From Comamonadaceae bacterium OS-1 (GTDB lineage: Bacteria; Pseudomonadota; Gammaproteobacteria; Burkholderiales; Burkholderiaceae_C): DNA of 64,000 nucleotides. Position numbers and translations under genes: made by a program. The notes beneath the pieces are model-generated. The model had not been told where the DNA came from. It saw only the letters and a program-made list of their open reading frames with translations, and searched no databases. Shown piece after piece: positions 1 through 64,000 of the stretch (position 1 is its first letter; every line of letters starts with the position of its first letter). The stretch is from NCBI GenBank assembly GCA_027923965.1, contig AP026969.1, positions 496,001 to 560,000 on the forward strand. Reading direction: 5' to 3'.

Positions 1-250
1 CGTTGATGCGGTCGTCGACCGACAGGCGCCAATCCTCGTAAGGATCGAGTTTGCCATTGCCGTTCAGGTCCTTGAACTGCTTGCCGTCCACGGTCAGGAT
101 GGACTTGGTGTGGGCACCCAGCGTTGGTTGCTGGATGGCCGGGGGGCCGTCGCTGCCGCCGCAGGCGGCCAGAAGAAGGGCCGTTGCCAGCAAGCTCGAG
201 CCGAGTGCGACCGGCTTGAGCGAAAAATGGGGAGGTGGGCGAGTGAACAT
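1..250 (-). CDS. Glycoside hydrolase family 3 lipoprotein, N-terminal part (cut by window edge)
   Basis: Only the first 83 codons are present; the rest lies beyond the left edge. The start has a lipoprotein signal peptide: a basic n-region, a hydrophobic stretch and the lipobox LLAAC with the lipidated Cys at residue 30. After it comes FKDLNGNGKLDPYEDWRLSV, the DxNxNGxLDPYEDWR pattern found just before the catalytic domain of exported family 3 beta-glucosidases/xylosidases. The protein should therefore be a membrane-anchored periplasmic or surface beta-glycosidase; the sugar cannot be read from this fragment. A Shine-Dalgarno AAGGAGA precedes the ATG. Two LacI-type operators cover its promoter and a LacI-family gene lies directly upstream, so induction by a sugar is likely. 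Confidence 0.8.
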   Translation of the reverse strand, partial: MFTRPPPHFSLKPVALGSSLLATALLLAACGGSDGPPAIQQPTLGAHTKSILTVDGKQFKDLNGNGKLDPYEDWRLSVDDRIN

Positions 251-290
251 GGTTGTCTCCTTGGGTTGACTACAGTGGGTTGTCTGAATT

Positions 291-304
291 TGTTATCGTT
301 AACA
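291..304 (-). promoter_or_regulatory. LacI-family operator O1, at the transcription start
   Basis: TGTTATCGTTAACA is a 12/14 palindrome of the same consensus (TGTTAACGTTAACA) as the neighbouring site, with centres 22 bp apart, about two helical turns. It covers the expected +1 region. Two sites on the same DNA face suggest side-by-side or cooperative repressor binding. Confidence 0.6.
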
Positions 305-310
305 CGGGGC

Positions 311-339
311 ATTGTTAACGTTACCAAATTGGAAGTCAA
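311..339 (-). promoter_or_regulatory. Promoter of the GH3 gene
   Basis: On the minus strand a -35 box TTGACT (334-339) and a -10 box AACAAT (311-316) are separated by exactly 17 bp. The -10 box is a partial match to TATAAT. Transcription would start near 305 and give a leader of about 55 nt before the GH3 start codon. Both LacI-type operators overlap this promoter or its start point. Assignment is by sequence only. Confidence 0.5.
313..326 (-). promoter_or_regulatory. LacI-family operator O2, overlapping the -10/spacer
   Basis: The 14-mer TGTTAACGTTACCA is a 12/14 palindrome with the central CpG typical of LacI/GntR/PurR-type operators. It sits across the spacer and -10 box of the GH3 promoter, so a bound repressor would block RNA polymerase. 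Confidence 0.6.
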
Positions 340-375
340 TCCCAGAAAATCAGTGAAATCCCTAGGGACGGGGTG

Positions 376-1443
376 TTAAACGCTGGCGCGTTCGATGATG
401 AGAAAGCCGATGTCCACCATGCGCTCGGGCACGGGGCGGCCTTCGACGCGGTCGACGATGCAGCGCGCGGCTTCCGTGCCGATGCGCGTGCCGTCGATGC
501 GTACCGTGGTCAGGGCGGGGTGCAGGTCCTGCGCGAAGGCCAGGTCGCCAAAGCCCACCACCGCCAGGCGATCGGGGATCGAGATGCCCAGAACCTGGGC
601 CTCGGTCAGTACGCCCAGCGCCAGCAGGTCGGAGCTGCAAAACACCGCATCGAAGTGGATGCCACGCGCCAGCAAGGCCTGCAGGCCGCTGCGCCCACTG
701 CCCAGGGTGGTGGGGGCGGGGACGACATGCACCAGCGGCTCTGGCAGCCCCAAGCTGAGGGCGGTGGCCACAAAGGCCTGGCTGCGGCGCCGGGCGCGTT
801 CGTCGTCGCCGCCAATGACGGCCAGCCGCTGGCGGCCCCGGCCATGCAGGTAGCGGCACACCGCATCGGCCACTGCGCTGTGCGAAAAGCCGACCAGCAT
901 GTCGATGGGTTCCGGTGTCAGGTCCCAGGTTTCCACCACTGGAATGCCCGAGGCTTGCAGGCGGCTGCGTGCGTCGGCTGAATGCACCACGCCGGTCAGC
1001 ACGATGCCGTCGGGGCGGCGGCCAATAATGGCACCCAGCAATTCATCTTCCAGCGGGTCGGCATAGCCGGTTTGCCCCAGCATCAGCTGGTAGCCCTGCA
1101 GCCGCAGGGCGGCCGTGAGAGCTTGCACGGTTTCATTGAAAACCGGGCTGTTCAGGGTGGGCACGAGCGCGGCCACCAGACGGCTTTTGTTGGACCTCAA
1201 GCCGCCCGCCAGCAGGTTGGGCACGTAGCCGGTACTGGCAATGGCGGCGCGCACTTTGGCGAGGGTGGCGGGAGGCAGCCGATCGGGGGTGTTGATGGCG
1301 CGCGAGACCGTCATGGCCGAAATACCCGCCAGGCGCGCCACATCGTTCACGGTGACGCTGGCAGCGCGGCGCTTGCGTTCGGGGGCGGGCGGTGAGGGAG
1401 GGGGCATCGCGGTCATGGCGATGGATGGTAGCTGCAACCGCAC
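376..1443 (-). CDS. LacI-family transcriptional repressor, GntR-like
   Basis: A 355-residue LacI-type repressor. The N-terminal helix-turn-helix reads VTVNDVARLAGISAMTVSRA (about residues 30-49), followed by the hinge helix and a periplasmic-binding-protein-like sugar domain. The stretch RRPDGIVLTGVVHS and the motif ETWDLTPEPIDMLVGFSH are typical of the gluconate repressor GntR branch, so the effector may be gluconate or another sugar acid; this is a family-level guess. The extra 25 or so residues before the HTH may mean a later start. It precedes the GH3 gene in the same direction, with 125 bp between them carrying two LacI-type operators, so control of that gene is the simplest reading. An alternative is control of a distant sugar regulon. 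Confidence 0.85.
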   Translation of the reverse strand: MRLQLPSIAMTAMPPPSPPAPERKRRAASVTVNDVARLAGISAMTVSRAINTPDRLPPATLAKVRAAIASTGYVPNLLAGGLRSNKSRLVAALVPTLNSPVFNETVQALTAALRLQGYQLMLGQTGYADPLEDELLGAIIGRRPDGIVLTGVVHSADARSRLQASGIPVVETWDLTPEPIDMLVGFSHSAVADAVCRYLHGRGRQRLAVIGGDDERARRRSQAFVATALSLGLPEPLVHVVPAPTTLGSGRSGLQALLARGIHFDAVFCSSDLLALGVLTEAQVLGISIPDRLAVVGFGDLAFAQDLHPALTTVRIDGTRIGTEAARCIVDRVEGRPVPERMVDIGFLIIERASV

Positions 1444-1475
1444 CGCCGCAGCCCGTCCAAGCAGGATTCTTGTTT

Positions 1476-1532
1476 GCTGCTGAAAATATAGCTACTTGTG
1501 CCGATGGAATAAGCGCTAGAGCCCTATTTCAT
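1476..1532 (+). repeat. Palindromic element copy A (at the 3' end of the EF-hand gene)
   Basis: Contains the left end GCTGCTGAAAATATAGCTAC and the core GATGGAATAAGCGCTAGAG of the dispersed palindromic family described in the findings. Its right end overlaps the last codon and TGA stop of the EF-hand gene, so it marks a gene boundary. Copies are given as + when the core reads AGCTGCT then GGAATAAGCGC on the + strand. Confidence 0.8.
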
Positions 1533-2242
1533 GCTGAAACGTTGACAGTGGAGCCCGTGGTTTGGCTGCGCTGCCCGGCGGCGATATCGGCGTATTGCTG
1601 GAGTACCTGCTGGGCCAACTGCTGGATATCGATGCGGCCAGTCCCGTTGGCGCTCGTGGCCGATGACTTTTGCAGCGTCTCCACCGCGGTGCTGACCTGC
1701 TTGGCAAAGGCATCGGCTTCGGTGCTGCTGAGCTTGCCGTCCTTGTCGGTGTCGATGGCTTTGAGCAGGGCCTGCAAGGTGTCGGTGGTACTGGCCGTGC
1801 CGTTGGCGGCACCGGCAGCGGCTTCGGCGGCCGAGACGATGCCGTCCTTGTTGGTGTCCAGCGGGTCGTAGACGGTGCTGTCGCTGCTGCTGGCGGCTTC
1901 GGCAGGCGGTGGGCCGCCGGGGGGCGGGCCGCCCGCGCCGCGCGTTTGCGAAAACTCCATGGTGCTGGGCAGGGGCACGATGCTGGGGATGCCTTTTTGC
2001 AGCTCGTCGGCATCCAGGCTGCCGTCGCCGTTGCCATCCAGCGACGACATCAGGTCGGTGGCGGTGCTGGTGTTGGCCACGCCGGTGCGTTCGGACACCT
2101 TGTCCATCAGGGTTTGCAGTTCGGTGCTGTCCACGCCGCCGCTGCCATCGGTGTCGGTCTTGGCGAACAGCTTGGCTTTGCGATCGGAGGCTTGGGCCGC
2201 CCAGGCGCTGCTGTTGTTGCCGATGCTGCTGATGGAAGCCAT
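1529..2242 (-). CDS. EF-hand calcium-binding protein with four EF loops
   Basis: A 237-residue protein starting MASISSIGNN, chosen because AAAGGA lies six bases before this ATG; a start 27 bp earlier has no such site. Four EF-hand loops occur as two pairs: DTDGSGGVDSTEL and DGNGDGSLDADEL in the first half, DTNKDGIVSAAEA and DTDKDGKLSSTEA in the second. A Gly/Pro-rich linker (GGPPPGGPPPAEA) joins the pairs. There is no clear signal peptide or membrane segment. It looks like a calcium sensor or buffer, similar in layout to the XopAW-type EF-hand proteins of proteobacteria; no partner is evident. The stop codon lies inside a palindromic repeat. Confidence 0.8.
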   Translation of the reverse strand: MASISSIGNNSSAWAAQASDRKAKLFAKTDTDGSGGVDSTELQTLMDKVSERTGVANTSTATDLMSSLDGNGDGSLDADELQKGIPSIVPLPSTMEFSQTRGAGGPPPGGPPPAEAASSSDSTVYDPLDTNKDGIVSAAEAAAGAANGTASTTDTLQALLKAIDTDKDGKLSSTEADAFAKQVSTAVETLQKSSATSANGTGRIDIQQLAQQVLQQYADIAAGQRSQTTGSTVNVSA

Positions 2243-2423
2243 AAAAGTCCTTTGAAGTCGTCCGCCCAATTCTTGTGATGCTGGGTAAAGAGGGTTTGTC
2301 CGGTTTGTATCGGCCCTGGTACAAAAGCCCGTTTGAGCGCCGGAAAAGGCCGGTAAAGGGCTGCCAGTTCTGCGCTTAAAGGGGTTTTTGCCTGCCTACA
2401 CTTTTCGGCGAAATGAGCAACTT

Positions 2424-3173
2424 ATGAACCCCTGTCGGCAAATTCTGGTCGTGGACGACGACGAAGGCATCACCACGCTGCTGCGCGACTATCTGTCGGG
2501 CTTCGCGTTTTGCGCCCACACGGCCAGTGACGGCCCCAGCATGCGCCAGCAACTGGCCACTCTGCCCATCGACCTGGTGGTGCTGGACGTGATGCTGCCC
2601 GGCATGGACGGCCTCAGCCTGGCGCGCGAGCTGCGCCAGCGCTCGGCCATCCCCATCATCATGCTGACCGCCCGCACCGACCATTTCGACCGGGTGCTGG
2701 GCCTGGAGATGGGGGCCGACGACTACATGAGCAAGCCCTTTGAGCCGCGCGAGCTGGTGGCCCGCATCCACACCGTGCTGCGCCGCGCCGCCTCGGTGCA
2801 CGACCGGATCCTGCAGGAGGTGGGCAGCGACGTGGTGTATTTCGACGGCTGGGCCCTGCACCGCCACGAGCGGCGGCTGACTGCCCCCTCGGGCCTGGTG
2901 GTGCCGCTGTCCAACGCCGAATTTCGCCTGTTGTCGAGCTTTCTGGCCGCGCCGCGCCGCCTGCTGAGCCGCGACCAGCTGATGGAGCAGGCCCGCGGCC
3001 GCGCCATGGACGCGTTCGAACGCAGCATCGACCTGCTGGTGTCGCGTTTGCGGCAAAAGCTGAGCGACTCCACGCAGCCGAGCGACATGCCGTCGCTGAT
3101 CAAGACCGTGCGCGGCTCGGGCTATATGTTCACCGCCCAGTCGGTGCAGGGCCAGCCCGCGTGGTCGCACTGA
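2424..3173 (+). CDS. OmpR-family response regulator
   Basis: A 249-residue two-component response regulator. The receiver domain has the acidic pocket DDD at 11-13, the phosphoacceptor Asp55 in LDVMLPG, Thr82 and Lys104. A winged-helix OmpR/PhoB domain fills the C-terminal half (LSNAEFRLLSSFL to IKTVRGSGYMF). The ATG at MNPCRQ was chosen over one 36 bp upstream because it places the first beta strand at the usual position. The sensor kinase follows with a 13-bp overlap, so the two are translationally coupled. It is transcribed away from the EF-hand gene. The regulated genes are not evident. Confidence 0.92.
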   Translation: MNPCRQILVVDDDEGITTLLRDYLSGFAFCAHTASDGPSMRQQLATLPIDLVVLDVMLPGMDGLSLARELRQRSAIPIIMLTARTDHFDRVLGLEMGADDYMSKPFEPRELVARIHTVLRRAASVHDRILQEVGSDVVYFDGWALHRHERRLTAPSGLVVPLSNAEFRLLSSFLAAPRRLLSRDQLMEQARGRAMDAFERSIDLLVSRLRQKLSDSTQPSDMPSLIKTVRGSGYMFTAQSVQGQPAWSH

Positions 3174-4210
3174 CGCGCCTGCTGCCCGCCACCCTGTTTG
3201 GCCGCCTGGCCTTGCTGCTGTGCGCGGCAGTGCTGGCCAGCCACGTGCTGGCGCTGACCATGATGTTCGAACTGGGCCCCCCGATGGATGGCGGTGCCCA
3301 CATGGTGCCGGGCGGCCCACCACACCATCCTCCGCCACCGCCCGAGATGGCCATCTGGGCCATGCCGCGCCTGTGGCTGGACATTGGCGTACGCCTGGGT
3401 GCCCTGGTGCTGGCGGCCTGGATCGCGGCCCGCTGGCTGTCCGAACCCATCCGCCGCCTCGCCCGCGCCGCCAAGGCCCTGGGCCAGGATATCGACCACC
3501 CGCCGCTGGCCGAAGACGGCCCGCTGGAGTGCCGCGAGGCCAGCCAGGTGTTCAACCAGATGCAGGCGCAAATCCGCCAGCAACTGCGCGAGCGCGACCG
3601 CTTTGTGGCCGCGGTGTCGCACGATCTGCGCACCCCGTTGACGCGGCTGCGACTGCGCACCGAAGGCCTGGCCGACCCGGCGCAAAAGCGCGCTTTCCAG
3701 AACGATGTGGTCGAGATGGACGCGATGATCACCGCCACGCTGGACTACCTGCGCGGCGCAGCCCATGAAGAGCCCTTTGTGCGGCTGGACCTGCAGTCGC
3801 TGGTGCACAGCATGGCCGACGACCAGCTGGCCTGCGGGCACACGGTGCGCATCACCGGCAGCGCCGCCCCGCTGCAGGCCCAGGCCTCGGCCCTGCGGCG
3901 CTGCATTGGCAACCTGGTGGACAACGCCATCCGCTACGGTGGCGCGGCGCATATCCAGCTGACGGATGCGGCGGACGGTGTGTGTATCGCGATCATGGAT
4001 CCCGGCCCCGGCCTGCCGGAATGCGAACTGGAGCAGGTGCTGGCCCCGTTTTACCGGGTCGAGGCCTCGCGCAACCGCCACCACGGCGGGGTGGGCCTGG
4101 GCCTGTCCATCAGCCATGACATCGCCCGCAAGCACCGGGGCAGCTTGCAGCTGCGCAATGGTGATGTGGCTGGGCTGGTGGCTACGCTGCGCTTGCCCCG
4201 ACCAGCGTAA
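3161..4210 (+). CDS. Membrane sensor histidine kinase
   Basis: A 349-residue EnvZ-like kinase with a GTG start overlapping the response regulator. Two membrane segments (about 12-34 and 72-90) enclose a short periplasmic loop of about 40 residues that is rich in Pro, His and Met (GGPPHHPPPPPEM). A HAMP domain follows, then HisKA with phosphorylated His154 in AAVSHDLRTPLTRLR, then HATPase_c with the N-box NLVDNAIRY and the G-boxes DPGPGLP and GGVGLGLS. The His-rich loop could bind metal, but the periplasmic part is too small for a separate sensor fold. Its last 29 bp overlap the end of a convergent gene. Confidence 0.92.
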   Translation: MVALTRLLPATLFGRLALLLCAAVLASHVLALTMMFELGPPMDGGAHMVPGGPPHHPPPPPEMAIWAMPRLWLDIGVRLGALVLAAWIAARWLSEPIRRLARAAKALGQDIDHPPLAEDGPLECREASQVFNQMQAQIRQQLRERDRFVAAVSHDLRTPLTRLRLRTEGLADPAQKRAFQNDVVEMDAMITATLDYLRGAAHEEPFVRLDLQSLVHSMADDQLACGHTVRITGSAAPLQAQASALRRCIGNLVDNAIRYGGAAHIQLTDAADGVCIAIMDPGPGLPECELEQVLAPFYRVEASRNRHHGGVGLGLSISHDIARKHRGSLQLRNGDVAGLVATLRLPRPA

Positions 4211-4430
4211 AGCGTGGCTGGCGCACGCCGTCAATTACCACTTCCTCTTCAAACATGGCCGCCGGGCGCACCCACAGCCCGTGCTCGCCGTAGAGGGCGC
4301 GGTACAGGGTCATGGGCTCCAGGGTTTCGCTGTGCCGCACCGTACCGACCACCTCGTACAGCATGCCTTTGTAGTGGCGGTAACGGCCGGGCGGGGTGGT
4401 GATGAGCGGGGGCAGGGTGTCGTCAAGCAT
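4182..4430 (-). CDS. DUF1653 family protein
   Basis: An 82-residue protein matching DUF1653: GRYRHYKGMLYEVVGTVRHS, then a run through LYRALYGEHGLWVRPAAMF and the Val/Asp/Gly-rich end. DUF1653 proteins are small, soluble and of unknown function. The ATG at MLDD is preferred; a longer start 48 bp upstream would overlap the start of the divergent methyltransferase gene. It converges on the sensor kinase gene and overlaps its end by 29 bp. Confidence 0.8.
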   Translation of the reverse strand: MLDDTLPPLITTPPGRYRHYKGMLYEVVGTVRHSETLEPMTLYRALYGEHGLWVRPAAMFEEEVVIDGVRQPRFTLVGASAA

Positions 4431-4472
4431 GGAAATATCGGGGTAAAAAAGCGGCGTGGGACAATCGGGGTT

Positions 4473-5744
4473 ATGCATCCTAAAGATTTCCTTGACGAGT
4501 GTTCTGAACTCGTACGCCAAGCCCTCCAATTTGAACACCCTGCCGACTCGGTGGTTTCGCGGTTTTTCCGCGACAACCGGTCGCTGGGCCCACGCGAGCG
4601 CGCCACCCTGGCCGAAACCGTCTACACGGTTTTGCGCAAAAAACTGCTGTTTGACCACCTGGCCCCATCGGGCAGCGGCTCCAAGCAGCGCCGCCTGGCC
4701 ATTCTGGGCTTCCACGGCCCGCGTGACTTTCTGTACGGCGCACTGACCGACCAGGAAAAAACCTGGCTGGAGAACTGCGACAAGGTCAAGACCGAAGACC
4801 TGCTGGACCGCCATCGCCACAACCTGCCCGAGTGGCTGGTGCAGCCGCTGAAAGAGCAGCTCAAGGACGAATTCTGGCCGCTGGTGGAAAGCCTGGTCCA
4901 CGGCGCAGGCCTGGATTTGCGCGTCAACGCCCTGAACGCCAAGCGTGACGACGTGCAAAAAGAGCTGGCCAAGGTCGGCATCAAGTCGGTGGCCACCCCG
5001 TATTCGCCCTACGGCCTGCGCCTGGCCGACAAGCCTGCGCTGACCAAGCTCGACGCCTTCACCCGCGGCGCCATCGAGGTGCAAGACGAAGGTTCGCAAC
5101 TGCTGGCCCTGCTGCTGGATGCCAAGCGCGGCGAAATGGTGGTGGACTTCTGCGCCGGTGCCGGTGGCAAGACCCTGGCCATCGGTGCGGGCATGCGCAG
5201 CACGGGCCGCCTGTATGCCTTTGACACCTCGGGCCACCGGCTGGATGCGCTCAAGCCCCGGCTGGCACGCAGTGGCTTGTCCAACGTGCACCCCGCCGCC
5301 ATCGCCCACGAGCGCGACGACCGCATCAAGCGCCTGACCGGCAAGATCGACCGCGTGCTGGTCGATGCCCCGTGCTCCGGCCTGGGCACCCTGCGCCGCA
5401 ACCCCGACATGAAATGGCGGCAAACCCCCAAGGCGGTGGAAGAGCTGGTGGTCAAGCAAACCGCGATTTTGCAAAGCGCCGCGCGCCTGCTGAAACCCGG
5501 TGGCCGCCTGGTGTACGCCACCTGCAGCATCCTGCCCGCAGAGAACGAAGAGATCGCGCTGGCGTTCTCGGCAGCGAATCCCGACTTCACCCCCCTTGAA
5601 ACCGCCGACATACTGACCCATCTGAAGGTGGAAAACGCGGCCAGCCTGTGCAGCGGCCCGGTCAGTGGCGGCGAATTTTTGCGCCTGTGGCCGCACCGGC
5701 ATGGCACGGACGGCTTCTTTGCGGCGGTCTGGCAGAAGAAATAA
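4473..5744 (+). CDS. RsmB/NOP-family RNA (cytosine-5) methyltransferase
   Basis: A 423-residue SAM-dependent m5C methyltransferase. The SAM-binding motif DFCAGAGGKTLAIGA, motif IV DAPCSGLGTLRRNPD with its Cys, and the catalytic motif VI YATCSILPAENE are all present. The N-terminal helical part resembles the RNA-binding region of RsmB-type enzymes but is short for a full NusB domain, so the exact target (16S C967 or another site) is uncertain. The ATG at MHPKDF fits the family start; the sequence GACAAT lies only eight bases before it, so the mRNA may be almost leaderless. Confidence 0.88.
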   Translation: MHPKDFLDECSELVRQALQFEHPADSVVSRFFRDNRSLGPRERATLAETVYTVLRKKLLFDHLAPSGSGSKQRRLAILGFHGPRDFLYGALTDQEKTWLENCDKVKTEDLLDRHRHNLPEWLVQPLKEQLKDEFWPLVESLVHGAGLDLRVNALNAKRDDVQKELAKVGIKSVATPYSPYGLRLADKPALTKLDAFTRGAIEVQDEGSQLLALLLDAKRGEMVVDFCAGAGGKTLAIGAGMRSTGRLYAFDTSGHRLDALKPRLARSGLSNVHPAAIAHERDDRIKRLTGKIDRVLVDAPCSGLGTLRRNPDMKWRQTPKAVEELVVKQTAILQSAARLLKPGGRLVYATCSILPAENEEIALAFSAANPDFTPLETADILTHLKVENAASLCSGPVSGGEFLRLWPHRHGTDGFFAAVWQKK

Positions 5745-5770
5745 CGCCCGGAGTGTGTGCCGGTAGAGAC

Positions 5771-5796
5771 GGAGCCCTAGGAAATTTTGGGGCTCC
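5771..5796. other. Inverted repeat after the RNA methyltransferase gene
   Basis: GGAGCCC and GGGCTCC form a 7-bp stem around a 12-base loop, 26 bases after the methyltransferase stop. No T-tract follows, so it is at best a weak terminator or an mRNA 3'-end stabiliser. Confidence 0.3.
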
Positions 5797-5867
5797 TGCA
5801 TACAATAGAAGGCTGGCCAGCACACTCCTAACCGCTAGCCCATACCAAAGACCAAGGCTATTACCTT

Positions 5868-7082
5868 ATGTTGTTACCCGATTGGGCTGTGTTGAACGCA
5901 GCTGTTGACTGGCTTGCGAACGGTTTGTGGAACCTGTCCTGGTGGCAGATCGTGTTGTACACGCTGGTCACCACCCACATCACCATTGCCAGTGTCACCA
6001 TTTACCTGCACCGCCACCAGGCGCACCGGGCGATGGATCTGCACGCCATTCCCGCCCACTTCTTCCGCTTCTGGCTGTGGCTGGGCACGGGGCAGGTCAC
6101 CAAGGAATGGGTGTCCATCCACCGCAAGCACCACGCCAAGTGCGAAACCAAAGACGACCCGCACAGCCCGCACGCCCACGGCATCAAAACCGTGTTCTGG
6201 ACCGGTGCTGAGCTGTACCGCAAAGAATCCAAGAACCTGGAAACCATCGCCAAGTTCAGCCACGGCTGCCCCAACGACTGGATCGAACGCAACCTGTACA
6301 CCCGTTTCAGCTGGCAAGGCGTGGGCCTGATGCTGATTCTGAATCTGGCCATGTTCGGTATTGCAGGCTTGTCGGTCTGGGCCGTGCAAATGATCTGGAT
6401 TCCCGTGACTGCCGCCGGCATCATCAACGGCATTGGCCACTACTGGGGCTACCGCAACTTTGAAGCGCCCGATGCCAGCACCAACATTTCGCCCTGGGGC
6501 ATTTTGATCGGTGGCGAAGAGTTGCATAACAACCACCACACCTACCCGACGTCGGCCAAGTTCTCGGTCAAGCCGTACGAGTTCGACATGGGCTGGATTT
6601 ACATCCGTGGCCTGGAAATGCTGGGTTTGGCCAAGGTCAAGAAGACCCCGCCCAAGCTGCAACTGGGTGCCATCAAGCCCGTAGCCGACGAGAAGACGTT
6701 GGAAGCGCTGATCGCCAACCGCTACGAAGTCATGGCTGGTTTTGCCCGCGAAATGCGCCAGGCCTGCAAGTCTGAGCTGGAAGCCCTGAAGGCCCGCCAG
6801 GGTGACGTGTCAGCCCTGCAAGCCGCCAAGCGCTGGATGCACCGTGATGCCGAAAAAGTGCCCGCTGCAGCCCAGCCGCACCTGGACCAGGCCCGCGCTG
6901 CCCACCCCGTGCTCGACAAGATGGTGGTAATGCGCGAAGAACTGCGCCAGATGTGGCTCAACACCTCGCAGTCGCGTGAACAGCTCACCATCGACCTGCA
7001 AGCCTGGTGCCACCGCGCCGAGAGCAGCGGCATCAAAGCCCTGCAAGATTTTTCGATGAAACTGCGCGCCGCCCATGCCTGA
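5868..7082 (+). CDS. Membrane acyl-lipid/acyl-CoA fatty acid desaturase (DesA-like)
   Basis: A 404-residue membrane di-iron desaturase. The three histidine boxes are intact: HRHQAHR (48-54), HRKHH (85-89) and HNNHH (220-224). Hydrophobic segments surround the boxes. This is the delta-9 stearoyl-CoA desaturase-like class that introduces a cis double bond into membrane fatty acids. From about residue 270 on, a roughly 130-residue hydrophilic, Ala/Glu/Arg-rich helical tail extends beyond the usual desaturase core; I know this long form from other Burkholderiales, but its role is unknown to me. A strong terminator follows, so the gene is probably transcribed alone. Confidence 0.9.
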   Translation: MLLPDWAVLNAAVDWLANGLWNLSWWQIVLYTLVTTHITIASVTIYLHRHQAHRAMDLHAIPAHFFRFWLWLGTGQVTKEWVSIHRKHHAKCETKDDPHSPHAHGIKTVFWTGAELYRKESKNLETIAKFSHGCPNDWIERNLYTRFSWQGVGLMLILNLAMFGIAGLSVWAVQMIWIPVTAAGIINGIGHYWGYRNFEAPDASTNISPWGILIGGEELHNNHHTYPTSAKFSVKPYEFDMGWIYIRGLEMLGLAKVKKTPPKLQLGAIKPVADEKTLEALIANRYEVMAGFAREMRQACKSELEALKARQGDVSALQAAKRWMHRDAEKVPAAAQPHLDQARAAHPVLDKMVVMREELRQMWLNTSQSREQLTIDLQAWCHRAESSGIKALQDFSMKLRAAHA

Positions 7083-7102
7083 TCGAGCCTAGTGCTCCCC
7101 TG

Positions 7103-7136
7103 CAACAAAAAGCCCGCTTCTGCGGGCTTTTTGTTG
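7103..7136. terminator. Bidirectional intrinsic terminator
   Basis: CAACAAAAAGCCCGC and its exact complement form a 15-bp stem around TTCT, with a T-run on either strand. It lies between two convergent genes (desaturase and CBS protein) and can end both. Confidence 0.92.
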
Positions 7137-7154
7137 TCTGGATCGGCTGCTGAT

Positions 7155-7814
7155 TCAGCCCCACACGTCCAAGGGCGGGTCGTTGGCCACCGCGCGCAGG
7201 ATGTCGGTGCGCCCGATAAATCCGGTCAGCGTGCCGTTGTCGTCCACCACCGGCAGGCCGGGCAGATGCGTGTCCAGCAGTACCTGGGCGACGCGGCGGA
7301 TGTCGGTGTCTGCGGTGACGCTGGCCACCGGGGTCCACATCACGCTGGCCACCGGCAGGGCCATGCGGTCGGCCCAGTCGGTGGCGCTGGGGCTCTCGTG
7401 CGTGGGGTAGATGTCGGCCCGCAGCAGCAATCCGACCAACTGGCCTTGTGTGTCTACCACCGGCATTTGGCCGACGCGGTGGCGGGCCAGCAGGGCAGCG
7501 GCCATGGCCAGCGGCGCGTCGGTGCGTACGGTCACCGCGGGCTGGGTCATCAGCAGACCGACCCGGTCCAGTGGCTGGCGTGGCGTGTCGGGTTGGCTGG
7601 CCTGGGCGTAAGCGGCCACCGCCGTGGCGGGCAGCAAGGCTTTGGGGTGGGGCGTTTCGGACTCGTACGGCGTGACGGACAGCTCGGGCTCCAGCACCAG
7701 GTCGTTGGCTTCTATGGGGTGCAGGCGCGCCACGGCGTTCACTTTGTCGATATGGCGCAACTGCTCTACCGTGCCGGTGAACACCCGACCCGTAACCCCA
7801 TAGACTGAAAACAT
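7155..7814 (-). CDS. Tandem CBS-domain protein
   Basis: A 219-residue soluble protein. Residues from about 90 to the end form two CBS motifs: the first contains VGQMPVVDTQGQLVGLLLRAD, split here as VGQMPVVD and GQLVGLLLR, and the second LPGLPVVDDNGTLTGFIGRT. CBS pairs bind adenosine nucleotides (AMP, ATP, SAM or c-di-AMP) and usually regulate another domain or partner. The first 75 residues show no known fold. An AGGAGG site precedes the ATG by nine bases. No regulated partner lies alongside; the next gene upstream encodes an exported protein of unknown role in the same direction 42 bp away. Confidence 0.85.
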   Translation of the reverse strand: MFSVYGVTGRVFTGTVEQLRHIDKVNAVARLHPIEANDLVLEPELSVTPYESETPHPKALLPATAVAAYAQASQPDTPRQPLDRVGLLMTQPAVTVRTDAPLAMAAALLARHRVGQMPVVDTQGQLVGLLLRADIYPTHESPSATDWADRMALPVASVMWTPVASVTADTDIRRVAQVLLDTHLPGLPVVDDNGTLTGFIGRTDILRAVANDPPLDVWG

Positions 7815-7856
7815 GGCTGGTACCCTCCTGCGGTATACAAATTACCACATTGCGGG

Positions 7857-8528
7857 CTAATCGTCTGCCTCCGCGCATACCGACTGCGCCACGGCTACCG
7901 TCCTCGCACTGGCATCTTCCAGCCAGCCGATCACCCGTAGCCGTGCGGCTTGTGCGCCTTCGGGAACGCTCAAGGGGCGGATTTCTGCGTGTACACCAGG
8001 CGCGCTCCAGTCCAGTACCAGGCTGTTGCGCACCAGATTGCGTTCGACCGCCGTGCCATCGGCCCCGGCCGGAATGGTTTCCACCAGCGCCAGCCAGGCG
8101 GTCAGCGGGCCAGAGGTGGAAGCCGGGGCGGTTTGCAAGGCGATGGAGGTGCCGATGTAGCCACCCAGTGCCGGGCCACGGGCCACACGCAGTGCCAAAG
8201 GTGGAGGCAGTGGGGCGGTGGGGTCTGCGGCCAACCCCAAGGCCTGCAGGCGGTCCAGACCATCCTGGCGTGCCGCCGCCGACAAGGGCGCGTCGTCGCC
8301 TTGCGCACTGGGTAGGATCCAGTCCAGGGCCACCGCGCCGGGGCGGGGCAGGGCGGCATGCGTATCGCTCCAGCAGGCCTCGCAGTCGGCGCTGATGAAA
8401 CGCTCCAGCAAAGCCGTGGGCACGGCTTGGCCTTCGCTGGAGCAGGATGCCTGCGCCAGGGCTGCCTGGTTTGCCTGGAGGAGCGCCAGCAGCAGGGCAG
8501 CGGCTCCAAGGGCGAGGGGTCGTTTCAT
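7857..8528 (-). CDS. Exported protein of unknown function, thioredoxin-like CxxC (DUF1223-like)
   Basis: A 223-residue protein with a clear Sec signal peptide cleaved near residue 25 (ALA|QASC). Just inside the mature part, LLERFISADCEACW carries a CxxC pair (Cys49/Cys52) in a position like that of DUF1223 and thioredoxin-fold proteins, which begin with a beta strand followed by CxxC. I do not recognise the rest with certainty, so a periplasmic redox role is only a suggestion. Start codon is supported by AGGAA in front. It is divergent from uvrD with only 20 bp between the two start codons. Confidence 0.6.
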   Translation of the reverse strand: MKRPLALGAAALLLALLQANQAALAQASCSSEGQAVPTALLERFISADCEACWSDTHAALPRPGAVALDWILPSAQGDDAPLSAAARQDGLDRLQALGLAADPTAPLPPPLALRVARGPALGGYIGTSIALQTAPASTSGPLTAWLALVETIPAGADGTAVERNLVRNSLVLDWSAPGVHAEIRPLSVPEGAQAARLRVIGWLEDASARTVAVAQSVCAEADD

Positions 8529-8548
8529 GGGGTTCCTACAATCGGCCT

Positions 8549-10933
8549 ATGTTCTCTGTAAATACTAACTTGCCCACCGACAACGCGCCGCTCCTGCACA
8601 ACCTTAACCCTGAGCAGTTGGCGGCTGTTACCCTGCCCACCGGCCACGCGCTGATCCTGGCCGGGGCCGGCTCCGGCAAGACCCGGGTGCTCACCACCCG
8701 CATCGCCTGGCTGCTGCAGACCGGGCGCGTCACCCCTGGCGGCATCCTGGCGGTTACGTTCACCAACAAGGCCGCCAAGGAAATGGTGCTGCGCCTGGGC
8801 ACCATGCTGCCCATCAACGTGCGCGGCATGTGGATAGGCACCTTCCACGGCCTGTGCAACCGTCTGCTGCGCGCGCATTACAAGCTGGCGAACCTGCCGC
8901 AGAGCTTCCAGATCCTGGACACCCAGGACCAGCTCAGCGCCATCAAACGGCTATGCAAGCAATTCAATATAGACGACCAACAGTACCCTGCCAAACAAAC
9001 CCAATGGTTTATTGGTAACTGCAAGGAAGAAGGTCTGCGCCCTGGCGATGTGGAGAGTCACGACCCGCAAACCCGCAAGAAAATCGAGATTTACGCGCTG
9101 TACGAAGAGCAGTGCCAGCGTGAAGGCGTGGTCGATTTTGGCGAGCTGATGCTGCGCAGTTTTGAATTGCTGCGCGACCAGGATGCCATCCGCGAGCACT
9201 ACCAGCGGCGTTTTCGCCACATCCTGATCGACGAGTTCCAGGACACCAACAAGCTGCAGTACGCCTGGATCAAGATGCTGTCCGGCCACGGCCCTAAAGA
9301 CCTGGCCAACGGTACGGCGATGCCCGGCGGCAGCGTGCTGGCGGTGGGCGACGACGACCAGAGCATCTACGCCTTCCGCGGCGCGCGGGTGGGCAACATG
9401 GCCGACTTTGTGCGTGAATTCGGCGTCACGCAGCAGATCAAGCTGGAGCAAAACTACCGCAGCTTCAGCAACATCCTGGACTCGGCCAACCAGCTCATCA
9501 GCCACAACAGCAACCGCCTGGGCAAAGACCTGCGCACCACCCAGGGCCCCGGCGAGCCGGTGCGGGTGGTGGAGAACCCGCGGGATCTGGACGAAGCCCA
9601 GTGGATCGTCGATGAAGTGAAGCAGCTGGTACGCGACGGCATGCCGCGCCAGGAAATCGCCGTGCTCTACCGCAGCAACGCCCAAAGCCGGGTGATCGAA
9701 ACCGCGCTGTTCAACGCCGCCATTCCCTACCGCGTGTTTGGCGGCCTGCGCTTTTTCGAACGGGCCGAAATCAAGCACGCGCTGGCCTATCTGCGCTTGC
9801 TGGAAAATGCCAACGACGACACCAGCTTTCTGCGCGTGGTCAACTTCCCGCCGCGCGGCATCGGTGCCCGCAGCCTGGAGATTTTGCAAGATGCCGCCCG
9901 CAGCAGTGGCTGCTCGCTGCACGATGCGGTGAGCATCATCCCCGGCAAAGCCGGGGCCAACTTCGGTGCCTTCGTGGCCAAGCTGGACGTGCTGCGTGAG
10001 CAGACCGAAGGCCTGTCCTTGCGCGAAATCATCGACCTGGTGCTGGACCACAGCGGCCTGCTGGCCCACTTCAAGGCCGACCGCGAGGGTGAAGACCGGG
10101 TGGAAAACTTGGAGGAGTTGGTCAATGCGGCCGAAAGCTTTGTGTCCCAGCAAGGCTTTGGCCGCGATGCCGTGGCCCTGCCGCTGGACGAACTCAGCCA
10201 GTCCCCCGCCAGCCAGGGCCTGGATGCCAGCTTGCCTGCCGCAGACGGTTTCATCGACCAGGACAGCGGCGAAACCCTGTCGCCCCTGGCCGCCTTCCTG
10301 ACCCACGCCGCCCTGGAAGCGGGCGACAACCAGGCCAAGGCCGGCCAGGATGCCGTGCAGCTCATGACCGTGCACTCCGCCAAGGGCCTGGAGTTCGATG
10401 CCGTGTTTGTCGGCGGCATGGAAGAAGGCCTGTTCCCGCACGAAAACTCGCTCAGCGACCGCCAGGGCCTGGAGGAAGAGCGCCGCCTGATGTACGTGGC
10501 CATCACCCGCGCCCGCCAGCGCCTGTACCTCAGCTTTTCGCAAAGCCGCCTGCTGCACGGCCAGACCCGCTACAACCCGCGCAGCCGGTTTTTCGACGAG
10601 CTGCCGGAGGGCGCGCTGAAGTGGATCACCTCCAAACCCTCGGGGTATGGGTTTGCTCCTAAATCAGGAGCTTCTCACGCTTATGGATACAGCGCTGGAG
10701 GCACTTTTAATAAAGAAAATGCCACCTTCGCCAGCCCCCCTGTGCCGCCGCAAAAAGCCACCCCCAGCCACGGTCTGCGCGTGGGCATGCAGGTGTTCCA
10801 CACCAAGTTCGGCGAAGGCAAAGTCAATCTGCTGGAAGGCAGCGGCGACGATGCCCGCGCGCAAATCAACTTCCCGCGCCATGGCGTGAAGTGGCTGGCC
10901 TTGAGCGTGGCGAAGCTGACCCCGGTGCCCTGA
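8549..10933 (+). CDS. uvrD: ATP-dependent DNA helicase UvrD/PcrA-type
   Basis: A 794-residue superfamily 1A 3'-5' helicase for nucleotide-excision and mismatch repair. Walker A is GAGSGKT at 39-45, Walker B IDEFQDTN with Asp228/Glu229, motif III GDDDQSIYAFRGA, motif IV QNYRS, motif V VHSAKGLEF and motif VI YVAITRARQRLYL. The last 50 residues (GLRVGMQVFHTKFGEGKV onward) form the PcrA/UvrD Tudor-like domain that contacts RNA polymerase, which argues for UvrD over Rep. Between motif VI and the Tudor domain, residues 703-722 are encoded by a palindromic repeat (copy B). The ATG is preceded by TACAAT six bases upstream and no Shine-Dalgarno, hinting at a near-leaderless mRNA. Confidence 0.93.
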   Translation: MFSVNTNLPTDNAPLLHNLNPEQLAAVTLPTGHALILAGAGSGKTRVLTTRIAWLLQTGRVTPGGILAVTFTNKAAKEMVLRLGTMLPINVRGMWIGTFHGLCNRLLRAHYKLANLPQSFQILDTQDQLSAIKRLCKQFNIDDQQYPAKQTQWFIGNCKEEGLRPGDVESHDPQTRKKIEIYALYEEQCQREGVVDFGELMLRSFELLRDQDAIREHYQRRFRHILIDEFQDTNKLQYAWIKMLSGHGPKDLANGTAMPGGSVLAVGDDDQSIYAFRGARVGNMADFVREFGVTQQIKLEQNYRSFSNILDSANQLISHNSNRLGKDLRTTQGPGEPVRVVENPRDLDEAQWIVDEVKQLVRDGMPRQEIAVLYRSNAQSRVIETALFNAAIPYRVFGGLRFFERAEIKHALAYLRLLENANDDTSFLRVVNFPPRGIGARSLEILQDAARSSGCSLHDAVSIIPGKAGANFGAFVAKLDVLREQTEGLSLREIIDLVLDHSGLLAHFKADREGEDRVENLEELVNAAESFVSQQGFGRDAVALPLDELSQSPASQGLDASLPAADGFIDQDSGETLSPLAAFLTHAALEAGDNQAKAGQDAVQLMTVHSAKGLEFDAVFVGGMEEGLFPHENSLSDRQGLEEERRLMYVAITRARQRLYLSFSQSRLLHGQTRYNPRSRFFDELPEGALKWITSKPSGYGFAPKSGASHAYGYSAGGTFNKENATFASPPVPPQKATPSHGLRVGMQVFHTKFGEGKVNLLEGSGDDARAQINFPRHGVKWLALSVAKLTPVP
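10655..10715 (+). repeat. Palindromic element copy B (inside uvrD)
   Basis: GCTCCTAAATCAGGAGCT leads into CACGCTTATGGATACAGCGC and TGGAGGCACTTTT. It is read through in frame and encodes APKSGASHAYGYSAGGTFN in the low-conservation linker before the Tudor domain. Confidence 0.85.
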
Positions 10934-11000
10934 CGCGGCTGTCTTCATAGCGTCACACAAGGCGTGCAGCATGGCGGGCACCCCACCCAAGGAGCCCGCC

Positions 11001-11243
11001 ATGACAGACCTGAAAGAATTCCACGTCGGCGACTGTGTCGTCTCGCTGTTTGCCAAACCCATGGTGGACGGCACCTGGCTGGCGCGCGTGGGCATTGCCC
11101 AGCACTACGGCATGCCCATCCCCAGCCAGCGCGTCTTCAGCTTCGACAACCCGTTTGTCTCGGAAGACAACGCCCTGGCCCATGCACGCGAGCAAGGCCT
11201 GCGCATTGCACGCGACCCGGTGGCGTTTTTGCAGATGGCGTAA
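11001..11243 (+). CDS. Small conserved protein of unknown function
   Basis: An 80-residue soluble protein beginning MTDLKEFHVGDCVVSLFAKP, with AGGAG seven bases before the ATG. It contains a phrase like VGIAQHYGMPIPSQRVFSF and ends REQGLRIARDPVAFLQMA. I recognise no named family; the layout (a short beta-rich start, then a helix) suggests a compact single domain. A second, damaged copy of the same gene lies about 2 kb downstream, so the family has duplicated here. It follows uvrD by 67 bp in the same direction but has its own ribosome site. Confidence 0.75.
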   Translation: MTDLKEFHVGDCVVSLFAKPMVDGTWLARVGIAQHYGMPIPSQRVFSFDNPFVSEDNALAHAREQGLRIARDPVAFLQMA

Positions 11244-11390
11244 TCCGCACCACTGGCTGGTTCATCCCCTAAGTAGGGGATAAAAATATTGTCTACTGCG
11301 GATGCTGTTTATAAAACTGTGTACAGTGCTGGGCGAATTTTCGTTTTTTGCACAAAATGCCCTGCAACAGGGTTTACACAGGAGTTTGAA

Positions 11391-12404
11391 TTGGCAGTGA
11401 CTCGTTTTATTCTCGGCAGCCTGACTTTGGCTGCTCTGGTGGCTTGCGGCGGCGGCGGTGGAGGCGGTAACAGCGGCGCTGCCGCTGGCGGTGGCAGTGT
11501 TGTTGTCGATGCGCCTGCGGTGGTGACCCCACTGGCGTTGACCTCCAGCAACTACCTTGCCGCCAGCCAAGAAGTGTTGGTGGCTACCGATGCTGTGCAG
11601 ACTTCTTCTGTACTGGTGACAGGTGTGCAGACGGCGAATCCCCGTGCTGGTTTTCAATTTACGCAAGCACAACTGGCGAAATTGCCCGCTTGGGTGCGCG
11701 ACGCTCCAGCCACCGTGACAGGTGCCATTGTGTCGAGAAGCGTAGCCTGCACACATAGCGGTTCACTAGCGATTTCCGTGCAGGACCAGGGGCAACTTAA
11801 TGTGTTGGATAAGGGTGATGTCATTGCCGTGACGGCCAACAACTGCAACGAAGACGGCAGTTTCATCACCGGCACCTTCAGCATGGCGGTCACCGCCGCA
11901 ACCTCGGCTTCCATCTACACGGTAAACACAACGTTCTCCAACCTCACCACTGTATCTGCGGCCGTTACCACTATCCTCAACGGCGGGGTGACTATGGGTC
12001 TGAACGTATCCAGCAATACCGAATACACAGCAACCCTGCAGTCCAATCCTTCTTTGGCCTTCACGAGTACCAATTTTGGCGGCTCTCCGTTCAGCAGCAC
12101 GCTCAGCAATTTCAATGCAACCGTCCATGGCTACAGCGGGTATGTGGCGACCAGCATTGACAGTTGCAGCTTGGTGAACTCTAACCTGGGCACGCTGCCG
12201 GTGACATGTTCCACCCCGCAGGCGTTTACCCGTGTGGCCGTGGACGACTATCCTTCCGTCGGCCAAATGCTGATCAAAGGTGCTAATGGCAGCAAGGTAC
12301 GCGTGACCGCGCAAAATTACCAGACAGTGCTGATTGAACTGGATGCCAATGGCGACGATATCTATGAGCTTGCAGTTTCCAAGCTCTGGGGCGACTTGTT
12401 TTAA
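11391..12404 (+). CDS. Putative lipoprotein of unknown function
   Basis: A 337-residue lipoprotein. The TTG start is chosen because AGGAG lies six bases before it and it begins a clean lipoprotein signal (MAVTRFILGSLTLAALVAC, Cys19 lipidated); a GTG two codons later is the alternative. The Cys is followed by a Gly-rich tether (GGGGGGG). The mature part is Ser/Thr/Asn-rich and beta-predicted, with Cys pairs such as SVACTHSG, NNCNEDG and SCSL, consistent with disulfide-bonded export. No known domain is recognised. Its TAA overlaps the ATG of the next gene, so the two are co-translated and probably act together at the envelope. Confidence 0.7.
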   Translation: MAVTRFILGSLTLAALVACGGGGGGGNSGAAAGGGSVVVDAPAVVTPLALTSSNYLAASQEVLVATDAVQTSSVLVTGVQTANPRAGFQFTQAQLAKLPAWVRDAPATVTGAIVSRSVACTHSGSLAISVQDQGQLNVLDKGDVIAVTANNCNEDGSFITGTFSMAVTAATSASIYTVNTTFSNLTTVSAAVTTILNGGVTMGLNVSSNTEYTATLQSNPSLAFTSTNFGGSPFSSTLSNFNATVHGYSGYVATSIDSCSLVNSNLGTLPVTCSTPQAFTRVAVDDYPSVGQMLIKGANGSKVRVTAQNYQTVLIELDANGDDIYELAVSKLWGDLF

Positions 12405-13225
12405 TGGTGTGCTCCACCGCTAAAGGCCGCTGGTGCGGCCTTTTTGTCTTATGGGCGCTGGCTGCTCCCGTGTTGGCAGCAGATTGCGCCGCACCTACGC
12501 CGTCCGCGCAGCTAGACCAGGTGCAGAGCCGGTGGCAGGAGTTCAACGCGCAGGGGCAGCGTCTGGTCAAGGAAAGCGGTTGGCTGCACGGCACCACGCT
12601 GGCGCTGGCGGGCGATTGCACAGCTTGGCAGTGGCAGGCGCAGTGGTCGTATGCCAGCGGAACGCGCCACTACGACGGTGTTAGCAGCGTCGGTGCGGCG
12701 GTGCAAACCCGCAGCCAGATCCAGCGCAACCAGCTCCAGCTGACCGGGTGGTTACCCATGACCAGCACGTGGGCGCTGGGCACCCGGCTGGGGTGGACAC
12801 AGCTAGACCGCGATATCGCCAGTGCAGGTCCTGCGCAAGGCTATCCGGAGCAGTTTCGCTATGCAGATGTGGCTGTAGGCGCACGCTATGCCGTGGCGGG
12901 GCCAGACGGCACGCAGTGGACCGTGCAAGCATGGCTGGGCGGTGGGCCCGCGGGCACATTGCACTTGCAGTTGCCCCGTATGGACGCCGCCAAGCTCCGC
13001 CTAGGTAGCAGCAAGAAGGCCCAATTGGGGCTGACCTGGGAGCAACCGGTTTCGGTTCTGCAAGGTTTGTCGTGGCATGCAGGTGCGCAACTGCAATATG
13101 AACGCATGCGTGCCGGACCCAGCCAGGCCTTGACCCGCAACGGCTTACTGGTAGGCGCAGCGGCCCAGCCGCAAACCCGCCAAACCAGTGCCGGACTGGA
13201 TGTGGGGCTGCTGTACAGGTTTTGA
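12404..13225 (+). CDS. Exported beta-rich protein, possibly outer-membrane barrel
   Basis: A 273-residue protein coupled to the upstream lipoprotein gene by TAATG. The signal peptide is residues 1-25 (APVLA|ADC). The mature chain shows alternating aromatic/hydrophobic strands (WQAQWSYASGTRHYDG, WALGTRLGWTQLDRDI, AVGARYAVAGPDGTQWTVQ) and ends in DVGLLYRF, a C-terminal Phe typical of outer-membrane barrels. I infer a small barrel or surface protein; no named family is recognised. Oddly, codons 7-14, inside the signal peptide, form an intrinsic-terminator hairpin, which may lower expression relative to the lipoprotein. Confidence 0.65.
   Translation: MVCSTAKGRWCGLFVLWALAAPVLAADCAAPTPSAQLDQVQSRWQEFNAQGQRLVKESGWLHGTTLALAGDCTAWQWQAQWSYASGTRHYDGVSSVGAAVQTRSQIQRNQLQLTGWLPMTSTWALGTRLGWTQLDRDIASAGPAQGYPEQFRYADVAVGARYAVAGPDGTQWTVQAWLGGGPAGTLHLQLPRMDAAKLRLGSSKKAQLGLTWEQPVSVLQGLSWHAGAQLQYERMRAGPSQALTRNGLLVGAAAQPQTRQTSAGLDVGLLYRF
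12422..12445 (+). terminator. Terminator-like hairpin inside signal-peptide codons
   Basis: AAAGGCCGC and GCGGCCTTT form a 9-bp stem around TGGT, running into TTTTT. It lies 18 bases inside the reading frame of the second gene of the lipoprotein pair, so transcription would often stop after the lipoprotein gene. It has the form of a full rho-independent terminator. Confidence 0.75.
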
Positions 13226-13260
13226 TTGTGGGCTGTCGGCAGCCTGTTACAAAGCAGGCT

Positions 13261-13482
13261 AAATCCACGTTGGCGACTGTGTCGTCTCGCTGTTTGCCAA
13301 GCCCGGGTGGACGGCACACGGCTGGTGCGCGGGAATTGCGTAGCACTACGGCATGCCCATTCCCTGCCAGCGCACCTTCAGCTTCGACAACCCCTTTGCC
13401 TCGGAAGACTCCGCCCTGGCCCACGCCCGCGAGCAGGGCCTGCGCATCGCGCGCGGCCCGGTGGCGTTTTTGTAGATGGGGA
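13261..13482 (+). pseudogene. Decayed copy of the small gene at 11001-11243
   Basis: Starting at AAATCCACGTTGGCGAC this stretch follows the small gene at 11001 almost base for base to its end: GACTGTGTCGTCTCGCTG and TTCAGCTTCGACAACCCC are shared. It has lost the first codons and start. A one-base deletion near 13305 and a two-base loss near 13335 shift the frame, and a CAG-to-TAG change falls near the end. It fills most of the 323-bp gap between the barrel-like gene and arsR. The pair suggests a direct duplication with the lipoprotein/barrel genes between the copies. Confidence 0.85.
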
Positions 13483-13526
13483 TGCGAAACCGTGCGGCAG
13501 CCACTCAATTGGTTATTTTTTATTCT

Positions 13527-13550
13527 ATATTTCAACTATCATTGAAATAT
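13527..13550 (+). promoter_or_regulatory. Probable ArsR operator overlapping the arsR start codon
   Basis: ATATTTCAA, six bases, then TTGAAATAT: a perfect 9-bp inverted repeat whose last two bases are the first two of the arsR ATG. ArsR/SmtB dimers bind AT-rich imperfect 12-2-12 type repeats over their own promoters. AT-rich DNA upstream (13511-13531) includes TATATT as a possible -10 box. Confidence 0.65.
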
Positions 13551-13887
13551 GAAAGAAATTCCTCTGGAAGAAACCGCCGCCGTTCGTTCCCTGCTGGCCC
13601 TGGCCCAGGTGCAGCGCCTGCGGGCCTTCCGCGCGCTGGTGGTGGCCGGGGCCGAGGGCCTGACCCCGGGCGCGATGGCCGAGCAGCTGGGTGTGGCCCC
13701 CAGCGCGCTGTCGTTCCACCTCAAGGAGCTGGCCCATGCGGGCATGGTCAGCAGCGAGCCGCGGGGGCGCAACCTGATTTACCGCGCCAACTTCGCGCAG
13801 ATGAACGCGCTGCTGGGCTACCTGACCGAGCACTGCTGCCAGGGCGTGGCCTGCGAGGTGGCCGCTACGGGCTGCGTGGACTGCTAG
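13549..13887 (+). CDS. arsR: Arsenite-responsive repressor ArsR
   Basis: A 112-residue winged-helix ArsR/SmtB repressor that leaves DNA when it binds As(III). The recognition helix region is VAPSALSFHLKELAHAGMV. It lacks the ELCVCDL metal site of E. coli ArsR; instead the C-terminus reads EHCCQGVAC (Cys96, Cys97, Cys102), matching the three-cysteine As(III) site of the Acidithiobacillus ferrooxidans type, plus Cys109 and Cys112. It heads arsC-aqpS-arsC-arsH. No Shine-Dalgarno precedes the ATG and the operator overlaps it, so the transcript may be leaderless or very short-leadered. Confidence 0.93.
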   Translation: MKEIPLEETAAVRSLLALAQVQRLRAFRALVVAGAEGLTPGAMAEQLGVAPSALSFHLKELAHAGMVSSEPRGRNLIYRANFAQMNALLGYLTEHCCQGVACEVAATGCVDC

Positions 13888-13895
13888 TGTCATAT

Positions 13896-13956
13896 CTATA
13901 AAAAATCGGCACTTTGCGCTTATTGCGTCAGCGTAAGTAGCTCTGTATTTTGTAGC
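13896..13956 (-). repeat. Palindromic element copy C (between arsR and arsC)
   Basis: On the minus strand GCTACAAAATACAGAGCTAC leads to GACGCAATAAGCGCAAAGTG. It fills most of the 93-bp gap, so the RNA between the two genes should form a hairpin. Confidence 0.8.
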
Positions 13957-13980
13957 AAATTCATTTTCTAACCCAATCGA

Positions 13981-14487
13981 ATGTCCATGGAAACCCAGCC
14001 CATCAACGTCTTATTTCTCTGCACCCACAACTCGGCCCGCAGCATCCTGGCCGAAGCCATGCTGAACCACATTGCACGCGGGCGGTTCCGGGCTTTTTCT
14101 GCAGGCAGCAGCCCGCACGAGAACCAGCAACCCAATCCCCTGGCCCTGCAGGTGCTGCAAAACGCCGGGGTCAGCACCGAGGGCCTGCACAGCAAGAACT
14201 GGGACCAGTTTGGCGGCCTGAAGGCACCGCACATGGACCTGGTCATCACCGTGTGCGACAACGCAGCCGGTGAAGCCTGCCCCTACTGGCCCGGCCAGCC
14301 CGCCACCGCGCACTGGGGCTACCCCGACCCGTCCGAAGTGCAAGGCACCGATGTCCAGCGGCTGGATGCGTTCCGCCACACCCTGCACGCCATCCGCCGC
14401 CGCCTGGAGCTGCTGGTCAACCTGCCCGACACCGGCGTGGACAAGCTGATGCTGCAGACCGCCGTGCGCTCGCTGTCCAAATCGTGA
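13981..14487 (+). CDS. arsC: Arsenate reductase, low-molecular-weight phosphatase type
   Basis: A 168-residue cytoplasmic enzyme that reduces arsenate to arsenite. The PTP loop LCTHNSARS holds the nucleophile Cys14. The redox pair lies in TVCDNAAGEACPYWPG (Cys92 and Cys100), which passes the disulfide on to thioredoxin or glutaredoxin, and HWGYPDPSEVQG carries the general-acid Asp. This fold is unrelated to the glutaredoxin-type ArsC encoded two genes downstream. Its TGA overlaps the GTG of the aquaporin gene. Confidence 0.93.
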   Translation: MSMETQPINVLFLCTHNSARSILAEAMLNHIARGRFRAFSAGSSPHENQQPNPLALQVLQNAGVSTEGLHSKNWDQFGGLKAPHMDLVITVCDNAAGEACPYWPGQPATAHWGYPDPSEVQGTDVQRLDAFRHTLHAIRRRLELLVNLPDTGVDKLMLQTAVRSLSKS

Positions 14488-15173
14488 GCCACTCTGTCCC
14501 CCACAGCCTGCCCCAGCAGCTGCTGGCTGAATGCCTGGGCACGGCAGCGCTGCTGTGCGCGGTGATTGGCTCAGGGATCATGGCCGAGCGGCTGGCGGAC
14601 GGCAATGTGGCGGTGGCGCTGCTGGCCAATACGCTGGTGACGGTGTGGGCGCTGTACGTGCTGATCGAAACCCTGGGCCCGGTGAGCGGCGCACACTTCA
14701 ACCCATTGGTGACCTTGGTGATGTGGTCAAAAAGGCAGTTGACGCCCATGGATAGGGCACAAGTAGCTCTGCTTTTTATAGTATTCCAGCTGCTGGGCGC
14801 GGTGCTGGGGGCCTGGTTGGCACATGCCATGTTCGACCTGCCCCTTCTGCAAACCAGCGCCAAGTTACGTACCGGCACCGGCCAGTGGATCGCCGAGGCG
14901 GTGGCCACGGCCGGGCTCATCTTTACCATCCTGCGCGCCCCGGCGGGCAAGGCGAGCGTGCTGGTGGCCAGCTACATTGGCGCGGCCTACTGGTGTATGG
15001 CCAGCACCAGCTTTGCCAACCCCGCCGCTGTCCTGGGCCGCATGTTGAGCGATAGCTTTGCCGGTATTGCCCCGGCCAGCGCACCGGGTTTTGTGCTGGC
15101 GCAGTGTGTGGGCGCGTTGGTGGGCCTGGGGCTGGCCCGGTTTTTTGATCACTCTACCGAAGGAACACGATGA
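14484..15173 (+). CDS. aqpS: Aquaglyceroporin AqpS-like arsenite channel
   Basis: A 229-residue MIP-family channel with six membrane segments. The two half-helix motifs are NPL (73-75, in GAHFNPLV) and NPA (179-181, in STSFANPAAVLGR); the first departs from NPA as in AqpS of Sinorhizobium. In that system (arsR-aqpS-arsC-arsH) As(III) formed by ArsC flows out through the channel, replacing ArsB or Acr3. Here the gene sits between two arsC genes, with a GTGA overlap upstream and ATGA downstream. Residues 82-100, the cytoplasmic loop and start of a helix, are encoded by a palindromic repeat (copy D). Confidence 0.9.
   Translation: MSHSVPHSLPQQLLAECLGTAALLCAVIGSGIMAERLADGNVAVALLANTLVTVWALYVLIETLGPVSGAHFNPLVTLVMWSKRQLTPMDRAQVALLFIVFQLLGAVLGAWLAHAMFDLPLLQTSAKLRTGTGQWIAEAVATAGLIFTILRAPAGKASVLVASYIGAAYWCMASTSFANPAAVLGRMLSDSFAGIAPASAPGFVLAQCVGALVGLGLARFFDHSTEGTR
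14727..14784 (-). repeat. Palindromic element copy D (inside aqpS)
   Basis: On the minus strand it reads AGAGCTACTTGTGCCCTATC then CATGGGCGTCAACTGCCTTT. Translated with the gene it gives LTPMDRAQVALLFIV, in the same frame as the copies in dxs, dxr and lpxB. Confidence 0.75.
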
Positions 15174-15595
15174 CCACCACCATCTTCCACAACCCGGCCT
15201 GCGGCACCTCGCGCAACGTGCTGGCGCTGATCCGCAATGCGGGGATCGAGCCAACCATCGTCGAATACCTGAAAACCCCGCCCAGCCGTGCCCAGTTGCT
15301 GGATTTGCTGGCCCAGCTGGGCCTGCCGGTGCGCGCCGTGCTGCGCAAAAAGGGCACGCCTTTTGAAGAGCTGGGTTTGGGTAACCCCGAGCTCAGCGAC
15401 GACGCGCTGCTCGATGCCATCCTGGCCCACCCCATCCTGCTGGAACGCCCCATCGTGACCACTGCGCTGGGCACCCGGCTGTGCCGCCCCTCCGAAGCGG
15501 TGCTGGACATCCTGCCGCAGCCGCAACGGGGCGCGTTTGCCAAGGAAGACGGCGAGCCGGTTGTCAACGCCCAGGGGGAACGCATTGCTCCCTAA
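15170..15595 (+). CDS. arsC: Arsenate reductase, glutaredoxin-dependent type
   Basis: A 141-residue ArsC of the E. coli plasmid R773 class. The catalytic Cys11 is in [11 protein letters not shown], and the substrate-binding Arg residues fall in [10 protein letters not shown] and a following [12 protein letters not shown]. It uses glutathione/glutaredoxin, unlike the first ArsC of the operon. Having both classes in one transcript gives two electron routes for the same reaction. It starts within the aqpS stop (ATGA), and its end overlaps the likely arsH start. Confidence 0.93.
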
Positions 15596-16289
15596 TATCG
15601 ATCCGGCGCTGTTCCAGGTGCCCACCCAGGCCGCTCTGCACGCCACGCCGCCCAGCACCCACCCGCCGCGCATCCTGCTGCTGTACGGCTCGCTGCGCGA
15701 GCGCTCGTTCAGCCGCCTGCTGAGCGAGGAGGCCGCCCGGCTGCTGACCGCCATGGGGGCCGAAACCCGCACCTTCGACCCGCACGGCCTGCCGCTGGCC
15801 GACGGCGCGCCCGAATCGCACCCCAAAGTGCAGGAGCTGCGCGAACTGGCGCAGTGGGCCGAGGGCATGGTCTGGTGCAGCCCCGAGCGCCACGGCGCGA
15901 TGACCGGCACCATGAAGACCCAGATCGACTGGATTCCGCTCGCCCAGGGCGCGGTGCGGCCCACCCAGGGCAAAACGCTGGCGGTGATGCAGGTCAGCGG
16001 TGGCTCGCAGTCGTTTAATGCCGTGAACCAGCTGCGCGTGCTGGGCCGCTGGATGCGCATGCTCACCATCCCCAACCAGTCGTCGGTGGCCAAGGCGTTT
16101 CTGGAATTTGACGAGGCCGGGCGGATGAAGCCGTCGGCGTATTACGACCGGGTGGTGGACGTGGTGGAGGAACTGCTCAAGTTCACCCTGTTGACCCGGG
16201 ACGCGTCGCCCTACCTGGTCGACCGCTACAGCGAGCGCAAGGAGAGTGCCGAGGCCCTGTCCCAGCGGGTCAACCAGACGAGTCTATAA
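15585..16289 (+). CDS. arsH: ArsH, NADPH-dependent FMN reductase
   Basis: A 234-residue flavoprotein that oxidises trivalent organoarsenicals and gives resistance to them. FMN binding is seen in [17 protein letters not shown] and [35 protein letters not shown] and the C-terminal [11 protein letters not shown] are typical of ArsH. A TTG start at LPNIDPALF, preceded by GGGGGAA, gives the usual length; an earlier TTG would add 16 residues of weak similarity. Last gene of the ars operon. Its stop codon TAA lies in the end of palindromic copy E. Confidence 0.9.
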
Positions 16290-16341
16290 ATCAGCCTCTT
16301 GTGCTTATCCCATCAGCACGAGAAGCTATCTATTCAATAGC
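16283..16341 (-). repeat. Palindromic element copy E (between convergent genes)
   Basis: On the minus strand GCTATTGAATAGATAGCTTC and GATGGGATAAGCACAAGAG. It supplies the TAA of arsH at one end and the TAG of the convergent BPSS1780-family gene at the other, so the whole 40-bp gap is this element; it may also act as a terminator hairpin. Confidence 0.85.
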
Positions 16342-17136
16342 GTCGGGGGCTTTTGCTTCGACTTCTTCTACCCCGTCGGCCGCAAAGCTGTCGCGGAAGC
16401 TGAAGTAGATGGAGGTCAGGAACATGCAGGTGGTCAGCAGCGTCACCACCAGCGCGCCCACGCCCAGAAACACGGGCTGGTCCAGCAGCGCGGCCAGCAG
16501 TTGCACCACCATGCCCACCACCAGCAGCACGCCAAACCAGCTCAGGCCAAAGAGTACGTAAGCGCCCTTGTTGCGCCAGCAGGCCACCAGGCTGAAAAAC
16601 AGGCTTTTGCCCGGGCTGATGCCGTGCCAGTGCACCAGCGCAGGCGCATGCCAGAAGGCCAGCGACAGCGGCAGGTGCAAGACCATGAAGGCCAGCATGC
16701 CCGCCTGCAGCCGCAGGGGCTCGTCGGTGGCCTCGTCGGCCCCCCGGGTGCCCATGAAAACGTGCGCAAATTCACCGCCATCGACCAGGGCCGAGATGCC
16801 CAGCACCACCATGAAGCCCACGGCATACAGGGCTCCCAGCACCAGCATCGGGCGCAGGCCCTGTTGCCCGGCGCGCAGGGCGCTGAGCACGATGCTGGGG
16901 GTGGGGAACTTGCCCTTGGTGGCTTCCCGCGTGGCGGCCATCAGTGCCAGCGCCATGGTGGGCAGGAACACCATTGCGGCGATGCTGCCCAGCACCGGCA
17001 CCAGGCTGATGATGCTGAGTGCGGCCATGCACATGAAGAACAGCCCGGCCAGCGCCAGCGGCTGCTGGAAAAAGGTCTGGATGCCCAGCCGCACCCACAG
17101 GGCGCCGGTGCGTGCGGGGACGATTTGGAGTTTCAT
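16330..17136 (-). CDS. BPSS1780-family membrane protein
   Basis: A 268-residue inner-membrane protein starting MKLQIVPARTGALWVRLGIQ, the hallmark start of the BPSS1780 family, with six or so membrane segments. Function unknown. It is immediately downstream of thrB (6 bp), as part of the run DUF2782-thrB-BPSS1780 on the minus strand. That arrangement also occurs in other Burkholderiales, which suggests co-expression rather than a proven link to threonine synthesis. The last codons (DAIE and stop) come from palindromic copy E. Confidence 0.85.
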   Translation of the reverse strand: MKLQIVPARTGALWVRLGIQTFFQQPLALAGLFFMCMAALSIISLVPVLGSIAAMVFLPTMALALMAATREATKGKFPTPSIVLSALRAGQQGLRPMLVLGALYAVGFMVVLGISALVDGGEFAHVFMGTRGADEATDEPLRLQAGMLAFMVLHLPLSLAFWHAPALVHWHGISPGKSLFFSLVACWRNKGAYVLFGLSWFGVLLVVGMVVQLLAALLDQPVFLGVGALVVTLLTTCMFLTSIYFSFRDSFAADGVEEVEAKAPDAIE

Positions 17137-17142
17137 GGGGGT

Positions 17143-18105
17143 CTACAGAGTGACGGGGTGGGCTATGCGTTGGCGCAGCACACGCTCAAAGTGCGTCGGG
17201 TCGTGGGCCTGCAGCAGCGCGGCTTCACGCGGCAGGTGGAAGTCCCACAGGCGCGAGATCCAGAAGCGCAGGGCCCCGGCGCGCAGCAGGGCGGGCAGCA
17301 ACTGGCGCTCGGCGGCGGCCAGCGGGCGCACGGCCTGGTAGGCCGCCAGGAAGGCATCGCTGCGCGCCGCGTCGTGGGCGCCGGTGGGCAGGTCAATGCA
17401 CCAGTCGTTCAGGCACACCGCGATGTCGAACAGCCAGGCATCGGTGCCCGCGAAGTAAAAGTCGAAAAACCCGCTGAGCTGGGGCGCACCGTCCACCGTG
17501 TCAAACATCACGTTGTCGCGGAACAGGTCGGCGTGGATGGCTCCCTGGGGCAGGGCGGTGTAGGCGCTGGAGGCGGCGATGTGGTTCTGGTAGGCCAGCT
17601 CGCTTTGCAGCAGCTGGGCCTGGGCGGGCTCCAGGAACGGCAGCACCACCGGGGTGGTGTCATTCCACCAGGCCAGGCCGCGCAGATTGGGTTGCTCCAT
17701 ACCAAAGTCGCGCCCGGCCAGGTGCATGCGCGCCAGCATGTCGCCCACGGCGGCGCAGTGCAGCACACCCGGGGCCAGCTCGCTTTTGCCCCGCAGCTTG
17801 GTGACCACCGAGGCGGGCTTCTTTTTCACTGTGTGCAGGATGTTGCCGGCCTTGTTGCCCATGGGGTCGGGCACCGGAATGCCGCGCTGGGCCAGGTGCT
17901 TCATCAAATGCAGGTAGTAGGGCAGCTGCTCGAACTTCAGGCGCTCGAACAGGGTGAGCACGTACTCGCCGCTGTCGGTGGTGGCGAAGTAGTTGGTGTT
18001 CTCGATGCCGCCCTGGATGCCCCGCAGCGCGGTGACATCCCCCAAATCCAGCTGGCGCAGCAGCGCTGTGGCCTCTTTCAAAGAGACGTTTGTATAAACC
18101 GCCAT
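17143..18105 (-). CDS. thrB: Homoserine kinase, APH-fold type
   Basis: A 320-residue ThrB of the type II class (aminoglycoside-phosphotransferase fold), which phosphorylates homoserine in threonine synthesis. GGIENTNYFATT is the nucleotide loop, ALPQGAIHADLFRDNVMF the catalytic loop with Asp and Asn, and FFDFYFAGTDAWLFDIAV the Mg-binding segment. It is unrelated to the GHMP-type ThrB of enteric bacteria. It lies 2 bp after the DUF2782 gene and 6 bp before the BPSS1780 gene, so the three form an operon. Confidence 0.93.
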   Translation of the reverse strand: MAVYTNVSLKEATALLRQLDLGDVTALRGIQGGIENTNYFATTDSGEYVLTLFERLKFEQLPYYLHLMKHLAQRGIPVPDPMGNKAGNILHTVKKKPASVVTKLRGKSELAPGVLHCAAVGDMLARMHLAGRDFGMEQPNLRGLAWWNDTTPVVLPFLEPAQAQLLQSELAYQNHIAASSAYTALPQGAIHADLFRDNVMFDTVDGAPQLSGFFDFYFAGTDAWLFDIAVCLNDWCIDLPTGAHDAARSDAFLAAYQAVRPLAAAERQLLPALLRAGALRFWISRLWDFHLPREAALLQAHDPTHFERVLRQRIAHPVTL

Positions 18106-18107
18106 GC

Positions 18108-18413
18108 TCAGAAGTTGAATAGTTTCCAGACCCGTGAGCCCACGCTGCCCTGGCCGCCGTCGCGCCCGTCGATGGTGCGGTTGCGCGCCGCATTGGCGGG
18201 CACCACTTCGTACGCGGGCAGGCCGTTGCTGGGTTTGACGGTGATGGTTTGCGTCTCACCGCCCACGCGCAGCTCGTTGATGCGCACATCCGCGTCCTGC
18301 ACCTCGATGTGCTGGATGCGCTGGTCCACCGGTGGTGTGGGTGCCGCAGGGGTGGCGGCCCATAGGGGGGATAGACCGAACAGGAAAAGGGGGAGGATGT
18401 GGTAGGCGCGCAT
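18108..18413 (-). CDS. DUF2782 exported protein
   Basis: A 101-residue secreted protein with a signal peptide ending near residue 19 (PLWA|ATPAAP). The core RIQHIEVQDADVRINELRVG, then TITVKPSNGLPAYEVVP, matches DUF2782, whose function is unknown. It is first in an operon with thrB. The ATG at MRAYHIL gives a proper signal peptide; an upstream ATG would add 22 non-conserved residues. Confidence 0.8.
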   Translation of the reverse strand: MRAYHILPLFLFGLSPLWAATPAAPTPPVDQRIQHIEVQDADVRINELRVGGETQTITVKPSNGLPAYEVVPANAARNRTIDGRDGGQGSVGSRVWKLFNF

Positions 18414-18442
18414 GGCTGGATTGTAGAGGTTCACCCTTGCGC

Positions 18443-19288
18443 CTAACCTTGGGCGAACGGGCGTGTGGGATCGCTGCACCAGTCGCTCCAGCTCCCGGCG
18501 TACAGGCCGGTGCGGCCCAGCCCGGCGATTTCCATGGCGATCAGGTTGGGGTTGGCGCTGACACCGCTGCCGCAGTGGTGCACCACGCTGGCCGGGTCGC
18601 GCTGGCCCAGCAGGGCGGTGAACTCGGCGCGTAATTGCTCGGCGGGTTTGAATGTGCCGTCCGGCCCCAGGTTCTGGCTGAACGGGCGGTTGAGGGCGCC
18701 GGGAATGTGGCCCGCCACCGGGTCCAGCGGCTCCACCTCGCCCTTGAAGCGCGGCGTGGCCCGGGCATCGACGATGGTCTGGCTGGCGCGGCCCAGGTTG
18801 CTTACTACAGTTTCTGTAGCTACCAAGCTAGACAGGGAGGGCGCAGGCACGAAATTGGTTGAGAATTTCTGGGGCTCGACCTCGGCGCTTACCGCACCAC
18901 CTGCCGCCTGCCAGGCCTGCAGGCCACCGTCCAGCACCGCCACCGCCCGATGGCCCACCCATTTCAGCATCCACCACAGGCGGCCCGCGTAGTTGACGCC
19001 GTTGCGGTCGTACACCACGGCCTGCATGCCGTTGGCAAAGCCCACGCTGCCCAGCCAGGCGGCAAAGGCCTCTTGGGTGGGTAGCGGGTGGCGGCCACCC
19101 GACATCGCCGGGCCGGTTTTGGCGCTCAACGCCGTGTCCAGGTGCGCGTACACCGCGCCGGGGATGTGGGCCGTGCGGTAGGCCTGCTGGCCTGCGTCGG
19201 GCTGGGTGAGGTCGAACGTGCAGTCGAACACCATGTGGGGCTGCTCTAGCTTCTGGAGTTGCTCTGCGGAGATGAGGGTGGTGTACAT
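18443..19288 (-). CDS. 3-mercaptopyruvate/thiosulfate sulfurtransferase
   Basis: A 281-residue two-domain rhodanese. The N-terminal domain is structural: the loop VVYDRNGVNYAGRLWWMLKW has no Cys. The C-terminal domain carries the active loop HHCGSGVSAN. The CGSGV form is typical of mercaptopyruvate sulfurtransferase (SseA) rather than thiosulfate-specific rhodanese (CRxGx[RT]), so transfer of sulfur from 3-mercaptopyruvate is likely. The linker between the domains holds a short piece of the palindromic repeat (copy F). It follows the EamA gene by 13 bp in the same direction. Confidence 0.9.
   Translation of the reverse strand: MYTTLISAEQLQKLEQPHMVFDCTFDLTQPDAGQQAYRTAHIPGAVYAHLDTALSAKTGPAMSGGRHPLPTQEAFAAWLGSVGFANGMQAVVYDRNGVNYAGRLWWMLKWVGHRAVAVLDGGLQAWQAAGGAVSAEVEPQKFSTNFVPAPSLSSLVATETVVSNLGRASQTIVDARATPRFKGEVEPLDPVAGHIPGALNRPFSQNLGPDGTFKPAEQLRAEFTALLGQRDPASVVHHCGSGVSANPNLIAMEIAGLGRTGLYAGSWSDWCSDPTRPFAQG
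18800..18820 (-). repeat. Partial palindromic element copy F (inside the sulfurtransferase gene)
   Basis: GCTACAGAAACTGTAGTAAG matches only the left end of the element (GCTACnAAA then TAGCTGCTTGC with gaps). Read in frame it gives ATETVVS in the interdomain linker, the frame used in uvrD and nnr. Short and divergent, so this copy is the least certain. Confidence 0.4.
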
Positions 19289-19301
19289 GGAGGAATCCCT
19301 T

Positions 19302-20213
19302 TCAATGTTCTTCGGCCGGAGCGTTCGGCGCTGCGCGGGAGCGCAGTACGGTGGCGGCGATGCCGCTGGCCATGATCAGTGCCATCCCGCCCCAGCCCAT
19401 GGGGGTGATGCGGTCGCCAAACAGCACCAGGCTGTAGATGGCCGCAAACACAATGCCCGAGTACTGCAGGCTGGCCACGGTGAGCATCGCGCCCTCGGTC
19501 TTGGCACCCGAGTAGGCGCGCGTCATGAACAACTGGCCCAGGGCGGCCAGCAGGCCGATGGGCAGCAGCCACAGGGCCGCCATCCAGTCCCAGGAAGACT
19601 GCGGGCCCACCAGCAGCACGCCGATGCCGCCCGCAATCGCCGAGCCCATGGCAAAGTAAAACACGGTGCGGGCTTCGGGCTCGCCGATGCGCGACAAGGC
19701 CATGACCTGCATGTAGGCAAAGGCTGCGCCCATGCCTGACAGCAGGCCGATCAGCCCGGCAAACATCTCGTTCTGGTCCAGGCTGGGGCGCAGCACCATC
19801 ACCACGCCCACAAACCCGGCCATCACGGTGAGCACCAGCGGGCCCTGCTGCAGCGCGCCTGCGCCCTGGCCAGGCCGCCAGGCCAGCAGCGCGCCGCCCA
19901 CCAAAAAGGCCGCAATCCACACGCTGCTCATGTAGTTGAGCGTCATGGCGGTGGCCAGCGGCAGGTGGGCAATGGCGTAGAACCACGACCCCAGCGAGGC
20001 CACGCCGATGGTGCTGCGCCAGGCGTGCATGCCCGGGTAGGCGGTTTTCAGGCCCACGCCCTGGGTGCGGGCCAGCACAGCCAGCAGCGCCATGCCGATC
20101 AGCCCGCGGTAGAACACCAGCTCGGCCGAGTTGAAGTGGGCCGAGGCAATCTTCACGCACACCCCCATGCTGGCAAACATAAATGCGGCCAACACCATCC
20201 AAAGTGCCTGCAT
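19302..20213 (-). CDS. EamA-family drug/metabolite transporter
   Basis: A 303-residue inner-membrane protein with ten predicted membrane helices in two EamA halves (first half begins MQALWMVLAAFMFASMGVCV; second near residue 150, VVMVLRPSLDQNEMFAGLIG). Members export amino acids, nucleotides or other metabolites; the substrate is not visible. The ATG lies 7 bp from the edge of palindromic copy G, which separates it from the Rieske gene upstream on the same strand. The sulfurtransferase follows directly, so the two are probably one transcript. Confidence 0.88.
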   Translation of the reverse strand: MQALWMVLAAFMFASMGVCVKIASAHFNSAELVFYRGLIGMALLAVLARTQGVGLKTAYPGMHAWRSTIGVASLGSWFYAIAHLPLATAMTLNYMSSVWIAAFLVGGALLAWRPGQGAGALQQGPLVLTVMAGFVGVVMVLRPSLDQNEMFAGLIGLLSGMGAAFAYMQVMALSRIGEPEARTVFYFAMGSAIAGGIGVLLVGPQSSWDWMAALWLLPIGLLAALGQLFMTRAYSGAKTEGAMLTVASLQYSGIVFAAIYSLVLFGDRITPMGWGGMALIMASGIAATVLRSRAAPNAPAEEH

Positions 20214-20232
20214 GGGCTGCTTTCTAGAAATT

Positions 20233-20292
20233 GATGATAAAAAGGCCTCTCACGCCCATTCCATGAGCGTGAGCAGCTACTGTTTTTATAGC
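20233..20292 (-). repeat. Palindromic element copy G (between Rieske and EamA genes)
   Basis: On the minus strand GCTATAAAAACAGTAGCTGC, then CTCATGGAATGGGCGTGAG and AGGCCTTTTTATC. CTCACGCTCATGGAATGGGCGTGAG splits into a good stem. It supplies the TAA stop of the Rieske gene and fills the gap to the next gene. Confidence 0.9.
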
Positions 20293-21428
20293 GTCGTTCC
20301 GTCCATGGCGCGGCGGTACCACTCGTGGAAATGCTGCATGCCGTCTTCCATGGGGCTTTGGTAGGGGCCGACTTCGTTGTCGCCGCGCTGCAACAAGGCC
20401 TTGCGGCCTGTGTCCATGCGCAGGGCGATTTCGTCGTCTTCCACACAGGTTTCCATGTAGGCGGCCTGCTGGGCTTCGACAAAGTCGCGCTCGAAGCAGG
20501 CAATTTCTTCGGGGTAGAAGAACTCCACCATGTTCAGCGTCTTGTTCGGGCCGATCGGGTGCAGGGTAGACACGGTGAGCACGTGCGGATACCACTCGAC
20601 CATCACATTGGGGTAGTAGGTGAGCCAGATTGCGCCGTGCTTGGGGGCTTGGCCCTGGTTGTAGGCCTTGAGCGCGTCCTGCCAGCGCTGGTAGGCCGGG
20701 CTGCCCGCTGCGCCCAGGCGCTGGGCCAGGCCCACGGTTTGCACCGAGTACTGCTCCTTGAACTCCCACTGCAGGTCGTCGCAGGTAACAAAGCCGCCCA
20801 GCCCGGGGTGGAAGGGGCCGACGTGGTAGTCCTCCAGGTAGACCTCGATGAAGGTCTTCCAGTTGTAGTCGCACACATGCATTTCCACGTGGTCGAGCAC
20901 GTGGCCGGTGAAATCCAGGTCGGCCAGCGGGCCCATGCCGGCCAGGTCGGCTTGCACGTCGCGGCTACCCTCGAACAGCAGGCCATTCCACTCTTGCAAC
21001 GGGTACTGGTTTAAATTGAGACACGGGTCCTGGGCGAAATGCGGCGCGCCCAGCAAGGTGCCGGTGGGCGCGTGGGCCCCGCCACTGTAGGTCCAGCGGT
21101 GCAGCGGGCAGACGATATTGCCGCCCGCGCTGCCCTGCTGCGTGGTGTTCAGCGAACCCCGGCCCTTGAGCATCACCGCCTGGCGGTGGCGGCACACGTT
21201 GGACACCAGTTCCACGCCGCGCGGCGTGCGCGTCAACACGCGGCCCTCGCCCTCTTGCGGCAGGGCGTAGTAGTCGCCCAGCTCGGGTACGGCCAGTGTG
21301 TGACCGACATAGCGTGGCCCCCGCTGGAAAATAGTGGCGACTTCACGCTGGAACAGCGCTTCGTCAAAGTAGCTTGAAACTGGTAGTTGGCTTGCGGCCT
21401 GCTGCAGTTGAAGACTTAAATCAGACAT
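20286..21428 (-). CDS. Rieske non-heme iron oxygenase, alpha-subunit type
   Basis: A 380-residue ring-hydroxylating-oxygenase alpha subunit. The Rieske [2Fe-2S] motif is CRHRQAVML followed after 16 residues by CPLHRWTYSG. The mononuclear iron site lies in EVYLEDYHVGPFHPGL with its two His, the third ligand Asp being near the C-terminus. It resembles choline-monooxygenase and aromatic-demethylase-like members; the substrate cannot be told. No ferredoxin or reductase is encoded nearby. AGGACA precedes the ATG at MSDLSLQL. The stop codon is supplied by palindromic copy G. Confidence 0.9.
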   Translation of the reverse strand: MSDLSLQLQQAASQLPVSSYFDEALFQREVATIFQRGPRYVGHTLAVPELGDYYALPQEGEGRVLTRTPRGVELVSNVCRHRQAVMLKGRGSLNTTQQGSAGGNIVCPLHRWTYSGGAHAPTGTLLGAPHFAQDPCLNLNQYPLQEWNGLLFEGSRDVQADLAGMGPLADLDFTGHVLDHVEMHVCDYNWKTFIEVYLEDYHVGPFHPGLGGFVTCDDLQWEFKEQYSVQTVGLAQRLGAAGSPAYQRWQDALKAYNQGQAPKHGAIWLTYYPNVMVEWYPHVLTVSTLHPIGPNKTLNMVEFFYPEEIACFERDFVEAQQAAYMETCVEDDEIALRMDTGRKALLQRGDNEVGPYQSPMEDGMQHFHEWYRRAMDGTTL

Positions 21429-21643
21429 GGGTTGTCCTGACAAGACTCCCCCTATGAAGGGGCAGGGTAGGCGCGAGAAACTCGCGCGGAAGAGGCTCCG
21501 GCAGGGTTGGAAGGGGTTCCAGCCGTTGGCGAAAAGAGGGGCGATTGTACCCGGCGGGGTGGTTTTTGCCGGGCCGCGCCGCCGCGCCGTGCCTGCCCGT
21601 AAAATCGGCACTCTTCCACCTTTCCATGCTTTTGCCCCCCTCC

Positions 21644-21898
21644 ATGCCCAAGGCCGCTGCCCAAACCGATAAAAACGCACCTTCCCAGGCCCTGCCTGCC
21701 AGCTACGAGGCTGCGCAGACGGAGCTGGAGCAACTGGTCGGCCAACTCGAATCGGGGCAAATGCCGCTGGAACAACTGCTGGGCGGTTACCAGCGCGGTG
21801 CCCAGCTGCTGCAGTTCTGCCGCGACAAGCTCGATGCCGTGGAGCAGCAGATCAAGGTACTGGACCAGGGTGTCCTCAAGCCCTGGACGCAAGAATGA
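21644..21898 (+). CDS. xseB: Exodeoxyribonuclease VII small subunit
   Basis: An 84-residue Xse[21 protein letters not shown], then [20 protein letters not shown], is the conserved coiled helix pair that binds XseA. Exonuclease VII degrades single-stranded DNA. It is joined by ATGA to ispA and then dxs, the usual xseB-ispA-dxs operon. A start six codons earlier is possible. Confidence 0.92.
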
Positions 21899-22848
21899 GC
21901 ACGGCCACCTTTGATTTGCCCACCTGGAGCACCCAGGCCCTGGCGCGCGTCGAGCAGGCGCTGAGCGACTGGGTGGCCGCCGGTGGCGTGGTCGATGCCG
22001 AGCACCCGGCCCCCGCCGCCCTGCGCGAAGGCATGCGCTACGCCGTGCTGGACGGCGGCAAACGCCTGCGCCCGCTGCTGGTACTGGCCGCGCGCGAAGC
22101 CGTGGCCACTGGTGAGGCCACGCAGGTGACTGCCGGGCTGGACGACGCCGCCCTGCGTGCCGCCTGCGCGGCCGAGCTGATCCACGCCTATTCCCTGGTG
22201 CACGACGACATGCCGTGCATGGACAACGACGTCCTGCGCCGCGGCAAACCCACGGTGCATGTGCAGTTTGGCGAAGCCCAGGCCCTGCTGGCGGGCGATG
22301 CCCTGCAGGCGCTGGCGTTTGAAATACTTACCCCCGCCGATGCCGAAGCCCCGGCCAGCGTGCAGGCCACGCTGTGCCGCCTGCTGGCCCAGGCTGCGGG
22401 CTACCAGGGCATGGCGGGTGGGCAGGCGATCGACCTGGCCAGCATCGGCATGGCCCTCACCGAAGAAGAACTGCGCTGCATGCACCGCCTGAAAACCGGT
22501 GCCCTGCTGCAAGGCAGCGTGGTGATGGGTGCGGCCTGCAGCGCCCGCGCGTTGCCCCCGGCCACCCGCAACGCCTTGAACACCTACGGCGCCGCCCTGG
22601 GCCTGGCGTTCCAGGTGGTGGACGATATCCTGGACGTGACCGCCGACTCGGCCACGCTGGGCAAAACCGCCGGCAAAGATGCCGCCCAGGACAAACCCAC
22701 CTACGTTTCCCTGCTGGGGTTGGACCGCTCCCTGGCCTATGCCCAGGAACTGCTGGCCCAGGCCCTGACCGCGCTGGATGCCAGCGATTTGCCGAACACC
22801 CAGGCGCTGCGTGCGCTTGCTGACATGGTGGTCAACCGCTCAAGCTAG
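21895..22848 (+). CDS. ispA: Farnesyl diphosphate synthase
   Basis: A 317-residue all-helical prenyl synthase condensing isopentenyl and dimethylallyl diphosphate to farnesyl diphosphate. The first Asp-rich motif is DDMPCMD (104-110) in [16 protein letters not shown], the second DDILD (243-247) with the basic follow-up [15 protein letters not shown]. The DDxxxxD spacing of the first motif is typical of bacterial FPP synthases. It provides substrate for UppS encoded at 49 kb. Confidence 0.95.
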
Positions 22849-22874
22849 ACGGTGCCCGCCCCCTGAAAAAAATT

Positions 22875-24782
22875 ATGAACCCTGCGTCCTACCCACTGCT
22901 GGAAACCATCAACGACCCGGCCGACCTGCGCCGTCTGCCGCGGGCCGAGCTGAAAGCCCTGGCCGACGAGCTGCGCGCCTTCGTGATCGACAGCGTGTCC
23001 AAAACCGGTGGCCACCTGAGCTCCAACCTGGGCACGGTGGAATTGACGGTGGCGCTGCACTACGTGTTCAACACCCCCGAGGACCGGCTGGTGTGGGACG
23101 TGGGCCACCAGACCTATCCGCACAAAATTTTGACCGGGCGGCGTGACCGCATGGCCAGCCTGCGTCAGTTGGGCGGCCTGTCGGGCTTTCCGACGCGGGC
23201 CGAGAGCAAGTTTGACGCGTTCGGCACGGCGCACTCCAGCACCTCGATCTCTGCCGCTTTAGGCATGGCCATGGCAGCCAAGCAAAAGGGCGACAAGCGC
23301 CACAGCGTGGCCATCATCGGCGACGGTGCCATGAGCGCGGGCATGGCCTTTGAGGCGCTGAACAACGCGGGCGTGTGCGACTGCAACCTGCTGGTCATCC
23401 TGAACGACAACGACATGAGCATCAGCCCGCCCGTGGGCGCGCTGAACCGCTATCTGGCCCAGCTGATGAGCGGCCAGTTCTACGCTGCCGCCAAGAACGT
23501 GGGCAAGCAGGTGCTCAAGGGCGCGCCGCCGCTGTTCGAACTGGCCCGCCGCCTGGAGCAGCACGCCAAGGGCATGGTGGTGCCCGCCACGCTGTTCGAG
23601 CAGTTTGGCTTCAACTACATCGGCCCCATCGACGGCCACGACCTCGAATCGCTGATCCCCACTCTGGAAAACATCAAACACCTAACCGGCCCACAGTTCT
23701 TACATGTGGTCACCAAAAAAGGCCAGGGCTACCAACTGGCCGAGGCCGACCCCGTGGCCTACCACGGCCCCGGCAAGTTCGACCCCGCCGTGGGTCTGCA
23801 AAAAGCCGCTGCACCGGGCAAAGCCACCTTTACCCAGGTGTTTGGCACCTGGCTGTGCGACATGGCCGCGCAGGACAACCGCCTGGTCGGCATCACCCCC
23901 GCCATGCGCGAAGGCTCGGGCCTGGTGGAGTTTGAAAAGCGCTTTCCCCAGCGTTATTACGATGTCGGCATTGCCGAGCAGCATGCGGTGACCTTTGCCG
24001 CCGGCATGGCCTGCGAAGGCCTGAAGCCGGTGGTGGCCATCTACTCCACCTTCTTGCAGCGCGCCTACGACCAGCTGATCCACGACGTGGCCCTGCAAAA
24101 CCTGCCCGTGGTGTTTGCCCTCGACCGCGCCGGACTGGTGGGGGCCGACGGTGCCACCCACGCCGGGGCCTACGACATCCCCTTCCTGCGCTGCATCCCC
24201 AACATGGGCGTGGCCTGCCCGGCCGACGAGAACGAATGCCGCCGCCTGCTCAGTAGCGCTTTTGCGCAAGACAACCCGGTGGCCGTGCGCTACCCGCGCG
24301 GTGCCGGGGCCGGTGTGGCGATGGAGCCGGGCCTGCAGCCGCTACCGTACGGCAAGGGCGAAATCCGCCGCACCTCTACCCAGGCCTCGGGTATTGCGAT
24401 TCTGGCCTTCGGCACCCTGCTGTACCCGGCGCTGGCGGTGGCCCACAAGCTGGACGCCACGGTGGCCAACATGCGCTGGGCCAAGCCGCTGGACGTCGAA
24501 CTGCTGCTGCAGATCGCCGCCAACCACTCCGCTCTGGTCACGGTGGAAGACGGTGCCGCCCTGGGCGGTGCGGGCAGCGCGGTGCAAGAGGCCTTGCAGG
24601 CCGCAGGCATCACCCTGCCGGTGCTGACGCTGGGCCTGTCCGATGTGTTCATCGAACACGGCGACCCGGTGGTACTGATGGCCCAGCAGGGCCTGGATGC
24701 AGCGGGCATCGAGAAATCTATAGAAAAACGCTTCCCAACGCTTGTCCATCAAGCACAAGCAGCTCTCAAATTGGTAGCGTAA
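22875..24782 (+). CDS. dxs: 1-deoxy-D-xylulose-5-phosphate synthase
   Basis: A 635-residue thiamine-diphosphate enzyme that makes DXP from pyruvate and glyceraldehyde-3-phosphate, the entry to the MEP pathway. Visible are [13 protein letters not shown], the TPP site [15 protein letters not shown] with NDNDMSI, and the transketolase-like pyrimidine domain [18 protein letters not shown]. It starts 26 bp after ispA. The last 22 residues (614-635, ending AALKLVA) and the end of the gene are encoded by palindromic copy H, so the normal C-terminus has been replaced or extended by repeat-derived sequence. Confidence 0.95.
24716..24778 (-). repeat. Palindromic element copy H (C-terminus of dxs)
   Basis: On the minus strand GCTACCAATTTGAGAGCTGC, then TTGATGGACAAGCGTTGGGA and a TTTTTCTATAG end. 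In the dxs frame it encodes [15 protein letters not shown] just before the TAA. Confidence 0.9.
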
Positions 24783-24796
24783 CGCGTACGGGGTTC

Positions 24797-25687
24797 TTAA
24801 AAGGGCGTGTCACCTTCTATGGTGGTGCGGTAGAGCTTGCGGCGCAGGTGGTCGGGGGTGCCGGCCGCCAGGTGGGTGACAGAGCGGTTGTCCCAGAACA
24901 CCATGTCGTGCGGCTGCCAGGCGTGGCGGTAGACCAGCTCGGCGCGCGAGGTGTGGGCAAACAGCTCGTCCAGCAGGGCGCGGCTTTCGTCTTCGGGAAT
25001 GCCGACGATGCGGGTGGTGAAGTGCTCGCTGACAAACAGCGCCTTGCGGCCGTTCTCGGGGTGGGTACGCACGACGGGGTGCACGGCAGGCAGCACCTCG
25101 TCCAATTGGGCCTGCGTCAGCTGGGGTCGCCAGGGGTTGCGGGCACGCAGTTCTTCGTATTTGGCCAGGTAGGAATGCTTGGCGCGCAGGCCGGCCACGG
25201 CGGTCTGCAGCGCGGCGGGCAGGATGTCCCAGGCGCGGTGCTGGTTGGCGAACAAGGTGTCGCCGCCTTCGCTGGGCAGCTCCTGCGCATGCAGCATTGA
25301 GCCCAGGCTGGGTTTTTCCTTGTACGACAGGTCGGAATGCCAATAGGCACCGGCATCGCCCAGGCCGATGGGTGCACCGTTTTCCTTGATGTTGGAAACG
25401 ATCAAGACCTCGGGGTGGTGCTGCAGCTGGAAGCTTTTCAGCACATGGATCTGCAGCGGGCCGAAGCGGGCGCTGAAGTCCACCTGCTGCCGGGGCGTGA
25501 TGCGCTGGTCGCGGAACACCAGCACGTGGTGCACCAGGTGGGCGCGGTGGATGCGCGCAAAGTCGTCTGCGGTCAGCGGGCGCGACAGGTCCAGGCCCAG
25601 CACTTCGGCGCCCAGCGGGGCATCGAAGGGGCGGATTTCCAGTGCCTGCACCGCACGGGGTGCGTCTATTTCGTTCAAAGTCGTCAT
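24797..25687 (-). CDS. TauD/TfdA-family Fe(II)/2-oxoglutarate dioxygenase
   Basis: A 296-residue oxygenase. The metal triad starts with WHSDLSYKEKP (HxD) and is completed by the distal His in FWDNRSVTHLAAG; the 2-oxoglutarate Arg is near HLRRKLYRTTIEG. The family oxidises taurine, aryloxyalkanoates, alkyl sulfates and similar acids; the substrate here is not visible. The ATG at MTTLNEID is preceded by AAGGTG. It converges on dxs with a 14-bp gap and is divergent from dctP, though 349 bp apart, so a link to the transporter substrate is only a possibility. Confidence 0.9.
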   Translation of the reverse strand: MTTLNEIDAPRAVQALEIRPFDAPLGAEVLGLDLSRPLTADDFARIHRAHLVHHVLVFRDQRITPRQQVDFSARFGPLQIHVLKSFQLQHHPEVLIVSNIKENGAPIGLGDAGAYWHSDLSYKEKPSLGSMLHAQELPSEGGDTLFANQHRAWDILPAALQTAVAGLRAKHSYLAKYEELRARNPWRPQLTQAQLDEVLPAVHPVVRTHPENGRKALFVSEHFTTRIVGIPEDESRALLDELFAHTSRAELVYRHAWQPHDMVFWDNRSVTHLAAGTPDHLRRKLYRTTIEGDTPF

Positions 25688-26036
25688 CGTTTCACCTTCT
25701 ATGGGCTTGGGCGCCGCATCGCGGCCAGCCGAGTCGGCGAATGTAGTGGGGGTGGGGCGCAAAGGGAACGATGGATTCGGAGTTAGTTAACTACGAACAA
25801 ATATGAGGCGCGGGGATGGCAGCGGACATACGCCGCCGGGTTTAAGTGAAAAAGCCGTTTTGTGCTGGTACCGTAAGCGTGAATAGCTATTTAATTAGTA
25901 GCAATAGAAGAGCCTGTGCGCAGGGGAAAACCCGCGCCAATTCGGCAATTGCGACTTCTTACAATCGGCGCTGACTTGCAGTCTCCGCCGTTTTTTCTGG
26001 ATGGCGGATTTCCATCTATTACGGGAGTTAACTCAA
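25688..26036. other. Intergenic region between the divergent TauD and DctP genes
   Basis: No gene is seen in these 349 bp. They hold a perfect 10-bp palindrome TAGTTAACTA at 25784-25793 (possible regulator site), palindromic copy I at 25846-25902, and TACAAT at 25960-25965 as a candidate -10 box for dctP. No convincing -35 box accompanies it. Confidence 0.5.
25846..25902 (-). repeat. Palindromic element copy I (upstream of dctP)
   Basis: On the minus strand GCTACTAATTAAATAGCTAT, then TTACGGTACCAGCACAAAAC and GGCTTTTTCAC. It lies about 135 bp before dctP. Confidence 0.8.
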
Positions 26037-27119
26037 ATGGACCGTCGTTCCCTCATCAAACACACCGGCATCGCAGGTGTCCTGGCTGCGGGCATTGCCC
26101 CGGCCGTGCATGCCCAAGCCGCGATCCGCTGGCGTTTGGCTTCCAGCTTCCCCAAGTCGCTGGACACGATTTATGGTGGCGCCGAAGTCTTTTCCAAAGC
26201 GGTGAAAGCCATGTCGGGCGGCAAGTTTGAGATCTCGGTGCATGCCGGTGGCGAGCTGATGCCCCCCTTTGGCGTGGTCGACGGCGTGCAAAACGCCACC
26301 GTGGAAATGGCCCACAGCGTGCCCTACTATTTCTACGGCAAGAACCCGGCGTTCGCGCTGGGCTCGGCCATTCCGTTTGGCCTGAACGCCCGCCAGATGA
26401 CGGCCTGGATGCTGCACGGCAATGGCCGCAAGCTGATGAACGAGTTTTACGCCGGCTACAACATGGTGAGCTATGCGGGTGGCAACACCGGCACCCAGAT
26501 GGGCGGCTGGTTCCGCAAGGAAATCAAGTCCAGCGCCGACTTCAAGGGCCTGAAAATGCGCCTCGGCGGCGGCCTGGTGGGCGAGGTGATGACCAAGCTG
26601 GGCGCAGTGCCGCAGAGCATTCCCGGCGGCGAGATTTACCAGGGCCTGGAAAAGGGCACTATCGACGCAGCCGAGTGGGTCGGCCCTTACGACGACCAGA
26701 AGCTGGGCTTCAACAAGGTGGCACCGTTCTACTACTACCCCGGCTGGTGGGAGGGTGGCCCCGAGGTGGACTTCTTCATCAACCAAAAAGCCCTGGACGC
26801 CCTGTCGGCGGAAAACAAAGCCATCGTCGAAGCCGCCACCATGGTGGCTCACACCGATATGCTGGCCAAGTACGACGCGCTCAACCCCATGGCCCTGAAG
26901 CAACTGGTGGCGGCCAAAACCAAGGTGCTGCCGTTCCCGCAAGAGGTGCTGCAGGCATCTTACAAAGCGGCGATGGAAGTGTTCGGCGAGCTGGACAAAA
27001 AGAGCCCTGAGTGGAAGAAAATCTACGCCGATCTGCGCACCTTCCAGCGCGACCAGGTGCTGTGGTTCCGCTTCGCCGAATCACGCTTCGACCAGTTTAT
27101 GCAGGCCCAAAAGCTGTAA
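26037..27119 (+). CDS. dctP: TRAP transporter periplasmic solute-binding protein
   Basis: A 360-residue DctP-family receptor. The N-terminus MDRRSLIKHTGIAGVLAAGI has twin arginines and a cleavage site near residue 26 (AVHA|QA), so Tat export is likely. The mature part holds RWRLASSFPKSLDTIYGGAE and the acid-binding region GLKMRLGGGLVGEVMTKLGA, with GTIDAAEWVGPYDD typical of the 2-oxo/hydroxy-acid-binding branch (a conserved Arg and Trp contact a carboxylate). Its membrane partners DctQM are on the opposite strand 1.5 kb away. A terminator follows. Confidence 0.92.
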   Translation: MDRRSLIKHTGIAGVLAAGIAPAVHAQAAIRWRLASSFPKSLDTIYGGAEVFSKAVKAMSGGKFEISVHAGGELMPPFGVVDGVQNATVEMAHSVPYYFYGKNPAFALGSAIPFGLNARQMTAWMLHGNGRKLMNEFYAGYNMVSYAGGNTGTQMGGWFRKEIKSSADFKGLKMRLGGGLVGEVMTKLGAVPQSIPGGEIYQGLEKGTIDAAEWVGPYDDQKLGFNKVAPFYYYPGWWEGGPEVDFFINQKALDALSAENKAIVEAATMVAHTDMLAKYDALNPMALKQLVAAKTKVLPFPQEVLQASYKAAMEVFGELDKKSPEWKKIYADLRTFQRDQVLWFRFAESRFDQFMQAQKL

Positions 27120-27157
27120 CAAGCGGTAAATATGCGCCCTGCAGGGGGCGCTGTTCC

Positions 27158-27183
27158 ATCCCCCTGCATGGGGGATTTTTTTT
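27158..27183 (+). terminator. Intrinsic terminator of dctP
   Basis: TCCCCC and GGGGGA enclose TGCAT and are followed by eight T residues, about 40 bases after the dctP stop. Confidence 0.88.
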
Positions 27184-27417
27184 GCCCCGCCCCAGGGGAC
27201 AGAGCGGATTTTTTGAGTGCCATTCGCAATCACCCTAGGAGCCGCAGGCCTTTAGCGTGCAGGTTTGCGAATCCGGTGTTTTGGGATACGGTGGCCGCAG
27301 TGCCCCCGCGGGCCATCCCGTGCATCCGTGCCACTCGCGCACCGCCGATGCCTGCTCATCCCCGCTTGCGGGAGAGCGATTCCAACCTCCCCCCATCGCA
27401 TCCCAAGGAGCCCAGGA

Positions 27418-28566
27418 ATGGATTTCAAAAAATCAAAAGCACTCACCTTCGGTATGGAGCTGGAACTGCAACTCGTGGACGAAGCCACGGGGCAGCTTTC
27501 ACCCTGCAGCGCCGAACTTTGGACCGAGCTCGAAGTGCTGCCCGAGCACGAGCGTTTTTCGCTGGAAGCTACCCGCTCCACCATGGAGGTCACCAGCTCC
27601 ATCCATGAGGATGCCGACTCCCTGGAGGCAGAAACCCGTGAAAACGTGCTCACATTGAAGAAGATCGCCCGCCGAAAAGGTGCCGATGTGCGCGGCGGTG
27701 GCACCCACATCCTGCAGTTCTGGAACGAGCGCGAATTCACCGAAACCGACCGCGCTGCCGAGCTGCAGGCCAAATACGGCTTTCTACCCAAGCGCTTTTC
27801 CACCTACGGCATGCACGTGCACATCGGCGTGCCCGGCAAGGAAGAGGCCATCCAGCTGGCGAACGTGCTGCAAAGCCTGTGCCCCTTGTTCATCGCCCTG
27901 TCGGCCGCGTCGCCGTTCCAGCAGGGGGTGGACACCGGCTTCTGCGCTGCGCGGCCCCTGGAGCCTTTGGTGTACCCCTACGGCGGTCCTATGCCGCGCA
28001 CCACCAGTTGGGCCGAGTTCCAGACCATCGCCCAGGAAATATTTGACTCCGGCCTGGCCAAGAGTTTGAAAGACATCTACTGGGATGTGCGTCCCAAGCC
28101 CGAGTTTGGCACCGTCGAAGTGCGGGTGTTTGACACGCCCCTGAGCGTGCGCAAGGCCGTAGCCCTGGCCGCCTTTACCCGGGCCTGCGCGGCCCTGGCC
28201 CTGCGCGGGCAACTGGGCTACGCCCCGGTGGCGATTCCCTACAACACCGAGCGGGTGAGCCGCTTCATGGCCTGCCGCGATGGCATGGATGCCCGGCTGT
28301 TCAACCCGGCGGTGTGCGAATGGATGCCGGCCCGGCAGTGGCTGGCGATGCTGGTGGAGCGCATCGGGCAGCACCCGGTGTGCGATGCCGACATGCGCAA
28401 GATCCGCAGCCTGCACGAGTTGGCCGAGACCGAGCAGGACTCCGACACCATGCGCGAGACCTGGGGCAATATCCTCAGCGGCTCGCCCACCATGGCCCAC
28501 TGGGAGCCGGGCCCGCTGGAGTACGCGGTCAACTCCCGCGAGCACTGCGCCCGCCTGCTGGCATAA
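27418..28566 (+). CDS. YbdK-family carboxylate-amine ligase (glutamate-cysteine-ligase-like)
   Basis: A 382-residue GCS2-fold ligase. LTFGMELELQLVDEATGQLS is the conserved start, with STMEVTSSIHEDADS, GMHVHIGVPGKEEAI and the C-terminal RSLHELAETEQDSD further on. Members make weak gamma-glutamyl-cysteine or join other acids and amines with ATP; the true substrate is unknown. The ATG is set by AAGGAG eight bases before it. It stands between dctP and the convergent dctM gene and ends at a shared terminator. The 234 bp upstream hold an 8-bp inverted repeat ATTCGCAA/TTGCGAAT (27222, 27265), which could bind a regulator. Confidence 0.88.
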   Translation: MDFKKSKALTFGMELELQLVDEATGQLSPCSAELWTELEVLPEHERFSLEATRSTMEVTSSIHEDADSLEAETRENVLTLKKIARRKGADVRGGGTHILQFWNEREFTETDRAAELQAKYGFLPKRFSTYGMHVHIGVPGKEEAIQLANVLQSLCPLFIALSAASPFQQGVDTGFCAARPLEPLVYPYGGPMPRTTSWAEFQTIAQEIFDSGLAKSLKDIYWDVRPKPEFGTVEVRVFDTPLSVRKAVALAAFTRACAALALRGQLGYAPVAIPYNTERVSRFMACRDGMDARLFNPAVCEWMPARQWLAMLVERIGQHPVCDADMRKIRSLHELAETEQDSDTMRETWGNILSGSPTMAHWEPGPLEYAVNSREHCARLLA

Positions 28567-28594
28567 AAAAAGCCCCGGTGACCGGGGCTTTTTT
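28566..28594. terminator. Bidirectional intrinsic terminator
   Basis: AAAAAAGCCCCGG and its complement form a 13-bp stem around TGA between the convergent YbdK-family gene and dctM. T-runs on both strands allow it to stop transcription from either side. Confidence 0.93.
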
Positions 28595-28628
28595 GTGGGG
28601 AGCCTGCGGGCTCTACTTCTTTACCTTT

Positions 28629-30410
28629 TTACTTCTTGTCCTTCTCCATCGACTCCTGCATCGCCTTCATCGGGTCGTTGTCGTCGGCCGGGGGCGTGCC
28701 TGCCGGGGCCGAGGCATCGGCACCGGGCATGCCGGCGGTCGGGTCGTCGGTGGGCTCGGTTTGTGGCATGTTGGCCTCCATCTCCTGTGTGGTTTTGTCC
28801 AGGTCGTAGACCACGGCCTTGTCCAGCCCGCTGGAAACGATGCCGGGGAAGGCAATGATCAGCCCGACCATGATGATCTGGATCAGCACAAACGGCACGG
28901 CACCCCAGTAAATCTGCATGGTGGTGACCGGTGGAATCTTTTTCTTGGTGATCTTGTCGGTGTACTCGGCGTTGGGAGCCACGCTGCGCAGGTAAAACAG
29001 CGCAAAACCAAACGGCGGGTGCATGAAGGATGTCTGCATGTTCACGCCCAGCAGCACACCGAACCAGATCAGGTCGATGCCCAGCTTGGCCGCCACCGGT
29101 GCCAGCAGCGGCACCACGATGAACGACAGCTCGAAAAAGTCCAAAAAGAACGCCAGGAAGAACACCAGCAGGTTCACCACGATCAGGAAACCGATCTGGC
29201 CGCCGGGCAGGCTGGTCAGCAGATGCTCTACCCACACGCCGCCATCCACCCCCTGGAACACCAGGCTGAAGATGGTGGACCCCATCAGGATGAAGACCAC
29301 AAAGCACGACAGCTTGGTGGTGGTGTTCAGCGCCTGCTTCATCAGCCCCATGCTCAGGCGACCGCGCGACGCGGCCATGATGATGGCACCCAAAGCCCCC
29401 ATGGCACCGCCCTCGGTCGGGGTGGCGATACCCAGGAAGATGGTGCCCAGCACCAGAAAGATCAGCAGCAGCGGGGGGATCAGCACAAAGGTCACGCGCT
29501 CGGCCATGCGCGACAGCAGGCCCAGGCGGCTGACCTTGTTGGCCAGCGCCAGCACCAGCGCGAGGATGACTCCGGCGCACAGCGACACCACGATGGTCTC
29601 GTCCGTGGCCACTTTTTCCACCAGCTCGCCCTTGTACCAGCTGAGCGCCTGGGCGTAGTGTTCGCCGAAGTACACCGCGGTGGCGGTGCACAGAATGGTC
29701 AGGACCAGCAGCGACAGCAGGCCGCTTTTGCCGTTGTCTTCGCGGATGGTGCGGGCCTCGGGCGGCAGCGCAGGCACCCAGGCCGGGCGGATGAAGGTCA
29801 GCAAGATGACATAGCCGATGTACATGCCGGTCAGCATGAAGCCGGGGATGAATGCGCCCTTGTACATTTCGCCCACGCTGCGGCCCAGCTGGTCGGCCAG
29901 GATGATCAGCACCAGCGAGGGCGGAATAATCTGCGCCAGCGTGCCCGAGGCCGCAATCACCCCCGAAGCCACCCGCCGGTCGTAGCCGTAGCGCAGCATG
30001 ATGGGCAGCGAGATCAGGCCCATGGAGATCACCGATGCCGCCACCACGCCGGTGGTGGCCGCCAGCAGCGCACCCACAAAAATCACCGCCAGCGCCAGGC
30101 CGCCGCGCAGCGGGCCGAACAGCTGGCCGATGGTTTCCAGCAAGTCTTCGGCCATGCCGCTGCGCTCCAGGATCAACCCCATCAGGGTGAAGAACGGAAT
30201 CGCCAGCAGGGTGTCGTTTTGCATGATGCCGAAGATCCGCAGCGGCAGCGCCTGCAGCAGGGCCTGGGGCAGTACGCCCAGCTCAATGCCCACAAAGCCA
30301 AAAAACAGCCCGCAGGCCCCGAGGCTGAAGGCCACCGGAAAGCCAAACAGCAAAAAGCACATCAGCCCCAAAAACATGATGGGGGCGAGGTTGTGGGTCA
30401 AAAATTCCAT
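28629..30410 (-). CDS. dctM: TRAP transporter large permease
   Basis: A 593-residue DctM/SiaM-type membrane subunit with about twelve or more helices that imports an organic acid with Na+. MEFLTHNLAPIMFLGLMCFL, GIMQNDTLLAIPFFTLMGLI and ASGTLAQIIPPSLVLIILAD are characteristic. A long insertion between the two halves (about 225-330) marks the large DctM class. The last 60 residues form a soluble acidic, Pro/Ala-rich tail (EANMPQTEPTDDPTAGMPGA) ending in MEKDKK, unusual for the family. It follows dctQ by 17 bp. Confidence 0.92.
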   Translation of the reverse strand: MEFLTHNLAPIMFLGLMCFLLFGFPVAFSLGACGLFFGFVGIELGVLPQALLQALPLRIFGIMQNDTLLAIPFFTLMGLILERSGMAEDLLETIGQLFGPLRGGLALAVIFVGALLAATTGVVAASVISMGLISLPIMLRYGYDRRVASGVIAASGTLAQIIPPSLVLIILADQLGRSVGEMYKGAFIPGFMLTGMYIGYVILLTFIRPAWVPALPPEARTIREDNGKSGLLSLLVLTILCTATAVYFGEHYAQALSWYKGELVEKVATDETIVVSLCAGVILALVLALANKVSRLGLLSRMAERVTFVLIPPLLLIFLVLGTIFLGIATPTEGGAMGALGAIIMAASRGRLSMGLMKQALNTTTKLSCFVVFILMGSTIFSLVFQGVDGGVWVEHLLTSLPGGQIGFLIVVNLLVFFLAFFLDFFELSFIVVPLLAPVAAKLGIDLIWFGVLLGVNMQTSFMHPPFGFALFYLRSVAPNAEYTDKITKKKIPPVTTMQIYWGAVPFVLIQIIMVGLIIAFPGIVSSGLDKAVVYDLDKTTQEMEANMPQTEPTDDPTAGMPGADASAPAGTPPADDNDPMKAMQESMEKDKK

Positions 30411-30427
30411 GGTGCTCGGTCCCGTCT

Positions 30428-31027
30428 TTAGCTGGCGGATTGTTTGGACTCGGCCAGGCGCAAGATCGCCTCGGCAAGCTCTTCTTCGGCGGTTTTCTCG
30501 GCCTTCTTGGCCGTCGGATCGTCAATCAGACCCTTTAAGAACGCCAGCCGCTTGATCAGCTCCGACCAACCCTGTAGCAGTAGCAGCGTGAAACCCAGCG
30601 GAATCATGGCGTACACCGGCCAGCGCACCAGGCCACCGGCGTTGTTGGACATTTCGCCCGAGGCATAGCCCTTCAGGAAAAACGGCACGCCATACCAAAG
30701 AATGGCCAGGCACACCGGTGTGAGAAAGAAGATGAAGCCAAACACGTCCATCCAGATCTGCGTGCGCTTGGACAGGCGGCTGGACACCACGTCGATCTTC
30801 ACGTGCTCGCCACACAGCAGGGTGTAGCCCGCAGCCAGCAAAAAGGCGGCAGCAAACAGGTACCACTGCACTTCCAGAAAGGCGTTGGAGCTGACGTTGA
30901 ACACCTTGCGCACCACCGCATTGACGCCGCTGACGACGGTAGAGGCCAAAATCAGCCAGATGACATATCTGCCGACCAGGCTGTTGAGCCCGTCGACGGC
31001 ATTGGAAAACTTCAACAAGGCGCGCAT
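30428..31027 (-). CDS. dctQ: TRAP transporter small permease
   Basis: A 199-residue DctQ-type subunit with four membrane helices (LVGRYVIWLILASTVVSGVN, EVQWYLFAAAFLLAAGYTLL, VFGFIFFLTPVCLAILWYGV, GLVRWPVYAMIPLGFTLLLL). It holds the large subunit in the membrane. A charged cytoplasmic tail of about 35 residues (KKAEKTAEEELAEAILRLAE) follows. First gene of dctQM, divergent from the EgtB-like gene with about 105 bp for both promoters. Confidence 0.92.
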   Translation of the reverse strand: MRALLKFSNAVDGLNSLVGRYVIWLILASTVVSGVNAVVRKVFNVSSNAFLEVQWYLFAAAFLLAAGYTLLCGEHVKIDVVSSRLSKRTQIWMDVFGFIFFLTPVCLAILWYGVPFFLKGYASGEMSNNAGGLVRWPVYAMIPLGFTLLLLQGWSELIKRLAFLKGLIDDPTAKKAEKTAEEELAEAILRLAESKQSAS

Positions 31028-31132
31028 GGTGTCTCCTGGTGTGGGGGAACAGCGGTACGGGCAGTCCCGGTAGTCCGCAAAAGCCCGCCATTATCGCGGC
31101 CAGCGCGGCTGAAAATCTGGCAATATGGGTCC

Positions 31133-32359
31133 ATGTCTACCCGCACACCGCATGTGCTGCCGCAGCACCTGGATTCGCCCACCATGCGCCAGGCGGGTCG
31201 CGACCTGTTGTCGCTGGCGCTGATGGACGCGCGCAACCACACCCTGCACCTGCTCGACCAGTTTGAGTCGGCCCCCGCCATTGATGCCAGCAGCCTGCAG
31301 CCGCGCTGGCTGGCGGGCCACATCGGCTGGATGGCCGAGGCCTGGTTGGGCCGCAATACCCAGCGCGGGCGCGGCGCGGCCTGCCCGTTCCAGCCTACCC
31401 GGCTGGCTTCCATCGAGCCCGAGGCCGACCGCTGGTGGAACCCCGAGCACATGGACCGCAGTACCCCCCCGGCCCTGCCCGACCTGGCCACCACCAAAAA
31501 CTTCCTGCTGCACACGCTGGAGAGCACGCTGGAGCTGTTGGAGAAAACCGCCGAAAACGACGACGCGCTGTATTTCTACCGCCTGGCCCTGTTCCACGAA
31601 GACCTGCGCAGCGAACAGCTCATCACCCTGGCCCAATTGCATGGCGTACCCCTGCAGGCGCCTTCGCCGGGCAGCCCGCAGCCGCGCGACCCGCTGGCGC
31701 TGCCCGCCATGGAGTGGCAACTGGGTTCGCTGCCGGGCGGCTTTGTGTTTGACAACGAAAAGTGGGCCCACCCGGTGGCCGTGCCCGCCTGCGAGATCGA
31801 TGCCCAGCCCGTCACCTGGGCCCAGTTTGTCGAGTTTGTGGACGACGGCGGCTACGACAACCCCGCGTGGTGGTTGCCCGCAGGCTGGGCCTGGCTGCAA
31901 GCCCTGGCCGAGGGGGAAGGGAGGCGCGGCCCGCGCTATGTGGACCAGATCGGCGTGGCCAGCGGTGCGGTGCTGCAAACCCGCTTTGGCCAGCGCCTGC
32001 GCGTGGCCGGCACCCAGCCCGCCATGCATGTGAGCTGGTGGGAGGCCGATGCCTGGTGCCGCTGGGCCGGGCGGCGCCTGCCTAGCGAGGTGGAGTGGGA
32101 GCGTGCCGCCATCGGAGCCGCAGGCCAGGGCTTTCGCTGGGGCGATGTGCACGAGTGGACGGCCAACACCTTCCGCCCCTGGCCCGGCTTCAGCGCCGAC
32201 CCGTGGATGGCCTATTCGGTACCCTGGTTCGGCCAGGCCAGGGTGCTGCGCGGCGCGGCCTTTGCCACCCGCGCCCGCATGAAGCACCCCAAGTTCCGCG
32301 GCTTTGCCTTACCCGGCGATGACGTGCGCTTTGTGGGCTTTCGCTCGTGCGCGCTGTGA
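31133..32359 (+). CDS. EgtB/SenA-like non-heme iron enzyme (DinB_2 plus formylglycine-generating-enzyme fold)
   Basis: A 408-residue two-domain protein. The N-terminal DinB-like helical bundle has GHIGWMAEAWLGRN and FYRLALFHEDLRSEQLITLA; the C-terminal FGE-sulfatase fold has MHVSWWEADAWCRWAGRRLP, then WGDVHEWTANTF and a final DVRFVGFRSC. Such proteins form C-S or C-Se bonds on histidine derivatives (ergothioneine, ovothiol, selenoneine). In EgtB the second helix motif is usually HExxH; here the fifth residue is Arg (HEDLR), so one iron ligand appears lost or moved. No senB, selD, egtD or egtC is nearby, so the product is not assigned. Confidence 0.72.
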   Translation: MSTRTPHVLPQHLDSPTMRQAGRDLLSLALMDARNHTLHLLDQFESAPAIDASSLQPRWLAGHIGWMAEAWLGRNTQRGRGAACPFQPTRLASIEPEADRWWNPEHMDRSTPPALPDLATTKNFLLHTLESTLELLEKTAENDDALYFYRLALFHEDLRSEQLITLAQLHGVPLQAPSPGSPQPRDPLALPAMEWQLGSLPGGFVFDNEKWAHPVAVPACEIDAQPVTWAQFVEFVDDGGYDNPAWWLPAGWAWLQALAEGEGRRGPRYVDQIGVASGAVLQTRFGQRLRVAGTQPAMHVSWWEADAWCRWAGRRLPSEVEWERAAIGAAGQGFRWGDVHEWTANTFRPWPGFSADPWMAYSVPWFGQARVLRGAAFATRARMKHPKFRGFALPGDDVRFVGFRSCAL

Positions 32360-32360
32360 T

Positions 32361-32418
32361 GCTATGTAAAAAATAGCTGCTCACGCTCAGCAGATAAGCA
32401 CAAACGGTACTTTTTATA
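32361..32418 (+). repeat. Palindromic element copy J (after the EgtB-like gene)
   Basis: GCTATGTAAAAAATAGCTGC, then TCACGCTCAGCAGATAAGC and ACTTTTTATAT. It starts one base after the EgtB-like stop codon and could form a 3' hairpin. Confidence 0.88.
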
Positions 32419-32505
32419 TAAATATTCCTAGGAAGCCTGTAGGGCGGCTTCGGTGGCGGTTTGGATTAGGATGGACCCATCCTTTTGCCTGGAACGCCTT
32501 TCACC

Positions 32506-33426
32506 ATGACCGAACCCCGCCTCTGCTACGTTCCCTGCCCCGGTGCCGCGGCCAGCACCAATGCGCCTGACCACACCGGCCACCGCATGGGGTACTGGCA
32601 GTGGGGCGAGTCGACTAACCCGCATGTGGTGGTCTGCGTGCACGGCCTGACCCGCCAGGGCCGCGACTTCGACGTATTGGCCCGGTCGCTGAGCCGCTTC
32701 GCCCGCGTCATCTGCCCCGACGTGGTGGGCCGGGGCCAGAGCGACTGGCTGCAAGACCCCCAGGCCTACCAGTTGCCCACCTACGCAGGCGACATGCTGG
32801 CCCTGCTGGCCCAGGTGCACGCGGAATCGCCCATCACCACGCTGGATTGGCTGGGCACCAGCATGGGCGGGCTGATCGGCATGGCGCTGCTGGGCACGCC
32901 CGGCCTGCCGCTGCCGGTACCGGTGCGCCGCCTGGTGTTGAACGACATTGGCCCCACGCTGGATCTGGCCGCCCTGCAGCGCATTGGCAGCTACCTGGGA
33001 AAAACTGGCCGCTTCGACACACTGCAGCAGGCCGCCGACGCGATGTGGGCCATCTCCAGCAGCTTCGGCCCGCACACACCCGCCCAGTGGCTGGCTCTCT
33101 CGGCGCACATGGTGCGGCCGCTGGTGCCGGGCGAACCCGCGCTGACCCTGCACTACGACCCGGCGCTGGCTGCTGCGTTCGGCACCTTCACCGCCGAGTC
33201 CGCTGCCGCAGGCGAGGCCGCGCTGTGGGCGCTGTACGACCAGATCACCGCCCAGACCCTGCTGCTGCGCGGGGCCGAGTCGGATCTGCTGTCTGCCGCC
33301 ACCGCCCAGGCCATGGCCCAGCGCGGCCCGAAAGCCCGGCTGGTGGAATTTGCGGGCGTGGGCCATGCACCGACCTTTGTGGTGGATGACCAGGTGGCCG
33401 TCGTGGTCGATTTTTTACAAAGTTGA
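32506..33426 (+). CDS. Alpha/beta-hydrolase
   Basis: A 306-residue alpha/beta-hydrolase. The oxyanion loop is VVVCVHGLTRQGRDFD, the nucleophile elbow LDWLGTSMGGLIGMALLG (Ser of GTSMGG), an acid follows in LLLRGAESDLL, and the His is in FAGVGHAPTFVVD. The family covers esterases, lactonases and dehalogenases; the substrate is not evident. The ATG at MTEPRLCY gives the usual length. It ends 14 bp before relA, so the two may share a transcript. Confidence 0.85.
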   Translation: MTEPRLCYVPCPGAAASTNAPDHTGHRMGYWQWGESTNPHVVVCVHGLTRQGRDFDVLARSLSRFARVICPDVVGRGQSDWLQDPQAYQLPTYAGDMLALLAQVHAESPITTLDWLGTSMGGLIGMALLGTPGLPLPVPVRRLVLNDIGPTLDLAALQRIGSYLGKTGRFDTLQQAADAMWAISSSFGPHTPAQWLALSAHMVRPLVPGEPALTLHYDPALAAAFGTFTAESAAAGEAALWALYDQITAQTLLLRGAESDLLSAATAQAMAQRGPKARLVEFAGVGHAPTFVVDDQVAVVVDFLQS

Positions 33427-33439
33427 GAAAGTCCGTTGG

Positions 33440-35677
33440 ATGAAAAGTTTGCCTGCTGCACAGCCTGTTGCGGCACACCCTGAGGAGCGCCTGCCCGGTG
33501 TGGTGGCGGTCACCGCCCAGACCCTGCCCGAGCAGGCCCACGCCCTGGTCCGCGCGCGCAATTTCGCCGAGCCGCTGATCGCCGACGAACTGCTCGACAC
33601 CGGCGAAAACATGCTCGCCCACGCCGATGCCGTGGCCGCCATCTTGCGCGCCGTGGGCGGCTCCGAGGCCATGCAGGCCGCCAGCTACCTGGTCTACGCC
33701 TGCGAGCACCTCAACAAGCCCCAAGAGGTGATTACCAAGGCTTTTGGGGCCAATTTCGCCGCATTGGCGCTCGAGACCACCCAGCTCATGCGGGTGCAGC
33801 GCCTGTCGCGCGGGGCCGAGTCGTCGGCCCACCTGGCAGACGACCCCGCCGTGCAAACCGAGAACGTGCGCAAGATGCTGTTGGCCTTCTCGCGCGACCT
33901 GCGGGTGGTGATGCTGCGCCTGGCCTCGCGCCTGCAAACCCTGCGCTATTGCGCTGCCAGCAAAACCCCGGTGTCGCCCGGCCTGGCGCGCGAATCGCTG
34001 CAGGTGTTTGCGCCGCTGGCGAACCGCCTGGGCATCTGGCAGATCAAGTGGGAGCTGGAAGACCTGTCGTTTCGCTTCACCGAGCCCGATGTCTACAAAC
34101 AGGTAGCCCGCCTGCTGGACGAAAAGCGGGTCGAACGCGAAGCCAACATGGAGCAGCTGCGCGCCAGCCTGGAGGCCGAGCTGGCCAGCCAGGGCATCAA
34201 GGCCACCGTGCAGGGGCGGCCCAAACACATCTACAGCATCGTCAAAAAGATGCGCGGCAAGTCGCTGGGCTTTGACCAGCTGTTCGACATCCGGGCCTTG
34301 CGCGTGATCGTGCCCAGCGTGCCCGACTGCTATGCCGCTTTGGGCTGGGTGCACTCGCGCTTCGTGCCCATGGCCGATGAGTTCGACGACTACATCGCCA
34401 AGCCCAAAGGCAACGGCTACCAGTCGCTGCACACCGTGGTGCTGCAAATGGTGGGCGGCGTGGCCTGTTTGCCGATCGAAATCCAGATCCGCACCCAGGC
34501 CATGCATGACCACGCCGAGCACGGCGTGGCCGCCCACTGGGCCTACAAGGAGGCGGGTACCAAAGGCTACGCCGGGGTGTCGGCCAGCGGCGAATACGAC
34601 GCCAAGATCGCGGTGCTGCGCCAGTTGCTGGCCTGGGAGCGCGACCTGTCTGGGGCCGCGCCCCAAAGCGCCGACCTGCTGGGCGACCGCATCTACGTGC
34701 TGACCCCCGATGCTGCCGTGGTCGAACTGCCCGCCGGAGCCACCGCCGTGGACTTTGCGTACAGCGTGCACACCAACCTGGGCCACCGCTGCCGGGGAGC
34801 CAAGGTGGATGGCGTGCAGGTGCCGCTGAACACCCCGCTGCAAAACGGCCAGACGGTGGAAATCACCGCCGCCAAAGAGGGCGGCCCATCGCGCGACTGG
34901 CTGAACCCGGACCTGGGCTACCTGGTCAGCCACCGAGCCCGGGCCAAGGCCCGTGCCTGGTTCAACGCCGCCGCCATGCACACCACGGTGGCGCGTGGCC
35001 GGGAGGCGGTAGAAAAGCTGCTGCAGCGTGAAGGCAAAACTGCCATCAAACTCGACGACCTGGCCGCCCGGCTGGGCTTCAAGTCGGCCGACGATCTGTT
35101 CGAGGTGGTGGGCAAGGACGAGTTTTCGCTGCGCACCATCGAAATCTTGCTGCGCCCGCCCGAGCCGGTGCTGGCCCCGGACGACTATCTGCTGCTCAAG
35201 AAAGCCCGCGCGCCTGAGAGTTCGCCCAAGGGCGGCGTGCTGGTGGTGGGCGTGGAGTCGCTGATGACGCAGCTGGCAAAGTGCTGCAAGCCCGCACCGC
35301 CCGATGCCATTTTGGGCTTCATCACGCGTGGCAAGGGGGTCAGCATCCACCGCGCCGATTGCAGCAATTTCCGCGAAATGTCGGTGCGCAATGGCGAGCG
35401 GGTGATCGAGGTGGAGTGGGGCAGCGGCAAAAAAGAAGGGGTTTCGGTGTACCCGGTGGACGTGTCGGTGCAGGCCGCCGACCGCCAGGGCCTGCTGCGC
35501 GACATCTCCGAAGTCTTTACCAAAGAGAAAATGAACGTCATCGGCGTGCAGACCCAGTCGGTCAAAGGCACGGCCTGGATGACCTTCACCGTAGAAGTGG
35601 CCGATGCCGCCCGCCTCACCAAGGTGCTGGGCGTGGTGTCGGACGTGGCCGGCGTACGTTCGGCACGGCGGCGGTAA
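33440..35677 (+). CDS. relA: GTP pyrophosphokinase RelA
   Basis: A 745-residue (p)ppGpp synthetase of the stringent response. The N-terminal hydrolase region is degenerate: the HDxxED motif of SpoT is missing (YACEHLNKPQEVI stands in its place), so it should only synthesise. The synthetase domain reads RPKHIYSIVKKMRGKSLGFD, QLFDIRALRVIV, KPKGNGYQSLHTVV and HAEHGVAAHWAYKE; the acidic FDQLFD segment fits the RelA branch. A TGS domain (DRIYVLTPDAAVVELPAGAT), a helical part with KCCKPAPPD, and a C-terminal ACT domain (DRQGLLRDISEVF) sense stalled ribosomes. Confidence 0.94.
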   Translation: MKSLPAAQPVAAHPEERLPGVVAVTAQTLPEQAHALVRARNFAEPLIADELLDTGENMLAHADAVAAILRAVGGSEAMQAASYLVYACEHLNKPQEVITKAFGANFAALALETTQLMRVQRLSRGAESSAHLADDPAVQTENVRKMLLAFSRDLRVVMLRLASRLQTLRYCAASKTPVSPGLARESLQVFAPLANRLGIWQIKWELEDLSFRFTEPDVYKQVARLLDEKRVEREANMEQLRASLEAELASQGIKATVQGRPKHIYSIVKKMRGKSLGFDQLFDIRALRVIVPSVPDCYAALGWVHSRFVPMADEFDDYIAKPKGNGYQSLHTVVLQMVGGVACLPIEIQIRTQAMHDHAEHGVAAHWAYKEAGTKGYAGVSASGEYDAKIAVLRQLLAWERDLSGAAPQSADLLGDRIYVLTPDAAVVELPAGATAVDFAYSVHTNLGHRCRGAKVDGVQVPLNTPLQNGQTVEITAAKEGGPSRDWLNPDLGYLVSHRARAKARAWFNAAAMHTTVARGREAVEKLLQREGKTAIKLDDLAARLGFKSADDLFEVVGKDEFSLRTIEILLRPPEPVLAPDDYLLLKKARAPESSPKGGVLVVGVESLMTQLAKCCKPAPPDAILGFITRGKGVSIHRADCSNFREMSVRNGERVIEVEWGSGKKEGVSVYPVDVSVQAADRQGLLRDISEVFTKEKMNVIGVQTQSVKGTAWMTFTVEVADAARLTKVLGVVSDVAGVRSARRR

Positions 35678-35697
35678 AAACAGCCAAAAAACCATGC

Positions 35698-35703
35698 TAT
35701 ACT
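35698..35703 (+). promoter_or_regulatory. Candidate -10 box of tRNA-Val
   Basis: TATACT lies 24 bases before the mature tRNA, at the end of relA. No good -35 hexamer is visible in front, so the call rests on the -10 match and position alone. Confidence 0.4.
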
Positions 35704-35727
35704 AGCGCTCTAAAGTAGTTTAGCTTT

Positions 35728-35804
35728 AGGCGCGTAGCTCAGCTGGTTAGAGCACCACCTTGACATGGTGGGGGTCGATGGTTCGAGTCCATTCGCGCCT
35801 ACCA
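35728..35804 (+). tRNA. tRNA-Val(GAC)
   Basis: A 77-base cloverleaf. The acceptor arms AGGCGCG and CGCGCCT pair, TAGCTCAGCTGGTTAGAGCA is the D arm, CCACC-TTGACAT-GGTGG the anticodon arm with GAC, and GGTTCGAGTCC the T arm. The CCA end is encoded. It reads GUC/GUU valine codons. Confidence 0.96.
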
Positions 35805-35809
35805 AATTC

Positions 35810-35844
35810 AAGCCCTGTACATCGGTGATGTGCAGGGCTTTTGG
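35810..35844 (+). terminator. Terminator after tRNA-Val
   Basis: AAGCCCTG and CAGGGCTT enclose ACATC-GGT-GATGT, which pairs as well, giving a two-part stem followed by TTTTGG and TTTT. It lies six bases after the tRNA. Confidence 0.85.
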
Positions 35845-35908
35845 TTTTGTGGCCGCGGCTTTCAGGGTAATCCTTAAAGGCTTCTGCGCAATGGATTTTT
35901 AAAATATG

Positions 35909-35927
35909 TTGCAGTGCAGTAAAGTGC
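35909..35927. promoter_or_regulatory. TGC-rich site upstream of phaR (candidate PhaR operator)
   Basis: TTGCAGTGCAGTAAAGTGC has three TGC triplets and lies 34 bp before phaR, just after TAAAAT (35900). PhaR proteins bind TGC-rich DNA near phasin and phaR genes and repress themselves; binding here is inferred. Confidence 0.35.
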
Positions 35928-35960
35928 CCAGTTACACCGCCAACGCCACGAAAGACAGTA

Positions 35961-36497
35961 GTGCCCAGCCATTCTCCGAACAGCGCGCCTGACGACACCC
36001 ACCGCGTCATCAAGAAGTACCCGAACCGTCGCCTGTACGACACCGATACCTCGACCTACATCACCTTGGCCGAAGTCAAGAAGCTGGTCATGGAGCGCGA
36101 ACCGGTGCGCGTGCTGGATGCCAAAACCGGTGGCGACCTGACCCGTGCCATCCTGCTGCAAATCATTCTGGAAGAAGAGGCCGGTGGCACGCCCATGTTC
36201 ACCGAGCAGGCGCTGGCCAACATGATCCGCTTCTACGGCAACACCATGCAAAGCTTTCTAGGCCCGTACCTGGAAAAAAACGTGCAAACCTTTGTCGATC
36301 TGCAGTCCACCATGGGCGAGCAGGCCAAGGGTATGACCCCCGAGGCCTGGGCGCAAATGCTCAAACTGCAGTCGCCCGCCATGCAGGGCATGCTGGGCAC
36401 CTATGTCGAGCAGTCCCGCAACGTCTTTGTGCAAATGCAGGAGCAAATGCAGAAACAGACCGCTCAAATGTTGGGCAGCTTCGGCCTGAAACCCTGA
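35961..36497 (+). CDS. phaR: Polyhydroxyalkanoate synthesis repressor PhaR
   Basis: A 178-residue PhaR. The DNA-binding part [20 protein letters not shown] and a PHB-accumulation regulatory domain ([36 protein letters not shown]) are intact; the C-terminus is Gln/Met-rich ([13 protein letters not shown]). PhaR represses phasin genes until it is titrated onto nascent polyester granules. The start is GTG. The organism therefore probably makes polyhydroxyalkanoate, though no phaC, phaB or phaP lies in the window. Confidence 0.94.
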
Positions 36498-36525
36498 AAT
36501 ACCCGAGGGCGGCGACAATACGGGG

Positions 36526-37917
36526 ATGATCGAAGCAATTTCCCCTACCAAAATACCCAAAGTCGGGTTCGTCAGCCTGGGTTGCCCCAAGGCCTTGACC
36601 GACTCCGAACTGATTCTCACCCAGCTCAGCGCCGAAGGCTACCAAACCTCCAAGACCTTTGAAGGTGCCGATCTGGTGATCGTCAACACCTGCGGTTTCA
36701 TCGACGATGCCGTCAAGGAAAGCCTGGACACCATCGGCGAAGCGCTGGCCACCAATGGCCGCGTCATCGTCACCGGTTGCCTGGGTGCCAAGGCGGGCGA
36801 TTCCGGCGGTAACCTGGTGCGGCAAATGCACCCCAGCGTGCTGGCCGTCACCGGCCCGCACGCCACCCAGGAGGTGATGGATGCCGTCCACGCCAACCTG
36901 CCCAAGCCGCACGACCCGTTTCTGGACCTGATTCCCAACGCCTTTGGCACCGCAGGCATCAAGCTCACGCCGCGGCACTACGCCTATTTGAAGATCAGCG
37001 AAGGCTGCAACCACCGTTGCACTTTTTGCATCATCCCGTCCATGCGCGGCGATCTGGTGTCGCGCAATATTGGCGACGTGCTCAGCGATGCCAAGGCCTT
37101 GTTTGAGGGCGGCGTGAAAGAGCTGCTGGTGATCAGCCAGGATACCTCCGCCTACGGTGTGGACGTGAAGTACCGCACCGGCTTCTGGGACGGTAAACCC
37201 GTCAAAACCCGCATGCTGGAGCTGGTGCAAACCCTGGCTGATATCGCCGAGCCCTACGGTGCCTGGGTGCGCCTGCACTATGTGTACCCGTACCCCAGCG
37301 TGGACGAGATCATTCCGCTGATGGCCACCGGCCGCGTGCTGCCGTACCTGGACGTGCCCTTGCAACACAGCCACCCCGATGTGCTCAAGCGCATGAAGCG
37401 CCCGGCCAGCGGCGAGAAAAACCTGGAACGCATCCAGCGATGGCGCGAAGCCTGCCCCTCGCTGGTGATCCGCAGCACTTTCATCGCCGGTTTTCCAGGT
37501 GAAACCGAAGAAGAATTTGCGCATTTGCTGGATTTCATGCGCGAAGCCCAGATCGACCGCGCAGGCTGCTTTGCCTACAGCCCGGTGGACGGCGCGGCCG
37601 CCAACGACATTCCCGGCATGCTGCCGTTCGAGCTGCGCGAAGAACGCCGCGCCCGCTTCATGGCCGTGGCCGAAGAAGTGTCTGCCGCCAAACTGCTCAA
37701 GCGCGTGGGTGCCACCATGCAGGTGCTGGTGGATTCCGCGCCCGGCATGGGCAAAAAGGGTGGCGTGGGCCGCAGCTACGCCGACGCGCCCGAGATCGAC
37801 GGCATCGTGCGCCTGCTGCCGCCCGAGAAGATCAGCAAGACCTTGAAGGTGGGCGAGTTCACCAAGGCCCGTATCGTGGGCACGCAAGGCCACGACCTGG
37901 TGGCGCTGCCGATCTAG
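36526..37917 (+). CDS. rimO: Ribosomal protein S12 methylthiotransferase
   Basis: A 463-residue radical-SAM enzyme that adds a methylthio group to Asp88 of ribosomal protein S12. The N-terminal domain holds three cluster Cys ([29 protein letters not shown]). The radical-SAM site is [18 protein letters not shown] (CxxxCxxC). A TRAM domain ends the protein (AGMG onwards to LVALPI). GACAAT six bases before the ATG and the lack of a Shine-Dalgarno hint at a near-leaderless mRNA. A terminator follows. Confidence 0.95.
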
Positions 37918-37968
37918 TAAGGCCTGGCTTGCCCGATGCAAATCGGGCAAGCCAAAAAAACGGGCAAA

Positions 37969-37998
37969 AAAAAGCCGCTAACTTCTTAGCGGCTTTTT
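37969..37998. terminator. Bidirectional terminator between rimO and tRNA-Leu
   Basis: AAAAAGCCGCTAA and its exact complement form a 13-bp stem around CTTC, with T-runs on both strands. It can end rimO on one side and the tRNA-Leu transcript on the other. Confidence 0.92.
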
Positions 37999-38011
37999 CT
38001 CGAGTAAATTG

Positions 38012-38096
38012 TGGTGCCCAGAACTGGACTCGAACCAGCACGCCTTGCGGCGCTGCGACCTGAACACAGTGCGTCTACCAATTTCGCCATCTGGGC
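38012..38096 (-). tRNA. tRNA-Leu(CAG), copy 1
   Basis: An 85-base class II tRNA. The acceptor arms GCCCAGA and TCTGGGC pair, the D arm has GAAATTGGTAGACGC, the anticodon arm is CTGTG-TTCAGGT-CGCAG, the variable arm GCGCCGCAAGGCGT, the T arm GGTTCGAGTCC, and CCA is encoded. It reads CUG, the commonest leucine codon in this GC-rich genome. Identical in all 85 bases to copy 2. Confidence 0.96.
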
Positions 38097-38156
38097 CCAC
38101 GAAACTCTAAAAACTCTCTCGGTCTGCAATAGGTATGTTGCAGATTTTTAACCAGA

Positions 38157-38186
38157 AAAAAACCGCCAGTTGTATAGCGGTTTTTT
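38157..38186. terminator. Terminator between the two tRNA-Leu genes
   Basis: AAAAAACCGC and GCGGTTTTTT enclose a 10-base loop. It lies 13 bases after the 3' end of copy 2 on the minus strand, so each tRNA-Leu probably has its own terminator and transcript. Confidence 0.85.
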
Positions 38187-38198
38187 CAAGATAAGGTG

Positions 38199-38283
38199 TG
38201 GTGCCCAGAACTGGACTCGAACCAGCACGCCTTGCGGCGCTGCGACCTGAACACAGTGCGTCTACCAATTTCGCCATCTGGGC
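38199..38283 (-). tRNA. tRNA-Leu(CAG), copy 2
   Basis: Same 85-base sequence as copy 1, 102 bp upstream of it on the minus strand. Flanks differ apart from a few bases, so the duplication unit is about the tRNA itself plus a six-base edge, and the two have stayed identical by selection or gene conversion. Confidence 0.96.
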
Positions 38284-38389
38284 CCACGAGTTAAAGTATA
38301 ACATGGGAAAAACGGTGGTTTTGAACCGCAGGCCGAAGGCTTATGAAAACAACCGCTTTTTCTGAACGACGCTGCGGCTCTGCTACTCT

Positions 38390-40732
38390 TTGGGTATTAC
38401 AGTCTGTAAAGAGAGAAACCTTATCAAAACGACCAGCCACACCAGCGGCCTGCTGGACGAGATCGAAGGCACCATCCAGGGTCACCGCGATGGACACGGG
38501 TTTGTACTGCGCGACGACGGCGAGTCTGACATCTACCTGCCGTCCAACGAAATGCGTGCTGTGCTGCACAAGGACCGGGTCAAGGTCAACATCGTGCGCA
38601 GCGACCGCAAAGGTCGCCCCGAAGGCCGGGTTTTGGAAATTGTCGAGCGGCCCCCACAACCCATCATTGGTCGCCTGCTGCAAGAAAGCGGTATCTGGCT
38701 GGTCGCCCCGGAAGACAAACGCTACGGCCAGGATGTACTCATTCCCAAAGCCGGTATCGGCAGTGCTAAAGCCGGGCAGGTGGTGGTGGTCGAGCTGACC
38801 GAGCCGCCCGCGCTGTTTGGCCAGCCCGTGGGCCGCGTCAAGGAGGTGCTGGGCGAGGTGGACGACCCGGGCATGGAAATCGAAATCGCGGTGCGCAAAT
38901 ACGACGTGCCGCATATCTTCTCCGATGCCTGTATCGCCCTGGCCCGCACCCTGCCCGACAAGGTGCGCCCCCAGGACAAAAAGAACCGCGTCGATCTGAC
39001 CGACGTGCCGCTGGTCACCATCGACGGCGAAGATGCCCGCGACTTTGACGATGCCGTCTACTGCGAACCCGCCAAGGTAGGCCGTGGCAAGGGCTGGCGC
39101 CTGCTGGTCGCGATTGCCGACGTGAGCAACTACGTGGAAACCGGCTCGGCCATCGACGTGGATGCCTACGACCGCGCCACCAGCGTGTACTTTCCGCGTC
39201 GCGTGATTCCCATGTTGCCCGAGAAGCTGTCCAACGGCCTGTGCTCGTTGAACCCCGATGTAGAACGCCTGTGCATGGTCTGCGACATGCTGGTTACGGC
39301 CAAGGGCGATGTGCACGCCTACCAGTTCTACCCGGCGGTGATGTTCAGCCACGCCCGCTTTACCTATACCGAAGTGGCGGCGATTCTGGCCAACACCCGG
39401 GGCCCGGAAGCCACACGTCGCAAAGACCGCGTAAACGACCTGCTGAACCTGCAAGATGTCTACCATGCTCTGCTGGTGGCCCGCAAGGTGCGCGGTGCGG
39501 TGGATTTTGAGACCGTGGAGACGCAAATCGTCTGCGACGAAGGTGGCCGGATCGAAAAGATCGTGCCCCGCACCCGCAACGAAGCCCACAAGCTCATCGA
39601 AGAGGCCATGCTGGCCGCCAACGTCTGCAGCGCCGACTTCATCGCCCAGGGCAAGCACCCCGGTCTGTTTCGCGTGCACGAAGGCCCGACGCCCGAGAAG
39701 ATTGAGATGCTGCGCAACTACCTGAAGGCCACCGGCGTGGGTATGTCGATCAGCGACGACCCGAAAACCGCCGAGTTCCAGGCCATTGCCAATGCCACCA
39801 AAGACCGGCCCGACGCGCAGCAAATCCATTCCATGCTGCTGCGCTCCATGCAGCAAGCGATCTACACGCCCATGAACGGCGGGCATTTCGGGCTGGCATT
39901 TGATGCCTACACCCACTTCACCAGCCCGATCCGGCGCTACCCCGATCTGCTGGTGCACCGCGTCATCAAGGCGATTCTGGCGCACCGCAAATACCAGTTG
40001 CCCACCTTGCCCACCCCGGGCGAGGCACATGCCAAGCTGGCCAAACGCCTGAGCAAGGGCGCGGCCTCTAAGCTGCAAGGCAAGGTCGGCGAGCCCGACA
40101 TGAAGATCAAGAAGGTCAGCCCCGAAACGCTGGCCTGGCAGGCGGCCGGCCTGCACTGCAGCGCCAACGAGCGCCGTGCCGACGAGGCCAGCCGCGACGT
40201 GGAAGCCTGGCTGAAGTGCAAATACATGCGCGAGCACCTAGGCGAGGAATTTGGTGGCACGGTCACCGCCGCCACCGGCTTCGGCATCTTCGTCACGCTG
40301 GACGCGATGTACGTCGAAGGCCTGGTGCATATCACCGAACTGGGCGGCGAGTACTTCAAGTTCGACGAAGCCCGGCAAGAGCTGCGCGGCGAGCGTACCG
40401 GCATACGCTACGCCATCGGTACGCGCGTGCAGGTCCAGGTGAGCCGCGTCGATCTGGATGGCCGCAAGATCGACTTCCGCCTGATCCGCGAAGGTGAAGA
40501 GCTGGTCAACCGCGCCATGAAAGATAAGGGCGTGCAGCGCGAAGGCGGCAACCGCTCCGGCGGCGATGCCCCCGCGCCCAAGCGCTCTGGCCGCAAGGCC
40601 GGAGCCAGTGCGCCCCGTGACCGCGACCATGCCGAGCGCGGGCCCATCCAGGCCAGCGCCGCCGCCAAAGCCCCAGGCAAAGCCCCCGCCAAGAGCGGCG
40701 CGGCCAAGAAGAAAACCCGTACCCGCCGCTAG
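38390..40732 (+). CDS. rnr: Ribonuclease R
   Basis: A 769-780-residue 3'-5' exoribonuclease for structured RNA. A cold-shock domain at the N-terminus ([20 protein letters not shown]) leads to the RNB catalytic domain with [18 protein letters not shown] (metal-binding Asp) and ends with an S1 domain ([20 protein letters not shown]) and a basic Lys/Arg/Pro-rich tail (KKKTRTRR). No standard start codon fits well. TTG at 38390 has no ribosome site, while AAAGAGAG is followed at 38423 by ATC AAA ACG ACC, where the family start MKTT would be expected, so initiation at AUC or a base change is possible. Confidence 0.93.
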
Positions 40733-40745
40733 AAGAAAGCAAACG

Positions 40746-41501
40746 ATGCAGAACCCACCCAAAGTCGCCATCGTCACCGGCGCAGGCAGCGGTATTGGCC
40801 GCGCGGTCGCCCTGGCGTTGCTGGCCGATGGCTACAACGTTGCGCTGGCGGGCCGCCGGGCAGAAGCCTTGCAGGCCGTGTGTGCCGAGTCCGGCGCGGC
40901 AGAGCGCGCCTTGGCCGTGCCCACCGACGTGACCGACCCCGCTGCCGTACAGGCCTTGTTCGAAGCGGCGGTGGCCCGGTTTGGGCGGGTCGATCTGCTG
41001 TTCAACAACGCGGGCACCGGTACACCGGCTGTGCTTCTGGAAGACCTGACTTTGGCCCAGTGGCAGAGCGTGGTGAACGTGAACTTCACCGGTATGTTTT
41101 TGTGCATCCAGCAGGCGTTTCGGGTGATGAAGGCGCAAAGCCCGCAGGGGGGGCGCATCATCAACAACGGCTCCATCTCCAGCACCACACCGCGCCCCAA
41201 TTCGATTGCCTACACCTCCACTAAGCATGGCGTGCGCGGCATGACCAAGGCCGCTGCGCTGGATGGCCGCAAGTACAACATCGCCGTGGGCCAGATCGAT
41301 ATCGGCAACGCCGCCACCGACATGACCCAGCGCATGCGCACCGGCATCTTGCAGCCCAATGGCGAGATGGTGGTGGAGCCGGTGATGGACGTAGCCATCG
41401 TCGGCAAATCGGTGCTCTATATGGACAGCCTGCCGCCGGAGGCCAACGTGCTGTTCCACACCGTCATGGCCACCAAGATGCCCTTCGTCGGTCGCGGCTA
41501 G
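40746..41501 (+). CDS. Short-chain dehydrogenase/reductase
   Basis: A 251-residue classical SDR. The cofactor loop is [20 protein letters not shown] follows at about residue 85, the catalytic Ser is in [10 protein letters not shown] and the YxxxK pair in [13 protein letters not shown]. Arg after the first strand (GRR) suggests NADP(H). The substrate is not visible. It begins 13 bp after rnr, so it is likely cotranscribed, and it ends in a CTAG tetramer that also holds the stop of the convergent nnr gene. Confidence 0.88.
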
Positions 41502-42976
41502 ACCCTCGCCAGCGCGCTGGCCGTCAACGGCTGGCCTGCGGGCCAATGGTCTGCCGCCTGGCCGTGCGCAAACACCGCCTCGCAGGCGGCGGCTACCGCG
41601 TACTGGCCCATCGCCAGCCGGGCACCGACCATGCCGGCCAGTACATCCCCGGTTCCCGCGGTGGCCAGCCGTCCGTTGCCTGTCGGGTTGATGCATGGCA
41701 CTTGGCTGGGCGCAGCGATGACCGTGCCCGAGCCTTTCAATACCACCACGCAGGCGAAGCGGTCGGCCAGTTGCTGGGTGGCGCTGAGCCGATCGGCCTG
41801 GATCTGGGCGGTGCCGCAGCCCAGCAGGCGGGCGGCTTCCAGCGGATGCGGGGTGAGTACCGTGGGCAGGCCCTGGGCGGCACGGGCGCGCAACTGGGCC
41901 TGCAAGGCGGTGTCTGTGGCGATGGCGTTCAGCGCGTCGGCATCCAGCACCAGCCGGGCCGCCTCGGCCAGCACCCGGGGCAACAGGGCCCGCACCGCCT
42001 CGCCACCACCACAGCCGCAGACCACGGCCAGCGCGTGCAAGGCCAGGGCGCTGGGGGCGCGGAACATCAGTTCGGGCTGCTGCGGGTGCACGCCCAGGCT
42101 GCCGCCGTCCAGCAGGCCCACGAAGACCCGCCCGGCCCCCGTGTGCAGCGCGGCGCTGGCGGCCAGCAGGGCGGCACCGGCCATGCCCGGCGCACCGCCG
42201 AGGATGGCCACGTCGCCATAGCTGCCTTTGTGGCTGGCATGTGTGCGGCTGTTCGACACCGGTGCGCCGACCAATTGGGCGGTGGGGCCGCTGCCCGGGG
42301 CAATGTCTAAATCGTCGAGCCAGACCTGGCCAGCGGTGTCGCGGCCATGGCCGGTGAACAGGCCGGGTTTGAGGCTGAGCAGGCTCAGGGTATGTTGGGC
42401 ATAAATTGTGCTGCTCGTGCTTATTCCATCGGCACTGCCAGCTACGGATTGCATAGCAAAACTGCCGGTGTCGGCCTGCAGCCCGGTGGGCAGGTCGATG
42501 GCCAGCGTGGGTGCAGGGCTGGCGTTCATGGCGCTGATCCACGCGGCCATGGTGCCCGCCGGGGGGCGGCTGCTGCCGATGCCCAGGAGTGCGTCGATGC
42601 ACAGGTCCTGGGCAGTCAGTCCGGTGGGCGGCGCATCGGCGAAAGGCACACCTGCCGCGCGGGCGCGGGCCAGGGTGGCCAGGCTGTCGGCGGGGGCGCT
42701 GGCTTCTGTGCCCAGCCAGGTCACCAGCACGGCTTTGCCGCGCAAATGCAGCTGGGTGGCGGCCTCCAGCCCGTCACCGCCGTTGTTGCCGGGGCCGCAG
42801 GCGATCCATACGGTGCGGGCGTGCGGTGCGAGCGCCTGGGCCAGCCGGGCCACGGCCAGCCCGGCACGCTGCATCAGGGTGTGGGGCGGCAGGCTGGCCA
42901 TGGCGGCCTGCTCGATGCGGCGCGTGGCGGCGGTGTCGAACAGGGGGTGGGCGCGGTCGGGTGTGATGCGTTGCAT
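41498..42976 (-). CDS. nnr: Bifunctional NAD(P)H-hydrate epimerase/dehydratase
   Basis: A 491-residue metabolite-repair enzyme that restores damaged NADHX/NADPHX. The N-terminal YjeF epimerase domain has [20 protein letters not shown]; the C-terminal ribokinase-like dehydratase has [20 protein letters not shown]. Between [11 protein letters not shown] of the epimerase domain and [13 protein letters not shown], residues 174-192 are encoded by a palindromic repeat (copy K), making that loop about a dozen residues longer than I would expect for the family. It follows the DadA-like gene by 23 bp. The two convergent stop codons with the SDR share CTAG. Confidence 0.92.
42401..42457 (-). repeat. 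Palindromic element copy K (inside nnr)
   Basis: On the minus strand GCTATGCAATCCGTAGCTGG, then GTGCCGATGGAATAAGCAC and CACAATTTATG. GTGCCGATGGAATAAGC is shared exactly with copy A. Translated in frame it gives [19 protein letters not shown]. Confidence 0.88.
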
Positions 42977-42999
42977 TGCCGAATTGTGCGCCTAGGGTC

Positions 43000-44253
43000 T
43001 CAGTGCCGCAGGCGCTCCAGCCCCAGGCCTTCCATATCCACCTCAGGTGCACGGCCTGCCACCAGGTCGGCGGTGGTACGGGCGCTGCCACTGGCCAGGG
43101 CCCAGCCGTAGGCACCGTGGCCCAGGTTCAGCCACACGCCGGGCCGACCGCTGGGGCCGATCAGCGGGCTGCCATCGGGCAGGGTGGGGCGGGCGCCTTT
43201 CCAGATTTGCACATTGCTGGCGAGCTGGGCGGCGCCGGGGAACCAGTCGTACAGCACCTTGTAGAGGCGGGCGATGGTGGCTGGGTGCTTGGTGTCGGAG
43301 CGGCTACCGATGGCGACACCGCCCGCCACGCGCACGCGTTGGCCCATGCGGGCAATGGAGATCTGGTGCTGGCCGTCCACCACTGCGCTGACCGGGGCGT
43401 TCAGCGGCTCGCGGATGGCGGCAGACAGCGAGTAGCCCAACACCGCCGCCAGTGGAATCTGCACGCCCAGTGGCCTCAGCAGCGCCGCCGAGGCGACACC
43501 GGCGCAGACCACCACCGCGTCGAAACGGCGCGGCGTGGACTCGTTTGCTATGGAAACCGTAGCTGCTGGTGCTGGCTCTATATGCGCTACTGTGCGATTG
43601 AACTCAAATTGCACGCCGAGCTGCTGGGCCACGGCCTTGAGTTGCATGGTGAACTGGCGGCAGTTGCCCACGGCATCGCCGGGCAGGTGGATGGCGGCGG
43701 CCAAAGGGGTGTCGGCGTTCAGGGCGGGTTCGTGCCGCCGGGCGGCTTCGGCATCGAGCTGTTGCCAGCCCACACCTGCCTCGCGCAGCCATTGCAGGCC
43801 GGGCTGGGCCTGGGCGAGCTCTTTAGCGGTGCGCAGCAGCAGCAGGCTACCCTCGCTGCGGTCATAGTCCAGGTGCAGGTGGTGGGTCAGGGCCTGCAGG
43901 TGTTCTGCGCTGTACCCGGCCAGGCGCTGCAGCCGGGCGTGCTGCTCTTGGTAGACGGCGGGTTGTTGCGCGCGCCGCCATTTCCATAACCATGCCAGTT
44001 CGCTGCCGGTCAAACCCCAGCCGAGCTGGACGGGGGCATTCTGGCTGAACAGGCCTTGCAGCAGGGTGCGCGGCATACCGGAGGTGGGGCTGGGAAGGGC
44101 AGTGCCCAGGGTGAGCAGGCCCGCATTGGCAAAGCTGGCTTCCTCGGCGGCGGCGCTGCGGCGCTCAAAAACGGTGACCTGGTGGCCGTCGACGGCCAGT
44201 TCGTACGCGGTGCTGACACCCACCACACCCGCGCCAATGACGGCGATCTTCAT
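43000..44253 (-). CDS. D-amino acid dehydrogenase-like FAD oxidoreductase
   Basis: A 417-residue DAO/DadA-family flavoprotein. The FAD site is MKIAVIGAGVVGVSTAYELA with the acidic end of strand 2 (VFERRS); the C-terminal FAD contact is VWLNLGHGAYGWALASGSAR. LAWLWKWRRAQQPA is typical of DadA. It would oxidise D-amino acids to oxo acids and pass electrons to the respiratory chain; other secondary amines are possible. Residues 218-236 (part of VAHIEPAPAATVSIA) come from palindromic copy L in a variable loop. nnr lies directly downstream. Confidence 0.86.
   Translation of the reverse strand: MKIAVIGAGVVGVSTAYELAVDGHQVTVFERRSAAAEEASFANAGLLTLGTALPSPTSGMPRTLLQGLFSQNAPVQLGWGLTGSELAWLWKWRRAQQPAVYQEQHARLQRLAGYSAEHLQALTHHLHLDYDRSEGSLLLLRTAKELAQAQPGLQWLREAGVGWQQLDAEAARRHEPALNADTPLAAAIHLPGDAVGNCRQFTMQLKAVAQQLGVQFEFNRTVAHIEPAPAATVSIANESTPRRFDAVVVCAGVASAALLRPLGVQIPLAAVLGYSLSAAIREPLNAPVSAVVDGQHQISIARMGQRVRVAGGVAIGSRSDTKHPATIARLYKVLYDWFPGAAQLASNVQIWKGARPTLPDGSPLIGPSGRPGVWLNLGHGAYGWALASGSARTTADLVAGRAPEVDMEGLGLERLRH
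43547..43600 (+). repeat. Palindromic element copy L (inside the DadA-like gene)
   Basis: GCTATGGAAACCGTAGCTGC, then TGGTGCTGGCTCTATATGC and GCTACTGTGCGATT. Antisense to the gene; the gene reads it as VAHIEPAPAATVSIA, the same frame as copies D, H, N, O and P. Confidence 0.7.
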
Positions 44254-44299
44254 GCGGCAAACACCCGCATCTTCTCAAACAACATGAAAACCTTAGATT

Positions 44300-44364
44300 T
44301 ATATGAAAAATGCCGCTTGTGCTTATTGAATAAGCGTAAGCAGCTATTAAAACTGTAGTGTAGC
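44300..44364 (-). repeat. Palindromic element copy M (end of the amidase gene)
   Basis: On the minus strand GCTACACTACAGTTTTAATA, then GCTTACGCTTATTCAATAAG and GGCATTTTTCAT. TTACGCTTATT and AATAAGC pair. Its left end provides the last codons (TLQF) and TAA of the amidase gene. Confidence 0.9.
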
Positions 44365-45714
44365 CTCGGTCTGCAAAGCCAGGTTCAACAGGGTGTCGTC
44401 GTGCAGGGCGGCATGCCAGAGCATCAGGCCGACGGGCAGCTCATCGGCGGTGTGGCAGGGCACAGAGATGGCGCAGCCGTCCAGCATATTGACCACGCTC
44501 GGGTTGCGCAGCAGCAGGCCGTTGGTGTGGAAAAAGGCATCGTCGCGCTCCACGCCGGGTGCCACATTGGCGATGGGCGCGGCCACGGTAGGCACCGTAG
44601 GCGACAGCACGGCATCAAATCCCTGCAGCGCGGCTTCCATTTTGGCGACCCAGGCGGTGCGGGCGGCGACCAGCTCGGCGTATTCAAAGGCACGCATTTG
44701 CGCGCCGCGCTCGATGCGCGCCAGCACGCGCGGGTCGTAGGCGGCGCGGATGTGGGGGCCGCGGGCCAGCAGCGGGCGGTGCCAGATATAGGACTCTACC
44801 GCCGAAAAGCCGCCGGTGGCCTGGATGGCGTGCAGTTCGCGCACTTCTGCCAGAGGGATATCCACCAGGGTGGCACCCGCATCCCGCAGGTGCTGCAGGC
44901 TGCGTTCGAACGCGCGGGCCACTGTGTGGTCCATGCCGTCCAGAAATCCGCTGCGCGCCACGGCCAGCCGGTAGCTGGAGAGCGGGGCGGAGGTGCGCAC
45001 CACCTGGCGCTGGGCCAGGATTTCATGCGCCAGCACCGCGTCGCGCACCGTACGGGTCAGGGCGCAGGCCGTATCCAGGGTGCTCGACAGTGGCACCGCG
45101 CCGGAGGTGGGCACCAGGCGGGTGGTGCTTTTGAAGCCGACGATGCCGTTCAGCGCCGCCGGAATGCGGATCGAGCCGCCGGTGTCCGAGCCCAGACCGA
45201 TGAAAGCCGCCCCGGTAGCCACCGACACCGCTGCACCCGACGAGGAGCCGCCCGGCACCCGGGGTACCGAACCAAAAATGCGCGCCCCGGCAGCCTGGTC
45301 GTAGCGCCCGTCCCAGGCGGCAGGGGTGCCGAAATGCGGGTTCACGCCCACGCCCGAGAAGGCGAACTCCGTCATGTTGGTGCGACCCAGGATGCTGCCA
45401 CCGGCTGCCCGCAGCCGGGCCACGGCCGGGCAGTCGGCGATGGCGGGTGCATGGTCGGCCAGGACCCGCGAGCCCGCAGTGGTCACTTCACCCGTCACGT
45501 CGAACAGGTCTTTCACCGAGACGGCCAGGCCGCCCAGCGGGCTGGCCGTATTGGCCTGCGTTGCCTGGGCCTGGGCGGTGTCAAATCGGGTCTGCAAAAA
45601 GGCATTGCGGCAGGCGGACGATTGGGCGATGGCGATGGATTGGGCCATCTCGGAGGCCGCAGTGGTGTGCCCGGCGTGCAGGGACTGGAGGGTGGAAGTC
45701 AGGTCTGGGCGCAT
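44347..45714 (-). CDS. Amidase-signature family protein
   Basis: A 455-residue amidase. The Ser-cisSer-Lys triad is in GGLAVSVKDLFDVTG (Lys) and VPRVPGGSSSGAAVSVATGA, then GLGSDTGGSIRIPAALNGIV (cis-Ser and nucleophile Ser). It resembles GatA in fold but has no gatB/gatC beside it, so it probably hydrolyses a small amide such as an aryl or alkyl amide. The ATG at MRPDLTS is divergent from rpsB. Its C-terminal residues and stop come from palindromic copy M. Confidence 0.88.
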   Translation of the reverse strand: MRPDLTSTLQSLHAGHTTAASEMAQSIAIAQSSACRNAFLQTRFDTAQAQATQANTASPLGGLAVSVKDLFDVTGEVTTAGSRVLADHAPAIADCPAVARLRAAGGSILGRTNMTEFAFSGVGVNPHFGTPAAWDGRYDQAAGARIFGSVPRVPGGSSSGAAVSVATGAAFIGLGSDTGGSIRIPAALNGIVGFKSTTRLVPTSGAVPLSSTLDTACALTRTVRDAVLAHEILAQRQVVRTSAPLSSYRLAVARSGFLDGMDHTVARAFERSLQHLRDAGATLVDIPLAEVRELHAIQATGGFSAVESYIWHRPLLARGPHIRAAYDPRVLARIERGAQMRAFEYAELVAARTAWVAKMEAALQGFDAVLSPTVPTVAAPIANVAPGVERDDAFFHTNGLLLRNPSVVNMLDGCAISVPCHTADELPVGLMLWHAALHDDTLLNLALQTEATLQF

Positions 45715-45891
45715 GCGGGTGAGAGGGAGTGTGCTAGACTCCTTGGGTTTTGCTGATCGGTCAAACTTGTTTTGATTGTTGGTTAAAACAAATCGCAAAC
45801 CAGTCCATTCAAGGTGTTGTCCTGTCATATTTTGTATATGAAACAGCGGCAAATCGGACTGAATTTTAGACGCAACCTTAAGGAAAATACC

Positions 45892-46650
45892 ATGTCCGTC
45901 AACATGCGCGAAATGCTCGAAGCCGGTGTCCATTTTGGCCACCAAACCCGTTTCTGGAACCCCAAGATGGCCCCGTTCATCTTCGGTCACCGTAACAAGA
46001 TCCACATCATCAACCTGGAAAAATCGCTGCCGATGTTCCAGGAAGCGGCCAAGTTCGCCAAGCAGCTGACCGCCAACCGTGGCACCATCCTGATGGTCGG
46101 CACCAAGCGCCAAGCCCGCGAAATCGTCGCCGGTGAAGCTGCCCGCGCCGGTGTGCCGTACGTCGATCAGCGCTGGCTCGGCGGTATGCTGACCAACTTC
46201 AAGACCGTCAAGACCTCGATCAAGCGTCTCAAAGACATGAAGATCCAGCAAGAAGCCGGTCTGGACGCGATGAGCAAGAAAGAACAGCTGATGTTCGCCC
46301 GCGAAATGGTCAAGCTGGAAAAAGACATCGGTGGCATCCAGGATATGGTTACCCTGCCTGATGCGATCTTCGTGATCGACGTGGGCTTCCACAAGATTGC
46401 CATCCTCGAAGCCCGCAAGCTGGGCATTCCTTTGATCGGCGTGGTTGATACCAACCACTCCCCAGAAGGCATCGACTACGTGATCCCTGGTAACGACGAC
46501 TCCTCCAAGGCTGTCGCTCTGTACGCCCGTGGCATCGCCGACGCGATCATCGAAGGCCGCAACAGCGCTGGCAATGACGTGGTCAAGGCCGTGGCTGCTG
46601 CTGAAAGCGCCGACGAATTCGTGGAAGTGAACGAGGCTGCTGCAGCCTAA
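45892..46650 (+). CDS. rpsB: 30S ribosomal protein S2
   Basis: A 252-residue S2 starting [20 protein letters not shown], with [20 protein letters not shown] and [23 protein letters not shown] precedes the ATG. It opens the large translation/envelope gene block; the 177 bp before it hold the divergent promoters of rpsB and the amidase gene. A terminator-like hairpin separates it from tsf. Confidence 0.97.
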
Positions 46651-46684
46651 GCGTTCCCCATGGCGCGGCGCACTGCCGCGATCA

Positions 46685-46711
46685 AAGAGGGGCGCAAGCC
46701 CCCTTTTTTTT
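46685..46711 (+). terminator. Terminator/attenuator between rpsB and tsf
   Basis: GGGGC and GCCCC around GCAA, extended by A and T pairs, run into eight T residues. As rpsB and tsf are usually cotranscribed, it may work as a partial stop that sets S2 above EF-Ts levels. Confidence 0.8.
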
Positions 46712-46744
46712 ACTAATTTTTGATTATTGAAGACGGAGAAAAAT

Positions 46745-47668
46745 ATGGCTGCAATTACCGCAAGCATGGTCGCTGAACTGCGTGGCAAGACCGACGCCCC
46801 CATGATGGAGTGCAAAAAAGCACTGACCGAAGCCGAAGGCGACATGGGCAAGGCCGAAGAGCTGCTGCGCGTCAAGCTGGGTAGCAAGGCGGGCAAGGCC
46901 GCTTCGCGCATCACCGCCGAAGGCGTGGTCACCAGCTACTTTGACGGCACCACCGGTGCTTTGCTCGAAGTCAACTGCGAAACCGACTTCGTGACCAAGA
47001 ACGACAGCTTCCTGGCACTGGCCCAGGGCGCGGTCGAACTGATCGCCAAGAATAACCCTGCCGACGTGGCCGCCCTGAGCGCCCTGGCCTACGCCCAGGA
47101 CGGTTTCGGCCCCACCCTGGAAGACGTGCGCAAGGGCCTGATCGGCAAGATCGGCGAAAACATGACTTTCCGCCGTTTCAAGCAGTTCAGCAGCGGTGCC
47201 AAGCTGGCCGGCTACCTGCACGGCACGCGCATTGGCGTGGTGGTCGAGTTTGAAGGTGACGACGTGGCTGCCAAAGACGTGGCCATGCACATTGCCGCCA
47301 TGAAGCCCGTGGCTTTGTCCAGCGCCGACGTGCCTGCCGACCTGATCGCCAAAGAGCGCTCGGTGGCAACCGCCAAGGCCGCCGAAGACGCAGCCGTGGC
47401 CGTGGCCGCTGGCAAGCCGGTGCAGTCCGACGAAATCGTTGCCAAGCGCATCGAAGGCGGCGTGCAGAAGTACCTGAAGGAAGTCTCGCTGTTCAACCAG
47501 TCTTTCGTCAAGAACGACAAGCAGACGGTAGAGCAGATGCTCAAGGCCACCAGCACCACCGTGAAAGCATTCACGATGTTTGTGGTGGGTGAGGGCATCG
47601 AGAAGAAGGTCGACGACTTCGCTGCCGAAGTAGCCGCCCAAGTGGCCGCTGCCAAGGCTACGGCCTGA
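46745..47668 (+). CDS. tsf: Elongation factor Ts
   Basis: A 307-residue nucleotide-exchange factor for EF-Tu. The N-terminal module [20 protein letters not shown], then [20 protein letters not shown], and the TDF loop [13 protein letters not shown] are present. GGAG lies eight bases before this ATG; an ATG six codons earlier is less likely. Confidence 0.97.
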
Positions 47669-47741
47669 GCCATCTGACGCAATACTGACCTATTTTGCCC
47701 CTACCATTAGCCACTTTTCCACCATTACGAGGACCTTTCCC

Positions 47742-48464
47742 ATGACCCAAGCCCAACCAGCCTACAAGCGCATTTTGCTCAAGCTGTCGGGGGAGGCGTT
47801 GATGGGTGACGACCAGTTCGGGATCAACCGCGACACCATCGTGCGCATGGTGGAAGAGGTTGCCGACATTACCCGTCTGGGGGTGCAGGTGGCAGTGGTG
47901 ATCGGTGGCGGCAATATTTTTCGCGGTGTGGCGGGCGGCTCGGTCGGTATGGATCGCGCCACCGCCGACTACATGGGCATGCTGGCCACGGTGATGAATG
48001 CGCTGGCCCTGGCTGATGCCATGAACAAGGCCGGTTTGACTGCGCGCGTCATGTCGGCCATCGCCATCGACCAGGTGGTCGAGCCCTATGTGCGCCCCAA
48101 GGCCTTGCAGTACCTGGAAGAGGGCAAGGTGGTGGTGTTTGCGGCCGGTACCGGCAACCCATTTTTCACCACCGATACGGCTGCGGCCCTGCGCGGTGCC
48201 GAAATCGGTGCAGAGATCGTGCTCAAGGCCACCAAGGTGGACGGTGTCTACACCGCTGACCCCAAAAAAGACCCCAGCGCGACCCGTTACACCACGCTGA
48301 CGTTTGACCAGGCGATGTCGCAAAATCTGGGCATCATGGATGCGACCGCTTTTGCGCTGTGCCGCGACCAGAAATTGCCGATCAAGGTGTTCTCGATCTT
48401 CAAACACGGTGCGCTGCAACGCGTGGTGATGGGCGAAGACGAAGGAACCCTGGTCCACGCGTGA
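47742..48464 (+). CDS. pyrH: UMP kinase
   Basis: A 240-residue hexameric amino-acid-kinase-fold enzyme phosphorylating [23 protein letters not shown] is the phosphate loop, [11 protein letters not shown] and [20 protein letters not shown] line the active site. It sits in the conserved order tsf-pyrH-frr; GAGGA precedes the ATG. Confidence 0.97.
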
Positions 48465-48488
48465 GCCGGACTTCCGAGGAGAAACCAC

Positions 48489-49049
48489 ATGACCATTGCC
48501 GACGTTAAAACCAATCTGCAGGCCCGGATGGAACAGTCCATCGTGGCCTTCAAAAACAACCTGTCCAAGATCCGCACCGGCCGCGCCAATCCCGGCCTGC
48601 TGGACACCGTGCACGTGGATTACTACGGCTCCATGGTGCCTATCAGCCAGGTCGCCAATGTGTCGCTGATCGACTCGCGCACCATTGGCGTGCAGCCCTG
48701 GGAAAAAAGCATGGCGGCGAAGGTCGAAAAGGCCATCCGCGACAGCCATCTGGGCCTGAACCCCGCGTCCATGGGCGACCTGATCCGCGTGCCCATGCCC
48801 GCCATGAGCGAAGAGCGCCGCAAGGAGCTCACCAAGCTGGCCCGTACCGAAGGCGAAAGCGCCAAGATCATTGTGCGCAACGTGCGCCGGGATGCCAATG
48901 AAGCCATCAAAAAGCTGGTGAAAGACAAACTGGCCTCGGAAGACGACCAAAAGCGCGCCGAAGCTGAAGTCCAGAAGATCACCGACCGCCACATCGCCGA
49001 AGTGGACCAACTCGTAGTCGCCAAAGAAGCCGACATCATGGCTGTCTAG
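48489..49049 (+). CDS. frr: Ribosome recycling factor
   Basis: A 186-residue RRF, the usual length, that splits post-termination ribosomes with [23 protein letters not shown] and VARRDANEA-like [15 protein letters not shown] are conserved. It is 24 bp after pyrH with GAGGAGA in front. Confidence 0.97.
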
Positions 49050-49063
49050 GCCTGGCTGCGCCG

Positions 49064-49786
49064 ATGGCTACTCCTGTTCCGCACCACATCGCCATCGTCA
49101 TGGACGGCAATGGCCGTTGGGCGAACCGGCGCTTCATGCCGCGCCTGGCCGGGCACCACCAGGGTGTGGATTCGCTGCGCCGCTGCGTTCAGGCCTGTCT
49201 GGACCGGGGCGTGGGCGTATTGACCGTGTTTGCGTTCTCGTCCGAAAACTGGGACCGGCCTGCCGAAGAGGTCTCGGGCCTGATGTCGCTGATGGTCAGC
49301 GTGCTGGCCAAAGAGGTGGTCAAGCTCAAGGCCAATGGCGCGCAGCTGCACTTTGTGGGCAATCTGTCGGCCCTGTCCGACAAGGTGCGCAACGGCCTGC
49401 TGGAAGCCGAAAAAGAGACTTCCGGCAACAGCAAGCTGGTGCTCAACATCTGCTTCAACTACGGTGGTCGCTGGGACATTACCCAAGCCGCGCAAAAACT
49501 GGCTGCGGCGGGCGAGCCCATTACCGAAAAGAGCATGGACCGCGCCATGGCCCTGGCCCATTCGCCCGACCCGGACCTGTTGATCCGCACCGGCGGCGAG
49601 TTCCGCATCAGCAACTTCCTGCTCTGGCAGGTGGCCTATTCCGAGCTGGTGTTCAGCGACAAGCTCTGGCCCGAATTTGACGAAGCCGCGCTGGACGAGG
49701 CGATTGCCGTTTACAACGGTCGCGAACGCCGATTTGGCAAAACCTCGGCCCAGGTGGCACCTGCAGCCGTCAGCCCCAAACCCTGA
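49064..49786 (+). CDS. uppS: Undecaprenyl diphosphate synthase (cis-prenyltransferase)
   Basis: A 240-residue enzyme that extends farnesyl diphosphate into the C55 carrier for cell-wall and O-antigen sugars. HHIAIVMDGNGRWANRRFMP has the Mg-binding Asp14, SSENWDRPAEEV the Ser/Trp pair, and LLIRTGGEFRISNFLLWQVA the second signature. It starts 14 bp after frr. Confidence 0.96.
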   Translation: MATPVPHHIAIVMDGNGRWANRRFMPRLAGHHQGVDSLRRCVQACLDRGVGVLTVFAFSSENWDRPAEEVSGLMSLMVSVLAKEVVKLKANGAQLHFVGNLSALSDKVRNGLLEAEKETSGNSKLVLNICFNYGGRWDITQAAQKLAAAGEPITEKSMDRAMALAHSPDPDLLIRTGGEFRISNFLLWQVAYSELVFSDKLWPEFDEAALDEAIAVYNGRERRFGKTSAQVAPAAVSPKP

Positions 49787-49795
49787 GTCTTCCCT

Positions 49796-50647
49796 ATGCT
49801 GCTGCAACGCGTTATCACGGCCCTGGTTTTGCTGGCCTTTCTTTTGCCTGCGTTGTTCTATCCCGCTCCCGAACCCCTGTGTCTACTGGCCATCGTGGCG
49901 ATTTCTGCCGCCACCTGGGAATGGGGTCGCATGAATGGCATGACGCAACCCAAATCGGTGGCACTGGCCATGGCCATGGTGTTCGCCTGCCTGCTGTCGT
50001 GGATCATGGGCCTACTGACGGCCCATACGCCGACGCTGTGGACCATCGCCGGTGCGGCCTGGGTGCTGGTGGGCGGCTGGCTGCTGCGCAACGGCGTGCG
50101 CGGCTGGGCGAACATCGACCGGGTGGTGCGCGGCATTGTCGGTTTTGCGGCCCTGTGGCTGGCGTGGCTGGCGATTTGCCAGGCGCGGGTGATCGGCACC
50201 AACTTCTTGCTGTCGGTGCTGCTGCTGGTGTGGGTGGCCGACATCGGTGCCTACTTTGCAGGCCGCGCTTTCGGCACAAAGTTCTTCAAAAACAAGCTCG
50301 CGCCCGCGATCAGCCCCGGCAAAAGCTGGGAAGGTGTCTGCGGCGGCATGCTAGGCGTGCTGGTGCTGGCGGGGGTGTGGGTCTGGGCCGATGCGGCCTG
50401 GGCCTCCCCAGTCGCCAGTTTGTACACACGGCTGGCGCACCAGAGCAGCATCTTGCTGGTGGTGGCCGTGCTGTTCATGGCGGCCATGAGCGTGGTGGGG
50501 GATTTGGTGGAGTCGCTGATCAAGCGCAGTGCCGGGGTCAAGGACAGCAGCGGCCTGCTGCCGGGCCACGGTGGCGTGCTGGACCGGGTGGATGCGCTTT
50601 TGCCCACCCTGCCGTTGGCGATGATGCTGGCCTCTCTGGTCGGCTAG
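49796..50647 (+). CDS. cdsA: Phosphatidate cytidylyltransferase
   Basis: A 283-residue membrane enzyme with about eight helices making CDP-diacylglycerol for all phospholipids. The signature is SLIKRSAGVKDSSGLLPGHG, then GVLDRVDALLP. AISPGKSWEGVCGGMLG is also typical. It is 9 bp after uppS. Confidence 0.95.
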   Translation: MLLQRVITALVLLAFLLPALFYPAPEPLCLLAIVAISAATWEWGRMNGMTQPKSVALAMAMVFACLLSWIMGLLTAHTPTLWTIAGAAWVLVGGWLLRNGVRGWANIDRVVRGIVGFAALWLAWLAICQARVIGTNFLLSVLLLVWVADIGAYFAGRAFGTKFFKNKLAPAISPGKSWEGVCGGMLGVLVLAGVWVWADAAWASPVASLYTRLAHQSSILLVVAVLFMAAMSVVGDLVESLIKRSAGVKDSSGLLPGHGGVLDRVDALLPTLPLAMMLASLVG

Positions 50648-50656
50648 GGTTCCCGT

Positions 50657-51835
50657 ATGAAACAGACTTTGACGATTTTGGGTTCCACCGGCTCGGTGGG
50701 TACCAGCACGCTGGACGTGGTGTCGCGCCACCCGGACCGGTTTGCGGTGTTCGCCCTGACCGCGGCCACCCAGGTGGACCTGATGCTGCAGCAGTGCGCG
50801 CAGTTCAAGCCCCGTTTTGCCGTGATGGCCAGCGCGCAGCATGCCGAGCTGCTGGCCGAAAAAATTAAGCAAAATAGCCTTCCCACGCTTGTTCTATCAG
50901 CGCAAGCAGCTATTGAAATGGTAGCGTCGCACCCTGAGGTCGATGCGGTCATGGCGGCCATCGTCGGCGCGGCCGGCCTGGCCCCGTGCCTGGCTGCGGC
51001 ACGGGCGGGCAAACGCCTGTTGCTGGCCAACAAAGAGGCGTTGGTGGTGGGGGGTGAGGTGTTTTTGGCGGCCGTGAAGCAGGGCGGGGCCTTGCTGTTG
51101 CCTATCGACAGCGAGCATTCGGCGGTGTTCCAGTCGCTGCCCGAAGACCCGGCGGTCTGGCCCCGGCGCATCGAGAAAATCATGCTGACCTCGTCGGGCG
51201 GCCCGTTCCGCACCCGCGACCCGGCCACGCTGCGCGACGTGACCCCCGAGCAGGCCTGCGCCCACCCCAACTTCGCCATGGGCCGCAAGATCTCGGTGGA
51301 TTCGGCCACCATGATGAACAAGGCGCTGGAGGTGATCGAGGCCAAATACCTGTTTGGCGTAACCCCCGAGCAGATCGAGGTGGTGATCCATCCCCAGCAA
51401 ATCATCCATTCCATGGTGCAGTTCCACGACGCATCGGTGATGGCGCAGCTAGGTACGCCGGACATGCGGGTGCCGATTGCCTATGGCCTGTCGTGGCCCG
51501 AGCGCATCGAGAGCGGCACGGCGCGGCTGGATTTTTCCAAAATGGCGGCCATGACCTTCGAGGTGCCGGATTTCCAGCGCTTCCCCTGCCTGCAACTGGC
51601 CTGGGAGAGCCTGCGTGCCCCCTCGGGCACCTGCGCGGTGCTGAACGCGGCCAACGAGGTGGCGGTGGGCGCCTTTTTGGACCGGCGTATCCGCTTTGAC
51701 CAGATCCATGCGATCAATCTTGCAACTTTGGCGGCGGTCAGCCCCTCCAAGCCTCAGACGCTGGAAGATTTGCTGGCGTTGGACTCGGAATCCCGCGCCG
51801 TGGCGCAGCAGACTGTGTCCCGTCTGACCCTTTGA
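50657..51835 (+). CDS. dxr: 1-deoxy-D-xylulose 5-phosphate reductoisomerase
   Basis: A 392-residue NADPH enzyme, second step of the MEP pathway. LTILGSTGSVGTSTLDVVSR is the NADPH loop, ALVVGGEVF and IDSEHSAVFQSL bind metal and substrate, and MGRKISVDSATMMNKALEVI is conserved. Residues 69-90, in the surface part of the NADPH domain, are encoded by palindromic copy N (PTLVLSAQAAIEMVA). Protein length stays normal, so the repeat seems to have replaced, not just added, sequence. Confidence 0.95.
   Translation: MKQTLTILGSTGSVGTSTLDVVSRHPDRFAVFALTAATQVDLMLQQCAQFKPRFAVMASAQHAELLAEKIKQNSLPTLVLSAQAAIEMVASHPEVDAVMAAIVGAAGLAPCLAAARAGKRLLLANKEALVVGGEVFLAAVKQGGALLLPIDSEHSAVFQSLPEDPAVWPRRIEKIMLTSSGGPFRTRDPATLRDVTPEQACAHPNFAMGRKISVDSATMMNKALEVIEAKYLFGVTPEQIEVVIHPQQIIHSMVQFHDASVMAQLGTPDMRVPIAYGLSWPERIESGTARLDFSKMAAMTFEVPDFQRFPCLQLAWESLRAPSGTCAVLNAANEVAVGAFLDRRIRFDQIHAINLATLAAVSPSKPQTLEDLLALDSESRAVAQQTVSRLTL
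50863..50925 (-). repeat. Palindromic element copy N (inside dxr)
   Basis: On the minus strand GCTACCATTTCAATAGCTGC, then GCTGATAGAACAAGCGTGGG and AAGGCTATTTTGC. Shares frame and peptide (PTLV, AQAA, VA) with the copy at the end of dxs. Confidence 0.9.
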
Positions 51836-51848
51836 ACCAAGGACAGCC

Positions 51849-53210
51849 ATGCTGACCATCGTCGCTTTCATCGTTGCACTGGCCTTGCTGATTGCGGTGC
51901 ACGAGTACGGCCATTACAGGGTGGCCGTAGCCTGCGGGGTCAAGGTGCTGAAATTCTCCATCGGCTTTGGCCAGACGGTATTGCGCTGGCAACCCAAGGG
52001 GTCGCCCACCGAATTTGTCATCAGCGCCTTTCCGCTCGGCGGCTTCGTGAAGATGCTGGACGAGCGCGAAGCACCGGTGGCGGCCGAAGAGCGCCATCTG
52101 GCCTTCAACACCCAGTCTTTGCCAAAACGTGCGGCCATCGTGGCAGCGGGGCCAGCGGCGAACCTGCTGCTGGCGATGCTGTTGTACGCCCTGGTCAACT
52201 GGAGCGGGGTGGACGAGCCCAAGGCCATTCTGGCCAGTCCCACCATCGGTTCGGTGGCCGAAAAGGCGGGCATCCAGGGCGGTGAAACGGTGACCCGCGC
52301 GGCCTGGGACGGGGAAGATTTGGAAGAGGTGGCCTCGTTTGACGAGCTGCGCTGGCTGCTCACCCGCGGCGCGTTGGACAGCCGCGACGTGCGCCTGGAG
52401 CTGGCCACGTCCGCCCAGGGGGCCCGGCGCGAGGTGGTGATGGCACTGGCCCCGCTGCATGCCCAGGAGGCCGATGCCCAGCTGTTTCGCACCATCGGTG
52501 TGCTTGGCCCCTGGACGCGTCCGGAGCTGGGCGAGGTGAAGGCCGAGGGCGCGGGCGCCCGCGCGGGTTTGCGCAGCGGCGACCTGGTGCTGCGGGTGGG
52601 AGATACGCCCATTGTGGACGGCCAGCAGCTGCGCGACACCATCCGCGGCTCCTTGTCGGGCGGGCAGGCGCTGGCGCAGGTCTGGCAGATCGACCGCGGC
52701 GGCCAGCGGCTGGCCCTGACCGTCACCCCCGATGTCGTGCCCGACGGCCTGCAGTCGATTGGCCGCATCAATGCTTTTGTGGGCGCCATGCCCGAGATGC
52801 TGACTGTGCGCTACGGCCCGTGGGACGGCCTGTGGCGCGGCGTGGAGCGCGCCTGGGAGGTCTCGGGCCTGACCCTGCGCATGATGGGCCGCATGGTGGT
52901 GGGCGAGGCCTCCATCAAGAATTTGAGCGGCCCCCTGTCGGTGGCCGAGTACGCGGGCAAGTCGGCCAGCCTGGGCTTTACCCAGTACCTGGTATTTTTG
53001 GCCCTGATCAGCGTTAGTCTTGGAGTTTTGAACCTGCTACCGATCCCCATTTTGGACGGTGGGCACCTGTTGTATTATCTTTGGGAGGCTGTCACAGGCA
53101 AACGCGTCTCCGATGCCTGGATGGAACGCTTGCAGCGCGGAGGCGGTGCAGTGCTGTTGTTGATGATGTCCATTGCACTGTTTAACGATGTCCACCGCCT
53201 GTTTGGCTAA
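51849..53210 (+). CDS. rseP: Site-2 intramembrane zinc metalloprotease RseP
   Basis: A 453-residue inner-membrane protease that cuts the anti-sigma factor RseA in envelope stress and clears signal peptides. The zinc site HEYGH (18-22) is in the first helix and NLLPIPILDGGHL holds the third ligand Asp near the C-terminus. Two PDZ-like regions lie between (ASPTIGSVAEKAGIQGGETV and GARAGLRSGDLVLRVGDT). It is followed by bamA after 48 bp. Confidence 0.95.
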   Translation: MLTIVAFIVALALLIAVHEYGHYRVAVACGVKVLKFSIGFGQTVLRWQPKGSPTEFVISAFPLGGFVKMLDEREAPVAAEERHLAFNTQSLPKRAAIVAAGPAANLLLAMLLYALVNWSGVDEPKAILASPTIGSVAEKAGIQGGETVTRAAWDGEDLEEVASFDELRWLLTRGALDSRDVRLELATSAQGARREVVMALAPLHAQEADAQLFRTIGVLGPWTRPELGEVKAEGAGARAGLRSGDLVLRVGDTPIVDGQQLRDTIRGSLSGGQALAQVWQIDRGGQRLALTVTPDVVPDGLQSIGRINAFVGAMPEMLTVRYGPWDGLWRGVERAWEVSGLTLRMMGRMVVGEASIKNLSGPLSVAEYAGKSASLGFTQYLVFLALISVSLGVLNLLPIPILDGGHLLYYLWEAVTGKRVSDAWMERLQRGGGAVLLLMMSIALFNDVHRLFG

Positions 53211-53258
53211 TATTCACCCGACTTGCCGCCTGGCGCGGTTCCAGTCCCACCACATTCC

Positions 53259-55556
53259 ATGAAAAATCACTTTAATAGCTTTCGCCTGCGGTCCTTGTCG
53301 GCTGCCGTGGCGCTGGTGCTGGCTGCCAACACGGCCTGGGCCGTCACTCCTTTCGCCGTGCGCGACATCCGTATTGAAGGTTTGCAACGCGTGGAGCCCG
53401 GCACTGTGTTCGCGTCTTTGCCGTTCCGGGTGGGCGACACCTACAACGACGACCAGGGCTCGGCGGCCATCCGCACCCTGTTTGCGCTGGGCCTGTTCAA
53501 GGACGTGCGCCTGGAAGTCAGCGGCGATGTGTTGGTGGTGGTGGTCGAAGAGCGCCCCACGATTGCCGATGTCGAGTTTGTCGGCTCTAAAGAGTTTGAC
53601 AAGGACGCATTGAAGAAGTCCATGCGCGATGTGGGCCTGACCGATGGCCGCCCGTTTGACAAAGCCCTGGCCGACCGCGCCGAGCAGGAACTCAAGCGCC
53701 AGTACATCAACAAGAGCCTGTATGCCGCCGAAGTGCAAACCACCGTGACCCCGGTGGAGCGCAACCGTGTCAACCTGACCTTCACCATCACCGAAGGCGA
53801 ACCCGCCAAGATCCAGGACATCCACATCGTGGGTGCCAAGGCCTTCAGCGAATCCACGCTGCGCAACCAGTTCGAGCTGGACACCGGCGGCTGGCTCAGT
53901 TGGTACACCAAGTCCGACCGCTACACCCGCGCCAAGCTCAACGCCGATATCGAAACCTTGCGCTCGTACTACCTGTCGCGCGGCTACCTGGAATTCAAGG
54001 TGGACTCCACCCAGGTGGCGATCTCGCCCGACAAGCAAAGCATGTCGGTCACCATCAACATTACCGAAGGCGAGCGTTTCGTGGTGTCGGCCGTGCGCCT
54101 GGAAGGCAACTACCTGGGCAAGGACGACGAATTCAAGTCGTTGGTCAGCATCCAAGCCGGTGAGGCCTACAACGCCGACCTGGTCGCCAAGACCACCAAG
54201 GCCTTCAAAGACAATTTCGGCAGCTTTGGCTTCGCCTTTGCCCAGGTCGAGGCCAAACCGGAAATCGACCGCACCACCAACCGTGTGGTGCTGGTGATGC
54301 AGTCCGAGCCCTCGCGCCGCGCGTATGTGCGCAAGGTTAACGTGGCGGGCAACAGCCGTACCCGTGACGAAGTCATTCGCCGTGAGTTCCGCCAGCTGGA
54401 ATCGTCCTGGTACGACGGTGACAAGATCAAGCTGTCGCGTGACCGGGTGGACCGCCTGGGCTTCTTCAAGGAAGTCAACGTGGAAACCCAGGACGTGGCC
54501 GGTTCGCCCGACCAGGTGGATGTACAGGTCAATGTGGAAGAAAAATCCAGCGGCAGTATCCAGCTAGGTGCCGGTTTCTCCAGCGCCGACAAGCTCTCGC
54601 TGTCGTTCAGTATCAAGCAGGAAAATGCTTTCGGCTCGGGCAACTACCTGGGCCTGGAAGTCAATACCAGCAAGTACAACCAGGTGGTAGTGGTCAGCAC
54701 GGTGGATCCGTATTTCACCGAAAGTGGTATTTCCCGCTCCATTGATGTCTTCCACCGCGCTACCAAACCGTACAACGACCAGGGCGGCAACTACGAGTTG
54801 ATCACCCAGGGCGCGGGCCTGCGCTTTGGTGTGCCGTTCAGCGAGCTCGATACGGTGTATTTCGGCGGCAGCCTGGAGCGCACGACCATCAAGCCGGGCA
54901 CCAATATCCCGGCTGCCTACCTGGCCTATGCCGAAGAGTTCGGCTATACCAGCCTGGCGATTCCGCTCACCATTGGCTGGTCCCGTGACGACCGCGACAG
55001 CACTCTGGCCCCGAGCACCGGCGTATACCAGCGCCTCAACACCGAAGCCGGCTTGTTTGGCGATGCGCATTACCTGCGCGCCAACTACCAGTACCAGCAG
55101 TACATCCCCCTGACCAAGCAGTTCACGCTGGCCTTCAACGGCGAAGTGGGTTTTGGCAAGGGCCTGGGCGGTCGGGCGTTCCCGGTGTTCAAGAACTTCT
55201 ATGGCGGCGGTCTGGGTTCGGTACGTGGCTTCGAGCAGGGCACCCTGGGTCCGCGTGACGTGACCGGATCGGTGATTGGTGGCCCCAAGAAATTCACGTT
55301 AAATACCGAGATCCAGTCGCCGTTCCCCGGCGCGGGCAACGACCGCACCCTGCGCCTGTTTGCCTTTGGCGACATCGGTAACGTGTATGGTGAAAATGAA
55401 AAAATCCGTTTCGGCGAAATGCGGGCTTCGGCTGGCGTGGGCCTGAGCTGGATTTCGCCGGTTGGCCCTTTGCGTCTGGCCTATGCCAAGCCCATTCGCA
55501 AGTTTGCTGGCGATAGAATCCAATCCTTGCAATTCCAAATAGGTACGTCTTTCTAA
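53259..55556 (+). CDS. bamA: Outer membrane protein assembly factor BamA
   Basis: A 765-residue essential outer-membrane insertase. A signal peptide ends at Ala28 (NTAWA|VTPF). Five POTRA domains fill about residues 29-425, beginning VRDIRIEGLQRVEPGTVFAS. The 16-strand barrel follows, with GSVRGFEQGTLGPRDVTGSV (the VRGF/Y lock of loop 6) and a terminal Phe (FQIGTSF). The ATG at MKNHFNS gives the proper signal. Its TAA overlaps the skp ATG. Confidence 0.96.
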   Translation: MKNHFNSFRLRSLSAAVALVLAANTAWAVTPFAVRDIRIEGLQRVEPGTVFASLPFRVGDTYNDDQGSAAIRTLFALGLFKDVRLEVSGDVLVVVVEERPTIADVEFVGSKEFDKDALKKSMRDVGLTDGRPFDKALADRAEQELKRQYINKSLYAAEVQTTVTPVERNRVNLTFTITEGEPAKIQDIHIVGAKAFSESTLRNQFELDTGGWLSWYTKSDRYTRAKLNADIETLRSYYLSRGYLEFKVDSTQVAISPDKQSMSVTINITEGERFVVSAVRLEGNYLGKDDEFKSLVSIQAGEAYNADLVAKTTKAFKDNFGSFGFAFAQVEAKPEIDRTTNRVVLVMQSEPSRRAYVRKVNVAGNSRTRDEVIRREFRQLESSWYDGDKIKLSRDRVDRLGFFKEVNVETQDVAGSPDQVDVQVNVEEKSSGSIQLGAGFSSADKLSLSFSIKQENAFGSGNYLGLEVNTSKYNQVVVVSTVDPYFTESGISRSIDVFHRATKPYNDQGGNYELITQGAGLRFGVPFSELDTVYFGGSLERTTIKPGTNIPAAYLAYAEEFGYTSLAIPLTIGWSRDDRDSTLAPSTGVYQRLNTEAGLFGDAHYLRANYQYQQYIPLTKQFTLAFNGEVGFGKGLGGRAFPVFKNFYGGGLGSVRGFEQGTLGPRDVTGSVIGGPKKFTLNTEIQSPFPGAGNDRTLRLFAFGDIGNVYGENEKIRFGEMRASAGVGLSWISPVGPLRLAYAKPIRKFAGDRIQSLQFQIGTSF

Positions 55557-56074
55557 TGAAGAACTTTCTACGCCAATGCGGATCCGGCATTTTGTTCGGG
55601 GCTATCCTCCTGTCTGCCCATGCGCAGGCGGACGAGTTCCGCGTCGGGTTCGTCAACACCGATCGTATCTTCCGCGAGTCTGCTGCTGCCAAAACGGCCC
55701 AGGCCAAGCTGGAGCAAGAATTCGCCAAACGTGAAAAAGAACTCAGCGATGCCGGAACGGTTTTGAAAACCGCCTCCGACAAGTTCGAACGTGAAGCCGC
55801 GACCCTGGCAGAAAGCCAGCGCGTCTCGCGCCAGAAGGTACTGGTTGACCAGGACCGCGACTTCCAGCGCAAGCGCCGTGAGTTCCAGGAAGACCTGAAT
55901 TCCCGCAAGAACGAAGAGCTGCAGCAGGTACTGGAAAAAGCCAACAAGGTGATCAAGCAGGTGGCTGAAACCGAAAAGTACGATGCCGTGCTGCAAGAAG
56001 CTGTCTACATCAATCCCAAGTACGACATCACCGACAAGGTCATCAAGGCCTTGAACGCCATTCCCGCCAAGTAA
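55556..56074 (+). CDS. skp: Periplasmic chaperone Skp/OmpH
   Basis: A 172-residue chaperone for unfolded outer-membrane proteins. A signal peptide ends near residue 25 (HAQA|DEF). [20 protein letters not shown] is the base of the trimer and residues about 45-140 form the long coiled-coil tentacle (EREKELSD-type heptads). It is coupled to bamA by TAATG. Confidence 0.94.
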
Positions 56075-56094
56075 ACCCACCAGAGGACTCCAGC

Positions 56095-57093
56095 ATGGCG
56101 CTGCGTCTAGGCGCGATAGTGGAAGCCCTCGGGGGGGTGCTGCACGGCGATGCGGAGCTGTCGATCGACGGCATCGCACCGCTGGAGTCGGCCAGCCCGT
56201 CGCAGCTGGCTTTCCTCAGCAACCCCAAATACCAGCAGCAACTGGCCCGTTCCCAGGCTGCCTGCGTGATCGTGGGCCCGGCCCAGGCCGACATGGCTCT
56301 GGCCCGCGGTGCCTGCATCGTGGCTGATGCGCCGTACCTGTACTTCGCCAAGGTCACCCAGCTCTGGAAGCGCCAGCGCCCGCCAGCCACCGGCCCGGCC
56401 ATCCACCCTAGCGCGGTGATCGACCCCAGTGCCCAGATCGATCCCAGCGCCCGTATCGGCCCGCTCTGCGTGGTCGAACGCGGGGCCCATATCGGTGCCC
56501 ACACAGTACTCAAGTCGCGCGTCACGGTGGGTGAAGATTGCCGTATTGGTGACCGTTGCCTGCTGCATGCGGGCGTGGTGATCGGTGCCGACGGCTTTGG
56601 CTTTGCGCCCAACGCCGGGGCCTGGGAAAAGATCGAGCAGCTAGGGGCGGTGCGCATCGGCAACGATGTGGAAATCGGTGCCAATACCTGCATCGACCGT
56701 GGTGCGCTGGAGGACACGGTGATTTCCGACGGCGTGAAGCTCGACAACCTGATCCAGATCGGACACAACGTCTTTGTGGGCGCCCACACCGCCATGGCGG
56801 GCTGCGTCGGCGTGGCGGGCAGCGCCCATATCGGCGCGCACTGCACCGTGGGCGGTGGCGCGATCGTGCTGGGGCATCTGACCCTGGCCGAGGGTGTCAA
56901 CATCTCCGCGGGCACGGTGGCCACCCGCTCCATCACGCAGCCCGGCCACTACACCGGCATGTTCCCGATTGACGACAACGCCAAGTGGGAAAAAAATGCC
57001 GCCTCCCTCAAGCAGTTGCACAGCCTGCGCGACCGCCTCAAGGCAGTCGAGAAAACTTTAGAACAACTCCAACAGAGCACCCCAACACCATGA
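56095..57093 (+). CDS. lpxD: UDP-3-O-(3-hydroxyacyl)glucosamine N-acyltransferase
   Basis: A 332-residue lipid A enzyme. The uridine-binding N-terminal domain ([20 protein letters not shown]) leads to a left-handed beta-helix of hexapeptide repeats ([20 protein letters not shown]) with the catalytic His in [13 protein letters not shown] short C-terminal helix ([13 protein letters not shown]) completes the trimer. It overlaps fabZ by ATGA. Confidence 0.96.
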
Positions 57094-57530
57094 TGGACAT
57101 CCACCAAATCCTCAAGCAACTGCCACACCGCTATCCCTTTCTGATGGTGGACCGGGTGCTGAGCATCGAAAAATCCAAGTCCATCCGGGCGTTCAAGAAC
57201 GTCACCATCAACGAGCCGTTTTTTGAAGGCCACTTCCCGCGCCGCCCGGTCATGCCCGGCGTGCTGATGCTGGAAGCTCTGGCCCAGGCCGCTGCCTTGC
57301 TGGCCTTTGATGCCCTGGGCAAGTCGCCCGAGGACGACACCGTGTACTACTTTGCCGCCATCGACAACGCCCGCTTCAAGCGCCCGGTGGAACCTGGCGA
57401 TCAGCTGATGCTGGACGTGGAGCTGGTGCGCATGAAGTCCGGCATCTTCAAGTTCAAGGGCAAGGGCACTGTGGGCGACGAGCTGGCGGTCGAGGCCGAG
57501 CTGACCTGCGCCATGCGCACCATCGCCTGA
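57090..57530 (+). CDS. fabZ: 3-hydroxyacyl-ACP dehydratase
   Basis: A 146-residue hot-dog-fold dehydratase of fatty acid elongation. The catalytic His48 and Glu62 are in [34 protein letters not shown] is the family start. It shares the 3-hydroxyacyl-ACP pool with LpxA and LpxD, encoded on either side. Confidence 0.97.
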
Positions 57531-57541
57531 GTGCTGCGCGC

Positions 57542-58324
57542 GTGACCACCATCCACGCCACCGCCCTGGTTGATCCGTCCGCGCAGCTGGACGCGTCGGT
57601 CAGCATCGGCCCCTACACGGTGGTGGGCCCGCACGTGAAAATCGGCGCGGGCACCACAGTGGGCCCGCACTGCGTCATCCAGGGCCACACCACCATTGGC
57701 CGCGACAACCGCATCTTCCAGTTCAACTCCCTCGGTGCCGACCCGCAGGACAAAAAGTTCGCGGGCGAGCCCACCGAGCTGGTGATTGGCGACCGCAACA
57801 CCATCCGCGAGTTTTGCACCTTCAACCTGGGCACGGTGCAGGACGCGGGCGTGACCCGCATTGGCAGCGACAACTGGATCATGGCCTACGTGCACATTGC
57901 GCACGACTGCCTGCTGGGCGACCAGATCACCATGGCCAACAGCGTCACCCTGGCCGGCCACGTGCAGGTCGGCGACTGGGCCACCGTGGGCGGCCTCACC
58001 GGCGTGCTGCAGCGCATGCGCATCGGCGCGCATTCCATGGTCGGCTTTGCCAGCCACATCGGCAAAGATGTGCCGCCCTTCATGGTGGTGGACGGCAACC
58101 CGCTGGCGGTGCGTGCCGTCAACCTGGTGGGCCTGAAACGCCGTGACTTTTCCGATGCCCGCCTCAAGGCCATCCGCGAAATGCACAAGCTGCTTTACCG
58201 CCAGGGCAAAACGCTGGACGAAGCCCGTACCGCCATCCAGGCCTTGGATGCGCCCGAAGCCGCCGCCGATATTGCCTTGATGGACGCATTTCTCGCCACT
58301 TCCGTCAGCGGCATCGCCCGCTGA
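57542..58324 (+). CDS. lpxA: UDP-N-acetylglucosamine acyltransferase
   Basis: A 260-residue left-handed beta-helix trimer that starts lipid A synthesis. [20 protein letters not shown] and later hexapeptide repeats are clear, with the catalytic His in [14 protein letters not shown] and the C-terminal helical domain ([20 protein letters not shown]). The start is GTG. Its TGA overlaps the lpxB ATG. Confidence 0.97.
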
Positions 58325-59481
58325 TGTCCGACCCCCGCGTCGCCATGGTGGCCGGAGAGGCCTCTGGCGACTTGCTCGCCGGCCTGGTGCTGGACGGCCT
58401 GCGGGCACGCTGGCCCGACCTGCAGGCCAGCGGCATCGGCGGCCCGCAGATGGCCCGGCGCGGCTTCCAGGCGCTGTGGCCCAGCGAGCGGCTGGCGGTG
58501 CATGGCTACAACATGGACGTGTTTCGCCGCCTGTGGGAGCTGTTGGGCATCCGCAAACAGCTGCGTGAACGCCTGCTGCGCGAGCGGCCAGGCGTGTTCA
58601 TCGGTGTGGACGCGCCCGACTTCAACCTGGGGCTGGAAGCGGCGCTGAAAGCCGGGGGCATCCCCACCGTGCATTTCGTCTGCCCGTCCATTTGGGCCTG
58701 GCGCGCCGACCGGGTGGAGAAAATCCGCCGCGCGGCCGACCATGTGCTGTGCATTTTTCCGTTCGAGCCCGAGTTGCTGGCCCAGTACGGCATTGCATCC
58801 ACCTACGTGGGCCACCCGCTGGCCAATGTGATCCCCCTGCAACCCGACCGCGCCGCTGCACGGCAGACGCTGGGCCTGACACCGGAAGACACCGTGGTCG
58901 CCATCCTGCCCGGCAGCCGCCAGTCGGAAATCAAATACCTGGCTTTGAGGTTCTTTCAGGCTGCAGCGCTTATCCAGCAAGCACGACAAGCTATTAAATT
59001 TGTAGTACCTGCCGTTCCCACGCTGCGCACCCGCATCGAGGCCCTGGCCGCCGAGGCGGGCATGGCCGGGCGCATCCAGATCGTTTCCGGCCAGTCGCAC
59101 ACCGTGCTGGCCGCCTGCGATATCACCCTGATTGCCAGCGGCACGGCCACGCTGGAGGCGGCGTTGTTCAAGCGGCCCATGGTGATTGCCTACAACATGC
59201 ACTGGTTTTCGTGGCGGATGATGCAGCGCAAGCAGCTCCAGCCCTGGGTGGGTTTGCCCAATATCCTGTGCCGCGACTTCGTGGTGCCCGAACTGCTGCA
59301 AGACGCGGCCACGCCCCAGGCCCTGGCCGATGCCTGCCTGCAATGGCTGGCCCCCGTCGCCTCTGCGAGAATCGCGGCCCTTGAAGCCACATTCACCGCA
59401 CTGCACCACAGCCTGCAGCGCGATACTGCCCAGTTAGCCACCGATGCCATCCAAAAAATTATCACCACCCGTGCAAGCTGA
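58324..59481 (+). CDS. lpxB: Lipid-A-disaccharide synthase
   Basis: A 385-residue GT19 glycosyltransferase joining UDP-diacylglucosamine and lipid [36 protein letters not shown] and [20 protein letters not shown] are characteristic; [20 protein letters not shown] and [20 protein letters not shown] bind the nucleotide sugar. Residues 209-228, just after the GSRQSEI loop, are encoded by palindromic copy O. It overlaps rnhB by 38 bp. Confidence 0.95.
58949..59008 (-). repeat. Palindromic element copy O (inside lpxB)
   Basis: On the minus strand GTACTACAAATTTAATAGCT, then GTGCTTGCTGGATAAGCGC and TGCAGCCTGAAAG. The gene reads it as [14 protein letters not shown], the frame of the dxs and dxr copies. 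Confidence 0.85.
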
Positions 59482-60061
59482 GTTGACCTGGCCCACCCGG
59501 GGCCTGGTGGCCGGGGTGGACGAAGCCGGGCGCGGCCCGCTGGCCGGGCCGGTGGTAGCCGCCGCCGTGATCCTGGATGAGCGCCAGCCGATTGCGGGCC
59601 TGGCCGACTCCAAAAAGCTCACCGCCAAGCGCCGCGCCCAGCTGTATGACGAAATCCTGGCCAAAGCCCTGTGCTGCTCGATCGCCGAGGCCAGCGTGGA
59701 AGAAATCGAAAAGCTCAACATCCTGCAAGCCACCATGCTGGCCATGCAGCGGGCCGTGCAAGGCCTGCGCCTCAAGCCCGGCCATGTGCTGGTGGACGGC
59801 AACCGCGTGCCGGTACTGGCCATGACCAGCGAGGCCATCGTCCAGGGCGATGCCCTGGTACCCGCGATTTCCGCCGCGTCCATCTTGGCCAAGGTCACCC
59901 GCGACCGCTGGTGCGCCCAGGTGGATGCCGACTATCCGCAGTACGGGTTTGCCGGGCACAAGGGCTACGGCACAGCCGCGCACCTGGCGGCGCTGCAGGC
60001 ACACGGGGCCTGCCCGCTGCACCGCAAGACTTTTGCGCCGGTAACGGCGGTGCTGGCATGA
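59444..60061 (+). CDS. rnhB: Ribonuclease HII
   Basis: A 205-residue RNase HII that removes ribonucleotides from [23 protein letters not shown] holds the catalytic Asp/Glu, [19 protein letters not shown] and [16 protein letters not shown] the other conserved parts. It starts inside lpxB and its TGA overlaps the next ATG. Confidence 0.96.
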
Positions 60062-60831
60062 GCTCGGACCCCATCACCCACATCCAGTCGCGCGACAACC
60101 CGCTGCTCAAGGAGCTGCGCCGCCTGTCGCAAGACAGCACCGCCTACCGCAAGCAGGGCAGGGTGTGGCTGGAAGGCGACCACCTGTGCCGCGCCGCGCT
60201 GGCCCGGGGCTGGAAACCGGCACTGGCTATTTTTTCAGAGTCTTTTTGGCCTCTAGCGCCCACGGAATGGGCGAGAGAAGCTACTAAAACCATAGTAATC
60301 AAAGATGCGCTATTGGCCGACCTCAGCGGCCTGGAGTCGCCCGCGCCCATGGGCTTTGTGATCGATTTGCCCGCCACCGCCACGCTGGACCCGGCCGCTG
60401 CCAGCGTCATCCTTGACCGGGTGCAGGACGCAGGCAACGTGGGCTCCATCCTGCGCAGTGCCGGGGCGTTTGGTTTCCAGCAGATCATCGCCCTCAAGGG
60501 CACGGCGGCGCTGTGGAGTCCCAAGGTGCTGCGCGCCGGCATGGGTGCGCATTTTGGCCTGCGCCTGGTCGAAGGCATCGAGCCCGAGGCGCTGGATGCC
60601 CTGACCGTGCCGCTGGTCGTCACCAGCTCCCACCAGGGCGCGCTGCTGCAGGACCAGAAGTTGCCGTACCCCTGCGCCTGGGCCATGGGCCACGAAGGGC
60701 AGGGCGTAGGCCCGGCCTTGCTGGCGCGCGCCAAAGTGTCGGTGCGCATCGGCCAGCCGGGCGGCGAAGAGTCGCTGAACGTGGCCGCAGCGGCGGCGAT
60801 TTGCCTGCATGCATCGTCGGTAGGGCGCTAA
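60058..60831 (+). CDS. SpoU/TrmH-family rRNA 2'-O-methyltransferase
   Basis: A 257-residue SPOUT methyltransferase. Motif 1 is [20 protein letters not shown], motif 2 [19 protein letters not shown], motif 3 [19 protein letters not shown]; together they form the SAM knot. The N-terminal part ([20 protein letters not shown]) is the L30e-like RNA-binding domain of rRNA methylases. The target nucleotide is not known. Residues 60-81 are encoded by palindromic copy P. The TAA stop is part of the left arm of the large inverted repeat that follows. Confidence 0.92.
60237..60299 (-). repeat. Palindromic element copy P (inside the SpoU methylase gene)
   Basis: On the minus strand ATTACTATGGTTTTAGTAGC, then CTCGCCCATTCCGTGGGCGC and TAGAGGCCAAAAAGAC. 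GCCCATTCCGTGGGC is a clear stem. The gene reads [15 protein letters not shown] in the common frame. Confidence 0.9.
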
Positions 60832-61102
60832 GAACGTGTTCACGATCTTTTTGGGGTCGCGCAGGTGCCTGTTCGGGATGCGCAGTTAGGCGCAAAACCC
60901 AAGCCAAGGCTTTCCGCCTTGGCTGGTTTTGTAACGACGCTGAGCGCCCGAAAAGGCACCTGCCCTGCGGGTTGGGGTGAAATCGGGCGATTTGTCTGCC
61001 GCAACCCTTGCATGGGCGGGGAGCCCATGCTGCGGTCTGCGACAACCAACTCATCCCGATTGCACCCCAACGCGACCCCAAAAAGATCGTGGACACGTTC
61101 TT
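60830..61102. repeat. 273-bp two-armed inverted-repeat element before carA
   Basis: Outer arms at 60830-60861 and 61071-61102 are complementary over 32 bp with one mismatch (a G-U pair as RNA). Inside, a first arm pairs 60861-60877 with 60947-60963 (16 of 17) and has a 9-bp hairpin at 60902-60924. A second arm pairs 60971-60987 with 61055-61071 (16 of 17) and has an 8-bp hairpin at 61010-61030 extended by CCGCA/TGCGG and TTGTC/GACAA. Together they fold as a three-way junction. No reading frame of interest lies inside. It could be a miniature mobile element or a structured RNA. It makes up most of the 451-bp gap before carA. Confidence 0.9.
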
Positions 61103-61154
61103 GGGCTCAAGGGTTTGCCCGTGGTTTGGGCCAGGATCTGCAACAGTGCTCGGC

Positions 61155-61160
61155 TATAAT
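61155..61160 (+). promoter_or_regulatory. -10 box of the carAB promoter
   Basis: A perfect TATAAT lies 122 bp before the carA start; no good -35 hexamer is present 16-18 bp in front, so an activator or extended contacts may help. The leader of about 115 nt has a small hairpin AAGAG-TTTTA-CTCTT near 61230 and the complementary pair GTACGCC/GGCGTAC; pyrimidine or arginine control is possible but not shown. Confidence 0.6.
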
Positions 61161-61282
61161 CGTGGGCTTTCCCGCATCCACGTACGCCTAGCGCCGGTCT
61201 TACCGAACCCCCTTCCAGAGCATTTGCAAGAGTTTTACTCTTGGACCGCTTGGGCGTACCCGTAACTATTTCGGAGAACCCA

Positions 61283-62445
<1,163 letters not shown>

Positions 62446-62446
<1 letters not shown>

Positions 62447-64000
62447 TGCCTAAACGCCTAGACCTTCAATCCATCCTCATCATTGGTGCAGGCCCGATCA
62501 TCATCGGCCAGGCCTGTGAGTTCGACTACTCCGGCGTGCAGGCCTGCAAGGCGCTGCGCGAGGAGGGCTACCGCGTCATCCTGATCAACAGCAACCCCGC
62601 CACGATCATGACCGACCCGGCCACGGCCGACGTGACCTACATCGAGCCCATCACCTGGCAGACGGTCGAGAAGATCATCGCCAAAGAGCGCCCCGATGCC
62701 ATCCTGCCCACCATGGGCGGCCAGACGGCGCTGAACTGCGCGCTGGACCTGTGGCACAACGGCGTGCTGGCCAAGTACACCGGCGCGGCCACCGGCAAAC
62801 CGGTGGAATTGATCGGTGCCAAGCCCGAAGCCATCGACAAGGCCGAAGACCGCCTGAAATTCAAGGACGCGATGACCAAGATCGGCCTGGGTTCGGCCCG
62901 TTCCGGCATTGCGCACAGCATGGAAGAGGCCTGGGTCGTGCAACGCCAGATGGGCTTTCCCACCGTCATCCGCCCCAGCTTCACCCTGGGCGGCACTGGC
63001 GGCGGCATTGCCTACAACCCGGAAGAGTTTGAAACCATCTGCAAGCGCGGCCTGGAAGCCTCGCCCACCAACGAGCTGCTGATCGAAGAGTCGCTCCTGG
63101 GCTGGAAAGAGTACGAGATGGAAGTGGTGCGCGACACCGCCGACAACTGCATCATCGTCTGCTCCATCGAAAACCTGGACCCCATGGGTGTGCACACCGG
63201 CGACTCGATCACCGTGGCCCCCGCGCAAACGCTGACCGACAAGGAATACCAGCTGCTGCGCAATGCCAGCCTGGCCGTGTTGCGTGAAATCGGCGTGGAC
63301 ACTGGCGGCTCCAACGTGCAGTTCTCCATCAACCCGGTGGATGGCCGCATGGTGGTGATCGAGATGAACCCGCGTGTTTCGCGCTCCTCGGCACTGGCCT
63401 CCAAGGCCACGGGTTTCCCGATCGCCAAGGTGGCGGCCAAGCTGGCCGTGGGCTACACGCTGGACGAGCTGCGCAACGAAATCACCAACGGTGCCACGCC
63501 CGCCAGCTTCGAGCCCAGCATTGACTACGTGGTCACCAAGATCCCGCGTTTCGCGTTCGAGAAATTCCCTACCGCCGATTCGCGCCTGACCACGCAGATG
63601 AAGTCGGTCGGTGAAGTCATGGCCATGGGCCGCACCTTCCAGGAATCCTTCCAGAAAGCCCTGCGCGGCCTGGAAGTGGGCGTGGACGGCATGAACGAGA
63701 AGACCCAGGACCGCGAGCTGCTGGAAAAAGAGCTGGGCGAGCCCGGCCCCGAGCGCATCTGGTACGTGGGCGACGCGTTTGCCGCCGGTTGGACGGTGGA
63801 CGAAGTGTTTGCGCTGACCAAGATCGACCCCTGGTTCCTGGTGCAGATCGAGCAGATCGTGAAGATCGAGCTGGAGCTGGAAACCAAGAGCCTGGAAGAC
63901 ATCGACGCGGCCACGCTGCGCGCCCTGAAGCAAAAAGGCTTCTCGGATCGCCGCCTGGCCAAGCAGCTCAAGACCACCGACACCGCGATCCGCAATGCCC
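62446..64000 (+). CDS. carB: Carbamoyl-phosphate synthase large subunit, N-terminal half (cut by window edge)
   Basis: The first 518 codons of a protein usually near 1,075 residues. The start [20 protein letters not shown], then [20 protein letters not shown], opens the first ATP-grasp half. [20 protein letters not shown] is the glycine-rich ATP loop and [20 protein letters not shown] the metal-binding segment; the oligomerisation domain begins near residue 405. It makes carboxyphosphate and carbamate with ammonia from CarA. Confidence 0.97.

Follow-up and report, generated by a model that had tools for sequence, protein, structure and literature searches.

A 62-bp dyadic element abundant in Comamonadaceae resembles a self-recognition signal more than a mobile element

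We identified a family of 62-bp elements that is present in hundreds of copies in the chromosome of Comamonadaceae bacterium OS-1, probably about 1,000 by extrapolation, and that is more suggestive of self-recognition than of a jumping element. Alignments of the tested loci indicate that the elements arise from existing sequence by point mutation and not by copying, one indel aside, and patterns of divergence indicate that the sites are held in place by selection or drive. The family is thus very probably a motif formed in place and read by a protein.

Abundance, architecture and genomic position

The window, meaning the whole stretch analysed, comprises 64,000 nt of Comamonadaceae bacterium OS-1 (GCA_027923965.1, contig AP026969.1, positions 496,001 to 560,000, forward strand), in which a preliminary description had reported 16 copies of an imperfect palindrome. 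We scanned it with an ungapped position-weight matrix of 62 columns and a hit threshold of 12 bits, seeded with 11 window copies and then iterated over 460 kb of the genome (the window plus 20 fetched stretches, 10 of which were chosen for containing core matches). Exactly 16 elements of at least 12 bits were recovered, all within a few bases of the positions first reported, and the copies are therefore real. Fifteen score 45-79 bits, whereas copy F, previously called partial, indeed scores only 20 bits:

Element A, 1474..1535, plus strand, outside recognised genes, 66 bits
Element B, 10653..10714, plus strand, inside a uvrD-like helicase gene (8447-10933), 58 bits
Element C, 13897..13958, minus strand, between an ORF ending at 13901 and an arsC-like gene, 70 bits, mapped in no relative
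Element D, 14723..14784, minus strand, inside an aquaporin-family gene (14484-15173), 45 bits
Element E, 16282..16343, minus strand, over the 3' end of a BPSS1780-family gene (16330-17136, minus), 66 bits
Element F, 18802..18863, plus strand, inside a sulfurtransferase gene, weak, 20 bits
Element G, 20233..20294, minus strand, at the 3' end of a gene at 20286-21680 (minus), 63 bits
Element H, 24719..24780, minus strand, over the 3' end of dxs, 55 bits
Element I, 25843..25904, minus strand, outside recognised genes, 62 bits
Element J, 32359..32420, plus strand, at the 3' end of a SenA-like gene (30803-32359), 67 bits
Element K, 42398..42459, minus strand, inside nnr (NAD(P)H-hydrate repair), 54 bits
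Element L, 43545..43606, plus strand, inside a dadA-like gene, 46 bits
Element M, 44300..44361, minus strand, over the 3' end of an amidase gene (44347-46932, minus), 79 bits, the best in the window
Element N, 50866..50927, minus strand, inside dxr, 65 bits; solved Dxr (1k5h) aligns gap-free here
Element O, 58947..59008, minus strand, inside lpxB, 57 bits; solved LpxB (5w8n) aligns gap-free here
Element P, 60237..60298, minus strand, inside a TrmH-family methyltransferase gene, 53 bits

Across the 460 kb we found 108 matches of at least 12 bits, against none in a second-order Markov control, in which the highest score in the first matrix round was 8.0. A masked matrix applied to non-training sequence gave 62 matches in 280 kb of the relative G153, against none in its control. 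In the whole 5.12-Mb genome, a 13-mer core occurs 139 times and its reversed pattern twice, and a degenerate 14-mer core 494 times, compared with six for the reversed pattern. The earlier statements that the frequency is far above chance, that many copies lie within intact genes and that the family has no protein of its own are supported, and the family is a very abundant one; such abundance, in both orientations and within genes, is shared with uptake sequences (USS/DUS). Carriers include 17 named loci titled Acidovorax, Rhodoferax, Giesbergeria, Simplicispira, Extensimonas or Comamonadaceae bacterium.

The 150 scored copies occupy every 250-kb bin of the chromosome, with spacing no more regular than random (CV 0.84, null 0.76-1.26) and few pairs less than 500 bp apart (one, against five expected). 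An orientation bias by replichore in G004 was rejected, as the full list of copies was mixed. At Rfam gathering scores the window yielded three tRNAs only, and no RNA family for the element. Searches of plasmids and phages with one 67-bp copy, a query that would miss most diverged copies, gave no match, nor did a strict search of viral contigs; a looser viral scan yielded 10 contigs, of which L147 contains a strong element (67 bits) and L152, elsewhere along its length, a weak match (22 bits).

By ORF coordinates, eight of the 16 window copies fall within genes (uvrD, aquaporin, sulfurtransferase, nnr, dadA, dxr, lpxB and TrmH-like), and one was counted over the 3' end of dxs. The proposal that more than half of the copies are genic therefore holds for the window, but not for the 460 kb, where our own simple gene caller places 28 of the 106 copies of at least 20 bits inside genes, 14 over a gene end and 64 in intergenic sequence. 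A copy is found more often immediately beyond the 3' end of a gene (77 of 362 genes) than at the 5' end (34), with no preferred orientation at the 3' ends (39 to 38), and intergenic copies lean toward convergent gene pairs (18 of 60; such spacers make up 22% of spacer bases). The copies inside genes, which are found on both strands, are built by codon choice: 26 of them average 44 bits, compared with -11.5 for the same peptides under genome codon usage.

The centre of the element in this genome consists of two half-sites, GCTTAT nnn ATAAGC, flanked by two A-tracts that lie 43 bp apart, about four helical turns, with a left arm of CTAY...RTAGC. The A-tracts tolerate AAA or TTT and avoid TpA; in a periodogram the strongest signal lay near 24 bp and not at an AT period of 10.5 bp. 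Information is distributed over about 62 columns, and not concentrated in a short core of about 9-12 bp as in USS and DUS, the length of the DUS falling within that range. The arms hardly covary within the genome: pairing is 77.1%, against 76.4% after shuffling, the covariation score (0.174, against 0.163 shuffled) was reached by 40 of 500 shuffles, and a single column pair, 38-48, attained a z of 2.3. A hairpin stem maintained by pairing, as in REP and REPIN sequences, was accordingly not found, and the data agree better with a dyad that a protein reads at the DNA level than with a hairpin.

Within one genus, the two inner half-sites change in concert throughout the genome, between GCTTAT and GCAGGT. 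The GCTKAT pattern occurs 250 times in G000 and 234 times in G153, compared with 6-30 times in G039, G151, G154 and G155, while GCAGRT occurs 9 and 5 times in the former, compared with 61-170 times in the latter. Clade-specific variants of this kind are a further property of USS and DUS. Two genomes, G150 and the 73%-complete G152, are nearly devoid of the motif.

Origin in place and conservation of the sites

We investigated the origin of the elements by comparing orthologous loci. A total of 260 kb contains 52 copies; for 42 of these the corresponding G153 locus could be mapped, and all 42 have an element of at least 29 bits there, with no empty sites; the length of the locus is unchanged at 37. 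In the reverse direction, 42 of 62 copies in G153 could be mapped, and 41 have an element in OS-1. The remaining copy is a presence/absence difference within a 113-bp indel, which is not element-sized and is ambiguous in direction. No near-identical or recent copies were seen, nearest-copy identity being at most 0.81 among 96 copies.

Genes that contain an element gave a similar picture. In alignments of the proteins Dxr, LpxB, Nnr, DadA and MST (the sulfurtransferase) with solved homologues, gaps at the element amount to 0-4 residues, and none of the five carries a 20-residue insert. At uvrD, MST and dxs, the motif-poor G150 aligns colinearly through the element, and the uvrD genes of G154 and G151 contain three extra residues at the left edge of the element. 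The alignment of orthologues recommended earlier as a means of finding insertion boundaries or a target duplication thus revealed neither, nor any element-sized insertion, at the in-gene sites examined in relatives and solved homologues. An origin by point mutation and not by copying, the one indel aside, is a trait shared with USS and DUS. Element F, strong at one locus of G039 (45 bits), scores 36 bits in G151 and less than 10 in G153.

Outside genes, informative columns diverge by 3.5% and uninformative columns by 25%. Column information correlates negatively with divergence over 36 pairs of sites (Spearman -0.54) and over the 20 pairs outside genes (-0.61), whose scores change by -1.6 bits, compared with -26.7 expected under random change; for the 16 in-gene pairs alone, the correlation is weak (-0.24, p 0.06). 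Element density may be lower in blocks that G153 does not share, where 31.5 kb contained 3 elements, a small number. Identity inside in-gene sites is 67-73%, compared with 84-87% in the flanks, in relatives of differing dialect (G154, G039 and G151), 56% compared with 79% in the motif-poor G150, and 90% compared with 93% in G153, which shares the dialect. Under either of the two leading readings considered below, this suggests that a DNA-level signal shapes the amino acids of housekeeping proteins.

Candidate functions and rival explanations

The reading we favour, to which we give slightly less than an even chance, is that of an uptake- or recombination-type label of self-DNA. A site of about 62 bp would be recognised, as a dyad of two half-sites, by a putative trans-acting reader whose specificity changes between species; at the tested loci, coding or non-coding sequence drifts into the motif by point mutation and is then retained. 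DNA that carries the label would be preferentially taken up or recombined, so that better-matching alleles would spread by drive at hundreds of loci, and a change in reader specificity would account for the concerted switch of the inner half-sites throughout the genome. More tentatively still, this dyadic label may have spread to roughly a thousand loci by molecular drive, its reader having switched specificity within one genus and thereby changed the sequence of hundreds of sites and, with it, residues of housekeeping proteins. It would then be the third code for uptake or recombination to have arisen independently, alongside those of Pasteurellaceae and Neisseriaceae. The competence protein ComEC does not discriminate, as it is nearly universal (144 of 150 genomes, including the motif-poor G150; 34 of 34 with at least 10 core matches and 110 of 116 others), and it is apparently split in the motif-bearing G003 and short in G154. 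A literature search for uptake sequences in Comamonadaceae returned no paper, and no uptake or transformation data for the carriers. If the element is such a label, a further lineage joins the two cited here, its motif far longer and its dialect having switched within a single genus, so that the way in which such codes change becomes open to direct test.

The main rival, which we consider unlikely but serious, is a nucleoid- or chromosome-organising protein, a homodimer that wraps or bends about 60 bp at some 1,000 sites under ordinary selection. The dyad with its A-tracts four turns apart, the presence of copies in every chromosomal bin, the absence of a strong strand or orientation preference and the purifying pattern of site divergence would all suit such a protein. 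If the element is indeed a site of this kind, it implies a novel and abundant DNA-binding protein in a large family of environmental bacteria. This reading is harder to reconcile with hundreds of sites switching dialect within a genus, if each site has a fitness cost, with spacing no more regular than random (close pairs being few nonetheless), and with the near absence of the motif from G150 and G152. It is improbable that the element acts in RNA, for instance as a bidirectional terminator or an mRNA stabiliser: the dyad is able to fold, and the excess at gene 3' ends and the lean to convergent pairs count in favour, but there is little compensatory pairing, copies lie within genes on both strands, and those at 3' ends lack a preferred orientation. 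The pair counting left the hairpin reading unsupported, too.

A REP- or REPIN-like element mobilised by a single-copy Y1 (RAYT-like) transposase has a small probability in our view. Such a gene is present in this genome and in 31 of 34 motif-rich genomes, RTAG stands ahead of the dyad, one 113-bp presence/absence indel was seen, and in 8 of 21 loci (this genome and 20 other motif-rich genomes) the 3' end of the Y1 gene bears an element of 19-43 bits. Nevertheless, elements near gene 3' ends are common anyway, and at all 21 loci the gene has a conserved RGGGAC tag of its own on the 3' side; the 116 genomes poorer in core matches include 81 with the Y1 gene, and the gene was not found in the motif-rich G095 and G141 (drafts 100% and 99% complete) or in G020, which has 22 model matches. 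Linkage to RAYT, judged from the 21 loci and from co-occurrence, is weak at best, and the tested in-gene copies are not insertions, near-identical copies are absent and the arms hardly covary. We give similarly little credence to an old mobile element (MITE) that no longer moves, its intergenic copies later kept for function. This would agree with a short, palindromic, non-coding and mostly intergenic element, but leaves unexplained the in-gene copies without an insert, the genome-wide shift of dialect, and element F, which is strong in one relative and below 10 bits in another with the same length across the site. Least probable is an inserted palindrome like the Rickettsia palindromic elements, which insert in frame and were first suggested as the nearest parallel. 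The many copies within intact genes speak for it, but with no element-sized insert in the five proteins or in relatives, that likeness is refuted for the tested sites.

Comparison with known systems

REP sequences are species-variable palindromes beside an RTAG tag. REP/REPIN-RAYT systems resemble the present family in this arrangement and in the Y1 transposase gene of most carriers, but the 62-bp element lacks insertions at the tested sites and recent copies, and shows little stem covariation and incomplete co-occurrence with the gene. The HIP1 sequence of cyanobacteria is present in genes. HIP1 (GCGATCGC) is, like our element, a highly iterated palindrome (PMC4390886), but is 8 bp long and tied to orphan methyltransferases in cyanobacteria. 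The short repeat BRE of Bordetella and Comamonadaceae, some copies of which lie within coding sequence, is described in the relevant part of PMC3110155 as about 90 bp long, with 69% GC in Bordetella and tandem copies of variable number; we set it apart by described length and GC content only.

The family had been thought undescribed in Comamonadaceae. A literature search with a 13-mer of the motif returned no paper, but two fragments in the same register were printed in 2017 (PMC5217627), ATAGCT(N)22CAAAAG in Polaromonas naphthalenivorans CJ2 (125 copies) and GCTTAT(N)5AAGCG in Acidovorax ebreus TPSY (114 copies), as mostly intergenic motif pairs, some in genes and often between convergent genes. 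The section concerned treats them as two separate "potential novel motifs", and does not give the whole element, its in-place origin, its conservation or its dialects.

The closest parallels are the USS of Pasteurellaceae, with a core of 9 bp (PMC1626085), and the DUS of Neisseriaceae, both of which have clade-specific types or dialects in the accounts consulted (PMC1626085, PMC3630211). Many genomic copies and clade-specific dialects are common to these sequences and to the element, whose role as a label we infer; the latter differs in being a dyad of about 62 bp, in belonging to Comamonadaceae, and in changing its dialect within one genus.

Abundance, placement and anatomy of the element

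With an ungapped 62-column matrix, seeded on 11 window copies and iterated over 460 kb of the source genome, we recovered all 16 elements of the window at the places given in the preliminary description. Their abundance, described there as far above chance, was borne out by 108 copies of at least 12 bits in the 460 kb, whereas a second-order Markov control gave none. A contiguous 260 kb held 52 copies of at least 20 bits; as this is one per 5 kb, it extrapolates to approximately 1,000 copies in the 5.12-Mb chromosome, in agreement with whole-genome counts of an exact 13-mer core (139, versus 2 for the reversed pattern) and a degenerate core (494, versus 6 for the control). A covariance-model search of the whole genome returned 3,525 candidates, and all 150 of those scored matched. 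Across 150 family genomes, such matches were found in at least 63 (with up to 34 candidates scored per genome), and at least 10 core matches in 34, a few of them barely above the reversed control. An exact search in the source-genome dialect (the spelling of the inner half-sites) named carriers at 17 loci, whose genus names we take to be Comamonadaceae. Only one of ten viral contigs, IMGVR_UViG_2508501005_000001, carried a strong element (67 bits, position about 7541), possibly the host flank of a provirus.

Copies in the 460 kb were intergenic (64), inside genes (28) or over gene ends (14), and of 362 genes examined, 34 carried a copy at the 5' end and 77 immediately beyond the 3' end. Eighteen of the 60 intergenic copies with both neighbours called lay between convergent pairs, whose spacers make up 22% of spacer bases. 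PMC5217627 (2017) likewise reports a lean to convergent gene pairs for two motif fragments, ATAGCT(N)22CAAAAG (125 copies, Polaromonas naphthalenivorans) and GCTTAT(N)5AAGCG (114 copies, Acidovorax ebreus). These fit matrix columns 24-57 and 36-51 in register, with each fixed position the commonest or second-commonest base. No fuller description was found in the literature searched, which mostly excluded subscription journals, and the carrier genus names looked for were absent from the REP papers PMC3733652 and PMC12306157.

In one orientation, the consensus is TTTGCTAYnnWWTTnRTAGCTGCTYRYGCTnATnnnATAAGCRCnRGnGGCCnATTTYnTATAAAT, centred on a dyad of two half-sites. The A-tracts (AAA or TTT) most commonly start at columns 19 and 62, 43 bp or about four turns apart, and avoid TpA (any TpA: left 0.46 versus 0.69 expected; right 0.38 versus 0.62). 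Would-be hairpin pairs were nearly independent (columns 35/51: TG 35, CG 29, CA 21, TA 19), the strongest, 38-48, reaching z 2.3. Over the whole structure, neither compensatory pairing (paired cells 77.1% versus 76.4% shuffled; 62 of 500 shuffles as high) nor covariation (0.174 versus 0.163; 40 of 500) stood out. The palindrome's behaviour is that of a DNA site composed of two half-sites, rather than that of a stem that folds.

The window also contains two other repeats, the second of which probably represents duplicated genes:
38005-38102 and 38192-38289, minus strand: tandem repeat (98 bases, 98% identity) of two tRNA genes and their flanks
11086-11238 and 13327-13479: direct repeat of 153 bases, 88% identical, accompanied by other, shorter repeats with this same separation

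Origin in place and constraint

Where a syntenic locus could be mapped in a same-genus genome (five at most), we aligned the 16 window elements with it; element C mapped to none. The preliminary description proposed a search for insertion boundaries, but the mapped copies are not insertions: 42 of the 52 elements of the 260 kb had both flanks mapped in the relative G153, which carries an element of at least 29 bits at every one of these places, with identical inner length in 37 and 1 to 9 bases of difference in five. Conversely, 42 of 62 G153 elements were mapped, and the source genome has the element at 41; the exception is an intergenic 113-bp indel holding the element in G153, and is not element-sized. 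In-gene sites were gap-free against relatives, the one departure being uvrD, where G154 and G151 have three extra residues at the element's left edge. Against solved homologues, no 20-residue insert was found at the element in the five proteins compared over it, Dxr, LpxB, Nnr, DadA and the sulfurtransferase, with 0 to 4 gap residues (the DadA alignment being weak); in Dxs the element sits at the C-terminus, past most of the solved homologue. With no change in length across it, element F scored 20 bits in the source genome and below 10 in G153, and reached 45 at one of its two loci in the relative G039. None of 96 copies exceeded 81% identity to its nearest copy, and there is therefore no sign of recent copying.

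We compared divergence in orthologous gapless pairs against G153, one further pair having been dropped for low identity.

Divergence and score change in orthologous element pairs
Set; 13 high-information columns; 19 low-information columns; Spearman; mean score change, bits (random change at equal divergence)
All 36 pairs; 4.1%; 18.3%; -0.54 (p 3e-6); -0.9 (-21.5)
20 outside genes; 3.5%; 24.7%; -0.61; -1.6 (-26.7)
16 in-gene; 4.8%; 11.8%; -0.24 (p 0.06); -0.1 (-16.6)

Because pairs outside genes show it too, protein coding alone is not the source of this constraint. In-gene copies averaged 44 bits, versus an expected -11.5 if their peptides were encoded with average codon usage and -84 for random coding sequence (26 of 28 copies, after removal of two whose codons, as read, included a stop). 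Sixteen of the 28 are antisense in one phase, a preference expected since stops must be avoided.

Dialects among relatives and the Y1 transposase

At the loci compared, GCTTAT/ATAAGC surrounds the centre in the source genome and G153, and mostly GCAGGT and its mirror in G039, G154 and G151, with unchanged outer arms. Whole-genome counts of the first and second patterns were 250 and 9 in the source genome, 234 and 5 in G153, 11 and 61 in G039, 6 and 170 in G151, 30 and 157 in G154, and 11 and 161 in G155. The same-genus genome G150 is nearly without the motif (1 and 9; control 3), and G152, of that genus too (73% complete), wholly so (0 and 0). A third spelling, CTTG, occurs in another relative, G015 (12 copies). 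At its dxs 3' end, G150 retains a score of 38 bits, which may be left over from a loss of the motif. Amino-acid identity within in-gene sites, versus flanks, was 67%/84% in G154, 73%/87% in G039 (counting two sulfurtransferase loci) and 70%/86% in G151, all of the other dialect, 56%/79% in G150 and 90%/93% in same-dialect G153. This is only suggestive, as the sites might be located in variable loops.

The source genome has one Y1 (RAYT-like) transposase gene. Such a gene was identified in 31 of 34 motif-rich genomes versus 81 of 116 others, and was not found in three motif-rich ones, G095, G141 and, at 74% completeness, G040. An element (19-43 bits) lies at its 3' end in 8 of 21 loci examined; as all share a position at one gene, these may represent a single event. 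All 21 loci (L039, L123-L142) have a 3' RGGGAC tag, which differs from the element and is perhaps the gene's own repeat. At L139, an inverted AATTAATTGGGG...CCCAATTAATT pair lies on the 3' side of the gene. The twenty Y1_Tnp matches of G015, several of them two half-length pieces at adjoining positions, are a multiplied, partly split IS200-like element.

A possible uptake label or chromosomal protein site

Our reading is of a site that is born by mutation, is held by selection or drive, is read on DNA as a dyad and changes its dialect genome-wide; joint change at hundreds of sites would be better explained by drive than by site-by-site fitness. An uptake or recombination label is our leading reading, at slightly less than even chances, since the length of the motif, its dyad and the spacing of its A-tracts would be just as suitable for wrapping by a chromosomal protein, a site for which we regard as the main rival, at clearly lower odds. 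In one motif-bearing genome, the ComEC match falls in three pieces at adjoining positions (G003:C1:1836740-1837544).

The label reading draws on DNA uptake sequences, which resemble the motif in mutational origin, retention, DNA-level reading and genome-wide dialect change. Those of Pasteurellaceae were found to arise by mutation and to fall into two types, each matched by the preference in uptake (PMC1626085), those of Neisseriaceae form eight dialects (PMC3630211), and the drive argument is set out in PMC1939737.
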